The notes under the pieces: generated by a model
What the model was told of the DNA's origin: nothing
Seen by the model: the letters and a program-made list of their open reading frames with translations, nothing else
Database searches by the model: none
Assembly (NCBI GenBank): GCA_009781445.1
Contig: WQYD01000005.1
Coordinates: 1 to 63,707 of the forward strand
Direction: 5' to 3'
Source of the DNA: Bacillota bacterium
GTDB taxonomy: Bacteria; Bacillota; Clostridia; Christensenellales; DTU072
Length of the DNA stretch: 63,707 nucleotides
Translations under genes and position numbers: made by a program
Part shown: in pieces, positions 1 through 63,707 of the stretch
How the letters are laid out: the number at the start of each line of letters is the position of its first letter
How positions within the stretch are numbered: the first letter of the stretch is position 1

Positions 1-190
1 AAAATTTGCATTCACTTGCCCCACGGGGCAAATATCACTGCTTGCCAACGGCAAGCAATCTCACTCTGAAAGAATTTCACTTTTCCGCAGGAAAAATTTC
101 ACTAAATAGGATAAATCCCCAAGAACCCCAAAGGGGTGAAATGTGCATAACTCCGTGCAAGCGCAAGCGTAGCGCGGGGTAAGGCGAAGA
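1..190. repeat. Array of small hairpins with AATATCAC/ATTTCAC spacers
   Basis: This stretch has no convincing gene. It is a run of short inverted repeats (for example TTGCCCC-ACG-GGGGCAA-like near 16-31, TGCTTGCC-AAC-GGCAAGCA near 41-58, TTTTCC-GCA-GGAAAAA near 80-96, CCCC-AAA-GGGG near 117-137) separated by a short TATCAC/TTTCAC word. The same design recurs at 41861-41975 in opposite orientation. Small open frames crossing it on the minus strand merely follow the repeats and are not supported as genes. I infer a dispersed non-coding repeat array; function unknown. Confidence 0.6.
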
Positions 191-214
191 AACGCGGATA
201 GTAACAACAACACA

Positions 215-251
215 AAGCCCCCCTTTCTGCCGTTGGCAGAAAGGGGGGCTT
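215..251 (-). terminator. Perfect 17-bp hairpin downstream of the glycogen operon
   Basis: Arms 215-231 and 235-251 are perfectly complementary with a 3-nt loop; the stem contains a run of six C:G pairs. It lies downstream of the GH13 gene that ends at 486 on the minus strand, and minus-strand reading continues into a T/G-rich stretch, so it could stop that transcript. A classic uninterrupted U-tract is absent, so it may instead be a repeat-type palindrome. Confidence 0.4.
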
Positions 252-339
252 GTTTGTGCGGGCTTGCTTACTGTACTGTCGCTTTGCCGTGGGTTGCACC
301 CACGGTTATGCAAATCCTGCCCACTTCGGGGCAGTTACG

Positions 340-490
340 GATTCATAATTCGTACTTCGTACCTTGTACTTCGTACTTAAAATTCTAATCCCTAATCCCT
401 TTTCCCTAATCCCTCATTTTCGGGGCAGATGTAATTCTTGCTTAAATAAATAATTCCGCAATTCTGAATTCTGAATTCTGAATTCTTAAT
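340..490. repeat. Word-mosaic intergenic repeat (copy 1)
   Basis: Tandem copies of short words follow one another: CGTACTT/CGTACCT (about 350-378), CTAATCCCT (about 386-415) and GAATTCT (about 460-486). The same words, or their complements, reappear at 6301-6528, 8593-8720, 25896-26028, 35208-35387, 40390-40545 and 42000-42790. The GAATTCT block runs into the stop codon of the GH13 gene at 486. Confidence 0.7.
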
Positions 491-2273
491 TAGTTTTAAA
501 AACTATCGCTTGCTTTGGCTGTAAAATTGTAATTTTTTGATTCGTTAAAATATCACTCACTTCCCCGCACAAATCCACAGGGGCTTCGCTTGCGTTTACA
601 ATGGCGGTGAGGTTACCGATTTTTATTGCCACGGCAGAACCAAGCTGAGTAACTGAGAAGGGCTTTTTAAATTCTTCCCTATATTCTTTTCTTATTGCCC
701 CAAGCCTTGTGTAATGCGATAGCAGTTCCTTATCCGTGTTCCTCGGGAAGGGACGGCGGTTAATAGGATCTTCGTAGCCTTGCAAGCCCACTTCGTCACC
801 GTAATATACGGTGGGAATCCCTGGTAACATATATTGCAAAACGGACGCAAGTTTTAAAAGCGTTTTGCCTTTATTGTATTCGCTATCGGTTAGGCGGTAA
901 TTAAGCCTCTCTTTTTTAGTGGGCGGGGGGGTTTTCCCTGATAATTCGTTAATTATCCTCACCGTGTCGTGCGTGCCGATAATGTTCATGCACAAATCAA
1001 GAGATTCGCGCGGATAGTTTTCCGCAATACTCATTACCTCATTCACGAATTTTTTGGGGTTAACCTGCCTTATATAATCAAGGATAGAGGCCTTGAAAAC
1101 ATAATTCATAACGCCGTCAAGTTCTTCACCGAAAAAATATTCGCGTTCTTCTGAATAGCTATATTTCGTGCTGGCGTCTTCCCAAACTTCGCCGATTAAA
1201 GCAAGATCACCGAACGATTTTACTTTAGCACGAATCTTTTTCACAAAATCAGGGCTGATTTCGTCTACAACATCTAACCGCCAACCTTTTACGCCGAGGC
1301 GCGAAAACTTTTCAATAACGCCGTTATCCCCTGCAATAAAATTCTGATAGCTTATGGCGTCCCGCCTGATTTCAGGCACAACCGTGATTCCCCACCAACA
1401 TGAGTAAGTATCTGGATAGTTTTGAAAGGAATACCAATCGTAATAAGGGGAATGCTTTGATTGGCAAGCCCCCTCGCTATCATAGTGTTTAAACTTGTTA
1501 AAATAAAGGCTGTCTGCACCTGTGTGGTTAAACACACCGTCCATTATTATGCCTATTCCGTTGCTATGGCAACAATCTATGAGGTTTTTTAGTTCTTCTT
1601 CCGTTCCAAACAGTTCGTCTACTTTCATATAGTTTCCTATATCGTAGCGGTGGTTAGAGGTGGCTTCGTGAATAGGGCAGAAATAAATTGCGGTAACCCC
1701 TAAATCCTTTAAATAAGGTATTTTTTCTTTAACACCCTTAATATTTCCGCCAAAAAAGTCATTTGCCCTAAAAACGCCGTCCCCGTCCACAATTGTTACA
1801 TCGTCATGCCAATCCTTAAGATAACCGCGCGCAGGGCTTTTTGCGTCCGCAACTCTATTAAACCTATCGGGGAAAATTTGATAAATCACCCCGCCTTTAA
1901 GCCAATCGGGGGTTTGATAGCCAGTTTTGTACACAGTTAACTGCCATTCGCTTAAAAAATGCTTAAGCATTGCCTTGCCGTCACCGTTATGCCCCGCAAT
2001 TTGCATTCCGTTTTGAGTATGAAGTTCAAAGCGGTAAAAGTACGCACCTGAATCTTCCAAGCAAAACGAGGTTTTGAAGTAAACAAAATCTAAGTCGCGC
2101 TTATATTCATATAATTCAAGCCTAAATTCATGCTTTCCTCTAAAAAGCATAAAAACCTTTTCCGCGCCCACAATATGAGGCACAGGAAAATTGATCTTAA
2201 CCATGGTTGAAGTATCCGTTGCGCCGAACGGTGATTTAAAATTGATATTTCGTGAATCAAAGGGAAGCAACAT
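486..2273 (-). CDS. GH13 alpha-glucan hydrolase (neopullulanase/cyclomaltodextrinase-like)
   Basis: A 595-residue glycoside hydrolase family 13 enzyme, expected to hydrolyse alpha-1,4 (and possibly alpha-1,6) links in maltodextrins or glycogen-derived limit dextrins in the cytoplasm. An N-terminal beta-sandwich of about 120 residues precedes the barrel, as in neopullulanases. The barrel shows YQIFPDRF, the four GH13 conserved regions (DGVFNH; GWRLDVVDE with the nucleophile Asp; GEVWED with the acid/base Glu; GTHD with the stabilising Asp) and the GIPTVYYGDE / DPINRR signature. No signal peptide is visible. It is the last gene of a glgA-glgP-GH13 minus-strand operon, 16 nt after glgP, which fits intracellular glycogen turnover. 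The exact substrate (pullulan, cyclodextrin or maltodextrin) cannot be decided from sequence. Confidence 0.9.
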   Translation of the reverse strand: MLLPFDSRNINFKSPFGATDTSTMVKINFPVPHIVGAEKVFMLFRGKHEFRLELYEYKRDLDFVYFKTSFCLEDSGAYFYRFELHTQNGMQIAGHNGDGKAMLKHFLSEWQLTVYKTGYQTPDWLKGGVIYQIFPDRFNRVADAKSPARGYLKDWHDDVTIVDGDGVFRANDFFGGNIKGVKEKIPYLKDLGVTAIYFCPIHEATSNHRYDIGNYMKVDELFGTEEELKNLIDCCHSNGIGIIMDGVFNHTGADSLYFNKFKHYDSEGACQSKHSPYYDWYSFQNYPDTYSCWWGITVVPEIRRDAISYQNFIAGDNGVIEKFSRLGVKGWRLDVVDEISPDFVKKIRAKVKSFGDLALIGEVWEDASTKYSYSEEREYFFGEELDGVMNYVFKASILDYIRQVNPKKFVNEVMSIAENYPRESLDLCMNIIGTHDTVRIINELSGKTPPPTKKERLNYRLTDSEYNKGKTLLKLASVLQYMLPGIPTVYYGDEVGLQGYEDPINRRPFPRNTDKELLSHYTRLGAIRKEYREEFKKPFSVTQLGSAVAIKIGNLTAIVNASEAPVDLCGEVSDILTNQKITILQPKQAIVFKTN

Positions 2274-2289
2274 TTATAAAACTAACCTA

Positions 2290-4701
2290 TTATTTGAGGG
2301 GTTTTAAAGCCCAAATCCTGTTAGCATATTCCGTAACGCTTCTATCCGCTGAGAAAAAGCCTGATTTCGCCGTGTTCACAAGGCACATTCTAAAGAACCT
2401 TTGCTTATCCTTATAGGCTTCGTCTACCCTTGCTTGCGCATCGCAGTAGCTACTGAAGTCTGCAAGGCAAAGATAAGGATCTGCCTTTCCTGCGGTAACA
2501 AGGTAGTTAGAAATCTCTGCAAAAGAAACTTCGGCAATTCCGCTTTTTAGCTTATCAATTACCGCCTTAATTCTGCGATCACCCGAATAGTAATCCGAAG
2601 GGGAATAAGTGGCGTAAAGCCTTTCAACTTCGTCTGCAAGCAATCCGAAGATAAAAATGTTTTCGTCACCCACGCGTTCGTGGATTTCCACATTAGCACC
2701 GTCCATTGTGCCAATGGTAACCGCACCGTTTATCATGAATTTCATGTTACCAGTACCGCTTGCCTCTGTGCCTGCCACGCTGATTTGCTGAGATATATCA
2801 CTTGCAGGCATAATCAATTCCGCCAAAGAAACCCTGTAATTTTCAAGGAAAACCACTTTAAGTTTGCCCTTTAAGGATTTATCGTTATTAACCATTTCGC
2901 CTATCATATATATAAGCCTGATAATCAGCTTAGCCATGTAATAGGAACTTGCCGCTTTTGCGCCGAAAATAAACACCCTCGGAACGATATCAAGATCAGG
3001 ATTTTCCTTTAAGCGGTTATATAAATCAATAATTTGAAGTGCGTTCAATAATTGGCGTTTATATTCATGCAACCTTTTAACCTGAACATCAAAGATAGCA
3101 TCGGGATCCACGGATATTCCGTTAGACTTTTGGATATATTCCGCAAGCCTCTCTTTATTTTTACGGCGGATTTTATATAATTTTTCAAGCACGGTTCTGT
3201 TACCTTGAAATTCCAAAAGTTTTTCAAGTTCGCCTGCGTCTTTCTTAAATCCGTTTCCTATAAGTTCAGAAATTAAATCCGTTAGCAGGGGATTAGCTTC
3301 GCAAAGCCATCTGCGGTGCGTGATTCCGTTAGTAACATTAGTGAACTTTTTGGGATTCGCGCGGTAGGCGTCTGCAAAAACGGTGCTTTTTAAAATGTCG
3401 CTGTGAAGCGCGCTTACGCCGTTAACCGTGTGCGATGCCACAAGGCAAAGATTTGCCATTTTCACCTGCCCGTCTGCAAGCACGGAATTTTCGGAAATCT
3501 TATTCCAATCCCCCGGATATAAATTCCACAAATCTGCACAATGACGGCGGTTAATTTCGTTAGTAATCTGGAATATTCTTGGAAGAAGCGTTTCAAAAAG
3601 GTTTTGAGGCCATTTTTCAAGGGCTTCTTGCATAACTGTGTGGTTAGTGTAGCTAACTGTTTCGGTTACGATTTTCCAAGCATCGTCCCAATTATAATTA
3701 TAATCGTCCAAAAGAACGCGCATCAATTCGGGAATGCAAAGCGCAGGGTGGGTATCGTTTATGTGAATTGCCACCTTTTTAGAAAGATTTTCCACACTTT
3801 TATATTTTTTAAGGTGACGGCTGATAATATTTTGAATGCTTGCCGACACAAAGAAATATTGTTGCTTAAGCCTAAGCATCTTGCCTTCGTAATGATTATC
3901 CGCAGGATATAAAACTTTGGATATTGATTCCGCAAGGGCTTTTGCTTCCATTGCCTTTAAATATTCCCCGCGGGAAAAGAGTGCCATATCAAGTTCCACA
4001 GGCGCAGTGGCAGACCACAGGCGCAAAAAGTTTACGGCAGGGGTATCGTAACCGCTGATATACATATCGTAAGGCACGGCAATTATAGAAGTGTAATCCT
4101 TAAGTTCTGCTTTAAGCCTGCCGTCCTGCCATGTTTCTTCCACGCGTCCGCCAATCTTAACTTCATAGCTAACTTCTCTGCCGTCTTGCCAAATCGCGCC
4201 GTCAAGAAGCCACTTATCGGGCATTTCCATTTGCCAACCGTCCACGATTCTTTGCTTAAAAATACCGTAGTCGTATCTTATGCTAAATCCGCTTGCAGGA
4301 TATCCGCAAGAAGTCAAGCTATCAAGATACGCCGCCGCAAGCCTGCCGAGTCCGCCGTTGCCAAGCCCTGCATCGGGTTCAATTTCCATAAGTTCTTCAA
4401 TGTTAAACCCAAGCTGTTTCACAGCTTCAGTTGCCACATCAAGAATGCCGAGGTTATAAAGGTGGTTTTTTAAAGAACGCCCCAAAAGGAATTCCATAGA
4501 CATATAATAAACCTGCTTAGCATTTTTTGCCTTAACATCGTTTGAGTAAGCAAGCCGTTTTTGTGCCAAAATATCATTTGTTGCACGGCATAAAGCCTTG
4601 TACATGATATTGGGCGAGGTTTCTTCTGCTTTTGTGCCGTATAGCTTAATTAGCTTTCTTTCAATTTCGGCCTTAAAAGCCGTAACATTAAATTTGTTCA
4701 T
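2290..4701 (-). CDS. glgP: Glycogen/starch phosphorylase
   Basis: An 803-residue GT35 alpha-glucan phosphorylase, the usual family length. It releases glucose-1-phosphate from glycogen or maltodextrin using pyridoxal phosphate. Visible family motifs: GNGGLGRLAAAYLDS near the N-terminus, HINDTHPAL, YTNHTVMQEALEKW, VKRLHEYKRQLLN, and the PLP site EASGTGNMKFMINGA, in which Lys binds the cofactor, followed by TIGTMDGANVEI. An AGGGG sequence lies about 14 nt before the ATG. It sits between glgA and the GH13 gene on the minus strand, so storage polymer synthesis and breakdown are encoded together. No glgC, glgD or glgB is present here; those must be elsewhere. Confidence 0.96.
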   Translation of the reverse strand: MNKFNVTAFKAEIERKLIKLYGTKAEETSPNIMYKALCRATNDILAQKRLAYSNDVKAKNAKQVYYMSMEFLLGRSLKNHLYNLGILDVATEAVKQLGFNIEELMEIEPDAGLGNGGLGRLAAAYLDSLTSCGYPASGFSIRYDYGIFKQRIVDGWQMEMPDKWLLDGAIWQDGREVSYEVKIGGRVEETWQDGRLKAELKDYTSIIAVPYDMYISGYDTPAVNFLRLWSATAPVELDMALFSRGEYLKAMEAKALAESISKVLYPADNHYEGKMLRLKQQYFFVSASIQNIISRHLKKYKSVENLSKKVAIHINDTHPALCIPELMRVLLDDYNYNWDDAWKIVTETVSYTNHTVMQEALEKWPQNLFETLLPRIFQITNEINRRHCADLWNLYPGDWNKISENSVLADGQVKMANLCLVASHTVNGVSALHSDILKSTVFADAYRANPKKFTNVTNGITHRRWLCEANPLLTDLISELIGNGFKKDAGELEKLLEFQGNRTVLEKLYKIRRKNKERLAEYIQKSNGISVDPDAIFDVQVKRLHEYKRQLLNALQIIDLYNRLKENPDLDIVPRVFIFGAKAASSYYMAKLIIRLIYMIGEMVNNDKSLKGKLKVVFLENYRVSLAELIMPASDISQQISVAGTEASGTGNMKFMINGAVTIGTMDGANVEIHERVGDENIFIFGLLADEVERLYATYSPSDYYSGDRRIKAVIDKLKSGIAEVSFAEISNYLVTAGKADPYLCLADFSSYCDAQARVDEAYKDKQRFFRMCLVNTAKSGFFSADRSVTEYANRIWALKPLK

Positions 4702-4813
4702 CTGATTGCCGTTATCCCCTGAGTGATATGATATGATTTTTTAGTAATCTTTGTTTCAATTCCTAAAGACTTCTCTTTATTATTCTTAAATTAGGCGGTA
4801 GCGAAACAAAGAA

Positions 4814-6232
4814 TTATAGCGATTTATATAATTTGATATACTCTTTTGCAGACTTTGCCCAAGAAGAATCCGTGGCAAGCGCGTTATTTTGCACTGCGTC
4901 CCATTCTGCCTTGTTTGCATAAGTGGCAAGTGCGCGGTTAATTGCGTCAAGCATATCGTACGCATCGTAAGTTTTAAAGGTGAAGCCGTTACCCGTTTTA
5001 TCCGTTGGGTTAAATGGAATAACTGTGTCCTTAAGTCCGCCTGTTTCCCTTACCACTGGGATACCGCCGTAGCGCATGGATATTAGCTGAGTTAATCCGC
5101 AAGGTTCAAACTTAGAAGGCACAAGGAATAAATCCGCCGCGCCGTAAATCTTTGAAGCAAGTGCGCCCGAAAAGCCTATAACCGTGGCAAGTTTTGTGGG
5201 ATAGCGAAGCGCGAGTTCTTTAAGTTCATTTTCATATTTCCAATCCCCTGTGCCAAGAACCACGAATTGCACATCGGCACTCATGATTTCATGAATCACT
5301 TTAAGAATCAAATCCACACCTTTTTGGGGCGTAAGCCTTGAAACTATGGCAAGAAGAGGTTTATCTTGAACAGGTAAATTTAAAAGTTCTTGAAGTTCTT
5401 TCTTATTAAGTTTCTTTTTCGCACTTGCGGTTTTCGCTGTGTAATTTTGGAAAAGCGAAGTATCGCTTGCTGGGTTATAAACATCGGTGTCAATTCCGTT
5501 CACGATTCCCGAAAGTTTAAATTTGCGTGCATTCAAAATATCCTCAAGCCCGCAAGCATAGAAAGGATCAAGAATTTCGCCTGCGTAAGTGGGTGAAACT
5601 GTAACCACCAAGTTAGAGGCTTCAATTCCGCCTTTAAGCATATTGGCATCCTTTTTATATTCGCAAACGCTTGCAAATTCGTCAGGAATGCCGAACACAT
5701 TGCCTATGCAATATGCGTCCATTCTTCCTTGGAATTCAATATTATGTATTGAAAGCACGGTTTTCATGGTTTTATAGCCGTCTATAAGCCTGTAAAATGC
5801 GTTAAGCATAACGGGCGCAAGTGCGGTTTGCCAATCGTTGCAGTGCAGAACATCGGGGAAATAATTCATGAGAGGCATAAGTTCAAGAACCGCTTTTGAG
5901 AAAAACGCAAATCTTTCGCCGTCATCAAAGAATCCGTAAATACCTTTTCTTTTGAAATAATATTCATTATCCACGAAGTAAAACATTACACCGCCGAGTG
6001 TAAGCGAAAAAAGCCCAGCGTACTGATTGCGCCAACCAAGCGGAACACTCGCCGAACCCACAGAAACCATTTTTTCCTTAAATTCCTTGGGAATATCGTC
6101 ATATAAAGGCAGAATAACGCGGATATCCGCTTTTAGCTTCACAAGTTCTTTGGGAAGCGCGCCAGACACATCGGCAAGCCCGCCACTTTTAATAAACGGA
6201 ACAGCTTCGGAAGTTGCATATAATATTTTCAT
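4814..6232 (-). CDS. glgA: Glycogen synthase (ADP-glucose)
   Basis: A 472-residue GT5 glycogen synthase that extends alpha-1,4-glucan chains from ADP-glucose. The N-terminus has the KSGGLADVSGALPKEL motif (the KxGGL nucleotide-sugar site); further on are HCNDWQ, SIHNIEFQG, VNGIDTDVYNP, SRLTPQKG and the C-terminal FEPCGLTQL with GG.KDTV glycine loop, all typical of the GT-B fold. Length is normal. The start is set by AAGAGG 8-9 nt before the ATG at 6232. It is the first gene of the minus-strand glycogen operon and has an extended -10 promoter just upstream. Confidence 0.96.
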   Translation of the reverse strand: MKILYATSEAVPFIKSGGLADVSGALPKELVKLKADIRVILPLYDDIPKEFKEKMVSVGSASVPLGWRNQYAGLFSLTLGGVMFYFVDNEYYFKRKGIYGFFDDGERFAFFSKAVLELMPLMNYFPDVLHCNDWQTALAPVMLNAFYRLIDGYKTMKTVLSIHNIEFQGRMDAYCIGNVFGIPDEFASVCEYKKDANMLKGGIEASNLVVTVSPTYAGEILDPFYACGLEDILNARKFKLSGIVNGIDTDVYNPASDTSLFQNYTAKTASAKKKLNKKELQELLNLPVQDKPLLAIVSRLTPQKGVDLILKVIHEIMSADVQFVVLGTGDWKYENELKELALRYPTKLATVIGFSGALASKIYGAADLFLVPSKFEPCGLTQLISMRYGGIPVVRETGGLKDTVIPFNPTDKTGNGFTFKTYDAYDMLDAINRALATYANKAEWDAVQNNALATDSSWAKSAKEYIKLYKSL

Positions 6233-6264
6233 AAATTAAACCTCTTGTTTACTTAATTGATAGC

Positions 6265-6273
6265 ATTATAACA
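6265..6273 (-). promoter_or_regulatory. Extended -10 promoter of the glycogen operon
   Basis: On the minus strand this reads TGT-TATAAT, a consensus extended -10 element, 32 nt before the glgA start. No good -35 box is seen at 17 nt, which is common for extended -10 promoters. The A/T-rich DNA upstream fits a promoter. Confidence 0.6.
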
Positions 6274-6300
6274 CATATTATTTAAATAAGCACTAAATAT

Positions 6301-6528
6301 AACGCATAACGCTTAACGCATAACGCACAATGAAGGATTAATTCAGAATTAAGAATTCAGAATGCAGAATTATGGAATATTTTTCAGCGCACAACGCACA
6401 GCGCACAGCGCACAGTGAAGGAATGATTTATTAAGATATTTAGATTCCAACCCTGTTGCCTAATCAATAATGATATTTAGAATCCACCATTGTGCGCTGT
6501 GCATTGTGCGCTGTGCGCTGAAAATCCC
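6301..6528. repeat. Word-mosaic intergenic repeat (copy 2)
   Basis: Between the divergent glgA and dinB promoters lies a mosaic of tandem short words: GCATAACG/GCTTAACG (6301-6330), AATTCAGAATTCAGAATGCAG (about 6350-6370), GCGCACA repeats (about 6387-6417), AATAATGATATTTAGA (about 6464-6480) and GTGCGCT repeats (about 6490-6520). It ends immediately before the dinB -35 box. No gene is seen in it. Confidence 0.75.
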
Positions 6529-6529
6529 C

Positions 6530-6558
6530 TTGACACACTTGCGCTAACGAGTTATAAT
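6530..6558 (+). promoter_or_regulatory. Consensus sigma-70-type promoter of dinB
   Basis: TTGACA at 6530-6535 and TATAAT at 6553-6558 are both perfect, with an ideal 17-nt spacer. The expected transcription start is near 6565, so the leader before the dinB ATG is only about 13 nt and contains no Shine-Dalgarno sequence. Confidence 0.9.
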
Positions 6559-6563
6559 AATAA

Positions 6564-6575
6564 AAACAAATGTTC
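6564..6575 (+). promoter_or_regulatory. Probable LexA (SOS) box
   Basis: AAACAAATGTTC differs in one base from the Firmicutes LexA consensus core GAACnnnnGTTC. It lies at the predicted transcription start, between the -10 box and the dinB ATG, where bound repressor would block initiation. dinB is a classic SOS gene, so position and gene identity agree; binding itself is an inference. Confidence 0.6.
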
Positions 6576-6577
6576 TC

Positions 6578-7822
6578 ATGGATAAAGTAATTCTTCATTC
6601 GGATTTAAATAATTTTTATGCAAGCGTTGAGTGCGCTTTGAATCCTGATTTAAGCGGGAAGCCTATTGCCGTGTGCGGGGATAAGGAACTTAGGCACGGA
6701 ATTGTGCTTGCAAAGAATCAGCTTGCAAAAAACTATGGGGTTAAGACGGGTGAAGTCATTTGGCAGGCAAAGCAAAAATGCGGTGATTTGGTAATTCTTA
6801 GTGCCAATTTTCCGCTTTATCTCAAATATTCAAGGCTTGTGAGGGGCATTTATGAAAGGTTTACGGATAAGGTGGAAAGTTTCGGGATAGACGAATGTTG
6901 GCTTGACACCACCGAAAGCACGCTTCTTTTCGGAAGCGGTGAGGAAATCGCGGATAAAATCCGCCAAGCGGTTAAAAGCGAATTAAACCTAACGGTTAGC
7001 GTGGGCGTGAGTTGGAACAAGGTGTTTGCCAAACTTGCAAGCGATATGAAAAAGCCCGATGCCACCACGGTTATATCAAGGGATAACTATAAAAGCACCG
7101 TTTTCAAGCTACCTGCGGAAAGCCTGCTTTTTGTGGGAAAGGCTACGAAAGAAAAACTTTATAGGTGCGGGCTTAGAACCGTGGGGGATATCGCAAATGC
7201 CGATATTCAATTTTTAAAAGAGATTTTGGGCAAGTGGGGGGAATATTTGAGCGATTTTGCTAACGGAAACGATATGTCCCCCGTAATGAAAAACGATCAA
7301 AGAAGTATAGTAAAATCCGTGGGAAACAGCACCACCCCCGCAAGAGATTTAAAAAATCTTGCCGATATTAAAATGATTGTTACCGTTTTATCCGAAAGCG
7401 TTTCCGCAAGGCTGAGAGAACAGGGGCTTAAAGGGCAGGTGGTTTCGGTGAGTGTTACTGATAATAATTTTTGCGACTGGGGCAAGCAAATCAAAATTTC
7501 CGAACCCACATTTAACTCAAAAGATATTTTGGCAGAGGCAATGGCACTAATCAAAAACCATTATCAAATTCTTCGCCCCGTAAGGCGCGTGGGGGTGGCG
7601 GTTTCAGATTTAACCCCTGCAAGCGAATCGTACCAAACTAACATTTTCTTAAGCGGTGAAACGCGCCAAAAGGCAGAAAATTTAGAACACGCGATAGATA
7701 ATCTAAAGCACAAATACGGCAACAAAACCCTAAATCGCGCCACCGTTATGGTTGATCCCGTCTTAACGGACTTAAACCCCAAAGACGAGAATACTATACA
7801 CCCCAACCCTTTCTTGAAGTGA
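6578..7822 (+). CDS. dinB: DNA polymerase IV (Y-family translesion polymerase)
   Basis: A 414-residue Y-family DNA polymerase that copies past damaged template bases. The N-terminus HSDLNNFYASVE carries the first catalytic Asp, ESFGIDECWLD carries the Asp-Glu pair, and VGVSWNKVFAKLASDMKKP is the characteristic helix of the palm. The C-terminal third is the little-finger domain. No obvious QLxLF-type clamp motif is seen at the end, which finishes NPFLK. The ATG is preceded by no clear ribosome binding site. It has its own perfect promoter and a probable LexA box, fitting DNA-damage induction. Confidence 0.95.
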   Translation: MDKVILHSDLNNFYASVECALNPDLSGKPIAVCGDKELRHGIVLAKNQLAKNYGVKTGEVIWQAKQKCGDLVILSANFPLYLKYSRLVRGIYERFTDKVESFGIDECWLDTTESTLLFGSGEEIADKIRQAVKSELNLTVSVGVSWNKVFAKLASDMKKPDATTVISRDNYKSTVFKLPAESLLFVGKATKEKLYRCGLRTVGDIANADIQFLKEILGKWGEYLSDFANGNDMSPVMKNDQRSIVKSVGNSTTPARDLKNLADIKMIVTVLSESVSARLREQGLKGQVVSVSVTDNNFCDWGKQIKISEPTFNSKDILAEAMALIKNHYQILRPVRRVGVAVSDLTPASESYQTNIFLSGETRQKAENLEHAIDNLKHKYGNKTLNRATVMVDPVLTDLNPKDENTIHPNPFLK

Positions 7823-7827
7823 AAACA

Positions 7828-7951
7828 GGCTGTTGATAAAGCCCGTGATAGGCATAAAAAGCGGAACTTTACGCTTAGTCATGTACGCCTAAGTACATTC
7901 CTGCGCCTAAAAACCACGCTTTTTTGCCTCTGACAGGCTTTCTGAACAGCC
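7828..7951. repeat. Long imperfect palindrome with conserved core (P element 1)
   Basis: Arms 7828-7864 and 7917-7951 pair over about 35 bp with few mismatches. The centre (about 7873-7908) holds CTTAG, a 6-bp stem ATGTAC/GTACAT, then CCTGCGCC. The same layout with a different stem sequence occurs at 22631-22813 and 34871-35045. All three copies start just 3' of a gene. It may act as a terminator or be a miniature mobile element. From here to 8044 no gene is seen. Confidence 0.6.
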
Positions 7952-8044
7952 CGTCAGTGCGTTTTTCGGCAATGAGGCTTAGGCAGTATAAATCCGTGCA
8001 AGATTTAAATTATTATGATAAAATAATTGTAGGAGAAATTGATT

Positions 8045-8593
8045 ATGAAAATTGTTATCGCATCGGATTTGCATGGTTCATTGTATTATGCAAATATGCT
8101 TTTTGAAAGGTTTTTTGCAGAGGGGGCAGAGGAAATTATTTTGCTTGGGGATTTATATTACCACGGGCCGAGGAATCCGCTTGAAAAGGAATATGACTGC
8201 ATGGCTGTTGCAAATCTTTTAAATTCCCACAAGGATAAACTTACCGTAATCAAGGGAAACTGTGACGCAGAGATAGACGAAATGATTTCAGAATTTCCGC
8301 TTTTAGGTGCTAAAACAGTGCGTTTTGGTAACCTAAAGCTAACATTATCTCACGGGCATATTTATAACAAAGATAACCTTCCTAAAGAAGTGGGCGACAT
8401 ATTTTTATTCGGGCATTTCCACACAGGCTTCATAGAAAAGCATGAAAACCTAATTATCGCCAACCCCGGTTCAACCACCCTTCCGCGCGGTGGCACACCA
8501 AGAAGCTACCTTGTGCTAACGGATAATGAGTTGACGCTTAAGAATCTTGAAACAGGGGAAATTATTTGTTCGCAATGCCTTGCGAACAAATAG
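8045..8593 (+). CDS. YfcE/MJ0936-family metallophosphodiesterase
   Basis: A 182-residue calcineurin-like metallophosphoesterase. Metal-binding motifs run in family order: SDLHGS (DxH), GDLYYHGP, GNCD, SHGH and GHFH. YfcE-type enzymes hydrolyse phosphodiesters in the cytoplasm; the natural substrate is usually unknown. I choose the ATG at 8045 rather than the TTG at 8039 because AGGAG at 8031-8035 is correctly spaced (9 nt) from it and the protein then starts at the first beta strand. It stands alone between dinB and the repeat block. The last codons lie inside a 13-bp perfect hairpin. Confidence 0.9.
   Translation: MKIVIASDLHGSLYYANMLFERFFAEGAEEIILLGDLYYHGPRNPLEKEYDCMAVANLLNSHKDKLTVIKGNCDAEIDEMISEFPLLGAKTVRFGNLKLTLSHGHIYNKDNLPKEVGDIFLFGHFHTGFIEKHENLIIANPGSTTLPRGGTPRSYLVLTDNELTLKNLETGEIICSQCLANK
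8563..8592 (+). other. 13-bp perfect hairpin at the end of the phosphodiesterase gene
   Basis: Arms 8563-8575 and 8580-8592 are perfectly complementary with a 4-nt loop and include the stop codon. There is no T-tract after it, so it is a weak terminator candidate; it could protect the mRNA 3' end or be part of the repeat block that follows. Confidence 0.5.
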
Positions 8594-8720
8594 CGCACAG
8601 CGCACAGCGCACAATGATAGATTCTAAATATCATTATTAGTTAATTAATCCACAATTCGTACTTCGTACCTAAATTATTAATTCCACCATTGTGCGCTGT
8701 GCATTGTGCGCTGTGCGCTA
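8593..8720. repeat. Word-mosaic intergenic repeat (copy 3)
   Basis: Starts at the stop codon of the phosphodiesterase gene with GCGCACA repeats, continues with TCTAAATATCATTATT (complement of the word in copies 2, 4 and 6), CGTACTTCGTACCT and CCACCATTGTGCGCTGTGC. No gene is seen in it. Confidence 0.75.
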
Positions 8721-8737
8721 TTCGATAATGCCCCGCA

Positions 8738-8959
8738 TTACCAAATCCTATTCTTCCACCTAAACTTATGCGAAGTACAGCACATTGGAATGTGTTCGGG
8801 AAAGGGCGGAGGAAAGGGAGGGGGGAAAGGCGGAGGAAAGCCACAGCAACCAATGCCACAGCGTTTTCCAAGTTCTTTGCCGAACCCCTCAAAAAAGCAC
8901 TCAACACCCCTTCGCACTGCGTGGTGGCAATGCGGTGGCGGGCAAGGAATCTTTTCCAT
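8738..8959 (-). CDS. Small Cys/Pro-rich protein, unknown function
   Basis: A 73-residue frame with 8 cysteines (C6, C11, C21, C34, C38, C39, C60, C61), histidines near C11 and a PPPFPPPFPPPFP stretch. It starts with ATG at 8959, 5 nt after AGGGGGTG, and lies 19 nt downstream of the 43-aa Cys-rich gene, so the two may form an operon. The proline run comes from a G/A-rich simple repeat, which makes the coding status uncertain. I do not recognise a family. It could bind metal or be spurious. Confidence 0.4.
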   Translation of the reverse strand: MEKIPCPPPHCHHAVRRGVECFFEGFGKELGKRCGIGCCGFPPPFPPPFPPPFPEHIPMCCTSHKFRWKNRIW

Positions 8960-8978
8960 ATCGCACCCCCTAACTTAG

Positions 8979-9110
8979 CTAAATAGAACCACAGCGTCCG
9001 CAGAACCTATCTTCGCAACAGCGTTTTTTCTCACAGCATCTTTTTTCGCAACCGCACTTTCTTGAACCGCAACCGCAAAAACCCAAACCAAGCAAAAACA
9101 ATAAAAACAT
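8979..9110 (-). CDS. 43-aa secreted or membrane-anchored Cys-rich peptide
   Basis: A short gene read on the minus strand from ATG at 9110 to a TAG at 8979-8981. The first 11 residues are hydrophobic (MFLLFLLGLGF), then 10 of the remaining 32 residues are cysteine, spaced as CxC, CxC, CC, CC, CxxC, with many Arg, Lys and Glu between. A strong AAGAGGTG site is placed 4-5 nt before the ATG, and a promoter-like TTCACA-18-TATGAT pair plus a leader hairpin lie upstream. The family is unknown to me. The charge-and-cysteine pattern suggests metal binding or a disulfide-knotted surface peptide; both are inferences. Confidence 0.6.
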   Translation of the reverse strand: MFLLFLLGLGFCGCGSRKCGCEKRCCEKKRCCEDRFCGRCGSI

Positions 9111-9153
9111 AATTCACCTCTTTCGTCTTATTCGTGTGTTTACCACACACTCA

Positions 9154-9183
9154 ATCATATTCGTTTTTTCTCATTTTTGTGAA
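9154..9183 (-). promoter_or_regulatory. Promoter of the small Cys-rich genes
   Basis: On the minus strand TTCACA (9178-9183) and TATGAT (9154-9159) are separated by 18 nt. A short hairpin GTGTGT-GGTAA-ACACAC follows at about 9134-9150 in the leader, before the ribosome binding site. Confidence 0.5.
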
Positions 9184-9208
9184 CTTGGATAATTTTCCCA
9201 AATATAGC

Positions 9209-9237
9209 TTGCTTTACCTGCGCGCGTGGTATATACT
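9209..9237 (+). promoter_or_regulatory. Promoter of the polysaccharide operon
   Basis: TTGCTT (9209-9214) and TATACT (9232-9237) are 17 nt apart, upstream of the aminotransferase gene. A GTATATA...TATATAC inverted repeat surrounds the -10 region (about 9229-9262) and could be an operator. Confidence 0.55.
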
Positions 9238-9313
9238 TGTGTTAAAAGCACACGCTATATATACGCTTGCGTGAAGTCTTGGAAGATTACCCAGCCGTTT
9301 ATTTAGGAAAAGA

Positions 9314-10456
9314 ATGAAAAGGATTTACTTGTCGCCCCCGCATATGTGCGGTGAAGAAATGAAATTTATTCAGCAGGCGTTTGATACGAACTGGATTGCC
9401 CCTTTAGGGGCTAATGTTGACGCTTTTGAGACGGAACTTGCACCAATAGCAGGGCGCAAATTCGGAGCCGCTTTATCGGCAGGAACGCACGCAATTCATT
9501 TAAGTTTAAAACTTCTTAATGTTGGCGCAGGCGATTTTGTGTTTTGTTCGTCACTAACATTTTCGGGAAGTTGCAACGCAATAGTTTACGAAAAAGCAAT
9601 ACCTGTGTTTATTGATTCTGACGAAAGTTGGAATATGTCACCATACGCACTCAAGAAAGCGTTTAAGCATTTTGCCGAACGCAAAACATTGCCGAAAGCG
9701 GTGATTATTGTGGATTTATATGGGCAAAGTGCGGATTATGACGCACTTTTGGCAATTTGCGCGGAATACAATGTGCCAGTGATTGAAGATGCCGCTGAGG
9801 CACTTGGCGCGAACTATAAGGGTAAACCCTGCGGTTCTTTCGGCGAACTTGCAATTCTTTCATTCAACGGTAATAAGATTATCACCACATCGGGTGGCGG
9901 AATGTTGCTTTCAAATAACGAAGAACAAATTCAAAAAGCAAAATTTTGGGCAACGCAAGCGCGAGATTCCGCACCGTATTATCAGCATTCCGAGATAGGA
10001 TATAATTATAGGCTAAGTAACATTTCGGCAGGCATCGGGCGCGGACAGCTTTTGTGCTTAAAGGAAAGAGTGGCGCAAAAGAAAGCCATTTTCAATAACT
10101 ATTGCAAGGGTTTTAGCGATATTAACGCCATAAAAATGATGTATTCGCCACAACACTGCGATTCAACTTATTGGTTAAGCGTTATGACGGTATGCGAAAA
10201 ATCCAGCGTGAAGCCAAGCGATATTATTGATAAGTTAGGAAAAATGAACATTGAGGCGCGCCACATTTGGAAGCCCATGCATTTACAACCTGTGTTTAAA
10301 GATGCAATGTTTTTCAGTTCTTTTGACGGCAAAACCAAAGAAAGTTTTGCCGAATCCTTCTTTAATAACGGCGTTTGCTTGCCGAGTGCCACAACCATGA
10401 CAAGCAGTGAACAGCAACTGATAATAGACGCTGTTAAGGATATGTTTTATGTATAA
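9314..10456 (+). CDS. DegT/DnrJ/EryC1 sugar aminotransferase (PglE-like)
   Basis: A 380-residue PLP-dependent aminotransferase that adds an amino group to a nucleotide-linked keto-sugar. Family features: YLSPPHMCGEE start, ALSAGTHAIHLSLK substrate/PLP loop, VIEDAAEALGA with the cofactor Asp, and SFNGNKIITTSGGGML with the Schiff-base Lys. The start has AGGA 5 nt upstream. As first gene of the operon, followed at once by a PglC-like transferase, it resembles bacillosamine or related amino-sugar pathways. The partner dehydratase and acetyltransferase are not in the window, so the actual sugar is unknown. Confidence 0.9.
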   Translation: MKRIYLSPPHMCGEEMKFIQQAFDTNWIAPLGANVDAFETELAPIAGRKFGAALSAGTHAIHLSLKLLNVGAGDFVFCSSLTFSGSCNAIVYEKAIPVFIDSDESWNMSPYALKKAFKHFAERKTLPKAVIIVDLYGQSADYDALLAICAEYNVPVIEDAAEALGANYKGKPCGSFGELAILSFNGNKIITTSGGGMLLSNNEEQIQKAKFWATQARDSAPYYQHSEIGYNYRLSNISAGIGRGQLLCLKERVAQKKAIFNNYCKGFSDINAIKMMYSPQHCDSTYWLSVMTVCEKSSVKPSDIIDKLGKMNIEARHIWKPMHLQPVFKDAMFFSSFDGKTKESFAESFFNNGVCLPSATTMTSSEQQLIIDAVKDMFYV

Positions 10457-11138
10457 GCACTTCTTTAAGCGGTTTTTTGATATTTTGCTATCCGCAACCG
10501 CGCTTGCGCTTTTGTTTCCTGTGTTTCTTGCCGTAGCCTTTATGGTTAAGATTAAGCTGGGTTCACCTGTTATCTTTAAGCAACTAAGGCCGGGCAAAAA
10601 TGCCAAAGTTTTCAAAATGTACAAGTTCAGAACAATGACTAACGAAAAGGACGAAAACGGTAACTTACTGCCAGACGAACAGCGTTTAACAAAGTTCGGC
10701 AAATTTTTAAGATCCACATCTCTTGACGAACTGCCAGAGATTTGGAACATACTAAAGGGCAATATGAGTATAGTCGGCCCGCGCCCTCAGCTTGTTAGGG
10801 ATATGGTATTTTTTAGCCCCGAAGTAATGGCGCGCCAAAGCGTCCGCCCCGGTTTAACAGGGCTTGCCCAAGTGAATGGCAGAAACCGCATAAATTGGGA
10901 AGAACGCTTTGAGTGGGACTTAAAATATATTAAAAAAATCACCCTGTTTTCGGACATTGCAGTTTTCTTTAAAACAATCGGCAAAATGCTAAAACGCTCA
11001 GATATTTCTGCCGAAAACAGCGCAACGGATACCGATTACGGTGATTGGCTTTTAGAATCGGGAAGAATAACAAACGAAGAGTACCTCAACAAAATGGAAG
11101 AGTACAAGTCAATAATAAATTCCCTTGGCGGAAAATAG
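10449..11138 (+). CDS. Initiating phosphoglycosyltransferase (bacterial sugar transferase, PglC-like)
   Basis: A 229-residue monotopic membrane phosphoglycosyltransferase that loads the first sugar phosphate on undecaprenyl phosphate. It has an N-terminal re-entrant hydrophobic helix (about residues 8-33), KMYKFRTM, SLDELPEIWNILKGNMSIVGPRP with the catalytic Asp-Glu pair, and RPGLTGLAQVNGRN. A C-terminal extension of about 45 polar residues follows the normal domain. It overlaps the preceding aminotransferase gene by 8 nt, indicating translational coupling and a shared pathway. Confidence 0.93.
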   Translation: MYKHFFKRFFDILLSATALALLFPVFLAVAFMVKIKLGSPVIFKQLRPGKNAKVFKMYKFRTMTNEKDENGNLLPDEQRLTKFGKFLRSTSLDELPEIWNILKGNMSIVGPRPQLVRDMVFFSPEVMARQSVRPGLTGLAQVNGRNRINWEERFEWDLKYIKKITLFSDIAVFFKTIGKMLKRSDISAENSATDTDYGDWLLESGRITNEEYLNKMEEYKSIINSLGGK

Positions 11139-11148
11139 GAAACTTAAA

Positions 11149-11979
11149 ATGGATAAATTCAGCGTCTTAATGGCAGTATATAAAAACGACAAAACGGAAT
11201 TCTTTACAGAAGCCTTTGATAGTGTTATAAATCAAACGGCGAAACCTCATGAAATCGTTATTGTTAGGGACGGCATTGTTCCCGCGGAATTAGAGCAAAA
11301 GCTAATAGATTACGAAAAAGAACATGAAATCGTTAAGATTGTGCGCCTTGAAGAAAATGTGGGGCTTGGCAACGCTTTGAAAGAGGGAACGAATCACTGT
11401 TCTCACGAATTGATTGCAAGAATGGATAGTGACGATATTTGTTTGCCCGATAGGTTTGAAAAGCAGTTAAAAGCATTTGAGGAAGATAGAGATTTAAGCA
11501 TTATCGGCGGAAATATTGAAGAATTTATTGAAAGCAAAGATAAAATCGTTAGCGCAAGGATTGTGCCAAGAACGCATGAGGAAGTGTCGCAGTTTATTAA
11601 AAAGCGTTGCCCCATGAATCATATGGCGGTTATGTTCAGAAAATCTGAGGTGCTTAAGGCGGGCGGATACATCCACCAGCTTTATAATGAGGATTATTTT
11701 TTGTGGATTAGAATGTTTCTTGCAGGTTGCAAATTTAAAAACCTTGCGGAAACTTTGGTATATGTGCGCATAGGGCGCGATATGTTCAAGCGCAGAGGCG
11801 GGGTTAAGTATTTCCGTTCAGAAAAGCAAATGTTTAAATTCATGCGTAAAAACCGCATGATTGGGCTGTTCTCATATTTGAAATCGGTGTTTATAAGGCT
11901 TGCGGTGCAGGTATTGATGCCAAGAAAGTTGCGTGGGTGGCTGTACCTAAAGGCACTAAGAGGGCGAGAAGCAAAATGA
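11149..11979 (+). CDS. Family 2 glycosyltransferase
   Basis: A 276-residue GT-A fold glycosyltransferase. It begins FSVLMAVYKND, has the metal-binding RMDSDD (DxD) motif near residue 90, and a MNHMAVMFRKSEV stretch typical of rhamnosyl/galactosyl GT2 enzymes. I choose ATG 11149, which has AGGA at 11137-11140, rather than the upstream TTG at 11125 inside the previous gene. It lies 10 nt after the PglC-like gene and overlaps the next gene by 4 nt (ATGA). The sugar transferred cannot be told. Confidence 0.9.
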   Translation: MDKFSVLMAVYKNDKTEFFTEAFDSVINQTAKPHEIVIVRDGIVPAELEQKLIDYEKEHEIVKIVRLEENVGLGNALKEGTNHCSHELIARMDSDDICLPDRFEKQLKAFEEDRDLSIIGGNIEEFIESKDKIVSARIVPRTHEEVSQFIKKRCPMNHMAVMFRKSEVLKAGGYIHQLYNEDYFLWIRMFLAGCKFKNLAETLVYVRIGRDMFKRRGGVKYFRSEKQMFKFMRKNRMIGLFSYLKSVFIRLAVQVLMPRKLRGWLYLKALRGREAK

Positions 11980-13052
11980 TTTTCTATTTTGCTAACATTT
12001 TAATAAACTTAATTGCGGGGGCATACTTCCTCAAGGAAGGGCGTTTTCGTAACGGAAAGAAAATATATTTATTTGTTACGGGTGTGCAGTTAACATTGAT
12101 TGCAGGACTGCGCAGTACAAGCGTAGGCATTGACACAAAGAGTTACGAAAGAATATTTGAAGAGGTTCGCAAGTACGACATAAGGGAACTTAATTCTTAT
12201 CCGCACGCGGAATTTTTGTATGTTTTGATTTGCAAAGTAATTCAGCTTTGCGGTGGCAATTACCAATGGGCATTGGTGATTACGGGTGCAATTATTGGCT
12301 TTGGATTAGTAAAATTCATTTACGATTATTCCGAAAATCCCATGCTAAGCGTATATTTGCTCATTAGCTTAGGCGTGTACTATTTTTCCTTTAACGGCAC
12401 GAGATCTGCCCTTGCAATGGTGTTTATAATAAATTCGCTAAAATATGCCATGAACAAAAAGTTTATCAAATACACTCTTTGTTTCATTGTAGCGTTTTTC
12501 TTCCACAAAAGCTCAATATTCTACTTCCCGCTTTATTTAGTGGGCTACCTTAAAAGCGGTAAAAAAGCCACACAGTTTATTCTTATAAGCTTATTTTTGG
12601 CACTTGCGCTTTTTAACACAGCTCTCAATATCGCCATAATGCTTCTTCCCCAATACGGCATTTACAGGTCAACCCAATACCTGCAACCCAATGTCGGGTG
12701 GCAACAGCTAATAACTTACACCGCTTTTGCGCTTTGGGCTTGCATGGTGTTTTTCTCTAAAAAAAACAAAGCCAAACGCGCGTCCAAAATACATGTTACA
12801 CACCTTGCTTTTATTATGCTTACATTTGCCATGTTTGCAATGTCGTTCAGAATGGAAATCGTGTCGCGCTTGGCTGTGCCGTTTATGGCTTTTGCCACAG
12901 TTAGTTTGCCAAGCATTCTGAATTTAGAACTTTCGCAAACGAGGAAAATGTGGTACACAATGGGAATTATTGCTTACGCAACTATCTTCCACATTGTAAT
13001 AATCAACGCAAATTGGAACGAAATTGTGCCTTATGCAGGGTTTTGGCAATAA
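11976..13052 (+). CDS. EpsG-family polysaccharide polymerase (Wzy-type)
   Basis: A 358-residue integral membrane protein with about ten hydrophobic segments. It has the EpsG family hallmarks GLRSTSVGIDTKSYERIF after the second segment and a NGTRSALAMVFIINSL...FFHKSSIFYFPLYL stretch. EpsG proteins are thought to polymerise lipid-linked repeat units outside the membrane. The ATG at 11976 overlaps the stop of the previous gene (ATGA), so the GTG at 11937 is not needed. It would be the polymerase of this operon's polysaccharide. Confidence 0.88.
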   Translation: MIFYFANILINLIAGAYFLKEGRFRNGKKIYLFVTGVQLTLIAGLRSTSVGIDTKSYERIFEEVRKYDIRELNSYPHAEFLYVLICKVIQLCGGNYQWALVITGAIIGFGLVKFIYDYSENPMLSVYLLISLGVYYFSFNGTRSALAMVFIINSLKYAMNKKFIKYTLCFIVAFFFHKSSIFYFPLYLVGYLKSGKKATQFILISLFLALALFNTALNIAIMLLPQYGIYRSTQYLQPNVGWQQLITYTAFALWACMVFFSKKNKAKRASKIHVTHLAFIMLTFAMFAMSFRMEIVSRLAVPFMAFATVSLPSILNLELSQTRKMWYTMGIIAYATIFHIVIINANWNEIVPYAGFWQ

Positions 13053-13087
13053 CGAATCACATATAAGCAACAAAAGGAAAAAAGAAA

Positions 13088-13783
13088 ATGATACCAAAAA
13101 AAATTCACTATATATGGCTTGGGGGCAATCCGCTTTCCCCGCTAATGGAAATGTGCATTGAAAGCTGGAAAAAGTTTTGCCCCGATTATGAGATAATTAA
13201 ATGGGACGAAACTAACTTAGATTTTAGCAATTGCGCGTACGCGGTTCAGGCTTACGAGGCAAAAAAATGGGCATTCGTTTCGGACTATTGCCGTTTCCTC
13301 GTTCTGCACGGACACGGGGGCATTTATCTTGATATTGATGTGGAATTGCTCAAACCGTTAGATAGCTTTTTAGATGCCCCGTTCACAGGTTTTGAACAAA
13401 AAGACAGCGTAAACCCCGGGTTAATTTTTGCCTGTGAGGCAGGAAATGCTTTCTGCAAAAGCATGATTGATTCTTACCTAAGCGACACATTTTGCCCAAA
13501 TAACCTTATCACTGTGTGCAGGCGCGCAACCGATATTTTACTAAAGCACGGGTTGCAACTTAATGATACAAAGCAGGAAGTTTTAGGCATGGTTATTTAT
13601 CCCACAGAGTATTTTTGCCCGATAAGTTACGAAACGGGTAAAAAGCGCATCACGGAAAACACGGCGTCTATCCACCATTATGCGGCATCTTGGGTTCCGC
13701 TAAGACGAAAATTTTTGAACAGGATAGGGCGCATTATCGGCCCTAAGAACAAAAAGAGATTGAAAAAACTATTTGGAAAATAA
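13088..13783 (+). CDS. GT32-type glycosyltransferase (capsular polysaccharide, DXD)
   Basis: A 231-residue protein of the OCH1-like/GT32 group. Signature IPKKIHYIWLGG opens the protein; AFVSDYCRFLVLHGHGGIYLDIDVELLKPLD carries the nucleotide-sugar and metal-binding DxD (DID). AAGGA precedes the ATG. It is 35 nt after the EpsG gene and touches the next gene (TAATG), so it belongs to the same operon. Confidence 0.9.
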   Translation: MIPKKIHYIWLGGNPLSPLMEMCIESWKKFCPDYEIIKWDETNLDFSNCAYAVQAYEAKKWAFVSDYCRFLVLHGHGGIYLDIDVELLKPLDSFLDAPFTGFEQKDSVNPGLIFACEAGNAFCKSMIDSYLSDTFCPNNLITVCRRATDILLKHGLQLNDTKQEVLGMVIYPTEYFCPISYETGKKRITENTASIHHYAASWVPLRRKFLNRIGRIIGPKNKKRLKKLFGK

Positions 13784-14832
13784 TGAGCAAAATCAGCGTA
13801 ATAATACCCATGTATAATGCCGAAAAGTACATTGAAAAGTGCTTGTTAAGCGTTGCTTCGCAAACCTATGGGAATCTTGAAATAGTGGTTGTTAATGACG
13901 GCAGTACGGATAATTCACTTGCCGTTGTTTCTGAATTTGCAAAAGCAGATAATAGAATCGTTGTTATTAACAAAGAAAACGGCGGTGTTGCCTCTGCGCG
14001 CAATGCGGGCTTAGATGTTGCAATCGGGGATTATATCGCGTTTGTTGATTCTGATGATTATATTGATTCCAAAATGTACGAAAAACTTTTTGAGGCGATT
14101 CAAAACAACTCTGCCGATACCGCATTTTGCGGTTTTGTTAGGGTGATTGGTGATAGATTTGTTCGGCGTCATGAGGCAAATATCGGCAGGCTTGCCGAAA
14201 ACCCTCAAAATATAGCAAGTTTTTTTGAAATTAAGGGACTTAAAAGCACTTCGCCCGATTCTGAATTCACAGAAAACACAATGGGTTCTACATGCAGAGT
14301 CTTGTTCAACCGTAAGCTCATAGAATCCTCTAAACTTCGTTTTCCTCAAGATATATTTATCGCTGAAGATTTAGTGTTTTTACTGAATTACTTACTCTTG
14401 TGTAAAAAAGTTTCCGTTGTTAACGAAAACTTGTATTATTACCTTTGCAATCCCGTATCGGCAACATCTAAGCGTTATAAAAAGAATTATCTTGAAAATG
14501 AAAAGGCACTTTACGGCTACATTACCGCGGTGCTTGCAAAAAATTCATTTCTAACGGCACAGCAAAAATCCACACTGCTTTCAAAATTTAAATTATTATC
14601 TTGCAGTACAATTGTTAGAAACGAACTTGGATATAACGAGGCAGGTATTGCCCGCATGAGGAAATTGGCAAAATGCGATAAATATTTTAGGGGCTTATTG
14701 CCGTTTCCGTCCTTGTTTTTGGCACAGCGCGAGCAAGGTTTCAAAAAAGCAGTGTTCTTCTTGCTAATTAAGTTTAGGTGTTGGGGAACTGTAAAATCTT
14801 TTTTATTAAGGTGGGAAAAAAAGAATGCATGA
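13783..14832 (+). CDS. Family 2 glycosyltransferase (EpsJ-like)
   Basis: A 349-residue GT2 enzyme with textbook N-terminal motifs: ISVIIPMYNAEKYIEKCLLS, VVNDGSTDNS, ENGGVASARNAGL and FVDSDDYI (DxD). The C-terminal 120 residues are basic and helical. Start and stop overlap its neighbours by 1 and 8 nt. It probably adds one residue to the polysaccharide repeat unit on the cytoplasmic face of the membrane. Confidence 0.92.
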   Translation: MSKISVIIPMYNAEKYIEKCLLSVASQTYGNLEIVVVNDGSTDNSLAVVSEFAKADNRIVVINKENGGVASARNAGLDVAIGDYIAFVDSDDYIDSKMYEKLFEAIQNNSADTAFCGFVRVIGDRFVRRHEANIGRLAENPQNIASFFEIKGLKSTSPDSEFTENTMGSTCRVLFNRKLIESSKLRFPQDIFIAEDLVFLLNYLLLCKKVSVVNENLYYYLCNPVSATSKRYKKNYLENEKALYGYITAVLAKNSFLTAQQKSTLLSKFKLLSCSTIVRNELGYNEAGIARMRKLAKCDKYFRGLLPFPSLFLAQREQGFKKAVFFLLIKFRCWGTVKSFLLRWEKKNA

Positions 14833-15907
14833 TAGTAAAGCAGGAATAATCACATTTCATTTTGCGCAAAATTACGGCGCAGTGCTACAGTGCTATGCAC
14901 TGCAAGAATTCCTTTCAAATCGGCAGTGTAATGCATTCGTAATTAATCACAAGGATTATGCGCAAGAGCGTGATCTTAAGCTGATTCAATTTAGAAGTCC
15001 CAAAAGGTTTGTAAAATCAATTTTGCTTTTTGTTAGAAATGTTGCTAAAAGGTTACGCTTTAACCGCTTTAGAAGTAAACATTTGAATCTCATTAGTGCA
15101 GAGTTTGCCGATACGCTTGATTTAATTGTTTTAGGAAGTGATCAAGTTTGGAATTTTGATTTTGCTAACACCAAAGCATATTTTGCAGAGTTTCCCAAAA
15201 AGCAAAATGCCAAGGTGGTTTCTTACGCTGCAAGCATCGGCAAGGATAGCGTTAGCAGTGCTGAATTGGATAAGTACAAAGAAAAACTTAAGGGTGTGGA
15301 TATGATTTCCGTGCGTGAAAGCGTGGCAAAAGACGCGCTTCAACCTTTAACAGAAAAGCACATTGATGTTATGATTGATCCAACCCTTTTGCTTAGTAGA
15401 GAACAATGGCAAACTGCAATCGGAAAATCGCTTTCGGGCAGAATTAAGAAGTATGTGTTAATTTATAGCTTAAATCAGTACCCCGAAACTTTTAAAATAG
15501 CACAGAAAGTTGCCAAGGAATTGGGGCTAAAAACGATTGAGGTTCGTTCGCACGGAATCAAAGTGAGGCACAGTGTTAACAAAACCGTTACATTTGCAGG
15601 CCCGGCAGAATTCTTAAGGCTATTTCAAGATGCTGAATTTGTTGTTACGGATTCATTTCACGGCACAGTGTTTTCAATGATATTCAACAAGCCGTTTTAC
15701 ACAATTCCGCACAAAAAAATGAACTCACGCATGAGTGGCTTGCTAAGGCTTGTGGGGCTTGGAAGCAGGCTGATAAGTTCGGAAAACTCTGTCGCCTTGG
15801 GCGAAGAAATAGACTATGAGGCAGTAGAGGATATTTTGGTGGCGGAAAGATTGCGCGCAACCGCCTTTATTGATAAAGCATTGGCGGACGCAAATGGACA
15901 GGACTAA
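14825..15907 (+). CDS. Polysaccharide pyruvyltransferase family protein
   Basis: A 360-residue member of the CsaB/pyruvyltransferase family, which adds ketal-linked pyruvate to sugars. Motifs: TFHFAQNYGAVLQCYALQ, LGSDQVWNFD, SYAASIGKD, ISVRESVAKD and TDSFHGTVFSMIFN. It directly precedes the FrhB-like domain gene; pyruvyltransferase and FrhB-like genes are frequent neighbours in surface polysaccharide loci. It overlaps both neighbours, so it is in the same transcript. Confidence 0.9.
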   Translation: MHDSKAGIITFHFAQNYGAVLQCYALQEFLSNRQCNAFVINHKDYAQERDLKLIQFRSPKRFVKSILLFVRNVAKRLRFNRFRSKHLNLISAEFADTLDLIVLGSDQVWNFDFANTKAYFAEFPKKQNAKVVSYAASIGKDSVSSAELDKYKEKLKGVDMISVRESVAKDALQPLTEKHIDVMIDPTLLLSREQWQTAIGKSLSGRIKKYVLIYSLNQYPETFKIAQKVAKELGLKTIEVRSHGIKVRHSVNKTVTFAGPAEFLRLFQDAEFVVTDSFHGTVFSMIFNKPFYTIPHKKMNSRMSGLLRLVGLGSRLISSENSVALGEEIDYEAVEDILVAERLRATAFIDKALADANGQD

Positions 15908-18392
15908 GAGATTTTTTTACAACACAGTAGCAACAGGGCTACTGCAAATAACGATACTTATTTCGGGATTCATTATTCCAAGTTTAATGCTACGCAATTA
16001 CGGCTCGGAAACAAACGGAATTGTGGCATCAATCAGCCAATTTGTTTCCTACTTCCGCCTTGTGGAAGCTGGTTTGGCAAGTGCCGCCGTGTACGCACTT
16101 TACAAGCCGTTAGCAGAGAATAATCAGCTTGCAATTAATTCTATTATATCTGCCACCAAGAAGTATTATATCAAGACGGGGTTGTTCTTTTCTGTTGCCA
16201 TTGTTGCGTTTTCATTCCTGTATTCCTTAGTGGTTAAAACAAACGCTTTGCCACCGCTATATGTAGCGATTCTTGTTATGGTTTTGGGGGCGGCGGTTGC
16301 GCTTGAGTTTTTTACGCTTGCCAAATACAGCGTGTTACTTATTGCAGATCAGCGCGTTTATGTAATTTCGCTTTCAAGCATGCTATCAATCGCAATTAAT
16401 TTGGCGGTAGTGGCGGTACTTGCATCGTTTCAAATTAATGTGGTTATAGTAAAAGCTGTGGCTGTTCTCAGCGTGTTTGTGCGCTCGGCTTTATTAATGT
16501 TTTTTACAAAAAGAAAGTACAAATCTTTAGATTATAATGTGGCAAATCCTGACACCAAGAGCCTTAATAAGCGTTGGGACGCGCTTTATCTGCAAATTCT
16601 TGGCGCAGTTCAAACGGGTATGCCGATAGTTGCCGCCACCTTATTGTTAAGCCTCAGGCAAGTAAGCGTGCTTGCAATTTACAGCATGGTTGCCGTGGGA
16701 ATCGGCAGTGTTCTAAGCATTTTTATTAGCGGATTATCCTCATCGTTTGGTGACATTATAGCAAGAAATGACAAAAGCGGGTTGCAAAAAACTTACACTC
16801 AATTTGAATTTGTGTACTACAAAATTATTGCCTTTTTTTACGCGTGTACCGCAATACTAATAACCCCGTTCATTTCGGTTTACACAAGAGGCATAAGCGA
16901 TGTGAACTATTTTCTTCCGCTATTCGGCATACTTATCGTGCTGAACGGATTGTTATTTAATCTTAAAACACCGCAGGCAATGATGTTTATTTCGGCAGGA
17001 ATGTTTAAAGAAACAAGATGGCAAACCACAATTCAAGGGATTTTAGCTTTCCTTGGATGCTTTCTGTTCGGATACTTTTGGGGCTTAGAGGGGCTAATGC
17101 TCGGCATGATTGTTTCAAACCTGTACAGGTGCATTGATTTATTGTTCTTTACGCCCAAAAGAATCACAGGCACTAAAATTTCCGCCACACTCAGGCAGTG
17201 GGGAATATTGGCAATAAATATTGCACTTATCTATTTGCCGTTCATTTTTATAAAAATAAACGCGGGCGGTTATTTTGAGTGGTTGCTGTGGGCAATTGCT
17301 GTGGGTGCGTACGCTTTTGCCGTTACCGCTGTGGTTTCGGCACTTACTGATTGGAAGCTTTTTAAGCAAATCATTTTGCGCGTTAAAGCCATTTTCATTA
17401 AGGCATCTTCCGCTCACGCACAGCTTCCGCCGATTCCCGAAGCGGTTAATGGCAGAAAATGTTACGCATTAACAGTTAATGACGCTGATTTGCATTTTGC
17501 AAGCACTTCAGGGGGGGCATTTTCCGCGATAATGAATGCTTTCTGTGATAGTGGCGCAATTATTGTGGGCGCGGAAATGTGCGGCGACTTGGTTGTTCGC
17601 CATACTGTTGCTAATTCGGTTGCCGAAGCTACAAAATTCCGCAAATCTAAATATGTGAGAAGCGATACCCACGGCATTTATCGGGCAGTGCTTGAGGCAT
17701 TAGAGTGCGAGAAAAAAGTTTTGTTTACCGGCACAGGGTGTCAAGTTGCAGGGCTTAAAAGTTTCCTTGGCAAGGGCTACGATAATTTGCTTACGGTTGA
17801 CTTCGTTTGCCACGGGACGCCCTCACCCGAACATTTTAGCCGATATATCAAGGAACTTGAAACTAAACACGGAAAGAAAATTTCGCAATATGATTTCCGT
17901 TCAAAGGAAAACGGCGAACTTTTGGACGAAAAAATTGTTTTTCAAAACGGTGAATCCAAGTTTAACCGCGGAAGGCAAAATTTATGGTTAATGGCTTTTT
18001 TGTGCAATATTATGCTAATGCCGTCCTGCTATAAATGTAATTATGCTAAACCCGAACGGGAAAGTGATTTAACGATTGCCGACTTTTGGGGTTTAGAACA
18101 CTACACTTCTGATTTTGAAACAAAAAAAGGCGTTTCACTTGTTCTCGTTAACACCGAAAAGGGGCAAAGTGTTTTTGACGCTCTTAGTAATGTGAAAATT
18201 GCCGAAATGAGCCTTGATAAGGCGGTTAAGCACAATTTAAGCCTGCTCACCCCTGTGTCAAAGCACCCTAAGTACGAAGAATTTAACGCGCTTGCGAAAA
18301 CAGATTTCATTAAAGCGGTAAAGAAATATTGTTACCCTTCAACCGTTAGGCGCGTAATCGGCAGGCTATTGCCTAAAAACCTTTTTCGCTAA
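15894..18392 (+). CDS. Polysaccharide flippase fused to an FrhB-like F420 hydrogenase beta-subunit domain
   Basis: An 832-residue two-part protein. Residues 1 to about 500 form a Wzx/MOP-type flippase with about 12-14 membrane segments, opening TKRFFYNTVATGLLQ and including RNYGSETNGIVASISQF. After a cytoplasmic linker, residues about 515-832 match the FrhB/FdhB-like family: STSGGAFSAIMNAF, KSKYVRSD, LFTGTGCQVAGLKSFL, DFVCHGTPSPEHF and a CxxC in PSCYKCNYAKPERESDLTIADFWG. Usually these are separate genes; the usual N-terminal ferredoxin domain of FrhB-like proteins is absent. I choose ATG 15894, which overlaps the previous gene by 14 nt. The frame through the junction (about 17400-17480) is open, so this is a true fusion unless sequence error removed a stop. 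Confidence 0.85.
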   Translation: MDRTKRFFYNTVATGLLQITILISGFIIPSLMLRNYGSETNGIVASISQFVSYFRLVEAGLASAAVYALYKPLAENNQLAINSIISATKKYYIKTGLFFSVAIVAFSFLYSLVVKTNALPPLYVAILVMVLGAAVALEFFTLAKYSVLLIADQRVYVISLSSMLSIAINLAVVAVLASFQINVVIVKAVAVLSVFVRSALLMFFTKRKYKSLDYNVANPDTKSLNKRWDALYLQILGAVQTGMPIVAATLLLSLRQVSVLAIYSMVAVGIGSVLSIFISGLSSSFGDIIARNDKSGLQKTYTQFEFVYYKIIAFFYACTAILITPFISVYTRGISDVNYFLPLFGILIVLNGLLFNLKTPQAMMFISAGMFKETRWQTTIQGILAFLGCFLFGYFWGLEGLMLGMIVSNLYRCIDLLFFTPKRITGTKISATLRQWGILAINIALIYLPFIFIKINAGGYFEWLLWAIAVGAYAFAVTAVVSALTDWKLFKQIILRVKAIFIKASSAHAQLPPIPEAVNGRKCYALTVNDADLHFASTSGGAFSAIMNAFCDSGAIIVGAEMCGDLVVRHTVANSVAEATKFRKSKYVRSDTHGIYRAVLEALECEKKVLFTGTGCQVAGLKSFLGKGYDNLLTVDFVCHGTPSPEHFSRYIKELETKHGKKISQYDFRSKENGELLDEKIVFQNGESKFNRGRQNLWLMAFLCNIMLMPSCYKCNYAKPERESDLTIADFWGLEHYTSDFETKKGVSLVLVNTEKGQSVFDALSNVKIAEMSLDKAVKHNLSLLTPVSKHPKYEEFNALAKTDFIKAVKKYCYPSTVRRVIGRLLPKNLFR

Positions 18393-21139
18393 ACTTTTCC
18401 GCTTAGTTTCTTTTTAAGTTCCGCAATGGCTTTAATTGCATGAAGGAATTCGTATTCTTCTATGTGGTGGGCGAGGGGTTCTGCGCCGTCTATTGATTTA
18501 AGTTCGTCAAGGTAATTTAGGGCTTCTATGTCGCTGTCCTCTACGAGGGGGGCAAGTTTTTCTAAAAGTGCGAGGATTTGCCCTGAGTCCTTAATTTTTT
18601 GCCCTGCCGTTTTGTGCGAAGCGGTGGATTCTTCATTAAGCATAGGTTCAAGTTTTTTGAAAACTGCCTTTAATTCGGTTTCCACTTCGCTTAGTTGCTT
18701 TTCGCTTGCAAGGTTTTTGCCTTCTTTTAATGCGCTTTCAAGCGTGAGTGCCACACCGTGCAGGCGCGTTTCGCCTATTTGCCCTGCGTTACTCTTTAAT
18801 GTGTGGGCAAGCCTGTGTGCGGTTTTTATATCGCCTTTCACAAGGCTTTCTTGAATTTGGGCATAAGTTTCTGTGTTGCTTTTTAAAAAGTTTAGCTTTA
18901 GGCGTTTTTTAAGTTCGTCTTCCCTTGCTAAGGAAGTTTCCTCGCTTTCCAAGGAATAATCCACAATCGGCAAGTATTTGGCCAAGCACCGCCAAAGTTC
19001 TTGCGCTGTAAACGGTTTTCCAAGGCAAGCCACCATTCCGTTGATTTGGTAAGATTCTATGTCCGCAGTCATAACATTGGCGGTTAATGCCACAATAGGG
19101 GCTTTTGAACCAAGCCAAAGGATTTTTGCGGACGCTTCCAAGCCGTCCATTACGGGCATATGAATGTCCATAAAAATCAAATCAAAGGGCTTAACACCGC
19201 TCTTCACGCGCTTTGCCACAATGTCCACACCCTCTTTGCCGTTTGTTGCCACCACGGTTTTAAGCCCCACCCTTGAAAGGTGATCGCAAATAACTTGGCG
19301 GTTGAGTTCATTATCCTCACAGATAAGCACTTCGCCTGCAAAGTTCGGTTTTTTGAGATCGTCATGAGGGCTTTTGGCTGTGATTGCGATAATATCCGCA
19401 GAATCTGCCAAATCAAATGTGATTGTGAAGTGAAACCGCGTGCCTCTGCCGATTTCGCTTTCCACCTTAAGCTCACCGCCCATAAGTTCAATGATATTTT
19501 TTGCAATCGGAAGCCCTAAGCCCGTACCGCCGTACTTCCTTGTTACGCTTTCGTCTGCCTGTGCAAACGGCTCAAATATTTTTGCAATTTGCTCTTTTGT
19601 CATGCCGATACCAGTATCTTTAACCTCAAAATCAATGGTTGCGCTTGTGGCGTCCGCCCGCTTAATTGACGCAAGGAATTTAACCGTGCCTTCGTTATCC
19701 GTAAATTTAACCGCGTTGTGCAAAAGGTTCATAAGGGCTTGGCGCAAGCGGATAGGATCGCCCACCAATTTTTTATTCTGAGGTGGCTCTGCGTAACAAT
19801 AAAGAGTTATGTCCTTATCTTCCGCGCGGGGCAGAGCAAGTGATTTGCAGTGGGCGAAAACATCGGATAAATCAAAAGGAATTTGATCAAGAGTGGTTTT
19901 GCCAGTTTCAATTTTAGCAATGTCCAAAATATCGTTAATTATTCTTAAAAGATAATTCGCACTGCCACGGATACTGCTTAGATATTCAGCAGTTTGGGGC
20001 GGAAGTTCGCCAAGAGAGGCAAGCTCTGCAAACCCCACAATACTGTTCATAGGCGTGCGAACCTCATGGCTCATATTCGCAAGGAAGGCGGTTTTTGCGG
20101 TGTTCGCATTTTGCGCTTCCACAAGCGCACCGCGCAGGCTTTTTTCAATTTTATGCTTTTGAAGGGCAATACTCACAAGGAATGCACTCAGCACCACCGC
20201 AAGGCACGCGCCAAGGATTGAAAGGAAAACGGTAATCAGGCGGATACTGCCTGTGTAGCTTGCCACGGGGGTGGAAATGCCGAGATACCAGCCGTTACTC
20301 ATTTTGCTTACGGCGAAATATCTATCTTCGCCTTTGTGGTTGTTTGCACGAAGAATGGCGTCTGTTTTCTTGCCGTTCTTAATCAGCGATGCCATTTCTT
20401 TTAAGCCACCGTTAACGCTATCCATTTGCGAACCTATAAGACTGCCGTCATAATGCGCCATGATTGTGCGGTTTGAATCAAAAAGCATATAATCTTTGAA
20501 AACCTGCCCTGTGTACGAATCAGACGCGCCGTACAAAGACGCCACATTTATATCAATGCAAACAATCCCCATGCGCCTGCCGTTTTCGTGATAAATGTTC
20601 CGCGTGGCAGTTATAATGAACGCGTCCGCGCGCGCGCCTATATAAGGTGAGGTAAAGATTACTTCGCTGTTTTTTTCTTCGCTATCCAAAGAATACCAAG
20701 GTTGGGTGAAAGGGTTGAAATCATTTTCCGCGCTAAAAGAAAGTTCATATTTGCTTTCTACTGCGTTATCGCCAAGCCAAAACATTCCGAACACGGCTTG
20801 AAACCCTGAGGTAAAATCCGTTTCGCGCCCGAAATCCGAAATCGTGTTAATATAAGTTGCCACCTTTTCAAAAGCCTGATTATCCTCAATTAGCATTACC
20901 GCGGTTTCGGATACGGTTTTAAGCGTTGCCGAAGTTGCGTTCAATTCGGAATTAAGGTGAGATTCCACATGTTTAAGGGTTGCTTCCGCTTCGCGATCCA
21001 AATTCGCGGATTCAATATCTACCGCCAAAAAATAGGCAGGTATAACCATAAGTACAAACGCTATAAATACGGCAATAATCTGCGCGTAAGGCAAGCGTGG
21101 CTTAATTGAGTTTTTTGGCAGTGCGCCGACTTTTAACAT
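18389..21139 (-). CDS. Hybrid sensor histidine kinase (dCache-HisKA-HATPase-REC-HPt)
   Basis: A 916-residue hybrid kinase. Two membrane helices (about residues 20-42 and 305-330) flank an extracellular double-Cache-like sensor with a PWY motif (TQPWYSL). Then come HisKA with MSHEVRTPMNS (phospho-His near residue 358), a HATPase_c domain with DTGIGM and GTGLGLPI boxes, a receiver domain with FMDIHMPVMDG (phospho-Asp near residue 657) and a C-terminal HPt domain with AHTLKSNAGQ (His near residue 778). It should sense a small ligand outside the cell and run an internal phosphorelay. The output regulator is not nearby. It ends convergently with the polysaccharide operon, overlapping by 4 nt, so control of that operon is possible but unproven. 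Confidence 0.93.
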   Translation of the reverse strand: MLKVGALPKNSIKPRLPYAQIIAVFIAFVLMVIPAYFLAVDIESANLDREAEATLKHVESHLNSELNATSATLKTVSETAVMLIEDNQAFEKVATYINTISDFGRETDFTSGFQAVFGMFWLGDNAVESKYELSFSAENDFNPFTQPWYSLDSEEKNSEVIFTSPYIGARADAFIITATRNIYHENGRRMGIVCIDINVASLYGASDSYTGQVFKDYMLFDSNRTIMAHYDGSLIGSQMDSVNGGLKEMASLIKNGKKTDAILRANNHKGEDRYFAVSKMSNGWYLGISTPVASYTGSIRLITVFLSILGACLAVVLSAFLVSIALQKHKIEKSLRGALVEAQNANTAKTAFLANMSHEVRTPMNSIVGFAELASLGELPPQTAEYLSSIRGSANYLLRIINDILDIAKIETGKTTLDQIPFDLSDVFAHCKSLALPRAEDKDITLYCYAEPPQNKKLVGDPIRLRQALMNLLHNAVKFTDNEGTVKFLASIKRADATSATIDFEVKDTGIGMTKEQIAKIFEPFAQADESVTRKYGGTGLGLPIAKNIIELMGGELKVESEIGRGTRFHFTITFDLADSADIIAITAKSPHDDLKKPNFAGEVLICEDNELNRQVICDHLSRVGLKTVVATNGKEGVDIVAKRVKSGVKPFDLIFMDIHMPVMDGLEASAKILWLGSKAPIVALTANVMTADIESYQINGMVACLGKPFTAQELWRCLAKYLPIVDYSLESEETSLAREDELKKRLKLNFLKSNTETYAQIQESLVKGDIKTAHRLAHTLKSNAGQIGETRLHGVALTLESALKEGKNLASEKQLSEVETELKAVFKKLEPMLNEESTASHKTAGQKIKDSGQILALLEKLAPLVEDSDIEALNYLDELKSIDGAEPLAHHIEEYEFLHAIKAIAELKKKLSGKV

Positions 21140-21193
21140 AGTTAAGAATTTTTGCGGTTGGTTAAAGCCCTATGCTTAAACCCCGCTAAATAC

Positions 21194-21222
21194 ACTGTAA
21201 CACTTTTCTTATTTAAATGCAA
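21194..21222 (-). promoter_or_regulatory. Promoter of the hybrid histidine kinase gene
   Basis: On the minus strand TTGCAT (21217-21222) and TACAGT (21194-21199) are 17 nt apart, 55 nt before the kinase ATG. No clear ribosome binding site is seen at the ATG itself. Confidence 0.5.
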
Positions 21223-21332
21223 GAGGATATTTGAGAAGTGATTTTATACCAAAATCCATGTGTGCTTGCAAACAATAAGGCTTTTCGTGCAAATTGTTAC
21301 GATTTGTTTTAATCTTTTTAAGATTTCTGTGC

Positions 21333-21338
21333 TATACT
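21333..21338 (+). promoter_or_regulatory. -10 box of the repeat-tailed membrane protein gene
   Basis: TATACT lies 33 nt before the chosen ATG at 21372 in an A/T-rich divergent intergenic region. The -35 region is only T-rich (no good TTGACA match), so this is a moderate candidate. Confidence 0.4.
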
Positions 21339-21371
21339 TACCATATCTTCATATTGTATTTGGGGTTTTTA

Positions 21372-22631
21372 ATGAAAAAAGAAAAACAATCAACCAAAAA
21401 AGGCGCGAAAATAGTAGTTTGGACTTTTGGCGCACTTTCCGCACTTTTGTGCATTTTCGTGGTGCTATATTCAATTATGGCAATAGGGCATAGGCGGAAC
21501 GGATATAACGATATTTTCGGATATTCATGGATAAATGTTGAAACAGACAGATTTGCCCAAGGCAGTGGCGATAAGTTTAATGAGGGCGATCGCGGAATCT
21601 TTAAGCTTTCAAAAACTGCGTCCGCACGCGAAAATATTAGCAAAGAAACGCTTGTTTTGTATAAATTTAACGATAGCGTGTACTACGGCAGGGTGTATAC
21701 CACGGCTGAGGGCGGAAAAAGCTACACAATCACAAACCAATTCAGCCAAAACAGCACCGTTAGTGCGGAACATATACTTGGTGTTTATTCCTCAAAGGTT
21801 GAGGGTGGCGGTAGCTTAATTGCGTTTATGTTCGGCAATAAGGGCTATGTGGTTTTTGTGTTATTGCCCTTAATTGCGATACTTGCTTACCTAATAACCA
21901 TTTTTGTGGCAAGCTATGTGCAATATAGCAGGCAAGACGAAGCAACCCTAAAAGCCGTACCGCTAACTCATGCAGGCGCAGAGGGCGAAGCGCTAATTGG
22001 CACGGAAAGCGATTCTTATGAAGAATTTGTTTCTGAGGAAACTGCCGAAATTTATGAAACCGCAGAAATAAACGAGGATATAATTCCGCCCGAACTTCTT
22101 ATTCCCGAACCGCATACCACCAATAAATTTGTGGTTATTGCCCCCGAAGCAACCGAAACAGCCCAAATAACGGAAGAAACGGCAGAAGAAACAATAAAAG
22201 AAGAAAAGGCACAAATTTTAGATTTAGAACCGAATGCAGACACTCAACCTCTTTCAGCCCCGACAGCCACAAAGCAAGCAAAGCCGAAAGCCACTGCGAA
22301 ATCGGCAACCGCAAAACCTGCAACGGCTAAGCCCGCAACAGCAAAGTCAACAACCGCTAAGCCCTCAACGGCAAAAGTCACTGCGGAAAAACCCACAGCA
22401 ACGAAATCGGCAACCACAAAATCTGCAACGGTGAAGTCAACAACCGCTAAACCTGCAACATCAAAAACCCCTACAGTAAAAGCGACTGCGGAAAAACCTG
22501 CAACGGCTAAGCCCGCAACCCCAAAAACCGCCGTTGCTAAATCCCCAACCACAAAACCAAAAGCCCCCAAGCCCCCCGCACCTCAGAAAGTTGAAGAAAA
22601 TGAGGGCGAATGGGAAAAGATTGATACTTGA
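21372..22631 (+). CDS. Membrane protein with signal-peptidase-like ectodomain and Ala-Lys-Pro-Thr repeat tail
   Basis: A 419-residue protein of unknown function. A basic N-terminus precedes TM1 (about residues 13-36); an extracellular region of about 120 residues contains GDRGIFK, an LVLYKF...YYGRVY strand pair and a late GVYSSKV, followed by TM2 (about 159-184). This order resembles SipW-type signal peptidases, but I see no catalytic Ser in a SM-P context, so activity is doubtful. The cytoplasmic part is acidic (about 215-295), then a tail (about 296-405) of AKPAT/AKSTT repeats follows, like histone-H1-type basic tails. I choose ATG 21372 over upstream starts because the -10 box lies between them. 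Confidence 0.7.
   Translation: MKKEKQSTKKGAKIVVWTFGALSALLCIFVVLYSIMAIGHRRNGYNDIFGYSWINVETDRFAQGSGDKFNEGDRGIFKLSKTASARENISKETLVLYKFNDSVYYGRVYTTAEGGKSYTITNQFSQNSTVSAEHILGVYSSKVEGGGSLIAFMFGNKGYVVFVLLPLIAILAYLITIFVASYVQYSRQDEATLKAVPLTHAGAEGEALIGTESDSYEEFVSEETAEIYETAEINEDIIPPELLIPEPHTTNKFVVIAPEATETAQITEETAEETIKEEKAQILDLEPNADTQPLSAPTATKQAKPKATAKSATAKPATAKPATAKSTTAKPSTAKVTAEKPTATKSATTKSATVKSTTAKPATSKTPTVKATAEKPATAKPATPKTAVAKSPTTKPKAPKPPAPQKVEENEGEWEKIDT
22265..22580 (+). repeat. Tandem repeat encoding Ala/Lys/Pro/Thr tail
   Basis: Degenerate 12-21-bp units encode repeats such as ATAKPATAKPATAKS. About 14 lysines are spaced 5-8 residues apart, giving a strongly basic, disordered tail. The minus strand also stays open across the repeat, but only as a shadow of the repeated codons. 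Confidence 0.85.
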
Positions 22632-22813
22632 GGAATCACTGAATAAATACCTTCGCTTTGCGACTGCCCGACACTTATGGTATCTTTTGGAACAAATCCG
22701 TCAATTTCCGCCCCTTAAGCGTAGCCCAGCTACGCCCTTGGGTTAAAAATTGCCAAATTTGTATATCCAAAATCTACTCATAATCGTTCGCGCTATTTAT
22801 TCATTGCTTCCTT
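22631..22813. repeat. Long imperfect palindrome with conserved core (P element 2)
   Basis: The outer arms (AGGAATCACTGAATAAATA-like at 22631-22650 and its near complement at about 22795-22813) and inner TTTGGA/TCCAAA segments pair. The core at about 22713-22745 has CTTAAG, a stem GCGTAG/CTACGC, then CCCTTGG. It starts at the stop codon of the repeat-tailed protein gene. From here to 22907 nothing else is seen apart from a shorter AAGGAATCACCGAAAT-type word repeated at about 22830 and 22868. Confidence 0.6.
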
Positions 22814-22907
22814 AAAGATTTAAGGAATCACCGAAATCTATTTAGTGGTAAAAGATTGAAACTTAAGAAATCACCGAAATTTGATTTAATTTGATTTATT
22901 TATTTGC

Positions 22908-22937
22908 TTGACAAGGTATTTTTTGATATGGTACTAT
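22908..22937 (+). promoter_or_regulatory. Promoter of the histidine operon
   Basis: TTGACA at 22908-22913 is perfect; TACTAT at 22932-22937 follows after 18 nt. Transcription would start near 22944, giving a leader of about 44 nt to the hisZG ATG. No T-box or terminator is seen in the leader. Confidence 0.75.
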
Positions 22938-22945
22938 TTAATTAC

Positions 22946-22963
22946 GCTTTAGCGCGCTAAAGC
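22946..22963 (+). promoter_or_regulatory. Perfect 18-bp palindrome, probable operator of the his operon
   Basis: GCTTTAGCGCGCTAAAGC is perfectly symmetric and sits at the predicted transcription start of the histidine operon, an ideal repressor position. A TrpR-family HisR/YerC-type repressor would be a reasonable guess, but the binding protein is not in the window. An RNA hairpin role is also possible. Confidence 0.55.
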
Positions 22964-22987
22964 AAAACGAAGTGAGAGTATCGCAAA

Positions 22988-24625
22988 ATGGATATTGATA
23001 AGAACAGAATTACCCCCGGTGGCACTAAGGATTATATTTATGAAGAGTGCGCCAAAAGAAGAGAGTGCGAAGATTTGGTTCGTGCGATTTTAACCAGCTT
23101 TAATTATAGAGAGGTTTATACGCCCACGCTTGAGTATCTTGATGTGTTTTCAAGCGGTGTGGGCAAGATAAACGCGGATACCGTGTACACACTATCGGGG
23201 AATGACGGCAAGTTGCTTGCGTTAAGGCCCGATTCCACGAAACCCATTTCACGGCTTTATTCCTCGCGTTTGAGGGGCGAAAAATTGCCTTTAAGGCTGT
23301 TTTACAACCAATCTGTTTTTAAAAGGAATCTTGATTATTATAAAAAAGCGAACGAAATCCGCCAAATAGGCGCGGAACTTTTAGGGCAGGACGGTGAAAG
23401 CGCGGATATGGAAATGCTTACCGTTGCCCTCAAATCCATGAAAGCACTTTTCGGCAATAACTTTGCGCTTGAAATAGGGCATATGGGTTTTATGCGTTCT
23501 ATACTCAACGGGCTTAGCGGTGAATATAAGGAAAGGGCTAAAATCGCGATTTCCGCAAAAAATTATCCCGAAATCTTAAGGCTTGCAGACGAACTTTCTT
23601 TGCTTAAAGGCGGAAAGCAGGAAGCGTTGGTTGATTTGTTAAGGAAACTGCCCAAACTTTTCGGGGATAGCGAAGTGCTTTCAAAGGCGGAAAGCCTAAA
23701 AGTGAGTGCGGAAGCCTCGGAAGCTATCAAAGAACTGAAGGATATTTATAAAAAACTTAAAAAAGAGGGGCTTTCGGATAATGTAATTATAGATTTAACT
23801 GTGGTTAACGATTATGATTATTACACGGGCGTGGTTATTAAAGGCTTTGTTACAGGTGAGGGCGCGGAAGTGCTTTCGGGTGGCAGGTATAACACGCTTT
23901 ACGGTGATTATAACCTAAATGTCCCTGCCACGGGCTTTGCGATTGATTTAAATGCGGTGGCAAGGATTCTTCTAAACACCAAAAAAAGCGATAGCAAAAA
24001 ACTTACCTTGGTGCTTACCAAAGGGCGCATTCAAAATGAAATTGCAAAACGCTTTAAGGCGATTGGCATAGATATGCCCACAAGCAAGGACGAAACGCGC
24101 AAATTGATTTTTGAATTTGATAACTTCAGGGTTGTGTACGCGAAATCTAACGATGTGGTTACCTTTGTGGAACACGGCGTGGCAGACGCAGGCATTGTGG
24201 GCAAAGATACCCTTCTTGAATCAGAGATTGAAAGAGGGGTTTATGAGATTCTTGATTTAGGGCTTGCAAATTGCAGATTCGCGCTTGCGGGGCTTAAGGG
24301 CGCAGATGTTCTTTCGGGCTGTGATATTAAAACGATAGCCACCAAATACCCTGTGGTTACCAAGCGGTATTTCGGCAAGAAAATGATGGATGTTGAGATA
24401 GTTAAGATTGAGGGTTCTGTGGAACTTGCGCCGATTTTAGGGCTTGCGGACGCCATTGTGGATTTAGTGGAATCGGGCAGGACGCTTGAAGAAAACGGGC
24501 TTGAGGTTAAAGAGGAAATTCACCAAATATCCGCAAGGTTAATTGTGAACCCAGTTAGCTTAAAGCTAAAAAAGAAAGAAATTGAAGAGTTAGTAAGGAG
24601 GCTTAGCAATGATAAGAATAATTAA
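22988..24625 (+). CDS. hisZG: Fused ATP phosphoribosyltransferase: HisZ regulatory subunit + HisG catalytic subunit
   Basis: A 545-residue fusion catalysing and regulating the first step of histidine synthesis (ATP + PRPP to phosphoribosyl-ATP). Residues 1 to about 330 are HisZ, a histidyl-tRNA synthetase-like domain: PGGTKDYIYEE, LRPDSTKPISRLY, RLFYNQSVFKRN, YDYYTGVVIKGF and LSGGRYNTL. From about residue 336 comes short-form HisG: LVLTKGRIQNEIAKRF, VEHGVADAGIVGKDTLLE, and DAIVDLVESGRTLEENGLEV. Short HisG proteins need HisZ for activity, normally as separate chains; here both sit in one polypeptide with no stop between. It is first in the his operon and overlaps hisD by 17 nt. Confidence 0.95.
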   Translation: MDIDKNRITPGGTKDYIYEECAKRRECEDLVRAILTSFNYREVYTPTLEYLDVFSSGVGKINADTVYTLSGNDGKLLALRPDSTKPISRLYSSRLRGEKLPLRLFYNQSVFKRNLDYYKKANEIRQIGAELLGQDGESADMEMLTVALKSMKALFGNNFALEIGHMGFMRSILNGLSGEYKERAKIAISAKNYPEILRLADELSLLKGGKQEALVDLLRKLPKLFGDSEVLSKAESLKVSAEASEAIKELKDIYKKLKKEGLSDNVIIDLTVVNDYDYYTGVVIKGFVTGEGAEVLSGGRYNTLYGDYNLNVPATGFAIDLNAVARILLNTKKSDSKKLTLVLTKGRIQNEIAKRFKAIGIDMPTSKDETRKLIFEFDNFRVVYAKSNDVVTFVEHGVADAGIVGKDTLLESEIERGVYEILDLGLANCRFALAGLKGADVLSGCDIKTIATKYPVVTKRYFGKKMMDVEIVKIEGSVELAPILGLADAIVDLVESGRTLEENGLEVKEEIHQISARLIVNPVSLKLKKKEIEELVRRLSNDKNN

Positions 24626-25895
24626 AGCAAACAAGAAAAGGGAATATGAATTTATTAAGGAAATCCGTTCCCGTGCAGAGGAAACGGATAAGCAAATTGA
24701 AGCTGAGGTGCGGGACATTTTAACAGCAGTTAAAACCTTTGGCGATATGGCGGTTCTTGAATTTTCAAAGCGGTTTGATAACGCACGCGAAATCAAAACC
24801 TTTACCAAGGAAGATTTTGCAAAAGCGTACGAACAGGTTCCCAAAAAGCTGAAATCGGCACTGCAAACTGCCACAAACATGATAACTGAGTTTCACAAAA
24901 AGCAGTTAACAAAGGGCTTTAAAATAGCTAAAAACGGCTATGAACTTGGGCAAACTGTAAGGGGACTTGAACGCGTGGTTGTGTACGCGCCTTGCGGAAC
25001 GGCAGGCTATTTTTCTTCCGTGCTAATGGCGGTTATTCCTGCAAAAATTGCAGGGGTTAAGGATATAGTAATAATGTCCCCCCCGCCTAAAAACGGCGAA
25101 GTTAACCAATATATTTTGGCTTCCGCGCACATTGCAGGGGCAGATTCTATGGTGCTTGTGGGCGGTGCGCACGGTATCGGCGCGTTCGCGTACGGCACAG
25201 AAAGCATACCGCGTGCGGATAAAATTGTGGGGCCGGGTAACGCTTATGTAGCCACGGCAAAAAAACTTGTGTACGGCGCGGTGGGCGTGGATATGATTGC
25301 AGGCCCAAGCGATATCACGATTATCGCAGACGAAAGCGCGAACCCCAAGTTCGTTGCCTCAGATTTGTTATCCCAAGCAGAACACGATAAATTGTCCTCA
25401 GCAATCCTCTTAACCACTTCGCAAACGCTTGCAGAAAAGGTAAAAGCGGAACTTGAGGCGCGCGCCTTAAATGAAAAGAGGCTTGAATATATTAAGCCCG
25501 CAATTGAAAATTACAGCGGAATAATCGTGTGCAAAAGTGAAAATCAATGCGTGGAACTCGCTAACCTTATCGCACCCGAACACCTTGAAATTTTAACTGT
25601 AAAACCCCGCGCAATCTTTAAAAAGATTAAAAACGCAGGTAGCGTATTCCTTGGCGAATATTCCACAGAACCCCTTGGCGATTATATCGCAGGGCTTAAC
25701 CACACACTGCCCACAAGCGGAACGGCACGGTTTTGTTCGGCATTATCCGTAGACGATTTTGTGAAAAAAATTCAATATATGGAATTTAACCGCGAAGCCT
25801 TTAACGAACTTGCCGAAAAAGCCTCATATATGGCGGAATGCGAAGGATTGTTTGCACACGCGGAAGCGATAAGAGTGAGAGGGGTTAGGGAATAA
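24609..25895 (+). CDS. hisD: Histidinol dehydrogenase
   Basis: A 428-residue zinc enzyme that oxidises histidinol to histidine in two NAD-dependent steps. Family motifs: VVYAPCGTAGYFSSVLM, GPGNAYVATAKKLVYG, GVDMIAGPSD, LLSQAEHD (zinc ligands Gln and His), APEHLEI (catalytic His), and FAHAEAIRVR near the C-terminus. The usual AGPSE/AGPTE has Asp instead of Glu here, a conservative change. It overlaps the hisZG end; the next gene hisC is separated by a 139-nt repeat. Confidence 0.96.
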   Translation: MIRIIKANKKREYEFIKEIRSRAEETDKQIEAEVRDILTAVKTFGDMAVLEFSKRFDNAREIKTFTKEDFAKAYEQVPKKLKSALQTATNMITEFHKKQLTKGFKIAKNGYELGQTVRGLERVVVYAPCGTAGYFSSVLMAVIPAKIAGVKDIVIMSPPPKNGEVNQYILASAHIAGADSMVLVGGAHGIGAFAYGTESIPRADKIVGPGNAYVATAKKLVYGAVGVDMIAGPSDITIIADESANPKFVASDLLSQAEHDKLSSAILLTTSQTLAEKVKAELEARALNEKRLEYIKPAIENYSGIIVCKSENQCVELANLIAPEHLEILTVKPRAIFKKIKNAGSVFLGEYSTEPLGDYIAGLNHTLPTSGTARFCSALSVDDFVKKIQYMEFNREAFNELAEKASYMAECEGLFAHAEAIRVRGVRE

Positions 25896-26028
25896 GTACG
25901 AAGTACAAGGTACGAATTGAGGTTAATTCAGAATTCAGAATTCAGAATGCAGAATTATGGATTAATTAACTAATAATGATATTTAGATTCCAACCCTGTA
26001 TCCTGCAACCTGCAACCTGCACCCTAAA
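25896..26028. repeat. Word-mosaic repeat inside the his operon (copy 4)
   Basis: Begins at the hisD stop codon: GTACGAAGTACAAGGTACGA, then AATTCAGAATTCAGAATTCAG, AATGATATTTAGATTCC and CCTGCAA tandem repeats. It ends 7 nt before the hisC ATG and leaves hisC without a visible ribosome binding site. Confidence 0.8.
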
Positions 26029-26034
26029 ACAATT

Positions 26035-27060
26035 ATGTTTAAACTTGAACAAAGACTACAAAACTTCAAACCCTATGAACCCGATACGGCGGAATACCGA
26101 ATTCGTTTTGATGTAAACGAATCTTTTATAAAGCCCGATAAAGGGGCTTGCGAAAGGTTTGCCTCAAAACTTAGCGCGATAGATTTTAACCGATACCCCG
26201 ATCCTTATTGCTTTAAACTTACAAGGCTTTATGCGGATTATTTAGGTGTTAATGAAAATCAAGTGGTGGTGGGCAACGGTTCAGACGAACTTTTAAGCCT
26301 GATAGCCACTGCGTTTTTAAAGGATAACGGTAAAGTTTTAACACTTAAGCCTGATTTTCCTATGTATAAATTCTATTCCTCTTTAAGGCGGGCAGAGGTT
26401 TGCGAAGAAGAAAAGAAAGGAACTTTAGCTGAAATTGCAAAAAAAGTTAAGCCCGATATAATCTTTTTTTCCAATCCTTGCAACCCCACGGGTGCAGTGA
26501 TTAAAAAAGAAGAAGTGCTAAATCTTTTAAAGGAAACTTCCGCGCTTGTGGTGGCAGACGAAGCCTATATGGATTTTTGCGGTGAAAGTGTGGTTAGCTA
26601 TACTAAGGATTTTAATAACCTTATAGTAACAAGAACGCTTAGCAAAGCGGGGGGCATTGCAAGCGCAAGAGTGGGCTTTGCCGTGGCAAATGAGGAAACA
26701 ATCAGTGTGCTTAAAGCGGTTAAATCACCCTATAATGTGAACGCGCTTAGCCAAGCCTTTGCCGAAGCGGTGCTTGAGGATAAGGAACAATTTTTAAAAA
26801 ATATTGCTTTAATCAAAGCGTCAAAGGAAAGTTTGTTCAAAGGGCTTTCGGCAATCAAAACGGTGCTTAAAAGCCCCTTTACGCCTCAAGAATCAGGCGC
26901 AAACTTTATATATATCAAAACTGATAAAAGTGGCGAAATCAAGCAACTTTTGAAAGAAAAGGGCATGGCAGTGAGGGCTTTTGAGGGATTTTTAAGGATA
27001 AATGCAGGTAGCGAAAGCGAAAATAAAGAATTATTGGAGGTGCTGAATGAGAACAGCTGA
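26035..27060 (+). CDS. hisC: Histidinol-phosphate aminotransferase
   Basis: A 341-residue PLP aminotransferase converting imidazole acetol phosphate to histidinol phosphate. Motifs: RFDVNES near the start, RYPDPYCFKLTR, GNGSDELLSLI, SNPCNPTG, VADEAYMDF and TLSKAGGIASARVGF with the PLP Lys; the C-terminus has LRINAGSESEN. The ATG at 26035 directly follows a dispersed repeat and shows no Shine-Dalgarno site, so translation may be weak or depend on other features. It overlaps hisB by 14 nt. Confidence 0.95.
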   Translation: MFKLEQRLQNFKPYEPDTAEYRIRFDVNESFIKPDKGACERFASKLSAIDFNRYPDPYCFKLTRLYADYLGVNENQVVVGNGSDELLSLIATAFLKDNGKVLTLKPDFPMYKFYSSLRRAEVCEEEKKGTLAEIAKKVKPDIIFFSNPCNPTGAVIKKEEVLNLLKETSALVVADEAYMDFCGESVVSYTKDFNNLIVTRTLSKAGGIASARVGFAVANEETISVLKAVKSPYNVNALSQAFAEAVLEDKEQFLKNIALIKASKESLFKGLSAIKTVLKSPFTPQESGANFIYIKTDKSGEIKQLLKEKGMAVRAFEGFLRINAGSESENKELLEVLNENS

Positions 27061-27625
27061 AATTAAAAGAGAAACTAAGGAAACCAAAATAAGCGTTATT
27101 TTGAATCTTGACGGAAGCGGTAAAGCAAATATTGCCACTGGCATAGGCTTTTTTGATCATATGTTAACCGCTTTTGCCACGCACAGCGGAATTGATTTAG
27201 AGGTGAAAGCGGTAGGCGATACCAATGTGGACACTCACCACACCGTTGAGGATACGGGCATTCTTATCGGCAAAGCCATAAAAACCGCGCTTGGCGATAA
27301 AAAAGGAATCGTGCGCTTTGCTGATTGCAATATCCCCATGGACGAAGCCTTGGGTTTTTGCGCCTTGGATATTTCGGGCAGAGGACACCTTGAATTTTTT
27401 GCACGGTTTAACCACAAGAATATCGGCGACTTTGAATCCGATTCCTGTGAAGAATTCTTCCGCGCGCTTGCCTTAAATGCGGAAATTACATTGCACTTGA
27501 GGGCAGTTTACGGAAATAACGATCACCATATTGCAGAGGCATTATTCAAGGCAACGGCAAGGTGCTTTCGGACAGCTTTAAAGGTTGAGGGAAAAAGCAT
27601 TCCTTCCACAAAGGGTTCATTATGA
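27047..27625 (+). CDS. hisB: Imidazoleglycerol-phosphate dehydratase
   Basis: A 192-residue monofunctional IGPD with the two metal-binding histidine motifs: DTHHTVEDTGI and NDHHIAEALFK, plus GIGFFDHMLTAFATH near residue 35. No histidinol phosphatase domain is attached. GGAGG is placed 5-6 nt before the ATG at 27047, inside the end of hisC. It overlaps hisA by 4 nt (ATGA), leaving no room for hisH, which is commonly found here. Confidence 0.97.
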   Translation: MRTAEIKRETKETKISVILNLDGSGKANIATGIGFFDHMLTAFATHSGIDLEVKAVGDTNVDTHHTVEDTGILIGKAIKTALGDKKGIVRFADCNIPMDEALGFCALDISGRGHLEFFARFNHKNIGDFESDSCEEFFRALALNAEITLHLRAVYGNNDHHIAEALFKATARCFRTALKVEGKSIPSTKGSL

Positions 27626-28338
27626 TAATATATCCTGCTATTGATTTGCTTGACGGCAAATGCGTGCGCCTTTACAAGGGCGATTATGAAAAGGTTGAAC
27701 AGGTGGCGGATTGCCCCTTTGCCACTGCTGAAAAATTTACTCTGGCAGGCGCAACGCATTTGCATGTGGTGGATTTAAACGCTTCCAAAAACGGCGAACG
27801 CGTTAATCACGAGATTATCAAAAAACTTGCTAAGTCGGGCTTAAAGGTGCAAACAGGCGGTGGAATCAGGAATCGTGATTCAATTCTTGCCTCACTTGAC
27901 GCAGGCGTATCACGCGTGATTATCGGTTCAAAAGCAGTTGAGGACAGGGAATTTTTAATAAATTCCTTAAAGGAATTCGGGGATAAAATTATCGTGGGGG
28001 TTGACGCTGAGAACGGAATTGTGAAAACCGCAGGTTGGCTTAAAAGTAGCGGAATCAATTATCTTGGTTTTATTAAGGAAATTGACTCTCTTGGCGTTAG
28101 AACCGTGGTGTTTACCGATATATCAAAAGACGGCACTTTGGGCGGTGTTTCCCTTGAAAGTTACAAAATATTGAAAAAAGAAACAAAATTGAATGTTATA
28201 GCAAGTGGCGGGGTTAAGGATTTAAGCGACATTGAGGCTTTAAAGCAAATAGGGGTTTATGGCGCAATTTGCGGAAAAAGCCTTTACGCTGGAACGCTTA
28301 ACCTTGCTAAAGCTGTGGCAGTTGCGGGGCAAAAATGA
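27622..28338 (+). CDS. hisA: ProFAR isomerase (1-(5-phosphoribosyl)-5-[...]imidazole-4-carboxamide isomerase)
   Basis: A 238-residue TIM barrel catalysing the Amadori isomerisation of ProFAR to PRFAR. Catalytic Asp residues lie in PAIDLLDGKCVRLYKGD and in GVDAENG; phosphate-binding loops are QTGGGIR and ASGGVK, and TDISKDGT matches the family. ATGA overlaps with hisB and hisF on both sides show tight translational coupling. Confidence 0.97.
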   Translation: MIIYPAIDLLDGKCVRLYKGDYEKVEQVADCPFATAEKFTLAGATHLHVVDLNASKNGERVNHEIIKKLAKSGLKVQTGGGIRNRDSILASLDAGVSRVIIGSKAVEDREFLINSLKEFGDKIIVGVDAENGIVKTAGWLKSSGINYLGFIKEIDSLGVRTVVFTDISKDGTLGGVSLESYKILKKETKLNVIASGGVKDLSDIEALKQIGVYGAICGKSLYAGTLNLAKAVAVAGQK

Positions 28339-29078
28339 AAAAAATTATACCGTGCCTTGATATTAAAAACGGCAGAGTGGTTAAAGGCGTACAATTTGAA
28401 TCACTTAAGGACGCAGGCGATCCTGCTTCCTGCGCCAAGGCTTATGCGTTGCAAGGGGCAGACGAAATTGTGCTTTTGGATATATCCGCAACCACTGAAA
28501 ACAGGAAATCCGTGCTTACCGAAACAATTAAAAGCGTGCGCCAAGAAGTAAGCGTGCCTATCACCGTGGGTGGCGGAATTTCAACGCTAAAAGATATTGA
28601 AGCCATTTTGAATGCAGGTGCAACCAAGGTGGGCATAAATTCGGCGTCAGTTAAAAATCCCAATCTCATAAATGAAGCCTCAAAAGCATTCGGCAGTTCT
28701 AAAATTGTGATTGCAATTGATTGTAAAAAGGTTAATGAGGTGTATAATGTACTTATTAACGGTGGCTTCACGGATACTGGCTTAAATGCTGTTGATTGGG
28801 CTAAAGAGGTTGAAAGGCGGGGCGCAGGGGAAATTTTACTTACCTCTTTTGATAAAGACGGCACTAAAGGCGGTTACGACATTGCTATCACTAAGCAGGT
28901 GGCAAGCGCGGTTTCAATTCCTGTGATTGCTTCGGGCGGTGTGGGGAAAATTGAGGATTTTCTTGAAGTTTTTACCAAAACCAATGCTAAGTCCGCACTT
29001 GGGGCAAGCGTGTTTCACTTCGGTGAGTTAACTGTTAATCAAATCAAAAATTACTTAAGCGAGAACGGTGTTCAGTGA
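28335..29078 (+). CDS. hisF: Imidazole glycerol phosphate synthase, cyclase subunit
   Basis: A 247-residue TIM barrel that makes imidazole glycerol phosphate and AICAR from PRFAR and ammonia. Motifs: [17 protein letters not shown] with the catalytic Asp, TVGGGIS, AIDCKK with the second Asp position, [14 protein letters not shown] and [11 protein letters not shown]. Ammonia normally comes from the HisH glutaminase, whose gene is not in this operon. It overlaps hisA by 4 nt. Confidence 0.97.
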
Positions 29079-29082
29079 TAAC

Positions 29083-29091
29083 TGCTATAAT
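29083..29091 (+). promoter_or_regulatory. Extended -10 element just before hisI
   Basis: TGC-TATAAT is a consensus extended -10 box. Its last base is 6 nt before the hisI ATG, so a transcript from it would begin at or next to the start codon (leaderless). No -35 match is seen. It could give extra hisI-hisE expression inside the operon. Confidence 0.45.
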
Positions 29092-29097
29092 AGTATT

Positions 29098-29421
29098 ATG
29101 GATAATAGGAATCTTTTTCAAAAAGAAAAACAAGGGTTAATCCCTGCTATTGTGCAGGATTATGAAACGAGGGAAGTGCTAATGCTTGCCTATATGAACG
29201 AGGAAAGTTTTAATTTAACGCTTGAAACTGGCTTTACTCATTTTTTCAGCCGTTCGCGGAATTGCCTTTGGAAAAAGGGCGAAACCACGGGGCATGTGCA
29301 ACTTGTGAAAGAAATCATAACCGATTGTGATAATGACACTTTGCTAATCCTTGTGAACCAAACAGGGGTTGCCTGCCACACGGGTAGCAGGACTTGCTTC
29401 TTTAACAGCATTAAAAAATAA
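29098..29421 (+). CDS. hisI: Phosphoribosyl-AMP cyclohydrolase
   Basis: A 107-residue zinc/magnesium hydrolase opening the adenine ring of PR-AMP. Motifs: [47 protein letters not shown] and [10 protein letters not shown], which carry the metal-binding Cys, His and Asp residues. I choose ATG 29098 (protein begins MDNRNLFQ) over GTG 29068 because it gives the usual N-terminus. There is no ribosome binding site; an extended -10 box lies 6 nt upstream. HisI and HisE are separate genes here, not fused. Confidence 0.93.
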
Positions 29422-29442
29422 TCAAAAAACAAACTTACAATT

Positions 29443-29766
29443 ATGGAAAATGTACTAAACGAACTTTATAATATTATAGCCAAAAGAAAGGCGGAATTCA
29501 ATAGCGGTGCGGAAGTGGAAAAATCCCACACAATCCGTTGCTTTCAAGAAGGGCTTGATTATATTCTTAAAAAATGCGGTGAAGAATGCGCCGAAACCAT
29601 AATTTCCGCCAAAAACGGCGATAAGCAAGAAATCATTTCCGAAACGGCAGATCTCTTTTATCACCTCATGGTTATGCTTGCTTATAAAGATATTCCGCTT
29701 TCAGATCTTTTTGCCGAACTAAACAAACGCGCCCAAAAACAAGGAAACATAAAAGAAAGGCGATAA
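29443..29766 (+). CDS. hisE: Phosphoribosyl-ATP pyrophosphatase
   Basis: A 107-residue all-helical MazG-like enzyme removing pyrophosphate from PR-ATP. The metal site is in LKKCGEECAETIISAKNG and ETADLFYHLMVML. It is the last his gene, 21 nt after hisI, with no clear Shine-Dalgarno site. Its last ~20 coding bases are partly copied again at about 30083-30107, next to the second copy of a structured repeat. Confidence 0.95.
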   Translation: MENVLNELYNIIAKRKAEFNSGAEVEKSHTIRCFQEGLDYILKKCGEECAETIISAKNGDKQEIISETADLFYHLMVMLAYKDIPLSDLFAELNKRAQKQGNIKERR

Positions 29767-30006
29767 GCTACGCTCAGAGTGCAATAAATCCCCTTGGTAT
29801 TTCTTGCACTCTGCTGAGGGGGCAAAAGTTCGTAATTACTCACCGCCTGCCCCCTCTATTGCCGATAAATCGGCAACATTCACCCCTCAGCGCGGATTTA
29901 TTCACGCGCTACGCGCTAAAATCCGTAAGGGGTGTCGGCAAAAAGTGCGATTTTTACCGCCACGCTTGCTACCGCAAGCACCCGTAGTTTACTCTGTTAG
30001 CAGTCT
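29767..30006 (+). repeat. Structured repeat T1 after hisE
   Basis: About 240 bp of stems with no gene. Stems seen: 29775-29784 with 29804-29813 (10 bp), GAGGGGGCA/TGCCCCCTC, GCCGATAAATCGGC, GCGGATTTAT...AAAATCCGT, CGG.AAAAA-GTGCGA-TTTTT.CCG, and CTTGC-TACC-GCAAG. A second copy (T2) has different bases in several stems but keeps the pairing. It may be a non-coding RNA, a bidirectional terminator between convergent hisE and gdhA, or a miniature transposon. Confidence 0.6.
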
Positions 30007-30108
30007 AAGAAGGAAGTTATTGGCTTCATGAAATACCTATCCCCCAACCAAAAAGACGCGATATTAAATTTGTACAAGAAGTAAGGAAACATAAAAAGGC
30101 GGTAAGCT

Positions 30109-30355
30109 ACAGAGTGATAACAAATCCCTGCGGGCTTTCTTATCACTCTGCTGAGGGGGCAATCGTTCGTAATTACTCACCGCCTGCCCCCTCTATTGCC
30201 GATAAATCGGCAACATTCACCCCTCAGCGCGGATTTATTCACGCGCTACGCGCTAAAATCCGTAAGGTGAAAAACAAAAAAGTGCGATTTTTTGTTTTTC
30301 CTTTGCTACCGCAAGTACCATAATTTTCGTTGCAACAGTCTAAAAGCGGTACGGC
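30109..30355 (+). repeat. Structured repeat T2
   Basis: Second copy of T1. The middle (about 30156-30262) is nearly identical to T1, while the outer stems differ by paired changes: 30110-30120 pairs with 30140-30150 (11 bp), and a perfect 13-bp stem 30269-30281/30288-30300 closes the same GTGCGA loop as in T1. Between T1 and T2 a possible 18-codon frame begins at ATG 30028; I do not support it as a gene. Confidence 0.6.
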
Positions 30356-31642
30356 TTAAATCCAACCGCGTTTTTTCATGCTTTCCACAACTCTTGTTAC
30401 TGAAATTGCGTAAGCGGCGTCCCTTAAGGTTAAGGATTTATCTTTGGCGAAAGCGTACATGGATTCAAATGCTTTAGTCATAATATACTCAAGTTTTTCA
30501 AACACTTCTTCTTTGCCCCAATAGTAATTCGTATTGTTTTGCACTTGTTCAAAGTAACTGCAAGTTACACCGCCTGCACTGCACAAAATATCTGGCACGG
30601 CTTTAATTCCGCGTGCGTTGTAAACTGCGTCTGCTTCGGCGGTGGTGGGGCCGTTTGCGCCCTCAAGGATATATTTAACTTTTTTAGAAATCCCTTCCAC
30701 ATTGGCAGAAGTAATTTGGTTTTCAAGCGCGGCGGGTATTAAAATTGTTACCTCTTGGGTTAGCCATTCCGCACCGTCAAGAACTTCGTAGCCAAGCCCT
30801 TTTGCCTTTGTTTTATCAATACTGCCGAATGCGTCAGATATGCTGGCAAGTTCACTTGGCAAGCAACCCGCCGTTTTGCGGAATGTGTAAGCCTTTTTAT
30901 CTGTGTTGTCCCAGCAGGAAACTGCTATAATCTTGCCACCCAAATCGTGGTACATACGCGCGGCGTATTCGGCAACCTTGCCAAAGCCTTGAATGCTTGC
31001 GGTTGTTTTTTTAATATCCACGCCCTCGGCTTTCAAAAGTGCCTTAAGTGTGTAAATAACGCCGTAGCCCGTGGCTTCGGTGCGCCCGAGTGAACCGCCG
31101 AACCCCGCAGGCTTTCCTGTGATAACACCTGGGTAGCGTGCGCCTGTAATGGTTTCATATTCGTCAAGCATCCACATCATGTGTTGCCCGTTCGTCATAA
31201 CATCGGGCGCGGGGATATCAATCTCATGTCCTATTTCCTTATAAACGGCACGAATATATCCACGGCAAAGCCTTTCTTGTTCGGATAAACTCATAATGCG
31301 CGGATCGCACACCACACCGCCTTTGCCACCGCCGAGGGGGATATCCACCACGGCGCACTTCCATGTCATGCCCATGCTTAAAGCGCGAACGGTGTCTGCC
31401 GTTTCGTCTGGCGCGAACCTTATTCCGCCTTTTCCGGGGCCTCTGGAATCATTGTGCCTCATTCTGAAACCCTTAAAAACTTGGGTTGTGCCGTTATCCA
31501 TTTTCACGGGAATGTTGAAATGAAGTTCTTTCATGGGGGTGCGCAATAAATCCTTTGTACCCTCATTTAGCTTTAAGAAATCCGCAACCTTATCAAATTG
31601 CGCTTGTGCGTTTTTTAAAAAATCTGCCCCTGTTTTACCCAT
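30356..31642 (-). CDS. gdhA: Glutamate dehydrogenase
   Basis: A 428-residue Glu/Leu/Phe/Val-type dehydrogenase making glutamate from 2-oxoglutarate and ammonia (or the reverse). Motifs: RMRHNDSRGPGKGGIRF, MTWKCAVVDIPLGGGKGGV with the catalytic Lys, PAPDVMTNGQHMMWM, and a Rossmann loop GFGKVAEYAA. NADP versus NAD use cannot be fixed. I place the start at ATG 31642: AAGGA precedes it, and the longer frame from 31708 would begin inside the -35 box of the gene's own promoter. It ends convergently with the his operon. Confidence 0.95.
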   Translation of the reverse strand: MGKTGADFLKNAQAQFDKVADFLKLNEGTKDLLRTPMKELHFNIPVKMDNGTTQVFKGFRMRHNDSRGPGKGGIRFAPDETADTVRALSMGMTWKCAVVDIPLGGGKGGVVCDPRIMSLSEQERLCRGYIRAVYKEIGHEIDIPAPDVMTNGQHMMWMLDEYETITGARYPGVITGKPAGFGGSLGRTEATGYGVIYTLKALLKAEGVDIKKTTASIQGFGKVAEYAARMYHDLGGKIIAVSCWDNTDKKAYTFRKTAGCLPSELASISDAFGSIDKTKAKGLGYEVLDGAEWLTQEVTILIPAALENQITSANVEGISKKVKYILEGANGPTTAEADAVYNARGIKAVPDILCSAGGVTCSYFEQVQNNTNYYWGKEEVFEKLEYIMTKAFESMYAFAKDKSLTLRDAAYAISVTRVVESMKKRGWI

Positions 31643-31679
31643 GTTTTTAAATTCCTTTTTGTTTTTCTGTAATGAACAA

Positions 31680-31708
31680 ATTATACTTTTTTTTACGCCT
31701 AAATGCAA
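31680..31708 (-). promoter_or_regulatory. Promoter of gdhA
   Basis: On the minus strand TTGCAT (31703-31708) and TATAAT (31680-31685) are separated by exactly 17 nt, 37 nt before the gdhA ATG. This supports the shorter gdhA start. Confidence 0.75.
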
Positions 31709-31838
31709 TTACATTAAAAAAGATTTTTAAAATATTCCGCTTGGGAATTTGGTTAAGAGAGGGCAGAGGGCATTCACCCCAAAATTATATAAAGCATATA
31801 TAGTAGAGAAACGAAATCGTGGCTTTATTTATGAGGAT

Positions 31839-32390
31839 ATGTTGCTTAAGATTATTTTAATTGCGCTTGGGTTAAGCGCGGATTCATTTGCCGTGGCGGT
31901 TTGCCTTGGGCTAAAGATAAAAAATTCCTCAGGCAAGGAAGCATTTTTCGTGGGGCTTTATTTCGGGGTTTTTCAAGCGGTTATGCTTCTTTTGGGGTTT
32001 TATACCGCTTCGGTTTTTCGTAGCAACCTTCAAACTATCGGGCAATGGCTTGCAGTTGCCGTGCTTGTGATTCTTGGGTTAAAAACTGCCTTGGGCGCAT
32101 TTAAAAAGGAAAAGGGCGGAAGCGAAAAAGAATTTAGCTTAAGCCCCCTTAAAATGATACCGCTTTCGCTTGCCACAAGCACAGACGCGCTTGCCGTGGG
32201 TGCATCTTTGGTGTTTTTAAATATCAGCATTGCACCTGCCACGGTTTTAATAGGCACAGTCGCATTCGTTTTTTCGGCTATCGGGGTTAAACTTGGCAAC
32301 CTTTCCACCAAAAAAATCAAGCGTGTGGCGGAACTTTTGGGCGGAATAATCTTAATTATAATGGGAATTTTGATTCCTTTAAACTTCTGA
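31839..32390 (+). CDS. mntP: MntP-type manganese efflux pump
   Basis: A 183-residue membrane protein with six hydrophobic helices in two homologous halves, as in MntP (DUF204). Characteristic Asp-containing motifs: LGLSADSFAVAVCLGL in the first half and LATSTDALAVGASL in the second. It should export Mn2+. I choose ATG 31839 because the conserved sequence starts there; GAGG lies very close upstream. The first 90 codons' worth of upstream open frame is intergenic. I looked for a yybP-ykoY manganese riboswitch upstream and did not find it. It ends convergently with ung, overlapping 12 nt. Confidence 0.92.
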   Translation: MLLKIILIALGLSADSFAVAVCLGLKIKNSSGKEAFFVGLYFGVFQAVMLLLGFYTASVFRSNLQTIGQWLAVAVLVILGLKTALGAFKKEKGGSEKEFSLSPLKMIPLSLATSTDALAVGASLVFLNISIAPATVLIGTVAFVFSAIGVKLGNLSTKKIKRVAELLGGIILIIMGILIPLNF

Positions 32391-33065
32391 TTTTATATTC
32401 GGAATTTGCCAATCAATAGGGACTACCCCGAGTTCTTTTAAAATTTTATTAGTTTTAGAAAAATGTGAAGAACCGAAAAATCCGCTGTAAGCCGAAAGGG
32501 GCGAAGGGTGCGGTGCTTCAAGAATAAAGTGGTTGGGGTTAGTGATAAGGGGCTTTTTTGCGCGTGCGTTTGCCCCCCACAAAAGAAACACAATGGGCGA
32601 TTTCCTTTCGTTAAGGCGGGATATAATGGAATCGGTAAGTGTTTCCCAACCTTGGTTTCTGTGTGAAAGAGGTTGATTTTTCCTAACGGTTAAAATAGTG
32701 TTTAATAAAAGCACACCTTGATTTGCCCAGCTTTGCAAGAATCCGTTATTAGGCATAAAGCACCCTAAATCGCTTTGCAATTCCTTAAAAATATTTAAAA
32801 GTGAGGGTGGAATGGCAATTCCTTCCTTAACCGAAAAGCACATACCGTGCGCTTCGTTCGGGTTGTGGTAAGGATCTTGCCCGATTATAACCGCCTTCAC
32901 GCTTTCGTAAGGCGTGGCTTTTAAGGCATTAAAAATGTCGTGCTTGTTAGGAAAAACCGTAAATCCGTTATATTCGCTGATTAAAAAACTTCTTAACCGC
33001 TTATAATATTCTGATTCAAATTCACCCTTTAGAATTAAATCCCAATCGTTGCCAAGATTAACCAT
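32379..33065 (-). CDS. ung: Uracil-DNA glycosylase (family 1)
   Basis: A 228-residue uracil-DNA glycosylase that removes uracil from DNA as the first step of base excision repair. Motifs: GQDPYHNPNEAHGM with the catalytic Asp, LLLNTILTVRKNQPLSH, FLLWGANARAKK and HPSPLSAYSGFFGSSHFS with the catalytic His. Normal length. It follows the lipoprotein gene by 20 nt on the minus strand, probably as read-through operon partner. Confidence 0.96.
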   Translation of the reverse strand: MVNLGNDWDLILKGEFESEYYKRLRSFLISEYNGFTVFPNKHDIFNALKATPYESVKAVIIGQDPYHNPNEAHGMCFSVKEGIAIPPSLLNIFKELQSDLGCFMPNNGFLQSWANQGVLLLNTILTVRKNQPLSHRNQGWETLTDSIISRLNERKSPIVFLLWGANARAKKPLITNPNHFILEAPHPSPLSAYSGFFGSSHFSKTNKILKELGVVPIDWQIPNIKSEV

Positions 33066-33085
33066 AGCTTATAATTCTTCTTGTG

Positions 33086-34819
33086 TTATCTTCTTAAAAG
33101 CGCGCAATTCCTTATTTTAATTTGATTGCGCGTGTGAACGCCGTTACCGCCGATATTCGCAGTTTCGTTTGCACTATTTGCTGATTCTATTGTGGAACGC
33201 GACATTTTGTCGTACTCACTTACGGACGAACCGATTCCCATAAATGTAAACACTTTAGGCACATTTAGGTGAATATGGTGGGTTGTGTCATAATTTGCGC
33301 GGGCAATTTCAAACGAATAAAAACCGCCTGCGTCCGTTTTGGTGTTAATTGTTCTTTCAATTCCGTCTGATTGCGTAAAGGTTATAATAATGTCAATGTT
33401 GCTTAACCTTGCGGAATAATCATAATTTATAAACACAGTTTCGTCCTTAGCTTCAAATAAATATCCGCCCACGAACACGGTTTCAAGATCGGATACTTGG
33501 AAACTTTCACTCATAAACCGCTTTAGCGTGAAATCCGTTTCTTCATAGGTGGGTTCTGAACCTGAGCTTGTAAGTTTAACTTCCGTCATAGAAAACTTTA
33601 CACCGCGTTGGGCGCGTGCGTACGGGGTGGGCGTCCATGCGGAAAGTGCGTAATGCGGTGAACTGTGGCTTATGCGCGCGCGATCGTCTACCATTGGGCG
33701 GGTGGAACTTGGGCCGTTAGCATTTCCTGTGGCACTGCCTGAGTTAAAATCGTCTGAACCAACTATGGAATAAAGATACCAATCACGCGTAACTCTGTTC
33801 AAGGCAGAATATTTTTCTGTGTATTCCGCGGAAAAGGATTCTCTTAAAAATAGATACGCACTCATATTTAAAATTGCCTCATAAGCATTTCTGCGAACTT
33901 CGCCCAAAAGCACCCTTTCTTTGTTCTCAACAACCTCAAACACACAGCCTGCACTGCCAAGAACGGTTACAAGGTTTGCATTATATTCCACATTATCGTT
34001 ATTAAATTCAGGGCTTAAAAGCGACACGCGGTTAGGGACGAAAAGCCCCTTTACATTTGTAAAGCCTGCTTTATGCAGTGTAAACAGCCTGTTTGACGCG
34101 CTTAATGCAAGGTTTGCCCCTGCGCCCGAACCAATAAACCTCACTTCCATATTAGGATTTGGGAAAACTGTGCCGTTGATAGGCTTATCGCGCATTAGCT
34201 TTAGCCACTCATTCACAAAGGCGTCAGTTAAATTATATCCGCCGTTAAATGTTTTATTTAAACCGCTGTTATCTCTATAGGTTAAGGCTTGCGGATTTCT
34301 AACATTATCTAAAAGCACGCTTTCGTCCTCAAAGTCCGCAAAACTTTCGTAATGAAAAATACCAATATTGAAACTCATTAGTTGATTCCAATATCTGCTT
34401 AAAGGCGCAAGCAAGCGTTTGCCGTCCGCATTTGTTTGGTTGTTATTGTAATTCCTGTTTGCATTGTCATGCAAAATTCCTGTTAAAACTTCGTCATTCG
34501 GATTTGGTTCTGTGGCTTCCCAATAATAAATATCTTCGGGAAGAATAAAGGAATCTTTTTCGTTATGATAGCTTCTTCCGTGGAAAACAATGGCTACGGG
34601 GCGGAAAGGGTTAAAAGCCGTTTCGTTTCCGTTCGCATCATAAAATTTTAAACTTAGCTGATAATCGGGAATATCAACAGGGCGCGCGTAATTCTTTACG
34701 CTAAATTCACCCAAACTCAATTCACCGTTGCAAGAGGCAAGAACAAATAAAGAACATGAAAACAAAACCACCGCAATAACAGCGATAATAACCTTTTTAA
34801 ATGTGCGCGCGTTAAACAT
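33086..34819 (-). CDS. Lipoprotein with alpha/beta-hydrolase-like domain, probably inactive
   Basis: A 577-residue surface lipoprotein. The N-terminus has a basic start, a hydrophobic core and a lipobox LASC (Cys near residue 30). The middle looks like an alpha/beta hydrolase: AIVFHGRSYHN resembles the oxyanion strand, and RFIGSGAGANLALSASN sits where the lipase elbow GxSxG would be, but the central Ser is Gly (G-S-G-A-G), so ordinary lipase activity is doubtful. Residues about 470-540 (TDAGGFYSFEIA) look like a CnaB/carboxypeptidase-regulatory-like beta domain. Its ATG lies 6 nt after a TATACT box with no ribosome binding site. Confidence 0.7.
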   Translation of the reverse strand: MFNARTFKKVIIAVIAVVLFSCSLFVLASCNGELSLGEFSVKNYARPVDIPDYQLSLKFYDANGNETAFNPFRPVAIVFHGRSYHNEKDSFILPEDIYYWEATEPNPNDEVLTGILHDNANRNYNNNQTNADGKRLLAPLSRYWNQLMSFNIGIFHYESFADFEDESVLLDNVRNPQALTYRDNSGLNKTFNGGYNLTDAFVNEWLKLMRDKPINGTVFPNPNMEVRFIGSGAGANLALSASNRLFTLHKAGFTNVKGLFVPNRVSLLSPEFNNDNVEYNANLVTVLGSAGCVFEVVENKERVLLGEVRRNAYEAILNMSAYLFLRESFSAEYTEKYSALNRVTRDWYLYSIVGSDDFNSGSATGNANGPSSTRPMVDDRARISHSSPHYALSAWTPTPYARAQRGVKFSMTEVKLTSSGSEPTYEETDFTLKRFMSESFQVSDLETVFVGGYLFEAKDETVFINYDYSARLSNIDIIITFTQSDGIERTINTKTDAGGFYSFEIARANYDTTHHIHLNVPKVFTFMGIGSSVSEYDKMSRSTIESANSANETANIGGNGVHTRNQIKIRNCALLRR

Positions 34820-34825
34820 GGCATT

Positions 34826-34854
34826 AGTATATATAAACCTTCAAAAAAAGTCAA
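34826..34854 (-). promoter_or_regulatory. Promoter of the lipoprotein gene (leaderless type)
   Basis: On the minus strand TTGACT (34849-34854) and TATACT (34826-34831) are 17 nt apart. Only 6 nt separate the -10 box from the ATG at 34819, so transcription should start at or beside the start codon. Confidence 0.7.
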
Positions 34855-34870
34855 GAACAAAAATTGAACT

Positions 34871-35045
34871 AAATACTATATTTGTTGTCTAATTTGAGAT
34901 TTCTTCTTGTGTCTTTTCCGCCTAAAGCCACATTATTTTGCCGTTTAAGTGTACCCCAAGTACACCCCTACGCCAAAATACTGCGCCTTAAGACAAAAAA
35001 ATCACAAAGAAATAAATTCCAAATCAGGCGACAAAATAGTATAGT
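34871..35045. repeat. Long imperfect palindrome with conserved core (P element 3)
   Basis: Outer arms at about 34871-34917 and 34995-35045 pair imperfectly over some 40 bp. The core at about 34943-34974 has TTTAAG, a stem GTGTAC-CCCAA-GTACAC, then CCCTACGCC. It is 3' of the PPTase gene on the minus strand. Same family as 7828-7951 and 22631-22813. Confidence 0.6.
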
Positions 35046-35063
35046 GTGAACAAAAGCGTGAAT

Positions 35064-35654
35064 TTACACGCACACGGCTATTTTATAGCCGTCTATCAAA
35101 TCAAAATGCCTAACCCCGCTTAAATCCGAAATCCTTAACGCCTCAATAAGCGGAATACCGCGTGCCTTAGAAATTGCTTCTTTGGCAGTCCACGATTCAA
35201 AAAAGCAAGGCTTTTTTGAGGGCATAGGGATTTGGGCTACGGGCATAGGTGAGGGCATAGGGCATAGGGCATAGGGCATAGGGGTGGAATTATTTACAAT
35301 ATTACCTTCTCTCGTCTCTCGTCTCTCGTCTCTCGTCTCTAATCCTTTTCCACCATTGTGCGCTGTGCGCTGTGCGCTGTGCGCTGTTCCAAAAAATCTT
35401 TTTTCAATCGCCCCGCAATCCATTTCCCTCACCCTCTCAATATCAATCCCCACAGCAGTTCTTGCCACGGCTACGGCGGTAACGCCGTGAGAGTGGGAAA
35501 GGCTTACGAAAACAAGGTTGTTTTTTATAAAGGGTTTGCCGTTTTCCCTTAGGATTTCAATGCGCGAAGGGGCGCGCGAACCAAGAAACTTCTTAACCGC
35601 GTATTCAATAAACAGGTTACTTTCTATTGGTGTTTGGGATACCAAAATCAGCAT
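35064..35654 (-). CDS. Sfp-type 4'-phosphopantetheinyl transferase interrupted in frame by a repeat
   Basis: A 196-residue member of the Sfp/AcpS-like family, which attaches the phosphopantetheine arm of CoA to carrier proteins. Conserved parts: NGKPFI, VSLSHSHG, VGIDIERVR (metal-binding Asp71 and Glu73) and WTAKEAISKA (residues 155-164). Between EKRFFG and FFESWTAKEA lie about 60 residues (90-149) encoded by dispersed repeat DNA, rich in Met, Pro, Arg and Glu, absent from normal family members. Without it the protein would be about 136 residues, shorter than Sfp. Its ATG directly abuts the malQ stop. The insertion is in a surface loop region, so function may survive; this is not certain. Confidence 0.8.
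   Translation of the reverse strand: MLILVSQTPIESNLFIEYAVKKFLGSRAPSRIEILRENGKPFIKNNLVFVSLSHSHGVTAVAVARTAVGIDIERVREMDCGAIEKRFFGTAHSAQRTAHNGGKGLETRDERRETREGNIVNNSTPMPYALCPMPSPMPVAQIPMPSKKPCFFESWTAKEAISKARGIPLIEALRISDLSGVRHFDLIDGYKIAVCV
35208..35387. repeat. Word-mosaic repeat inside the PPTase gene (copy 5)
   Basis: Contains tandem GGGCATA (about 35220-35281), CTCGTCTCT (about 35312-35342) and CCACCATTGTGCGCTGTGC followed by GTGCGCT repeats (about 35350-35387). The last block is the same as in copies 2 and 3. Its length keeps the PPTase frame open. Confidence 0.8.
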
Positions 35655-37070
35655 TTACCTGTTTGTTCTGCCGTACTTACGGTTTAGGTTTAAAATGAAA
35701 TTATTGTTAACTTCGTAAAATGAAGCGGAAGTGGCACGGTATTCCCAATTGCCAAGCGGTACCCCTGGGGTGTTTGTGCGCGTGTCTGCACCGTAGCCCG
35801 CTAAATCCTGCATAGGGATTATCGCAAGGCGCGCAGAAGAGGCAATTATTTGCTTAATTGCCGAACGCACGGCAGGGGAATCCCCACCGCCCACAGCCCA
35901 GCCACCGCTTATATCAAGGAAGTTCAGCACCCCGTCCCTTGTGCCTGCGTCCATTTCCGTTAGCCAACCGAGAGTGGTGTTATTATCGTGCGTGCCTGTG
36001 TAAGCCACGGTATTCGTGTCATAATTAAACGGCAAGTGCGGATTTGTGGTTTTATTGTCAAAAGCAAAATGAAGAACCCTCATGCACGGAAAGCCCGATT
36101 CTTTTACAAATTTTGCCACATTGTCGTCTATTATGCCCAAATCTTCCGCAATAAGAGGGGGATTTTTGATAACTTTTTCAAGTGCCTTAAAAATCTTTGC
36201 CCCAAAGCCTTTAACCCATTCGCCTTCTTTGGCGGTTTTTGCGGTTGCGGGAACTGCCCAATAGCTGTAAAAACCGCGGAAATGATCCAGCCTCAAATAG
36301 TCATAAATCTTCAAATTATGCGTAAGCCTTGAAACGAACCACTTGTAATTGTCCTTTTCCATTTCCTTATAATTATAAAGAGGGTTGCCCCAAAGTTGCC
36401 CGTCCTCGGCAAAATAATCAGGCGGAACACCTGCCACACGGGTGGGCTTTCCTTTCGCGTCCAATTCAAATAAGGTTGGATTTGAAGCCACATCCACGCT
36501 GTCAAGGGACACATATATCGGCATATCCCCAAAAATACTCACCCCGCGCGCATTCGCATATTCCTTTAATTTAAACCATTGTTCAAAAAATATGTACTGT
36601 TCGTAGTAGTAAAAATCCTTAGGATTCTTTTCCCTTTTTGCCATAAATGAGGCATAATCGTTTAACCAATCCGCATTTTCTTTTTTAAAAGCGGATACTA
36701 AAGCCTTTGTTTCGCTGTCTATTCTGCTAAAAGCGGTAAGCAAAACTTTGCGCTTAAATTCGCGCGCGTGATCGTAGCAAACTCTGAATGCGGAATCATA
36801 ATGCTTGGCTTCATTCTTTTCTTCCTGAGTTGCAAGCGATTCAGGCAAGGAATCTATATCAATAAGCAGGTAATTCCCTGCAAACGCGCTTATGCCCGAA
36901 TAGGGCGAATTGCCTGCGCCTATTGTGGTTATAGGCAAAACCTGCCAAACCGAAAACCCCATTTCCGCAATAAAATCCACGAAAGCATAGGCAGATTTGC
37001 CAAAATCACCAATGCCGTATTCGCTTATATTAGCGGAAACGGGCATTAAAACACCCGCTTTCCTATCCAT
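35655..37070 (-). CDS. malQ: 4-alpha-glucanotransferase (amylomaltase)
   Basis: A 471-residue GH77 enzyme that disproportionates maltodextrins. It opens KAGVLMPVSANISEYGIGDFG; then PYSGISAFAGNY, YLRLDHFRGFYSYW with the nucleophile Asp, LIAEDLGIID with the acid/base Glu and TGTHDNNTTLGW with the third acid. It complements the glycogen operon at 486-6232 by recycling short glucans. AAGGAAG precedes the ATG. It lies in a minus-strand run after floA and a small acidic protein. Confidence 0.96.
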   Translation of the reverse strand: MDRKAGVLMPVSANISEYGIGDFGKSAYAFVDFIAEMGFSVWQVLPITTIGAGNSPYSGISAFAGNYLLIDIDSLPESLATQEEKNEAKHYDSAFRVCYDHAREFKRKVLLTAFSRIDSETKALVSAFKKENADWLNDYASFMAKREKNPKDFYYYEQYIFFEQWFKLKEYANARGVSIFGDMPIYVSLDSVDVASNPTLFELDAKGKPTRVAGVPPDYFAEDGQLWGNPLYNYKEMEKDNYKWFVSRLTHNLKIYDYLRLDHFRGFYSYWAVPATAKTAKEGEWVKGFGAKIFKALEKVIKNPPLIAEDLGIIDDNVAKFVKESGFPCMRVLHFAFDNKTTNPHLPFNYDTNTVAYTGTHDNNTTLGWLTEMDAGTRDGVLNFLDISGGWAVGGGDSPAVRSAIKQIIASSARLAIIPMQDLAGYGADTRTNTPGVPLGNWEYRATSASFYEVNNNFILNLNRKYGRTNR

Positions 37071-37100
37071 AAGTTACTTCCTTTTTCTCTCAGTATTGAG

Positions 37101-37355
37101 TTATTTTCTTAGGTTTTTTAAAAAGGATTTGGATTTGGGCTTGGCAAGTGCCTCACCCAAAACCATAAGTTTACCTGTTTGCAGTGAAACACCGCTAAGA
37201 TTATCCGCAATATCGTAAGGATTATCCTTTGCGGGTTCGTCTTTTATAACTCTATGCACATCTTCGTCAATCTCGTCAAGAGGTTCATCGTCATACTCAT
37301 GATCAACGATTTCACCCTCTTCCATTTCACGCGTGCTATATTTCTTGAATATCAT
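37101..37355 (-). CDS. Small acidic hypothetical protein next to floA
   Basis: An 84-residue soluble protein, strongly acidic in residues 10-45 (many Asp and Glu) with a basic end (KPKSKSFLKNLRK). It starts 3 nt after the floA stop and ends 30 nt before malQ, so it is co-transcribed. No family is recognised. The opposite charges of the two halves and the coupling to floA suggest a role near membrane domains, but that is only context. Confidence 0.65.
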   Translation of the reverse strand: MIFKKYSTREMEEGEIVDHEYDDEPLDEIDEDVHRVIKDEPAKDNPYDIADNLSGVSLQTGKLMVLGEALAKPKSKSFLKNLRK

Positions 37356-37358
37356 AAA

Positions 37359-38330
37359 CTATTTTTTAGGTTTAGAATCCGTTCCGCCGATTGCGTTTCT
37401 CATTGCCGTATCCGCTTGCAGATTTTGCATATTGTAATAATCAAGAACACCAAGCCTGCCCGAACGGAACGCGTCTGCAAGTGCCTTAGGAACTTCGGCT
37501 TCCGCCGCCACCACAAGGGCTTTCATTTCCTGCGTTTTAGCTTTCATTTCTTGTTCGTTAGCAACCGCAAGCGCGCGCCTTTCTTCCGCCTTTGCCTGCG
37601 CTATGCGCTTATCTGCCTCGGCTTGATCCATTTGAAGTTGCGAACCGATATTCTTGCCCACATCCACATCGGCAATATCAATTGAAAGAATTTCAAACGC
37701 TGTGCCAGAGTCTAAACCTTTTTGCAACACGGTTTTTGAAATCGTGTCTGGATTTTCAAGAACATCTTTATGCGAACGCGCAGAACCTATTGTGGTAACA
37801 ATGCCTTCGCCTACACGCGCAATAATCGTTTCTTCGCCTGCACCGCCGATAAGCCTTGAAATGTTTGCCCTAACGGTAATCATGGCTTTGCTTTTTAATT
37901 CAATACCGTCCTTAGCTACTGCCGAAATCATAGGGGTAACGATAACTTTGGGGTTAACCGAAACTTTAACCGCGTTCAGCACATCGCGCCCCGCAAGATC
38001 AATTGCCATTGCGGTTTGGATATCAAGCTGAATTTTTGCGCTGTGCGCACTGATTAACGCATTCACAACTTTAACCACATCGCCTTTAGCCATGTAGTGG
38101 GTTTCAAGCGTTTCAACCCTTATATTAAGCCCTGCTTTTTTGCCTGTGATATACGCGTCTATAATCATTGCAACCTTAATTTTTCTAAGGCGCATTCCAA
38201 CAAGGCGCGGTATGGATACAGGCGCGCCCGAAACAAGCGCACGGAACCAAATATTGAAAGGTATTACCCAAATCAAAAGTAGCGCGGTTACCACGCCGAT
38301 AATAATTAAAACTATTCCCCATGCTGGCAT
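37359..38330 (-). CDS. floA: Flotillin-like protein FloA
   Basis: A 323-residue flotillin-like scaffold of membrane microdomains. One N-terminal hydrophobic hairpin (about residues 5-25) is followed by an SPFH/PHB-like region ([66 protein letters not shown]) and a Glu/Ala-rich coiled coil ([20 protein letters not shown]). AGGGGGT precedes the ATG. It lies after nfeD, the usual partner, with a hairpin between. Confidence 0.95.
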
Positions 38331-38382
38331 AATAGTTACCCCCTTTGTTTAGCGCATTTGCGCAAAGTAGTATTTATCAAAA

Positions 38383-38402
38383 ATTGCGCCAAACGGCGCA
38401 AT
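38383..38402 (-). terminator. Hairpin between nfeD and floA (attenuator-like)
   Basis: Arms 38383-38390 and 38395-38402 form a GC-rich 8-bp stem with a 4-nt loop. On the minus strand it is followed by four to five T residues. It lies just after the nfeD stop and may reduce transcription into floA or protect the mRNA. Confidence 0.5.
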
Positions 38403-38403
38403 G

Positions 38404-38940
38404 TTATGATTTAATGTTTGAGTTTCCCGAAACGATTATTTGGTTACCCTCAACGCGGATTACATTCACGGATTCACCCTGCGCTATAAAGAATCCTTCG
38501 GTTACCACATCGTAAGTTTCACTCTCAATTTCCGCTTTTCCCGCAGGGCGAAGAGGGGTAATTGATATTCCTGATTTGCCTATAAGTTTAATGTGAATAT
38601 CGGTGTCTTTAAAATTTTCAGGCACAGCCGTGTCTGCCACGATAAGCGCGGTTCTGTTAAACCAACCTTTCTTGGTGGCAACCGCCATTAAAATAACCGC
38701 AATGCCTATTAATATAATTTGGAAGAAAAGAATCAGCATGATTTGGGAAACGGCGTTGCCGTCTTTCACAAGCACTCTTAAAATTATGCCTGTAACGGAT
38801 AATAAACCGCCCACGATTCCGAATACACCGAACCCCGGTTCAAAGATTTCAATAAAAATGAACACAAGCCCCACCGCAAGGCAGATTACCACCGCGGGTG
38901 TCATTCCTGTGAATAATGTGGCTATTTCTTTAAATAACAT
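38404..38940 (-). CDS. NfeD-family membrane protein
   Basis: A 178-residue NfeD short-form protein: three or four membrane helices (FIFIEIFEPGFGVFGIVGGL is the family hallmark) followed by a C-terminal OB-fold domain (LIGKSGISITPLRPAGKAEI, YDVVTEGFFIAQGESVNVIRVEGNQIIV). NfeD works with flotillins in membrane domains, consistent with floA next door. AAAGG precedes the ATG. It follows the oxidoreductase gamma-subunit gene by 25 nt. Confidence 0.92.
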   Translation of the reverse strand: MLFKEIATLFTGMTPAVVICLAVGLVFIFIEIFEPGFGVFGIVGGLLSVTGIILRVLVKDGNAVSQIMLILFFQIILIGIAVILMAVATKKGWFNRTALIVADTAVPENFKDTDIHIKLIGKSGISITPLRPAGKAEIESETYDVVTEGFFIAQGESVNVIRVEGNQIIVSGNSNIKS

Positions 38941-38965
38941 TTAACCTTTCGCCTTTAAGAATTTA

Positions 38966-39505
38966 TTAGCTGTTAGCAAATCCGAGTTCAAGTGCTTTTA
39001 GATTTGCGGTTACTAATTTAGGTTTGTCCGAAAACCGTTGTTTTATAACACTCTCTGCCTGTTCTCTTGTAATTGCGTCCGTATTCTTAAGATACGCACC
39101 GAGTGCCACGATATTCGCGGTTTTAATGTCCCCCGCCTCTTCCGCAAGTTCGTTAGCTTTTAGATAAATAACTTTTATATCGCTTCGGTTTGCCTTTTCT
39201 TCCACGAGAGAGGAATTGATTATAATAACACCGCCTGCTTTCACGCGCGGTAAAAATTTATTAACGCTTGGCTTGTTCATTGCAATCACCACATCGGGTG
39301 CGGTAATAATAGGGCTTGCAATCATAGTGTCCGAAACCACAACGCTACAGTTGCTTGTGCCACCGCGCATTTCGGGGCCGTAGCTTGGAAGCCATGTAAC
39401 TTCTTTTCCGCCCGATATCGCCGCCAAGCCTATAAATTGCCCAAGGCTTAACACGCCTTGTCCGCCGAAGCCTGCTATAATCATTTTTTCTTGTTTGTTT
39501 TTCAT
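38966..39505 (-). CDS. 2-oxoacid:ferredoxin oxidoreductase, gamma subunit
   Basis: A 179-residue gamma subunit of the KorC/VorC/PorG type. It opens IIAGFGGQGVLSLGQFI and has SYGPEMRGGTSNCSVVVSD, both hallmarks. With the beta subunit and an alpha subunit, these enzymes convert 2-oxoacids and CoA to acyl-CoA, reducing ferredoxin. GAGGT precedes the ATG, 48 nt after the beta-subunit stop. The substrate (2-oxoglutarate, branched 2-oxoacid or pyruvate) is not decided by this subunit. Confidence 0.92.
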   Translation of the reverse strand: MKNKQEKMIIAGFGGQGVLSLGQFIGLAAISGGKEVTWLPSYGPEMRGGTSNCSVVVSDTMIASPIITAPDVVIAMNKPSVNKFLPRVKAGGVIIINSSLVEEKANRSDIKVIYLKANELAEEAGDIKTANIVALGAYLKNTDAITREQAESVIKQRFSDKPKLVTANLKALELGFANS

Positions 39506-39553
39506 ATCTACCTCAAAGTTCTGTTTTAAGAATTATCTAATATCTGTCAGGAA

Positions 39554-40288
39554 TTATTTAATATCCTTAAAAACGCCGAGCGGATAATGGTTTGTAAGTT
39601 CTTTCTTCACAAAGGCGCAAGCCTCAATAGGATTCATTTTCCAATTGGTGGGGCAGGACGACAAAAGTTCAACCATGGTAAAGCCTTTGCCTGCCTTTTG
39701 ATATTCAAAAGCCTTTTTAACAGCTTTCTTAGCTTTTAGCACACTGCCTGCGTCTGCCAAGGAAACGCGTTCAATATATGCCGTGCCTTTAAGTTGCGCA
39801 AGCATTTCGGATACATTTATAGGATTTCCGTGCGATTGATTTCTGCCGAGGGGGGTTGTGGTTGAGCGTTGCCCCGGAAGGGTGGTGGGTGCCATTTGCC
39901 CGCCCGTCATTCCGTAAATTGCGTTATTGATAAAGATAACGGTTATATTTTCACCCCTCGCCGCCGCATGCACGATTTCCGCCGCGCCTATGCTTGCAAG
40001 ATCGCCGTCCCCTTGATAGGTAAAAACTATCGTATCGGGATTGCATCTCTTAATGCCTGTGGCAACTGCAGGCGCTCTGCCGTGCGCCGCCTGTTGCATA
40101 TCGCAGTTAAAGAACTTGTAAGCAAAAACAGCACAGCCCACGGGTGCAACCCCGCACGCGTTGCCCTCTGCGCCAATTTCCTCAAGTGCTTCTGCCACAA
40201 GCCTATGTGCAATACCGTGTGTGCAACCTGCACAAAAGGTAAGCGGTGTGTCTGTTAACATTTTTGATTTTTGAAATACTACTGCCAT
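39554..40288 (-). CDS. 2-oxoacid:ferredoxin oxidoreductase, beta (TPP-binding) subunit
   Basis: A 244-residue beta subunit with the thiamine diphosphate site YQGDGDLASIGAAEIVHAAARGENITVIFINN and the cluster/partner motif FCAGCTHGIAHR. It is the first gene downstream of a promoter; the alpha subunit and ferredoxin-like subunit that normally sit upstream in kor/vor clusters are absent from this window, where ttcA and repeats occur instead. The enzyme is probably a KorB or VorA type. Confidence 0.92.
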   Translation of the reverse strand: MAVVFQKSKMLTDTPLTFCAGCTHGIAHRLVAEALEEIGAEGNACGVAPVGCAVFAYKFFNCDMQQAAHGRAPAVATGIKRCNPDTIVFTYQGDGDLASIGAAEIVHAAARGENITVIFINNAIYGMTGGQMAPTTLPGQRSTTTPLGRNQSHGNPINVSEMLAQLKGTAYIERVSLADAGSVLKAKKAVKKAFEYQKAGKGFTMVELLSSCPTNWKMNPIEACAFVKKELTNHYPLGVFKDIK

Positions 40289-40350
40289 TTTTCTCTTTTT
40301 GTTAGTGATTGGTGGTTATTTGCCTACGGCGCGTAACGCGCGTTATAATA

Positions 40351-40379
40351 AGTATATAACTTGTTACGATAAAGCGCAA
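40351..40379 (-). promoter_or_regulatory. Promoter of the oxidoreductase beta/gamma genes
   Basis: On the minus strand TTGCGC (40374-40379) and TATACT (40351-40356) are 17 nt apart. A CGCGCGTTACGCGC palindrome (about 40329-40343) lies just downstream in the leader. Confidence 0.5.
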
Positions 40380-40389
40380 ACGATTGGGG

Positions 40390-40545
40390 CTAATTCAGAA
40401 TTCAGAATTCAGAATGCAGAATTATGGATTATCTAATAATGATATTTAGAATCCACCATTCGTAAATCGTAAATCGTAAGTCGTCATTACTCTTGATGAG
40501 ATTTAGAATCCTTCATGTTTCTCGTTTATCGTTTCTCGTTTCACT
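40390..40545. repeat. Word-mosaic intergenic repeat (copy 6)
   Basis: AATTCAGAATTCAGAATTCAG, AATAATGATATTTAGAATCC, tandem CGTAAATCGTAAGT, then TCGTTTCTCGTTTATC words. The last block forms the 3' end of the ttcA coding sequence (stop at 40513). Confidence 0.75.
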
Positions 40546-41274
40546 TTTCCCTTTCTCAGGCAAAAGGCTATTCCTCTCAGGGTGGTAAAGTGCGGAAAGC
40601 ATTCTTAGTTTTGCAATCGGGATATCTTCGTTGAGTTTGTTAACCAAATTCTTCATATATTCGCGTTGGCTTACATGGTTTTTGGGGCAAGGGTTAAAAA
40701 CCACAGGCAAAGCGTGCTTTTTGGCAAAGCATTTAACTTCGTCCTCTGATATGTAAATCATGGGGCGGATAAGCGTCATATCCGTTCTGTCCATGTAAGA
40801 AACGGGCTTAAAGGTGGAAAGCCTGCCCTCATAAATAAAAGATAAAAGGAAAGTTTCAAGCAAATCTTCCGCGTGATGCCCAAGCGCAAGTTTATTTGCG
40901 CCTATTTTAATCGCAGAGGTATTAAGCGCACCGCGCCTCATTTTTGAACACAAAGAACAAGGATTTTTTTCCTTTCTTTCAGTAAAAATAATTTCGGCAA
41001 TTTCGCTTGGTTCAATAATATATTCCACACCAAGGTTTTTGCAATATTCTTTTAATGCTTCAACTTCTTTGGGGTTAGTATCTTTAAATCCCAAATCAAT
41101 GGTTATCGCTGTAAGTTTAAATATTTCAGGGGAAAATTTTTGATAAGCCTTTAAAAGGGTTAAAAGAAGCAAGCTGTCCTTCCCGCCCGAAAGCCCCACG
41201 GCGACATGATCGCCCATGTTTATCATATTATAATCCGTAAGCGCGCGCCTTAGCGAACTCAAAAGTTTTTGCAT
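40513..41274 (-). CDS. TtcA-family PP-loop tRNA thiolation protein
   Basis: A 253-residue PP-loop ATPase of the TtcA/TtuA group, which activates a tRNA base and inserts sulfur. Motifs: VGLSGGKDSLLLL (ATP loop), CSLCSKMRRGAL (CxxC for an iron-sulfur cluster), GANKLALGHHAEDLLETFLL and RPMIYISEDEV. The last ten residues (SETRNDKRET) are encoded by dispersed repeat DNA. The ATG is 8 nt from a TATAAA box and has no ribosome binding site. E. coli TtcA makes 2-thiocytidine; the exact position modified here is unknown. Confidence 0.88.
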   Translation of the reverse strand: MQKLLSSLRRALTDYNMINMGDHVAVGLSGGKDSLLLLTLLKAYQKFSPEIFKLTAITIDLGFKDTNPKEVEALKEYCKNLGVEYIIEPSEIAEIIFTERKEKNPCSLCSKMRRGALNTSAIKIGANKLALGHHAEDLLETFLLSFIYEGRLSTFKPVSYMDRTDMTLIRPMIYISEDEVKCFAKKHALPVVFNPCPKNHVSQREYMKNLVNKLNEDIPIAKLRMLSALYHPERNSLLPEKGKSETRNDKRET

Positions 41275-41282
41275 AGTTTAAT

Positions 41283-41310
41283 TTTATAATTAAACCCTGC
41301 CAAATAGCAA
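41283..41310 (-). promoter_or_regulatory. Promoter of the ttcA-like gene (very short leader)
   Basis: On the minus strand TTGCTA (41305-41310) and TATAAA (41283-41288) are 16 nt apart; the -10 box is 8 nt from the ATG at 41274, so the mRNA should have almost no leader. Confidence 0.55.
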
Positions 41311-41325
41311 CCTCTTGCAAATTGT

Positions 41326-41354
41326 TTGTTATTTTTCGCTTTTTATTGTATACT
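41326..41354 (+). promoter_or_regulatory. Promoter of the DUF1858 gene
   Basis: TTGTTA (41326-41331) and TATACT (41349-41354) are 17 nt apart, 36 nt before the ATG at 41391. It is divergent from the ttcA-like promoter. Confidence 0.65.
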
Positions 41355-41390
41355 GAAACCATAAAAAATGATTTAAAGAGGTGTTTTATC

Positions 41391-41597
41391 ATGGCAATAA
41401 CCAAGGATATGCTAATTATAGACGCATTAAAGCAAGGCAATGTGGAAGCAATGGCAGAAGTGCTTTACGGCTTCGGTATGCACTGCTTGGGTTGCAAGCT
41501 TGCAAGTGGCGAAACTCTTGAACAAGCCGCAGCCGTCCACGGCGTGGATATTGATTTAATGCTTGAAGCCTTAAACGAAGCAGCGAATTCTGTTTAG
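41391..41597 (+). CDS. DUF1858 domain protein
   Basis: A 68-residue protein matching the DUF1858 pattern: ITKDMLIIDALKQGN at the start and a CxxC in GMHCLGCKLASGETLEQAA. It is a small helical, possibly redox or sulfur-related protein of unknown role. I choose ATG 41391 because AAAGAGGTG lies 8 nt upstream. It is divergent from a sulfur-insertion gene, which fits but does not prove a sulfur link. Confidence 0.9.
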   Translation: MAITKDMLIIDALKQGNVEAMAEVLYGFGMHCLGCKLASGETLEQAAAVHGVDIDLMLEALNEAANSV

Positions 41598-41774
41598 CAA
41601 AAGTTAGCCCTTTTCAAGACAAAACGAAACCACGAAATCGGTAGCTGCTAAAGAGTGTACGGCGCGATTCTGTTGCTATAGCTACAAAATTATGCACAAT
41701 ACACAGCGCACAGTGCGCGTCAGAGCAATTCCGCACAGAAAACACCAAATGTCAACCGCCAATCACCAAAAAAC

Positions 41775-41797
41775 CCGCACTTCTGTGCGGTTTTTTT
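41775..41797 (+). terminator. Rho-independent terminator with alternative upstream pairing partner
   Basis: CCGCAC-TTCT-GTGCGG is followed by seven T residues, a good terminator about 180 nt after the DUF1858 gene. The segment 41731-41740 is an exact 10-base complement of 41781-41790 and could form a competing hairpin. The 41598-41774 stretch otherwise shows only a repeated ~46-nt word (41645-41690, again at 41823-41868). Confidence 0.8.
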
Positions 41798-41860
41798 GTG
41801 AGGTATGAAAATATTTTTGGCACTTGTTAAAGAGTTTATGCTGTAATTTTGTTGCTATAG

Positions 41861-41975
41861 CAACGGAATATCGCAAAGCGAGGCTTTGCGGTGATATTTT
41901 CCCTGCGGAAAAATGATATTGCTATGCAATGATATTCGCTACGCAAATGATATTTGCCTTATGGCAAGTGTATGA
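41861..41975. repeat. Array of small hairpins with TGATATT spacers
   Basis: Successive short inverted repeats (GCAAAG...CTTTGC, TTTTCC...GGAAAA, TTGC-TATGCAA, TGCC-TTAT-GGCA) are separated by TGATATT. Same class as 1-190. No gene. Confidence 0.65.
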
Positions 41976-41989
41976 TAAATTTAGAATGC

Positions 41990-42255
41990 AGAATTAAGGA
42001 CGAAATTATAAAATATTAAATATGAAATATGAAATATAAGAACCTGCCTGTGGCAGAACCTTGGTGTCGCCTTGCAGGCTTAACTAAAAATATAAATTGA
42101 GGATTCTAAATCTCATTAAGAGTAATGACGACTTACAACTTACGATTTACGAATTATGGATTTAGTTATCATAACTCTAATCCCAAACAACTAATCATCA
42201 ATCTCAAACAATAATTCCATAATTTATATTTCATATTTCATATTTCATATTTCCA
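41990..42255. repeat. Word-mosaic intergenic repeat (copy 7)
   Basis: AAATATGAAATATGAAATATAAG at about 42006-42040, GATTCTAAATCTCATTAAGAG, CGACTTACAACTTACGATTTACG and ATATTTCATATTTCATATTTC at about 42223-42255, the last being the complement of the first. No gene is seen. Confidence 0.7.
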
Positions 42256-42283
42256 CATTTCCATTTTTCACTCTTCTTTCCCC

Positions 42284-42486
42284 GTTTACTGCCCAGTTTG
42301 GCAAAAAATTTGTAGTAAATAAAAAGTCTTTTGTTGTTTTTGGTTAATGTATTGACGGATTTTTAAATTCATGTCAACATTGGTGTTTATTTGGTGTTGC
42401 TGGTATGTTAGCATGTTAGGTTAGCGTGCAGAGAGAGGGTTATTTTCAGTTTACTGCCTATTTTTGGCAGAAAATGTGCAGTAAAC
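42284..42486 (+). promoter_or_regulatory. Twin hairpin motifs upstream of the giant gene
   Basis: Two related ~37-nt units (42284-42320 and 42449-42486) each have ends GTTTACTGC and GCAGTAAAC (second copy perfect, first copy with two changes) and an inner TGCC...GGCA stem. They are 165 nt apart, 360-560 nt before the giant gene start. They could be protein-binding sites or RNA hairpins. No clear promoter is recognised between 42300 and 42846; TTGACG near 42352 lacks a matching -10. Confidence 0.4.
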
Positions 42487-42639
42487 AAAAAAAGTTTTAA
42501 AACATTCAAAAAAGTATTTACAGCCGTGCGAAAAAGTGCGACAATTGAAGCGTGGGGTTATGCGCGCTACGCTTTCGCGTACGCGTAATAAAATAGTTGC
42601 GCATGGCGCATATAAAGGCGAGGGGCGAGAAAAATATAA

Positions 42640-42830
42640 AATATGAAATATAAAATATAAATTTCGGAATCTAAATATCATTATTGAGTAATCCGCAATT
42701 CTGAATTCTGAATTCTTAATTCTGAATTAATCCACAATTCGTACTTCGTACTTTGTACTTTGTACCTCGTACTTCAAAACGAAACACCAACCACCAATCA
42801 CCAAACACCAACAACTAACCACCTTATTAA
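42640..42830. repeat. Word-mosaic intergenic repeat (copy 8)
   Basis: AAATATAAAATATGAAATAT words, TCTAAATATCATTATT, GAATTCT repeats, CGTACTTCGTACTTTGTACTT and finally CCAAC/CCAATCA words that run to the ribosome binding site of the giant gene. Confidence 0.75.
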
Positions 42831-42846
42831 AAAAGAGGAAACAGAC

Positions 42847-45800
42847 ATGAGAAGATTTTTAGCTATGAACAAGAACGCCATTACAAAAGTTGCGATTATT
42901 GCGCTAATTTTAGCGGTTATCACAACCATAGTGCTTGTTAGCGTGCCGTTAGGCGGAAGGGGTAGCGATTCCCGCTTGCCTTCGGATCACGGCAATGTGA
43001 TTTTAAGCCCGCCGATTGATAACCCTCTCGGCAAGTCTTACGAATACACAATCCGTAAGCAGGGTTCAACTTACATAGCGGAAAGCTATTATGTTAGCAC
43101 GGGCGCGTACACAGTTGCGCAAGGCTTGGTGCTGAACAACATAATGGGCGCAATCCGTGAGGACGCAGACGGCGCGGACAGCGAAGTGCTTTTCGGGCAA
43201 GGGCAAACCCTCAATGTGGGCGATGATGCTTTAAGGTTCTTCAATAACGATTTCATGATTCCTTGGGGAACTGTTACCGTAAGCGGAACTATCACAGGCA
43301 CGGGCGGTAACACCGCAGTGGTTGTGGTGGAAGTTCCTAACATTATCTTTAACGCGAACGCGACTGCCACGGGCGCAGGCGAAGCAATCCGCTTTGCAAG
43401 CGAAGGTGATTTAACGATTCAAAGCGCGACTATCGCAAACAGCGGTAGCGGTACTGCAATCCGCAATATGGGTGAAGGTAGCTTGTACGCAATTGCCTCA
43501 ACGCTCACAAGCAACGGCTCGGCGGTAGTGGTTAACCAACTCGGCACAGCGGTTTTAGATAATTCCACCGTTACTAACACAGGTTCGGCAGGCTTTGCGC
43601 TAAATAACAGCGATATAGCCGTTATCACCGAAGGAAGCACGGTTACTTCAAGAGGAACTGTTGCCACGGTTTATAGCCAATACAGCGCAAAGCTAACAGT
43701 GGGCGCAAAAAGCGCGGTTATAGCTTCTGGCATTGCAAAAGTGGAAAACACAGGGCTTGGCTCTGCAATCCAAACGCTTTCCACAGATTCAGCCACTCAA
43801 ATTTTGGCAAGTGCGCAAATTTTAAATAACAGTTCTTTTGCCACAATTCAATATTCAGGCACAGCCACCCTTTTAATTACAGGCGCGAAAGTGGCAAACG
43901 CTGGCGGTGGTGCGTCCATTAACAGCACGGTTGAGGGCGGAAATATTACGCTTGGCGGTTTGGTTCAAATCACTGGCGAAATCCGCATTTTCCCAAGCCA
44001 ACTCGGGGTAGATGTTTCAAGCACACCTTCAAGGTTTAACCCCGGTTCGGCGGTTTTCAATGTGTGCGTGAACGGCACTTCCCCCCAAGATTTCGGCGTG
44101 GGAAGCAAATTCGTGCTTAACGGTTCGGTTTTCAGCAACAATTTCACACTTACGAACACTGGCTTTATTGCAGGAAAAGGGCTTGGCGCGGATAGCGTTC
44201 ACCTTGTGATGCTTGTGGCAAATGTGGAAACCTCGGATTATTATATCGTTACAAAAGCTAACGATTTATACACAGTTTCTGGTGAATATACCCCTGGGGG
44301 TAACAGATATTCTTTGGCTAACGGAATTACCTCAGCCAAGGCTTCGGCAGAATTGATTAAATCTTCCGCAGGCGGAAGAGATGTTAGCATTTTCTTTGGC
44401 TGGGCAAACCTTGCCACGGCTTTCGGCAGAGATATTTTTGAAATCAGCGGTTCGGGCTGGGGCGAAGTTACGCTACTCGGAAACCTTGCGGGCATGGTTC
44501 AAATCGGCGAAGCAAAAGATTATAACAGGGATACTTGGTTCAGCACAGTGGGCGTGAATGTTATTAGCTACGCTAACATTGCTTATTCAAGTTCAGATTC
44601 CCCCGCTATCCGCTTATGCGTTAATTCAACCTTAACCATTCTTGGCGGTGCGGTTATTTCTTCGCAAGGCTATGCGGTAGGCATGGACAGCGGAATAGAT
44701 TGGGACACAGGCTATAATTTATCTGAAGCCTCATTCTTGCATATTAACGGCGCAAGTGCAGTGGTAGACGGCGTGGACGGCGGAACGGTTCTTCTTGAAA
44801 AAGGCACAATCCGCTACCAAGTGTACTACACTTATTTTACAATGACTGGCGGAACGCTAACCAATATAGAATACACTTACTTGCTTGAAGGTTCGCACAT
44901 TTCGGGCGGTGAAATTACTTCGGCTACTAACGGCAATTCTTATGTTTTGTTTGACGGCAGTTACACAATATCAGGCGGTAAAATAACTTCACATTCTGAT
45001 TATGCGTTTAGAACAGGCTGGGACGCTTACGGTGGGGATTTAACTGCGGTAATTGATAACACAGGCGGAAACCTTGTGCTTGATATAAAGGGCAAACTTT
45101 TATGCTACGGCTATTATGAAATATTCAATATAGATACAGTTGTGGGTGACGGTATTGGTGGTGCGCGCGATATTACCTTGATTAACAGCAAGATTGTGGC
45201 AAACAACGGTGATGGGCTTAGAGGCGATGGCGGTGGCTTTTTAAGGGCTGAAATCATTAACAGCCATATTGAGGCATTGTACGCTGGCTTATATATTGAT
45301 TCACTTGTTGGCGAATCAATCATATCGGATAGCACGATAATATCGCACTCGTATTACGCTCTTGCTGGGTTCTATTCTTACGGCAATGACGCTTTCCTTA
45401 CGATAACAAACAGCACAATAACTTCCTATGATTCTATAGCGGTAACTTTAGCTATTCCGTTCTTAATTGAGGACGGCACGATTAGTGCGCCAAGCAGTGG
45501 CATTGCATTTCAAATTAACGATGCACCTGCTACGGTAAAAAACAGCACAATCACGGGCGATATACAAATTTGGAACGAAACTTCATTCTTTACACTCGGT
45601 GGCGAAATAATACTAAACGGTTCAATAGTATTAGTTCCGCAGGATGTTGGGGGCGCTGGGCTTGCTTTGGACGATTGCTTTGTTCCTATGCAAACTTACC
45701 AACTGCATTTGGCAGGTTCGTACGGTGTGGAATATGAACCGGGGGCATTGGTGGTTGCTAACGGCGGAACACATATTTCTTACTTTGAGGCAAGTTCTAT

Positions 45801-48800
45801 AGATCCGCCCTCACGCGTTGAGTTGGCTTTAAGCATGCGCCCTGGATTTGAAAATGATATCGTGGTAGAAGGCGCAGACGATAGCAGAGGATTTGATTAT
45901 ATAATCCGTGCAGACGGCGTGTTCTGCGCAGATACCAATTTCAGAATATCTGCTAACAATCTTCAAGAGGGCTTAAATGCAATCCGCAGAGATGCAAGAG
46001 GGCAAAGCGTTAACATTACAATTGAGGGTACGGCAGGAATTAACAGCTGGAATCCAAGCCCCTCGGCAACAAACACCCGCCGTTTTGAAAATGACGGTTC
46101 AAGCAGGTGGGGTACAATACACCTTTATGCTGATAGCTATCATTTCACCATTAACACCACTAATAACTATTTGAATACTCTATTTGTGGTAGGCACAGGC
46201 GTTCATGTGGTTAGCTACATTAACGCTTCACGAATCCACGGCGATCAATACGAAACACAAACAAACAATGACGATTTGATTTTTGATGTGCTTGAAGGCG
46301 GTAGGCTAACAATAGCGGAAGGGCTTTTGATTAACAAATATGCAGATAGGCACACAAATGTTATCAGGCTTGCTGAAAACAGCACGCTTAAAGCCGAAGC
46401 AATAATTAACGGCGGTGATATTTTTGGCGGATTTATTATCGGTGGCGGTACGCTAACCATGAACGCTGGGGATGTTTCCATATTCTACTCGTTCTCTTCA
46501 AGCAGTTCCCCTCAGTATGCAATTAACAATGTGCATACCGCAATTTCTATCGGAAGTGGCGGAACTTTGAACATTAGAGGCGGTTACATAAACATTAACC
46601 AAATGACAGGTTACTCAGTGAACCTTCTTGCAATCGGAAGCGGTGATAGCCTTGCAAGCACCGATGACGATATTACCATTTCAATCACAGGCGGTACAAT
46701 AGACATAAGGCAACAATCCACATTCGCGCGCCTTACTGCTATAGACGCGGGTCGCGCGGGCGCGAACATATTAATAAGGAATGCAGAGTTGAATATTACT
46801 CAGCTTTGCACAAGCAGTGGCACGGCTACCGCTTTAATTACAAGGACGGAAGCCACAATCACATTTGATAACGCTACCATTGATATTAACCAAAACGGCG
46901 CATCTGCTTCCTCTGTGGGAATTGCAAGCGGTACTAACGGTATCTTTAACATTACGGATAGCACGGTGGAAATGACGGATAGCACCCCAAGGCTTATCAA
47001 TGTACAAACTAACACACTTCTCACAATCACAGGCAGTGAAGTGCTTACAGTAAGCACATATCAACAGGTTTCCACCTCTTATTATGTTATCCAAGCCTCA
47101 AATGAAAGCATAGTAACGGTTATAGACAGCTTAATCAGAAGTTTCAGCGGAAATGCGATTATCGCACAAGGCGGAAGCACAATCAGGCTAATCAGCGGAA
47201 CTGTGCAATCAGGCACAAGTGCTTCGGCAAGATCCATTACGGATACTTCTTCTGCCTCAGCCACAAACCAAGCCACAATTGAATTTAACCCTAAAGCCCT
47301 TGAAATTAAGGGTATTATGAAAATCAATTCCGAAAAACTTTTCGTGATTGAGGTTGAAGGCCCTGATATGGGGCAAATGTTCTTATTCCACATTGAAATT
47401 AACGGCGAAAGTTTTGTGGATTTCTCTTTGGGTTCAATAGCGGTTATGGAAGGCGAACAATACGCACTCAGATTCCGCTCAAGCCAAGGCTTCTCAATGG
47501 CAATTTGCCCATTTAGTTCGGCGGAATTCCCCGGATACGGAAACTTGATTCTTGGTATCAGCTTGCCCGAAATTGAACTATTTTACATAATCAGGCATAA
47601 CACAACTTCAGGTGATTACCGCTACGATGTGTTTAAAACAGACGAAGAGGGCAATGAAGAACAAATAGTGGAAAACAAAGCCATGGAATACGCCCTTGCA
47701 GACACACGCGTGGATGCAAACGGTGCTGTGGCAGAACTTTACTTTGAAAATGTTAACACAAATATAAGGATTGATTTATATAACTTCTATGACGAAGCAT
47801 GGGGCCCCATTGTTCTTCGCGGACAAGTTTACAGCACTTTAAGCACTGATTACACATTCAAAATATCTGAAAATATGCAGGTATATATGGATATGGACTT
47901 AACAAGTTCACAAAGTGCAGGCGGTGCGGTGCAAGTGGCAGGCACAACCGCGCTTAGAAGTACCTTATATATAATAGACGGCACGATTTCTTACGCAAGT
48001 AGCGGAACAATTATCCATGCAAGAACATCCAATGTGTTCATTATCGGCGGTAGGGTTGAAAGGCTTGCAAACGGAAGCAACACAGCAAGCGGTTCGGTGG
48101 TTGATATAAGTGATAACACTTCGCAATTTTACATTGAGGGTGAAGATACGCGTATCATAAACCACCAAAATGCAGGAAGCGCGGAAAACACGCTTGCCAC
48201 ATTGCGCCTCGGAAGCACTGCTAACGCGGTGTTCATGGGTGGCAGAATTCTATCCACCGGAACAGTTAACACAATTTACGCGCAAGGCGCAACGATATCA
48301 CTTCGCGGTGGTCAAATTATTAACACAGCGGAAGGAATTGCTATTTACAATGCCTCGGCTTCGGTAAATATTTCAGGCGGTACGATTTCTGCGCTTGGCG
48401 GTTATGCTTACTGGGGTGCAACAAGTATTTCTTACCATAACTCATTGTCAGGACAGCTTTCAATGAGTGGCGCACCCAAATTCATTGGTGATTTCTCTGT
48501 AAATTCCAACCTTCTTTCCGCAAGCACAACCTTAAACCTTGGCAATGATATTATTAAGGTTTATTTAAGGGGCAACTTGGCAGACGATTGGACGCTCGGC
48601 ACAATCGTAATGCGTGGCGGTGTTGCGCACATGGCGAACTTTAACTTTATCTTCGTGAACCCAGCTTCCGATGCAGGTTCAGCCTACTTCTTTGGTGCAG
48701 GGCTTGGCTCAAGTGCTAACCATGTGGTGGTAAGCCATGCCAAAATGGGTACGCAAACTTACGAATACTACTATTTGCAAGTTACAGGCGGAAGAAGCAT

Positions 48801-51800
48801 GGTTAGAGGATACTTTGCAGACGGTACATGGTACACGATTATGGACACGGCAACCGTTTCAAGCGGTGCTTTAAGCAGAACATTCCAATTCGCAATACCT
48901 CAAGATGCCATTGCCTCGCCTACAGTTGATTTGATTTTCGGCTTCAACGGCGATCCTTTCAACCTTGGCACTCAAACTATGAGTTTAACTTCCACATGGA
49001 CGCTTTCGGGCAAAATAGTTTCATTCACAGGAAACATTATCGGTAACTTAAATTCCACATATAGTTCCTTAGTTAGCTTAAATGCCGAACTTTCGGGAAG
49101 CTATCCAAGGGAAATTCTATTTGACGCACAAATTCACAACTTCGGAACAGCCCCCGCATTATCAGTGGGCAGAGAGGGTGCTACTCAAGCAGGCGTTAGC
49201 TTCCTTGGCGGTATTGTTAAAAACACCGGTGGCGGTTCGGCACTTCAAATTTCAGGTGTGTACAGATCAAATAACGGCTACCTCACGGCTATTTCGGATT
49301 CTACCGAACCCACGGTAACATTCTCAACCCACCGCCGTAGCTATGAAGTTCACGGCTTGCACGCCACAAACCTCGGCAGTGGCCCTGCCCTCGGTATCAC
49401 AGGCGTAATCGGTGAAAGGGGATTGGGCAACACCTCAGTTCATTACACCATTAGCGGTGAAAACACTGTTCTTCGTTCGGAAGGCGGTGCAGGCATTTTC
49501 TTTAGTGCTTTCCATGACGAAACGGCGGCGGTTGAAACCTCTTTCACAATGCTTGGCGGTACTGTTTCAGGGCTAACCGCAGGAATTCACATTACAGGAC
49601 ACACAAGTGTTCACCGTCCGCTTGAAGTTAACATTAACGGCGGAACAGTGTTCTCTAACAACGGAAACGCGGTGGTTATAGGGCAGTACGCAACACTAAC
49701 ATTTGCAGTGGAAAGAACGGATAAAGCAACTTCTGCGCCTGTTCTTTATTCAATAAGTGGCTACGCGCTTCACTTCACTAATTATTTAAGAGATATCTAT
49801 ATTGGCGAAGAAGCAACTGTTTACTCAATAAACAGCTATGCAATTATTACACAAGGGCATTTATACATTAATTCGTCAAACAGCGCGGAAATCCCCACCA
49901 AAATATATTCCGTGAACGGTGTAGCAATTGCGATTGATGGTTATAGCCTTTGGGGTTCTACAGTACATTTTGTAGATAACGGCGGTGAAATAGTTATTTT
50001 CTCTGAAGGGGGTTACGCAATAGCAGTTTCTGGTTCGGGCAATGTTAGAGGCTATGGAACTTCCACCCAAGTAACCATTTATTCAATCCCAAGCCATGCA
50101 ATTTATGTGTATGGTTTTGGCGGTATTCATTTGGATTCCATGAGGGCTTCTGTTTATATTTATTCAGAACTTGATATTCCAGTGTATTTACAAAGCACAT
50201 GGACTAACAGCCAATCTCATTTCCATGTAGCTAACCGCATTGTTAACTTTGCTGAGGATATGCCCTCTATTTATACCGCACAAAGTATTAACCTTGCGCA
50301 CGGTAGTGGCAACACTTCCCCTGTGGGTATTGAGGGGCATATTCTTCTTGATTATAGTGCCACAATTCAGCTAAGCAACTCTTCTGCGCCAAAAGGTGCT
50401 AACGAAACAGGCGAAGTTTCCGTGAGGCTTGCAGGCGAACCTAATGTTGATTGGGTTACGGGTGCAATTGTTGCAACAAATAGCGGACACGCTTCACAGC
50501 TTGCACTCTTTACTCATTACACTCTTGACGGTGAGGGTGATATTCAATTGCGCCGTGTTTCAAATAATATTGTGATTTACTTCGCAGGCGTTCCTGCTGA
50601 ACCGGGGTATAACGACTATATTATTTATAACAACACAAGCGGTGGCTTCACTCTTCTTGAGGGTGCCACAAATTGGCAGTTCTCAAACCATGATATGGAA
50701 AATATTATTTCCGCATTAGACTTCAGAACTCAGCATTTTGCCCAACAAACTGGCAATTATATGTTCACGCTTAGGTTCGGAAGGACGGATAGTGAATGGC
50801 TTAATATCGGCGATCAAACCGTGTTCTTTATAAACGGTATGTTGGGTTTCTACATGCTTGGCAATATCAGAGGCAGTTCAAGCGAAGGCGTGGTGGTATT
50901 TCACGGACATCTCTGGGGCTACAGTGGCGTGATAATAAGCTGTAACATAACAAGTGAAGGTAGTGGCTTAGCACTTGCTTCTAACGGTGCATGGCTTCAT
51001 TTTGCACGCGGTACAATTCAAAACACAGGCACAGGCGGTGCATACTCTGATAAATCGGGGCATTGGGACGGTATGTGGTGGGGTGGTTGGGAATATGCCC
51101 CCTATACCCATGTGGGTAGCAACTTGCCCGTATCCTTCCTATCAAATTCTGCCACAGTGCCTACCGTGTATATAAGTGGTTTGTTATACCTTTACGGCAA
51201 AAATGTAACAATTAAAAACACAGCTTTAGGCGGAACGGCACTTCATATGCAAGGCGGGGCGGACATTTCACTTGATTATTATAATAATCGCTATTACGGG
51301 AACGGAAGTTACGAAGATCAAATGTCAAGATTGTACAGTAACGGAATTTCCCCTTATATGTTCGCGATAATTGATAACGCAGTATCGGCAGAACTGCCCC
51401 ACGGTTTAATCCTTATTGAGGGTTGCACAGGAATTTTAATTCCTATTGGCGGGGATGTGCGCGTAATGGTTGGCGATCCAAGAAGGGTTTCGGGTTCAAT
51501 CACAATCAGAAGCAACGGCATTGGTTCAGCAGTTGAAAACCACGGCGTGTTCTTATTAAAAGATCCGAATGTGGTACCCCCTTCCATGGGCCCAAGAAAC
51601 TGGGGCGGTGGCGGTGAATACCAAGTGACGGACTTTAACCCTAATGTGCAAGTTCTTGTAACCTCTTCAGGGGATTACACGATATTTAGCACAGGGTATA
51701 TGCTAATTCCCGCATACTCTAATGTGCAGATTGTAAATTCAGGCACAGGCTATGCTATTTACGGCTGGGAACCCGATCCCGACTTTTATGACTACCATGG

Positions 51801-54800
51801 TAATTGGTATTGGTGGGGGAATTTGTATTATGAAGCCGGCATGATTGATATTTTTGCAGAATCAGTGGCATATACTCTCGGCTATGAAAACGATTACGGT
51901 GAATGGACAATTCTTTACTTAATTCAAGAGGTTACTTTAGGGCAAAACATTACGGGCAAAATTTCGGTATACGCGGAACATTTCCGTGCGCAACTATCAG
52001 ACGGCTGGGGCGGACATAGGGACGAACACGGCAATTGGACAAATCTTTACGCCCCTGCGCACTTCCCAAGTTCATTCCCTATCACTTTAAGCGGTGAATT
52101 CGGAATTGATTGGCATGAAGGTAGCAGAGTAATGTGGTGGGGTGCGCCTTACGCTAACGAAGTGTTGCTTACTAACAGAGGCTTTATTGCTTCCCCCGGG
52201 CGCAGTTATGAAGACATGGACGATCTTGTGGCAACAAGCTACATTCCTCTTGGTATTTACACAATAACCCAAAGCGGTAACTACTTTATGGTAATGGGCG
52301 AACGCTTGGGCGGTGCGCCTTACCTTGTGGCTTATGACGGTGATTTGAATTTTGCATTCGGCGAAATCCAATATGACGCAAGAAATCTAACTGAAATCAC
52401 AATTAACTTCGGCTTACTGGGTAGCCCCCTAAATATCGGCGCACGCGGTAATATCACCCTAAGCGGTGCATGGCCTAAAACTAACTTTGCAGGCACGCTT
52501 GACGCTTCCTTTAACGGATATTTATTTAGCTACGGTAGCGGTGTTAACATTGCAACCACTGCAAATATTGCTAACGCAAGCGGTGGCGTATTTAACCAAA
52601 CAGGCGGTAGCCTTTCCATAGAAGGCGGTAACATTACCGCAGTGGGCAGGGCAGTTAATGCCACAGGCGGAATGGTTTACATGAGTGGCAACCCTCAAAT
52701 CCAAGGCAGAATCAATGCAGGGATAGCAGGAATTGACGCTTCGGGATTAGTACCTACCACAACCCGCCTTTATGTGGTGGAATCCGAAAATGCAGTCCCC
52801 GGCAATGTTATGATAATTAACGGCGCGCAGTGGGCAAGAAACTTTGCTTTCGCAAGCAATGGTTACTTCTTTGCAGTTGGCACAGGCATACACGAAAACC
52901 ACCTTGTGGTATCCGATATTGCCACCAAACTTTATGCTTATGAAATCACTAAGAGTGGTAACACATATATCGCCACAGGCTACCGTTCAGACGGTGCAAG
53001 ATATGTGGTGGATAACGGCGTTGCGGATAGCGTGCAATCAGCGGTAGATGCCATTAAGGTAGACGCTGAGGGCAATAATCTATCAATCACATTTGTGGAT
53101 TTCAGCGAAGTGCTTGATATTAACACAAATCTCGTAACCTTAAATAACGCAATCGGCACATGGGGTACAATCACCCTTGCAGGCGCAATTATTAGCAATG
53201 TTAACGGCGGAAGTGATTCAGCGGTTATTATCATTGAAGACGGCGTAAGCGTTCAAAGTTTCCTTGATATCACTAACAGCGGTAACGCCTATGCCTTTAG
53301 AAATAACGGCGCAGGCACGCTAACAATCACAACCGGTAGCGTGCTTAACACAGGCACTGGAAGCGTTATCGGAAACTACGGCGGTGGCACGCTTGCTATC
53401 GGTGGCGGTACGGTTAATTCTTCCACAAAAGAGGCAATTATATCCACTGGCGGTATTGTGGATATCTTCGGCACAACTTCGCAAGTTGTCGGCAAAGGCG
53501 AAGCGGTACTTCTTGTGTCAAATACGGCTTTAAAACTTAACGGTGGCTTGGTTACCAATGCAAGCGGTGCAAATGATTATGCGGTTAAGTTAACTGATAA
53601 TCAGTCCTCTTTAACAATCGGCGGTAGCCCCAAATTGGTTGGCAATCTTGGTGCTTATCCCGAACAAATCACAGTTATAAATACCTTTAATCCCACTTCC
53701 GTTTATAGCGTTGTTCCTCAAGGTTCGTATCAAACGGATTGGAATGTTGGGGATATTTATGTGTTCGGCGGTGCTAACTTCTTGCTTAACTTCATGCTTG
53801 AAAACGAAGAAGGCTTAAGCCTTAATAAGCAAGGCAATAACCTTATCGTTTCCACAGAATCACCTGCTATTTACCGTTATAGAATTGTTAACGGTGTTTA
53901 TCCTCTTTACGAAGTTTATGGCTTCTATGCCAATAATCAAGAGTTCTTAATGAGTAATAGCCTTCCGGGTATTCCTGAGGCTTTAAACCTAATCAATTCA
54001 GACGCTAACGGTGCAAATGTGGAAATCATTTTCGGCAAAGGCGGTTCTGATATTCTTGATATGCGTGCGCCAAGCATTCAGTCACCTTTCAATGTGGCTT
54101 TCAATAACGATAACGGCGTTTGGGGCAACATTACACTTCTTGGTTCTGCATTTAAATATGCACGCCCTATAATTCTTGACGGTGTAACAGTGGTAAGCAG
54201 GGCAAACATTTCAAAGCATGAATATGACATGGGCGTGTTTGAATTGTTTGACGATGTTACCTTTACTATTGAAAGCGGTTTGTTAGAATCTTGGGCTGAT
54301 ATAGTGTATTTCTCAGGTTCAAGATCAACGCTTAATGTAACGGGCGGTGAATTAATATGCTATTCCGGTACTAACGGTTATGCTATCAATATGTCGTCCG
54401 TAGAATCGCACAACATTGTTAACATTTATGGCGAAAACACAAAAATTATCGGTGCAAGCGCAATTAGCATAAGTGGCGAAGGTTCAACCGTAAATGTTTA
54501 TGGCGGGGAACTAATCAGCAGAAGATTCTCTGTTATTGATCAAGGTTGCTATACTACCCTAAATGTTTATGACGGCAGTATTTTAGCTGAACACGGTTGG
54601 AACGGCGTACTTTGGGGCTGTTGCTATTCGGTAATAAACATTTACGGCGGACTACTTGAAAACCTAAACCCTGTTGATGACGATTATAATTACAACCCCA
54701 TTGTGGACGATATTCACTCAAGCATTTGGATGCAAGGTGCAGAGTTTAATATTTACGGCGGTACAATTAACGCGCTTGTTTATGCTAAGTATTGCCATTT

Positions 54801-57800
54801 TGGTTGGTGTTGTGACAGTGTGGACGCAATAGTAACCTTAGGCGGTACGCCCGAAGTTAACAGGACTATTATTCTTGTTAGCGGATCTGTGGCAAATGTG
54901 GTAACAAGCGGTGCTAACGCATTTAACCCCCAAGGCAATATTTACACATTAGAAGTTCGTGGCGGAAGAGCGGGCGATATCGTGGTTCTTAACGGTGCAA
55001 ACTTCTTAAGCCGTTTTAACCTTATTAAGAGTTCATTTACCCTTGAAGTTATCGGCAATAACATTGTTCTTTCAAATAGCGCACCCAAAACTTATGAGTA
55101 CACAATCGTGGAAGAAAATAGGGGCGGAAATATCGGCTTTGCAGTTTACGGCGAAAGGGTAAACGGTGCTATTTATGAAGTTATCTTCACAAGCGTTATT
55201 GCAGATGCTATTAACGCAATCCGTTCAGACGCCTCAGGCTTTGATTGCAATATCACCTTTGGCAAAGACGGCGAAACCTTGGATATTGGTTCGGCTTCGG
55301 CTGTATTCAGCAATGCGGGCATTAGCACATGGGGAACAATTTACCTCTTTGGTAGCTTATCCGCAGGCGTAACCTCTGCTAACTCTGCCACACTTCGCAT
55401 TGAAACAGACGCAGTTGTACTTTCTTGGGCAACCGTTGAATCTTACGCGGTGGGCAATGCAGTTCAGCATATGGGCGCGGATATTCTTTATATTCGCGGA
55501 ACTGTTATAAACAGCGCAGGCGGTAGATCAGCTGTAAATATGTCCTCAGGCACATTAGAGTTTGAAGAAGCGGTTGTTACCTCAAACGGTTCGTCTGCCA
55601 CTGTGGCAAACTTGGGTTCGGGCAGGCTTGTTATTGAAAACGGTAACCTAATTGAAAACACTGGCACAGGTTCAGCAGTCCAAGGTTCAGACACAGGCTT
55701 AATCTTCATGGATCGTATATCCACAATCCACGGTAACATTTCCGTGTTTGTTAACACGCTTCATGTTCGCGTATTCAACCCTGCTGTTAACGATAAATTC
55801 TATATTGATTTAAGAGGAAATCTTGGTGAAGATTTTGTAACTGGTGATAGCGTGGTTATCGGCGGTGCAAACTACTTTGATAACTTCTATTCCGCAAACC
55901 AAAGCAACTATTGGTTCGCACTTGGCGAAGGCGCAAAGATTAATGATATTGTTGTGGGCGGATATAAAACTTACGAATATATCATTTCTAATGTTGGCGC
56001 AGGTTCATATAAGGTTGAAAGCGCGCTTTCTAACGGTTCAAGATTCCAAATTGCTTTCGGGCTTTGCATTCAAGAATCTTTAATGACAATCCGCCACGAT
56101 GCCGAAAGCTACGATGTTAAAATAACATTTGAAAATGTGGATTTAGGCAATAGTTCCGTAACGATAAGTGATTATGATTTCATGGGCTACACTGGCACAT
56201 GGGGCGTGATTTCAATTTACGGTGATATCACTTCTGAGGGTTCAACCGCCACGGTTATCACGGAAGACGAAGTTATCGTTAAGAGTTTTGCAAACATTTC
56301 TAACACAAGTGATAACGGCAAAGCGGTTCTTCACGGCAGTGCGCAAATGCTTGCGATTGCAGGTGGTGAGATTAACGGCAGTGTTTCTGCTTTAATCACT
56401 GCGGGCATTCTTGCACTAACCAATACCCCTGTAATTAACGGCGATATTGCTGTGTTCAGTTCTCAGCTTGATGTTTCGGCTGTGGGCGCGTTTGTACCTC
56501 AATCAAATCAGTACACCGTTCACCTTCTTGGCAATTTCAGCACAGGAAGCGTGGCAGTTGCTGGCGCAGGAAACTTCTTAAGCAATTTCGTGCTTTCAGA
56601 TAGCTTAGCCGAAACTTATAGGATAGTAAGAGGCACAGGCACAAATAGTAACCACCTTGTTCTTGCAGGCTTTATTAGTGAAATCCATATCACTAATGTG
56701 GTAGCCCCTGTGGGCGGGCAAACGCCTAATTTCACTTCTGCATTACCCGCGCATTCTTCTTATAGCGTGGTAGAAACTTCTTGGGCGCCTGTGGCAGGTT
56801 CGTTTGGTTACGGCACTGTGTACACAGTCCGCGTAACGGTATCTGCAAGTGCTAACTATAGCTTTGCGGATATAATAGGCTTCGCCACAATTAACGGAAG
56901 CGTTGCCGAAGTTACATATAACTTAAACGGCACTATAACCTTAGCACTATCCTTTGCAAAAACCGCCTGCGCGCCTTGCGATTGCTGTGGTTTCCACTTC
57001 GGCGAACTTTGCGGTGAGGAAGATTGCGAATTTACCAAGGCTTGCAACTGCCGTTTCTGCGATTGTTGCGGTAAGTGCCAAAGGCATGCTGATCCTGAAG
57101 AGTGCTGTTGCGATAGGTGCTATTGCTATTTCTGCGCTTGCGGTGTTTGCTTAGAGTGCGATTGGTGCGAACATTCTTGCACGCATTGTGCAGACGAAGG
57201 CTGTTGCTGGTGCGATTGGGAAAATTGCGGTGTTTGCTATTGCTATCTTTACGGCGAAGAAGGCAACATTCGTTGCTGGGGTTGCACTGTTCATGATATA
57301 TTCTGCGAAAATTGTTGCGAGGCTTGCGAATGCACAACTTGTGATAATTGCAACGCATGGTGCTTATGCCCCTGCGGTGGTTGTTCAAAATGCGGTGATT
57401 GCACCTGCGATTGTGAGCATTGCGGTGATCAAGGCTGTTGCTGGTGCGAATGGGATATCTGCTATGGCTGTTATTGTTGCAGTATCTGCTTAATTCATGA
57501 ATCCTGCGATTGCGAGGTTTGTGGCTATTGCTGGCAGTGCGGTTGGTGCGGTTACGAATGTGATTGCCCCTGCAAACTTTGCGGATATGAGGGTTGTTGC
57601 GTATGCGATAGCGAAAATTGTAAAAGATTCCCCTGCCCCTGCCCTGATTGCGATCATTGCGGATTCCATGTGGATTGCTGTGGCTATTCAAGTTGCAGTT
57701 GCAGAGATTGCGGTTGCGAATTCTGCGGTTGCGGTGCTTGCTATCTGCATGACGAACCTTGCGATTGCGAATGTTGGAACTGCGGTGATATAGGCTGTTG

Positions 57801-60800
57801 CTATTGCGAGGATACTTGCTATGGCTGTTGGTGTTCTATTTGGGGCGAGGGCTTCCCTTGCAGTAATTGTTGCGTGCCACACGGGCTTTGCGATTGCGTT
57901 GCTTGTGGCGAATGTGGCGTGTGCCTTTGCGCTTGCGGTGCTTGCCCAAATTGTGACGGTTGCGAACATAATTGCCAATTCTGTGAAGACGAAGGCTGTT
58001 GCTGGTGCGAATATTGGTTATGCTATGGTTGCTGGTGCTGTGGCAATTGTGAAACGCACAAACCTTGCAAGTGCTATTGGTGCGGTTGCAACAACTGTAC
58101 TCAATGCCAAGAACACCACTTCTGTATTTGCGTGGTTTGCGGTTGCGGTATGTGTTCCTTCCATGACGGCGGTTGCGATTGCGAATGCAAGAACTGCGGT
58201 GATATATTCGGCGGTTGTTGCGTATGCGATCCCGATAATTGCTTCATTTATAGTTGCCCCTGCCCTGAGTGCCATTATTGCGTAGCACATAAGTCGGTAT
58301 GCCCCCCTGGGTATTGTAGCGGTGGCTGGTGCGAATGGTGCTGTGTTTACGGCGTGGGTAAACAAACCTGCGATTGCTGGTGGTGCAACACTTGCGGTGA
58401 ATGCGGTATACACGGTGATTGCCAAAGCTATAGGTGTGAGGACTGTTTCTGTCCTTCGGGTTGGATTTGTTCAAAAACGGGCAGTTGCTTCTGCGGATAT
58501 TGTGACGATTGCGAATGGTGTCTTTGCAGTTGCGAACACAGCGAATGCTATATAAATGAGTGCAGAGGTTGCTGTAAATGCGAATGGTGGAATTGTGGAC
58601 ATTGCTATTGCGGTACTTGCGGTTGTGCTAACCACACAAATGCAAAATGCGTTTGCACATATTGCCCTTGTTCACAGTGCGGGCGTTGCGAGGTTCACGA
58701 ATACTGCCGTTGCGTAGCTTGCTATTGCGGTAACTGCTTATTCCATGACGGTGACGATTGCGGTTGCGGTTGCAAACACTGTGCAGACGAAGGCTGTTGC
58801 GTATGCGAATCTGATTACTGCAAAATATATAAGGATTGCCCCTGCGGTTGCAATTACTGCTTTGTTCACCCGCCTTACTGCGGTTGTTGGGATTCCCCTC
58901 ATTGCAGTTGCAATAAAATTATAAACGGTTGCTGGTGCTGGTACTGCGCTTGCGGTGCTTGCATGGAATGTGATCCTTGCGAACACTGGTGCGATAATTG
59001 CGCAGATATAGGTTGCTGTTATTGCGAATCGTGGAACTGTATTTACTGCGATTATTATTACGATAATGAAAATTGCGTATGCTGTCCATGTGTTCACAAC
59101 GGGCATAATAATCAATGTGACGGCGAAAACAGGTGTTCCTTCCACTTCCCGCCTTGCGATTGTGAATTGTGTACTTTATGCGGTTTCTGCATTTGCGTAG
59201 TTTGTGGCGAATGTATGGATTGCGGTGATTGTTGCGGTGTCGGCTGTGTTCATTGCGAAGATAACGGCTGTTGCTTGTGCAGTGAGTGCAGTACATGGTG
59301 TTGGTGTTGCTATATTTGCGAAGCGCACCTTGGCGGTTGCATTTGCTATTACTGCGATTGTTGCGGTGTTTGCCTAAATTGCTTTGCGTGCAAGTGCGAA
59401 GTTTGCCGTTGCGGTTTGTGTGCATATCATGACGGCGGTTGTGATTGCGAATGCAAGAACTGCGGTCATTGGTACTTAGGCTGTTGCGTTTGCAAGCCTG
59501 AAACCTGCAAGAAAAAGACTGATTGCCCCTGCCCCGATTGCGATTGGTGCTATACTCACTTCCACCGTTATTGGTGCGGTTGCAACCCCAAGGATTGTCC
59601 TCACTACTGTTGCCCAGGGTGCGCTGAAGAACAAAATGTAATTTACGAATGTGAATGCTGGTTCTGCTTAGCCTGCGGTGCTTGTTGGGAACATGGCGGT
59701 TGCGAACACACTTGCCCTTATTGTGGCGATCAAGACGGTGGCTGTTGCCATTGTGATTGGGATAATTGCGATTGGTGTCCCTGTAGCTTCTGCTGGAATT
59801 GCACGGAACATGATAATCCGTGTGATTGCTGTTTCCCCTGCAAATGCACTATCTGCACAGATTGCTATAATGGTTGCTTATGCGCCTGCGGTGCTTGCCC
59901 CCATTGTGAGGGTTGCGAGGATTGTGACTGCGGGTACTGCGGTGACGAGGGCTGTTGCTTCTGCGACTATTTGAGGTGGGAATGCTATTACTGCGATTGC
60001 TGTAGCGTTTGCAGAGTTCACTCTAATATGCCTTGGAATCCCTGCAATTGCACTATCTGTGACGAATGCGATTACTGCACAGTTCACAGCTTCTGCCGTT
60101 GCTTCTGCGAACTCTGTGATAGCCAAGGCTGTTGCGAATGCCGTGATAGAGATTGCGATTGGTGCTGGTGCGAAAGGTGCGAAAAGTGCTATGTGCATGA
60201 CATCTCGTGCGTGTGCTGGTTCTGCTATAATTGCGGATATTGCATGGTTCATTTCCCGTGGTTCTGCTTCTGCGAATGCAATTTCTGTGACGGCAGTGGC
60301 TGTTGCGCATGCGATAGCGGAAATTGCCAAATCTATGATTGCGTCTGCGAAGATTGCAACCATTGCTTAACCCACGCTTGTTGCTGTTATAGCGAATATT
60401 GCGAATGTTGGTTCTGCGAACAATGCGGTGAATGCTTTATCCATGACGATTGCGGGCATTGCCAATATTGCGAAGGCGAGGGCTGTTGCTTATGCGAAAG
60501 CGAAAAATGCTTCCACTGCGCTTGCTATAATTCCTATCAATATAATGGCTGTGAAGCCTGTTCGTTCCACCAAATATGCTATTGCGAAACCTGCACGCTT
60601 TGTGATTTCTGCCTCTGCGAATGCGGTGCTTGCCTCAAATGCGGTGATTGCGAACATCGTTGCCCGAGGTGTCTTGATTTAGGCTGTTGCTTCTGTGATT
60701 TCTGGGCATGTAACCGTTGTTCTTGCTGTGACGGCTGTTTGAACCATGGTAGACCTCACCCCCACCCCTGCAACTGCGATTCCTGCGATTGCTGTGGCGG

Positions 60801-63707
60801 TTGCGTAAAGCACAAACAATGCACTTGCGAAGTCTGCCCTTGTTGCGATTCTTGCAAGCCCCATGTTTATTGGTGCAACTGCGATATTTGCGATAATTGT
60901 TCAACCTGCAATTACTGCGATTGGTGCGATTGCTGTAATCTCTGCGCTAATGAAGGTTGCTGTGAATGCGAACGCTGGCGGTGCAGGTGGACTTGCGATT
61001 GTTGCTGGTACTGCGCAAGGCACGATAAAGAACCCTGCGGTTGCGTCATGTGTTACGGTTGCTGGAATTGCCAATTGTGTGACGGCGCGTGTGATTGCCC
61101 CTGCAAAGGTTGTGGGGACGGTAGCGGTTGTTGCCTATGCGAATCAAAATATTGCTATTTCATTGATTGCCCCTGCCCAGAGTGCCACGCTTGCTTCTGG
61201 CATCATAATGGGTATAATGAGTATAACTTCGGCTGTTGGTGCTGGTTCTGCGTATCCTGCGGTGGTTGTGCGATAAGATCTCACATACTTGACTGCAATT
61301 GTGCCTGTGATCACTGCGAAGGCGAGGGCTGTTGCCACTGCGATCAATCTAACTGCAAACCCTGCAGTTGCGATTGGTGCAATGGCTGTAGAAATCACAA
61401 AGATTACTTCCCTGATTTTTATTACAAGGAATGCAAATGCGTTATCTGTGACGAATGCGATAATTGCGTTTGCCCTGCTTGCGGAGAGTGCTATAACGCG
61501 GGATTCTGCGATAGTTCCGCTTGTGAATGCGAATATTCTTGCAGACTTTGTAAGGACGAAGGTTGTTGCAAATGCAGTTGGTGGGATTGCGTTAAATGCC
61601 GTTGCAATCAAAGCCATTACACAAGCTACTGCAGGCACTGCATAACCCACAATGCTAACCCCTGCGATTGCGATAATAACATTTGCGATTGTTGCGGTGT
61701 TTGCACCATTCACATGATTTGCCCCTGCGAAGCGTGCGCGGATTGTGATTCCGAGTGCTTTAGGCATGACGGCTGTAAGTATTGCCCGTGTTGCGACACT
61801 TGCGCAAATGTGGGCTGTGCTTGCGAAATCTGCCCGTGTTGCACCGTTTGTCAAGTTGATAGTTCCTGCGATTGTAGCATTTGCAGGTGCGGTGCTTGCC
61901 TTACATGTTACGAATGCGAATGCTGTGAATATTGTGGTGGTGACGGTTGCTGTTGGTGCGATTGGGATAATTGCGATTATTGCAGGCGTTGCTGTTGGAA
62001 CTGTTCTACCCACGAAATGCCTGATTGCGGTTGCGTAGTGTGCGGTTGCTGGAATTGCGAACTTCATGACGGCGGTTGCGATTGCGAATGCAAAAATTGC
62101 GGTGATTATTGGAGAGGCTGTTGCGTATGCGATCCTGATAACTGTAGCATTTACATTTGCGCTTGCCCTGATTGCAATTGGTGTCACACCCACGATTGGA
62201 ATAGCTGTTATTGCTGGTACTGCGCTTGCGGTGCTTGCACAAGTTGCGACCCCTGCGAACATTGGTGCAGTTGCGGTGATATAGGCTGTTGCCACTGCGA
62301 AGGTGGCTGTTCGTACTGCCAATGCGGTTGGTGTTGGAGTTGTTCAAAGCACATGGGCGCTTGTGGCTGTTGCTTACCTTGCAATTGCGATATTTGCGAA
62401 GTTTGTGATTGGTGCTTATGCCCCTGCGGAGGTTGCCCAGGTTGCGGTACTTGCCCCCAAGATCATAAATGCTTTAACTGCGCAGACGATCCTAACGGCT
62501 GTTGCGCTTGCGATTGGGATAACTGCGATAGGTGCGCTTGCGATAAGTGCGAAAAATGCTTCTGCAAAGGTTGTCAGTTTAGGTGCAAGACTCATAGTGG
62601 CGAATGTTCTTGCGTTATATGCTACTGCGGTGTTTGCCAAACGCATGAAAGAGAATGCGTATGCAAATGTAAATTATGCGGAGATTGGGGCTGTTGCGTA
62701 TGCGAACCCCTTGAGTGCTTAGTATTCAATTGCCCCTGCGAGGAATGCCGTTACTGCAGACATCACCCCGATAACACACAGGGTTACTATGAAAGGTGCC
62801 GTTGCGAATTCTGCTGGATCTGCGGAGAATGTGCTTGGCACAACGGTTGCGAACACAAGGAAACTTGTATTTATTGCGGTGGCGAGGGCTGTTGTATTTC
62901 AGGTGTAAGGTGCGATTCCAGACCCTGCCGTTACTGCCCACCGGGTTGCCACAAATCGTGGGGGTACTACAATTGCAGAACTCACAATCCTAATATTAAT
63001 AGTTGCGATACTTGCGATTGGTGTCTTTGCACCGTTTGTGGCGGTTGCCAAAACTGCGGTACTTGTAACCACGAGTGCAAACACTGCGAAGACGAAGGCT
63101 GTTGCTTTTGCGCCGATTGGTGGGAATGCGATTATTGCCCATGCGTTGGGTGCAATGTTTGCCGTGCGCATGCTATAGATTACCATTATGTATTCTATGG
63201 CTACAAGATTGAATGCGAATGCACTTATTGCGCCTGTTGCTTAGCGCGTTGCGACTTCTGCGATAGCACGAGATATCGTTGTAGCACTCACTTCACCTGC
63301 GCTTGTATCACTTGCGCTTGCGGTGCTTGCACAGTTCACAATCCTTGCGAATGTCCGTGCAATGAATGCGGGGAAATCGGCTGTTGCGTTTGTGAAAGCG
63401 GTAACTGCGTAATCTGCAAATGCGATAACTGCACAACCCACAAATCCTGCGAATGCACCTGTGATTGCGAGGACGAAGAAACCTGTTGCGACTGCGATAG
63501 CGGAAACTGCGTAATCTGCGAATGCGATAACTGCACAACCCACGAATCCTGCGAATGCGGTTGCGATTGTGACGGTGACGAAACCTGTTGCGAATGTGAC
63601 GAAGTTAACTGCAAAGAATGCGTATGCTGTGAAGCCTGCGTAACTCACGAACCTTGTGATTGCCACTTCTGCGCTTGTGAAGCCTGCTTAGAGTGCGACG
63701 CTTGCGA
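42847..63707 (+). CDS. Giant surface protein: beta-helix repeats followed by a >2200-residue cysteine-rich tail (incomplete at window end)
   Basis: One frame open for 6953 codons from ATG 42847 (GAGGA 7 nt upstream) to the window edge; I read each codon line and saw no stop. Residues 15-33 are a hydrophobic anchor or uncleaved signal. Residues about 40-4640 are Gly/Asn/Thr/Ser/Ile-rich with strand-turn patterns expected of right-handed beta-helix or adhesin-like proteins, arranged in at least 11 units joined by TYEYxI motifs. Residues about 4640-4700 form a short beta domain (YGTVYTVRVTVSASANYSF). From residue 4708 (base 56968) composition switches abruptly to about one-third Cys, with Gly, Asp, Glu, Trp, Tyr, His. 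Anchor, sortase motif and true C-terminus lie beyond the window. Neighbours give no functional clue. The tail could bind metals, form a disulfide-braced stalk or act as a redox store; I recognise no family. Confidence 0.93.
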   Translation, partial: MRRFLAMNKNAITKVAIIALILAVITTIVLVSVPLGGRGSDSRLPSDHGNVILSPPIDNPLGKSYEYTIRKQGSTYIAESYYVSTGAYTVAQGLVLNNIMGAIREDADGADSEVLFGQGQTLNVGDDALRFFNNDFMIPWGTVTVSGTITGTGGNTAVVVVEVPNIIFNANATATGAGEAIRFASEGDLTIQSATIANSGSGTAIRNMGEGSLYAIASTLTSNGSAVVVNQLGTAVLDNSTVTNTGSAGFALNNSDIAVITEGSTVTSRGTVATVYSQYSAKLTVGAKSAVIASGIAKVENTGLGSAIQTLSTDSATQILASAQILNNSSFATIQYSGTATLLITGAKVANAGGGASINSTVEGGNITLGGLVQITGEIRIFPSQLGVDVSSTPSRFNPGSAVFNVCVNGTSPQDFGVGSKFVLNGSVFSNNFTLTNTGFIAGKGLGADSVHLVMLVANVETSDYYIVTKANDLYTVSGEYTPGGNRYSLANGITSAKASAELIKSSAGGRDVSIFFGWANLATAFGRDIFEISGSGWGEVTLLGNLAGMVQIGEAKDYNRDTWFSTVGVNVISYANIAYSSSDSPAIRLCVNSTLTILGGAVISSQGYAVGMDSGIDWDTGYNLSEASFLHINGASAVVDGVDGGTVLLEKGTIRYQVYYTYFTMTGGTLTNIEYTYLLEGSHISGGEITSATNGNSYVLFDGSYTISGGKITSHSDYAFRTGWDAYGGDLTAVIDNTGGNLVLDIKGKLLCYGYYEIFNIDTVVGDGIGGARDITLINSKIVANNGDGLRGDGGGFLRAEIINSHIEALYAGLYIDSLVGESIISDSTIISHSYYALAGFYSYGNDAFLTITNSTITSYDSIAVTLAIPFLIEDGTISAPSSGIAFQINDAPATVKNSTITGDIQIWNETSFFTLGGEIILNGSIVLVPQDVGGAGLALDDCFVPMQTYQLHLAGSYGVEYEPGALVVANGGTHISYFEASSIDPPSRVELALSMRPGFENDIVVEGADDSRGFDYIIRADGVFCADTNFRISANNLQEGLNAIRRDARGQSVNITIEGTAGINSWNPSPSATNTRRFENDGSSRWGTIHLYADSYHFTINTTNNYLNTLFVVGTGVHVVSYINASRIHGDQYETQTNNDDLIFDVLEGGRLTIAEGLLINKYADRHTNVIRLAENSTLKAEAIINGGDIFGGFIIGGGTLTMNAGDVSIFYSFSSSSSPQYAINNVHTAISIGSGGTLNIRGGYININQMTGYSVNLLAIGSGDSLASTDDDITISITGGTIDIRQQSTFARLTAIDAGRAGANILIRNAELNITQLCTSSGTATALITRTEATITFDNATIDINQNGASASSVGIASGTNGIFNITDSTVEMTDSTPRLINVQTNTLLTITGSEVLTVSTYQQVSTSYYVIQASNESIVTVIDSLIRSFSGNAIIAQGGSTIRLISGTVQSGTSASARSITDTSSASATNQATIEFNPKALEIKGIMKINSEKLFVIEVEGPDMGQMFLFHIEINGESFVDFSLGSIAVMEGEQYALRFRSSQGFSMAICPFSSAEFPGYGNLILGISLPEIELFYIIRHNTTSGDYRYDVFKTDEEGNEEQIVENKAMEYALADTRVDANGAVAELYFENVNTNIRIDLYNFYDEAWGPIVLRGQVYSTLSTDYTFKISENMQVYMDMDLTSSQSAGGAVQVAGTTALRSTLYIIDGTISYASSGTIIHARTSNVFIIGGRVERLANGSNTASGSVVDISDNTSQFYIEGEDTRIINHQNAGSAENTLATLRLGSTANAVFMGGRILSTGTVNTIYAQGATISLRGGQIINTAEGIAIYNASASVNISGGTISALGGYAYWGATSISYHNSLSGQLSMSGAPKFIGDFSVNSNLLSASTTLNLGNDIIKVYLRGNLADDWTLGTIVMRGGVAHMANFNFIFVNPASDAGSAYFFGAGLGSSANHVVVSHAKMGTQTYEYYYLQVTGGRSMVRGYFADGTWYTIMDTATVSSGALSRTFQFAIPQDAIASPTVDLIFGFNGDPFNLGTQTMSLTSTWTLSGKIVSFTGNIIGNLNSTYSSLVSLNAELSGSYPREILFDAQIHNFGTAPALSVGREGATQAGVSFLGGIVKNTGGGSALQISGVYRSNNGYLTAISDSTEPTVTFSTHRRSYEVHGLHATNLGSGPALGITGVIGERGLGNTSVHYTISGENTVLRSEGGAGIFFSAFHDETAAVETSFTMLGGTVSGLTAGIHITGHTSVHRPLEVNINGGTVFSNNGNAVVIGQYATLTFAVERTDKATSAPVLYSISGYALHFTNYLRDIYIGEEATVYSINSYAIITQGHLYINSSNSAEIPTKIYSVNGVAIAIDGYSLWGSTVHFVDNGGEIVIFSEGGYAIAVSGSGNVRGYGTSTQVTIYSIPSHAIYVYGFGGIHLDSMRASVYIYSELDIPVYLQSTWTNSQSHFHVANRIVNFAEDMPSIYTAQSINLAHGSGNTSPVGIEGHILLDYSATIQLSNSSAPKGANETGEVSVRLAGEPNVDWVTGAIVATNSGHASQLALFTHYTLDGEGDIQLRRVSNNIVIYFAGVPAEPGYNDYIIYNNTSGGFTLLEGATNWQFSNHDMENIISALDFRTQHFAQQTGNYMFTLRFGRTDSEWLNIGDQTVFFINGMLGFYMLGNIRGSSSEGVVVFHGHLWGYSGVIISCNITSEGSGLALASNGAWLHFARGTIQNTGTGGAYSDKSGHWDGMWWGGWEYAPYTHVGSNLPVSFLSNSATVPTVYISGLLYLYGKNVTIKNTALGGTALHMQGGADISLDYYNNRYYGNGSYEDQMSRLYSNGISPYMFAIIDNAVSAELPHGLILIEGCTGILIPIGGDVRVMVGDPRRVSGSITIRSNGIGSAVENHGVFLLKDPNVVPPSMGPRNWGGGGEYQVTDFNPNVQVLVTSSGDYTIFSTGYMLIPAYSNVQIVNSGTGYAIYGWEPDPDFYDYHGNWYWWGNLYYEAGMIDIFAESVAYTLGYENDYGEWTILYLIQEVTLGQNITGKISVYAEHFRAQLSDGWGGHRDEHGNWTNLYAPAHFPSSFPITLSGEFGIDWHEGSRVMWWGAPYANEVLLTNRGFIASPGRSYEDMDDLVATSYIPLGIYTITQSGNYFMVMGERLGGAPYLVAYDGDLNFAFGEIQYDARNLTEITINFGLLGSPLNIGARGNITLSGAWPKTNFAGTLDASFNGYLFSYGSGVNIATTANIANASGGVFNQTGGSLSIEGGNITAVGRAVNATGGMVYMSGNPQIQGRINAGIAGIDASGLVPTTTRLYVVESENAVPGNVMIINGAQWARNFAFASNGYFFAVGTGIHENHLVVSDIATKLYAYEITKSGNTYIATGYRSDGARYVVDNGVADSVQSAVDAIKVDAEGNNLSITFVDFSEVLDINTNLVTLNNAIGTWGTITLAGAIISNVNGGSDSAVIIIEDGVSVQSFLDITNSGNAYAFRNNGAGTLTITTGSVLNTGTGSVIGNYGGGTLAIGGGTVNSSTKEAIISTGGIVDIFGTTSQVVGKGEAVLLVSNTALKLNGGLVTNASGANDYAVKLTDNQSSLTIGGSPKLVGNLGAYPEQITVINTFNPTSVYSVVPQGSYQTDWNVGDIYVFGGANFLLNFMLENEEGLSLNKQGNNLIVSTESPAIYRYRIVNGVYPLYEVYGFYANNQEFLMSNSLPGIPEALNLINSDANGANVEIIFGKGGSDILDMRAPSIQSPFNVAFNNDNGVWGNITLLGSAFKYARPIILDGVTVVSRANISKHEYDMGVFELFDDVTFTIESGLLESWADIVYFSGSRSTLNVTGGELICYSGTNGYAINMSSVESHNIVNIYGENTKIIGASAISISGEGSTVNVYGGELISRRFSVIDQGCYTTLNVYDGSILAEHGWNGVLWGCCYSVINIYGGLLENLNPVDDDYNYNPIVDDIHSSIWMQGAEFNIYGGTINALVYAKYCHFGWCCDSVDAIVTLGGTPEVNRTIILVSGSVANVVTSGANAFNPQGNIYTLEVRGGRAGDIVVLNGANFLSRFNLIKSSFTLEVIGNNIVLSNSAPKTYEYTIVEENRGGNIGFAVYGERVNGAIYEVIFTSVIADAINAIRSDASGFDCNITFGKDGETLDIGSASAVFSNAGISTWGTIYLFGSLSAGVTSANSATLRIETDAVVLSWATVESYAVGNAVQHMGADILYIRGTVINSAGGRSAVNMSSGTLEFEEAVVTSNGSSATVANLGSGRLVIENGNLIENTGTGSAVQGSDTGLIFMDRISTIHGNISVFVNTLHVRVFNPAVNDKFYIDLRGNLGEDFVTGDSVVIGGANYFDNFYSANQSNYWFALGEGAKINDIVVGGYKTYEYIISNVGAGSYKVESALSNGSRFQIAFGLCIQESLMTIRHDAESYDVKITFENVDLGNSSVTISDYDFMGYTGTWGVISIYGDITSEGSTATVITEDEVIVKSFANISNTSDNGKAVLHGSAQMLAIAGGEINGSVSALITAGILALTNTPVINGDIAVFSSQLDVSAVGAFVPQSNQYTVHLLGNFSTGSVAVAGAGNFLSNFVLSDSLAETYRIVRGTGTNSNHLVLAGFISEIHITNVVAPVGGQTPNFTSALPAHSSYSVVETSWAPVAGSFGYGTVYTVRVTVSASANYSFADIIGFATINGSVAEVTYNLNGTITLALSFAKTACAPCDCCGFHFGELCGEEDCEFTKACNCRFCDCCGKCQRHADPEECCCDRCYCYFCACGVCLECDWCEHSCTHCADEGCCWCDWENCGVCYCYLYGEEGNIRCWGCTVHDIFCENCCEACECTTCDNCNAWCLCPCGGCSKCGDCTCDCEHCGDQGCCWCEWDICYGCYCCSICLIHESCDCEVCGYCWQCGWCGYECDCPCKLCGYEGCCVCDSENCKRFPCPCPDCDHCGFHVDCCGYSSCSCRDCGCEFCGCGACYLHDEPCDCECWNCGDIGCCYCEDTCYGCWCSIWGEGFPCSNCCVPHGLCDCVACGECGVCLCACGACPNCDGCEHNCQFCEDEGCCWCEYWLCYGCWCCGNCETHKPCKCYWCGCNNCTQCQEHHFCICVVCGCGMCSFHDGGCDCECKNCGDIFGGCCVCDPDNCFIYSCPCPECHYCVAHKSVCPPGYCSGGWCEWCCVYGVGKQTCDCWWCNTCGECGIHGDCQSYRCEDCFCPSGWICSKTGSCFCGYCDDCEWCLCSCEHSECYINECRGCCKCEWWNCGHCYCGTCGCANHTNAKCVCTYCPCSQCGRCEVHEYCRCVACYCGNCLFHDGDDCGCGCKHCADEGCCVCESDYCKIYKDCPCGCNYCFVHPPYCGCWDSPHCSCNKIINGCWCWYCACGACMECDPCEHWCDNCADIGCCYCESWNCIYCDYYYDNENCVCCPCVHNGHNNQCDGENRCSFHFPPCDCELCTLCGFCICVVCGECMDCGDCCGVGCVHCEDNGCCLCSECSTWCWCCYICEAHLGGCICYYCDCCGVCLNCFACKCEVCRCGLCAYHDGGCDCECKNCGHWYLGCCVCKPETCKKKTDCPCPDCDWCYTHFHRYWCGCNPKDCPHYCCPGCAEEQNVIYECECWFCLACGACWEHGGCEHTCPYCGDQDGGCCHCDWDNCDWCPCSFCWNCTEHDNPCDCCFPCKCTICTDCYNGCLCACGACPHCEGCEDCDCGYCGDEGCCFCDYLRWECYYCDCCSVCRVHSNMPWNPCNCTICDECDYCTVHSFCRCFCELCDSQGCCECRDRDCDWCWCERCEKCYVHDISCVCWFCYNCGYCMVHFPWFCFCECNFCDGSGCCACDSGNCQIYDCVCEDCNHCLTHACCCYSEYCECWFCEQCGECFIHDDCGHCQYCEGEGCCLCESEKCFHCACYNSYQYNGCEACSFHQICYCETCTLCDFCLCECGACLKCGDCEHRCPRCLDLGCCFCDFWACNRCSCCDGCLNHGRPHPHPCNCDSCDCCGGCVKHKQCTCEVCPCCDSCKPHVYWCNCDICDNCSTCNYCDWCDCCNLCANEGCCECERWRCRWTCDCCWYCARHDKEPCGCVMCYGCWNCQLCDGACDCPCKGCGDGSGCCLCESKYCYFIDCPCPECHACFWHHNGYNEYNFGCWCWFCVSCGGCAIRSHILDCNCACDHCEGEGCCHCDQSNCKPCSCDWCNGCRNHKDYFPDFYYKECKCVICDECDNCVCPACGECYNAGFCDSSACECEYSCRLCKDEGCCKCSWWDCVKCRCNQSHYTSYCRHCITHNANPCDCDNNICDCCGVCTIHMICPCEACADCDSECFRHDGCKYCPCCDTCANVGCACEICPCCTVCQVDSSCDCSICRCGACLTCYECECCEYCGGDGCCWCDWDNCDYCRRCCWNCSTHEMPDCGCVVCGCWNCELHDGGCDCECKNCGDYWRGCCVCDPDNCSIYICACPDCNWCHTHDWNSCYCWYCACGACTSCDPCEHWCSCGDIGCCHCEGGCSYCQCGWCWSCSKHMGACGCCLPCNCDICEVCDWCLCPCGGCPGCGTCPQDHKCFNCADDPNGCCACDWDNCDRCACDKCEKCFCKGCQFRCKTHSGECSCVICYCGVCQTHERECVCKCKLCGDWGCCVCEPLECLVFNCPCEECRYCRHHPDNTQGYYERCRCEFCWICGECAWHNGCEHKETCIYCGGEGCCISGVRCDSRPCRYCPPGCHKSWGYYNCRTHNPNINSCDTCDWCLCTVCGGCQNCGTCNHECKHCEDEGCCFCADWWECDYCPCVGCNVCRAHAIDYHYVFYGYKIECECTYCACCLARCDFCDSTRYRCSTHFTCACITCACGACTVHNPCECPCNECGEIGCCVCESGNCVICKCDNCTTHKSCECTCDCEDEETCCDCDSGNCVICECDNCTTHESCECGCDCDGDETCCECDEVNCKECVCCEACVTHEPCDCHFCACEACLECDAC
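43033..56640 (+). repeat. Eleven divergent beta-helix units in the giant protein
   Basis: Unit starts marked by a Y-E/D-Y-x-I motif at about 43042, 44239, 45895, 47581, 48763, 50614, 52252, 52933, 53872, 55093 and 55969. The clearest copies continue with an AI-x2-IR-x-DA-x-G segment, an I-x-FG-x-G segment, then F-x-N...WGTI-x-L-x-G. Units end with a GANFLxNF...NHLV-like segment before the next YEYxI. Spacing varies from about 680 to 1850 bp, so units have lost or gained rungs. Confidence 0.75.
56968..63707 (+). repeat. Cysteine-rich modular tail of the giant protein
   Basis: About 30 GCCxC modules, 53-127 residues apart (commonly 57-75). B-type modules follow GCC[VAL]C-x4-C-x(3-5)-C-x-C-x2-C-x2-C-x2-H, starting at 57592, 58213, 58792, 59479, 60298, 61126, 62116 and 62689, with a shortened one at 63379. 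A-type modules (GCC followed by W, Y, H, F, L or K, then C) fill the gaps, often preceded by CEHxCxxCxDxG. A 13-residue HDGGCDCECKNCG segment recurs near 58165, 59431 and 62065. In 57001-57600 I count 64 Cys in 200 residues. Confidence 0.9.

Follow-up and report, generated by a model that had tools for sequence, protein, structure and literature searches.

The giant reading frame and its surroundings

The window analysed here comprises 63,707 bp and represents a whole contig (C5) of an assembly of 1.89 Mb in 98 contigs, which is 93% complete and 0.35% contaminated. Its end is occupied by a giant open reading frame on the forward strand (42847..63705), the strand to which all coordinates within this gene refer. 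The frame starts with an ATG at 42847, preceded by a Shine-Dalgarno-like AGAGGA read from the sequence (42834..42839, forward strand), and its translation continues for 6953 codons without a stop. A preliminary description of this DNA had claimed more than 6950 codons unbroken to the window edge and had named reads with a frameshift or stop between 42847 and 63707 as a finding that would speak against it; the claim is confirmed, and no stop is present in the sequence. Since the window is the complete contig and the frame reaches the contig edge, the C-terminus of the giant protein is missing. A 102-bp tandem repeat of 2.1 copies (63381..63593) shortly before the contig end is a likely cause of the assembly break. 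No continuation contig carrying the C-terminus was found in the genome, the sole similar sequence being an array on contig C1, described below.

Given the base composition at the codon positions, the cysteine-rich tail of the frame should contain about 138 stops and the preceding head about 130, and none was seen in either. The five alternative frames across the tail contain 28-181 stops. Codon usage in the tail does not discriminate between frames, one reverse frame correlating even slightly better, so that the coding status of the tail rests on the absent stops together with homology.

The remaining genes of the window are ordinary and include those for glycogen metabolism, glutamate dehydrogenase, FloA, NfeD and a putative manganese efflux pump. 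None of the neighbours of the giant gene within the window points to its function. This applies also to the putative efflux pump (Mntp, PF02659; 31749-32390), which lies about 10 kb upstream and has no evident link to it. Directly upstream of the giant gene, about 1.5 kb (41275-42846) are devoid of any ORF of at least 150 aa and rich in AT heptamer repeats. Tandem repeats with a period of 7, 14 or 21, mostly intergenic, recur at 460-491, 6299-6516, 8688-8716, 25925-25956, 35217-35387, 40392-40423, 42214-42270 and 42631-42823, as if the genome had a heptamer repeat system. Examples are AATTCTG and CATTGTGCGCTGTG, the latter identical at 6488 and 8688.

The head region

Residues 1-4707 (42847..56967) form a head of degenerate repeats of a putative beta-helix-like domain, rich in Gly, Ser, Ile, Ala, Thr and Asn and with only 18 Cys in 4707 residues. 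The translation begins, as judged by eye, with a basic and hydrophobic segment (42847..42954) that may be a signal peptide or a signal anchor. Five repeat units were aligned (alignment A3): the N-terminal copy at 43024..44286, units at 52939..53841 (also detected as a self-match), 53884..55026 and 55078..55941, and the final one at 55954..56646. Compared with the first unit, the others show 25-34% identity. A linker domain (56647..56967, with the stretch VAPVGGQTP) precedes the tail and resembles by eye a stretch of the second gene described below (DAPVGGETP).

For the unit at 55078..55941, AlphaFold2 predicted a hairpin-helix cap followed by many regular short strands (mean pLDDT 78, pTM 0.83). 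Searches with this fold in Foldseek gave weak matches, among them right-handed beta-helix proteins, those named as beta-helix at E 0.09-0.11 and an alginate lyase at E 0.32, and none with E <= 0.001. The head has no match in Pfam, and its last repeats were not found in the 57 other related genomes searched. The predicted strand pattern is consistent with a repeated beta-rich domain of the beta-helix type. The beta-helix repeats of the preliminary description fit this model and are, at the level of fold matches, unproven.

The cysteine-rich tail and its module

The tail (residues 4708-6953; 56968..63705) contains 672 Cys in 2246 residues (29.9%), besides 98 His, 79 Trp, 104 Tyr and 60 Phe. The length of at least 2246 residues given previously stands; the share of about one Cys in three was slightly high. 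The motif CxxC occurs 300 times, CxC 187 times and CC 63 times. The tail reads as about 30 degenerate modules in a row, most of them 53-95 aa long. Module intervals were defined by cutting at the anchor CC.C, which yields 29 intervals; besides those of 53-95 aa, three intervals measure 118-136 aa and the final pair 34 aa each, and some of the long ones probably contain two modules. The consensus of the aligned modules is GCCxC[DE]xxNCxxCxCxxCxxCxTHDxxCxCxxCxCGxCxx[C/H]xxxCx[C/H]xCxxCG[DE]. Two adjacent modules (61945..62283) form the first row of our module-pair alignment (A2).

The same module is encoded by a second, complete gene of this genome on contig C1 (locus L010, 6443-12820). Its product starts with a signal-peptide-like N-terminus and shows matches to cohesin and Ig-like domains. 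Five modules are present, four of them 54 aa long and the fifth shorter. There are also a dockerin and a hydrophobic C-terminal segment of the membrane type, which is followed by KHRKREQNK. The dockerin match is clear (Pfam, E 8.6e-9), and no second dockerin gene was found in the genome; the cohesin match is below threshold and the Ig-like matches are weak. At the DNA level, the arrays of both genes are 68-94% alike in short patches. The complete paralogue suggests what the missing C-terminus of the giant protein may look like. Two large ORFs adjoin the paralogue (L010, 12877-16359 and 16531-19998) and carry Listeria-Bacteroides (Flg_new) repeats; these ORFs are possibly a surface-protein cluster.

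With a profile of the paralogue modules, the tail reaches 1579 bits. Shuffling all residues other than Cys lowers the score to 1086-1162 bits, and shuffling every residue lowers it to 690-760 bits. Because the Cys-fixed shuffles score lower, the homology of the modules extends beyond Cys spacing to N, D, G and H positions. In aligned module pairs, non-Cys identity amounts to 27% against a null of 9.5%. Cys retention in the module alignments is 96%; as the shuffled controls reach 94%, this value on its own carries no weight as evidence. AlphaFold2 gave no usable model or metal site for a module pair (pLDDT 36); this says little because the alignment was Cys-rich and had 9 rows. The second gene, the defined module and the Cys/His exchange described below go beyond the preliminary description, which had one contig.

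Searches for relatives

No matches to the tail were found in Pfam and NCBIfam (up to E 1) or among the PHROG families, and nothing significant in the PDB, neither by sequence nor by profile. A protein search for the module in 58 genomes and a profile search in 396, 391 and 398 genomes of the order, class and phylum, respectively (overlapping sets, about 1,100 genomes altogether), detected it in its own genome only. This agrees with the earlier statement that no bacterial family with this architecture is known, and the close match of the tail to a characterised family that had been named as a counter-indication did not appear in Pfam, NCBIfam, PHROG or PDB. The exact pattern CCxC[DE]xxNCxxCxC occurs 16 times in contigs of 85k species, in each case in a short or unrelated frame; diverged relatives may escape a single exact pattern. 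Seven matches in viral contigs are not homologous by eye, and a tblastn search with the paralogue array detected nothing in viral contigs, plasmids and phages. Literature searches revealed no description of such an array.

Two side observations were made in these searches. A 465-aa frame of a viral contig (L064:1124-1231, IMGVR_UViG_3300032236_000387) contains 100 Cys and a CCNCDCC run and is not homologous by eye. In a genome of the same order (G364), eight forward matches to CxCxxCxCxxC were counted, which is above most relatives and within the range of the reversed-pattern control.

Comparison with known proteins

Metallothioneins are small proteins of one or few domains that bind metals by Cys and His, the latter being commonest in bacterial and plant representatives (PMC10612145). 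The bacterial SmtA type resembles the tail in its very high Cys content and in His as additional ligands, whereas here about 30 modules are combined in a giant protein that is probably exported and contains many aromatic residues. Membership of the tail in a described metallothionein family was rejected, there being no Pfam or NCBIfam match up to E 1.

The variant-specific surface proteins (VSPs) of Giardia exhibit frequent CxxC with CxC being distinctly uncommon, and substoichiometric zinc binding was reported for them; the High Cysteine Membrane Proteins (HCMPs) of this organism also contain CxC (PMC2996952). Both groups are surface proteins and, like the tail protein, rich in Cys and CxxC. 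However, VSPs are eukaryotic, no homology was found, and the 187 CxC and 63 CC beside the 300 CxxC motifs of the tail do not follow the VSP pattern. VSPs are further defined by a conserved C-terminal region, and this end of the giant protein lies off the contig. The parallel to VSPs drawn previously is therefore loose and superficial.

Giant surface proteins of Apilactobacillus (Giant1-5), for which a role in adhesion was proposed, comprise thousands of residues with an N-terminal beta-solenoid in Giant1-4 and rods of alpha-helical repeats; cysteine is never mentioned in that paper (PMC12863079). The likeness to them lies in size, in the putative N-terminal beta-helix and in the proposed adhesion, but the tail described here is an array of Cys/His modules. 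Giant ORFs are also known from the Omnitrophota (PMC10066038). A weak profile match to the DM domain (Doublesex, PDB 1lpv) covers CxxCxxH...C..C.C..C with a zinc-type spacing; this animal DNA-binding domain was rejected, as the match is not significant (E 0.049), and the likeness is probably convergent spacing. With 3 CxxCH in 2246 residues a multihaem cytochrome is ruled out. Similarity to cellulosome-type cohesin/dockerin surface proteins was seen in the paralogue; Pfam detected neither domain in residues 1-6953 of the giant protein, the C-terminus of which is missing. None of the compared systems matches the whole architecture.

Metal ligands or disulfides

In aligned module pairs, His accounts for 43% of the Cys replacements, compared with 5.2 +/- 3.6% (maximum 18.6%) in 100 Cys-fixed shuffles. 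More than half of the His residues of the tail (55%) have a Cys at position -3 (z +7.6), and direct contact of His with Cys is avoided (z -6.6 and -4.6). In the slot CGxCxx(Z), 18 Cys and 16 His were counted among 48 occurrences, and in the slot Cx(Z)xCxxC[AGCE][DE] there are 8 Cys, 5 His and 1 Val. His thus appears to act as an equivalent of Cys in the tail modules. Ligands of a metal may be either Cys or His, whereas a disulfide partner is not replaceable by His, so that this replacement pattern points to metal ligands rather than disulfides, and we infer metal binding by the tail modules. The exchange may go back to two ancestral module types instead of many independent swaps. An odd number of Cys was counted in 17 of the 29 modules, which gives no sign of closed pairing inside modules; as a parity test for disulfides it is neutral. 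Against a metallothionein-like tail speaks that aromatics are common in it, unlike in classical animal metallothioneins.

Proposed function and alternative explanations

We propose, with about an even chance of being right, that the gene product is a giant adhesin of the cell surface, borne on a stalk of metal-thiolate clusters (probably of zinc) that is formed by a giant metallothionein-like array. The product would be exported to the cell surface, where its first 4,700 residues may form a long rod or adhesin of the beta-helix type. The tail would line up some 30 small domains, all of a single Cys/His module type that has not been described before. Several metal ions, most likely zinc with four ligands each, would be held by the Cys and His of every module. 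These clusters, in place of a large hydrophobic core, would fold and stiffen the stalk. By analogy with the complete paralogue, the missing C-terminus probably anchors the protein in the membrane or wall, so that the head would point outwards and the Cys array would lie close to the cell. We infer export because of the N-terminal hydrophobic segment and because a putative signal peptide, the dockerin and a hydrophobic C-terminal segment are present in the paralogue; surface location, stalk role and anchor of the giant protein are likewise proposed, while the frame, its composition, the module with the Cys/His exchange and the paralogue are observed. The earlier suggestion of an undescribed class of surface protein is supported as far as the tail has no known family, and its surface part is plausible.

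The main rival of the metal-thiolate stalk, rather unlikely in our view, is a stiff, protease-resistant rod of small disulfide-bonded domains of the EGF or Giardia VSP type, with His being incidental or structural. The protein looks exported, disulfides are a usual state of Cys in exported proteins, fixed Cys with a variable remainder is typical of disulfide-rich domains, and aromatics are common in the modules. However, His is the main substitute at aligned Cys positions, odd Cys counts per module are as frequent as even ones, and no member of the VKOR family was found in a Pfam search of the genome. We regard as improbable that the tail has no fixed module fold and serves as a thiol-rich buffer, cross-linker or redox/heavy-metal trap in an outer matrix, in which metal and disulfide states interchange. 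Module lengths varying from 34 to over 100 aa would fit this, as would the failure of AlphaFold2 to fold the modules if it were not so uninformative with 9 Cys-rich rows, but the conserved N, D, G and H positions suggest a defined fold.

The extreme composition of the tail and the contig end just past a tandem repeat might also raise the suspicion that the frame or the assembly is faulty, or that non-coding repeats were translated. Such an explanation is barely credible in view of the missing stops, the Cys/His exchange and the occurrence of homologous modules in another gene, which is complete and has a signal-like N-terminus and a dockerin. As this gene belongs to the same genome and has the same module, a frameshift or assembly artefact behind the giant frame is very unlikely, and the tail is very likely real coding sequence.

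Taken as a whole, we hold it possible, at somewhat less than an even chance, that the modules are a new domain family, so far of one species, which forms a metal-thiolate surface stalk of at least about 30 modules carrying a beta-helix adhesin and that each molecule could accommodate roughly 150 zinc ions. This estimate counts the 672 Cys together with the His residues and assigns four ligands to each ion. Even without metal, no family has been described for such an array of 30%-Cys domains, longer than 2,200 residues, in a bacterial protein that is probably exported, and a defined, directly testable module of 54 residues emerges from the two genes. If the metal-thiolate reading is true, this would be a bacterial structural surface stalk made of metal-thiolate clusters, on a scale unseen in the families searched here, with a bearing on metal competition in microbial communities, on the mechanics of adhesins and on metal-binding materials.
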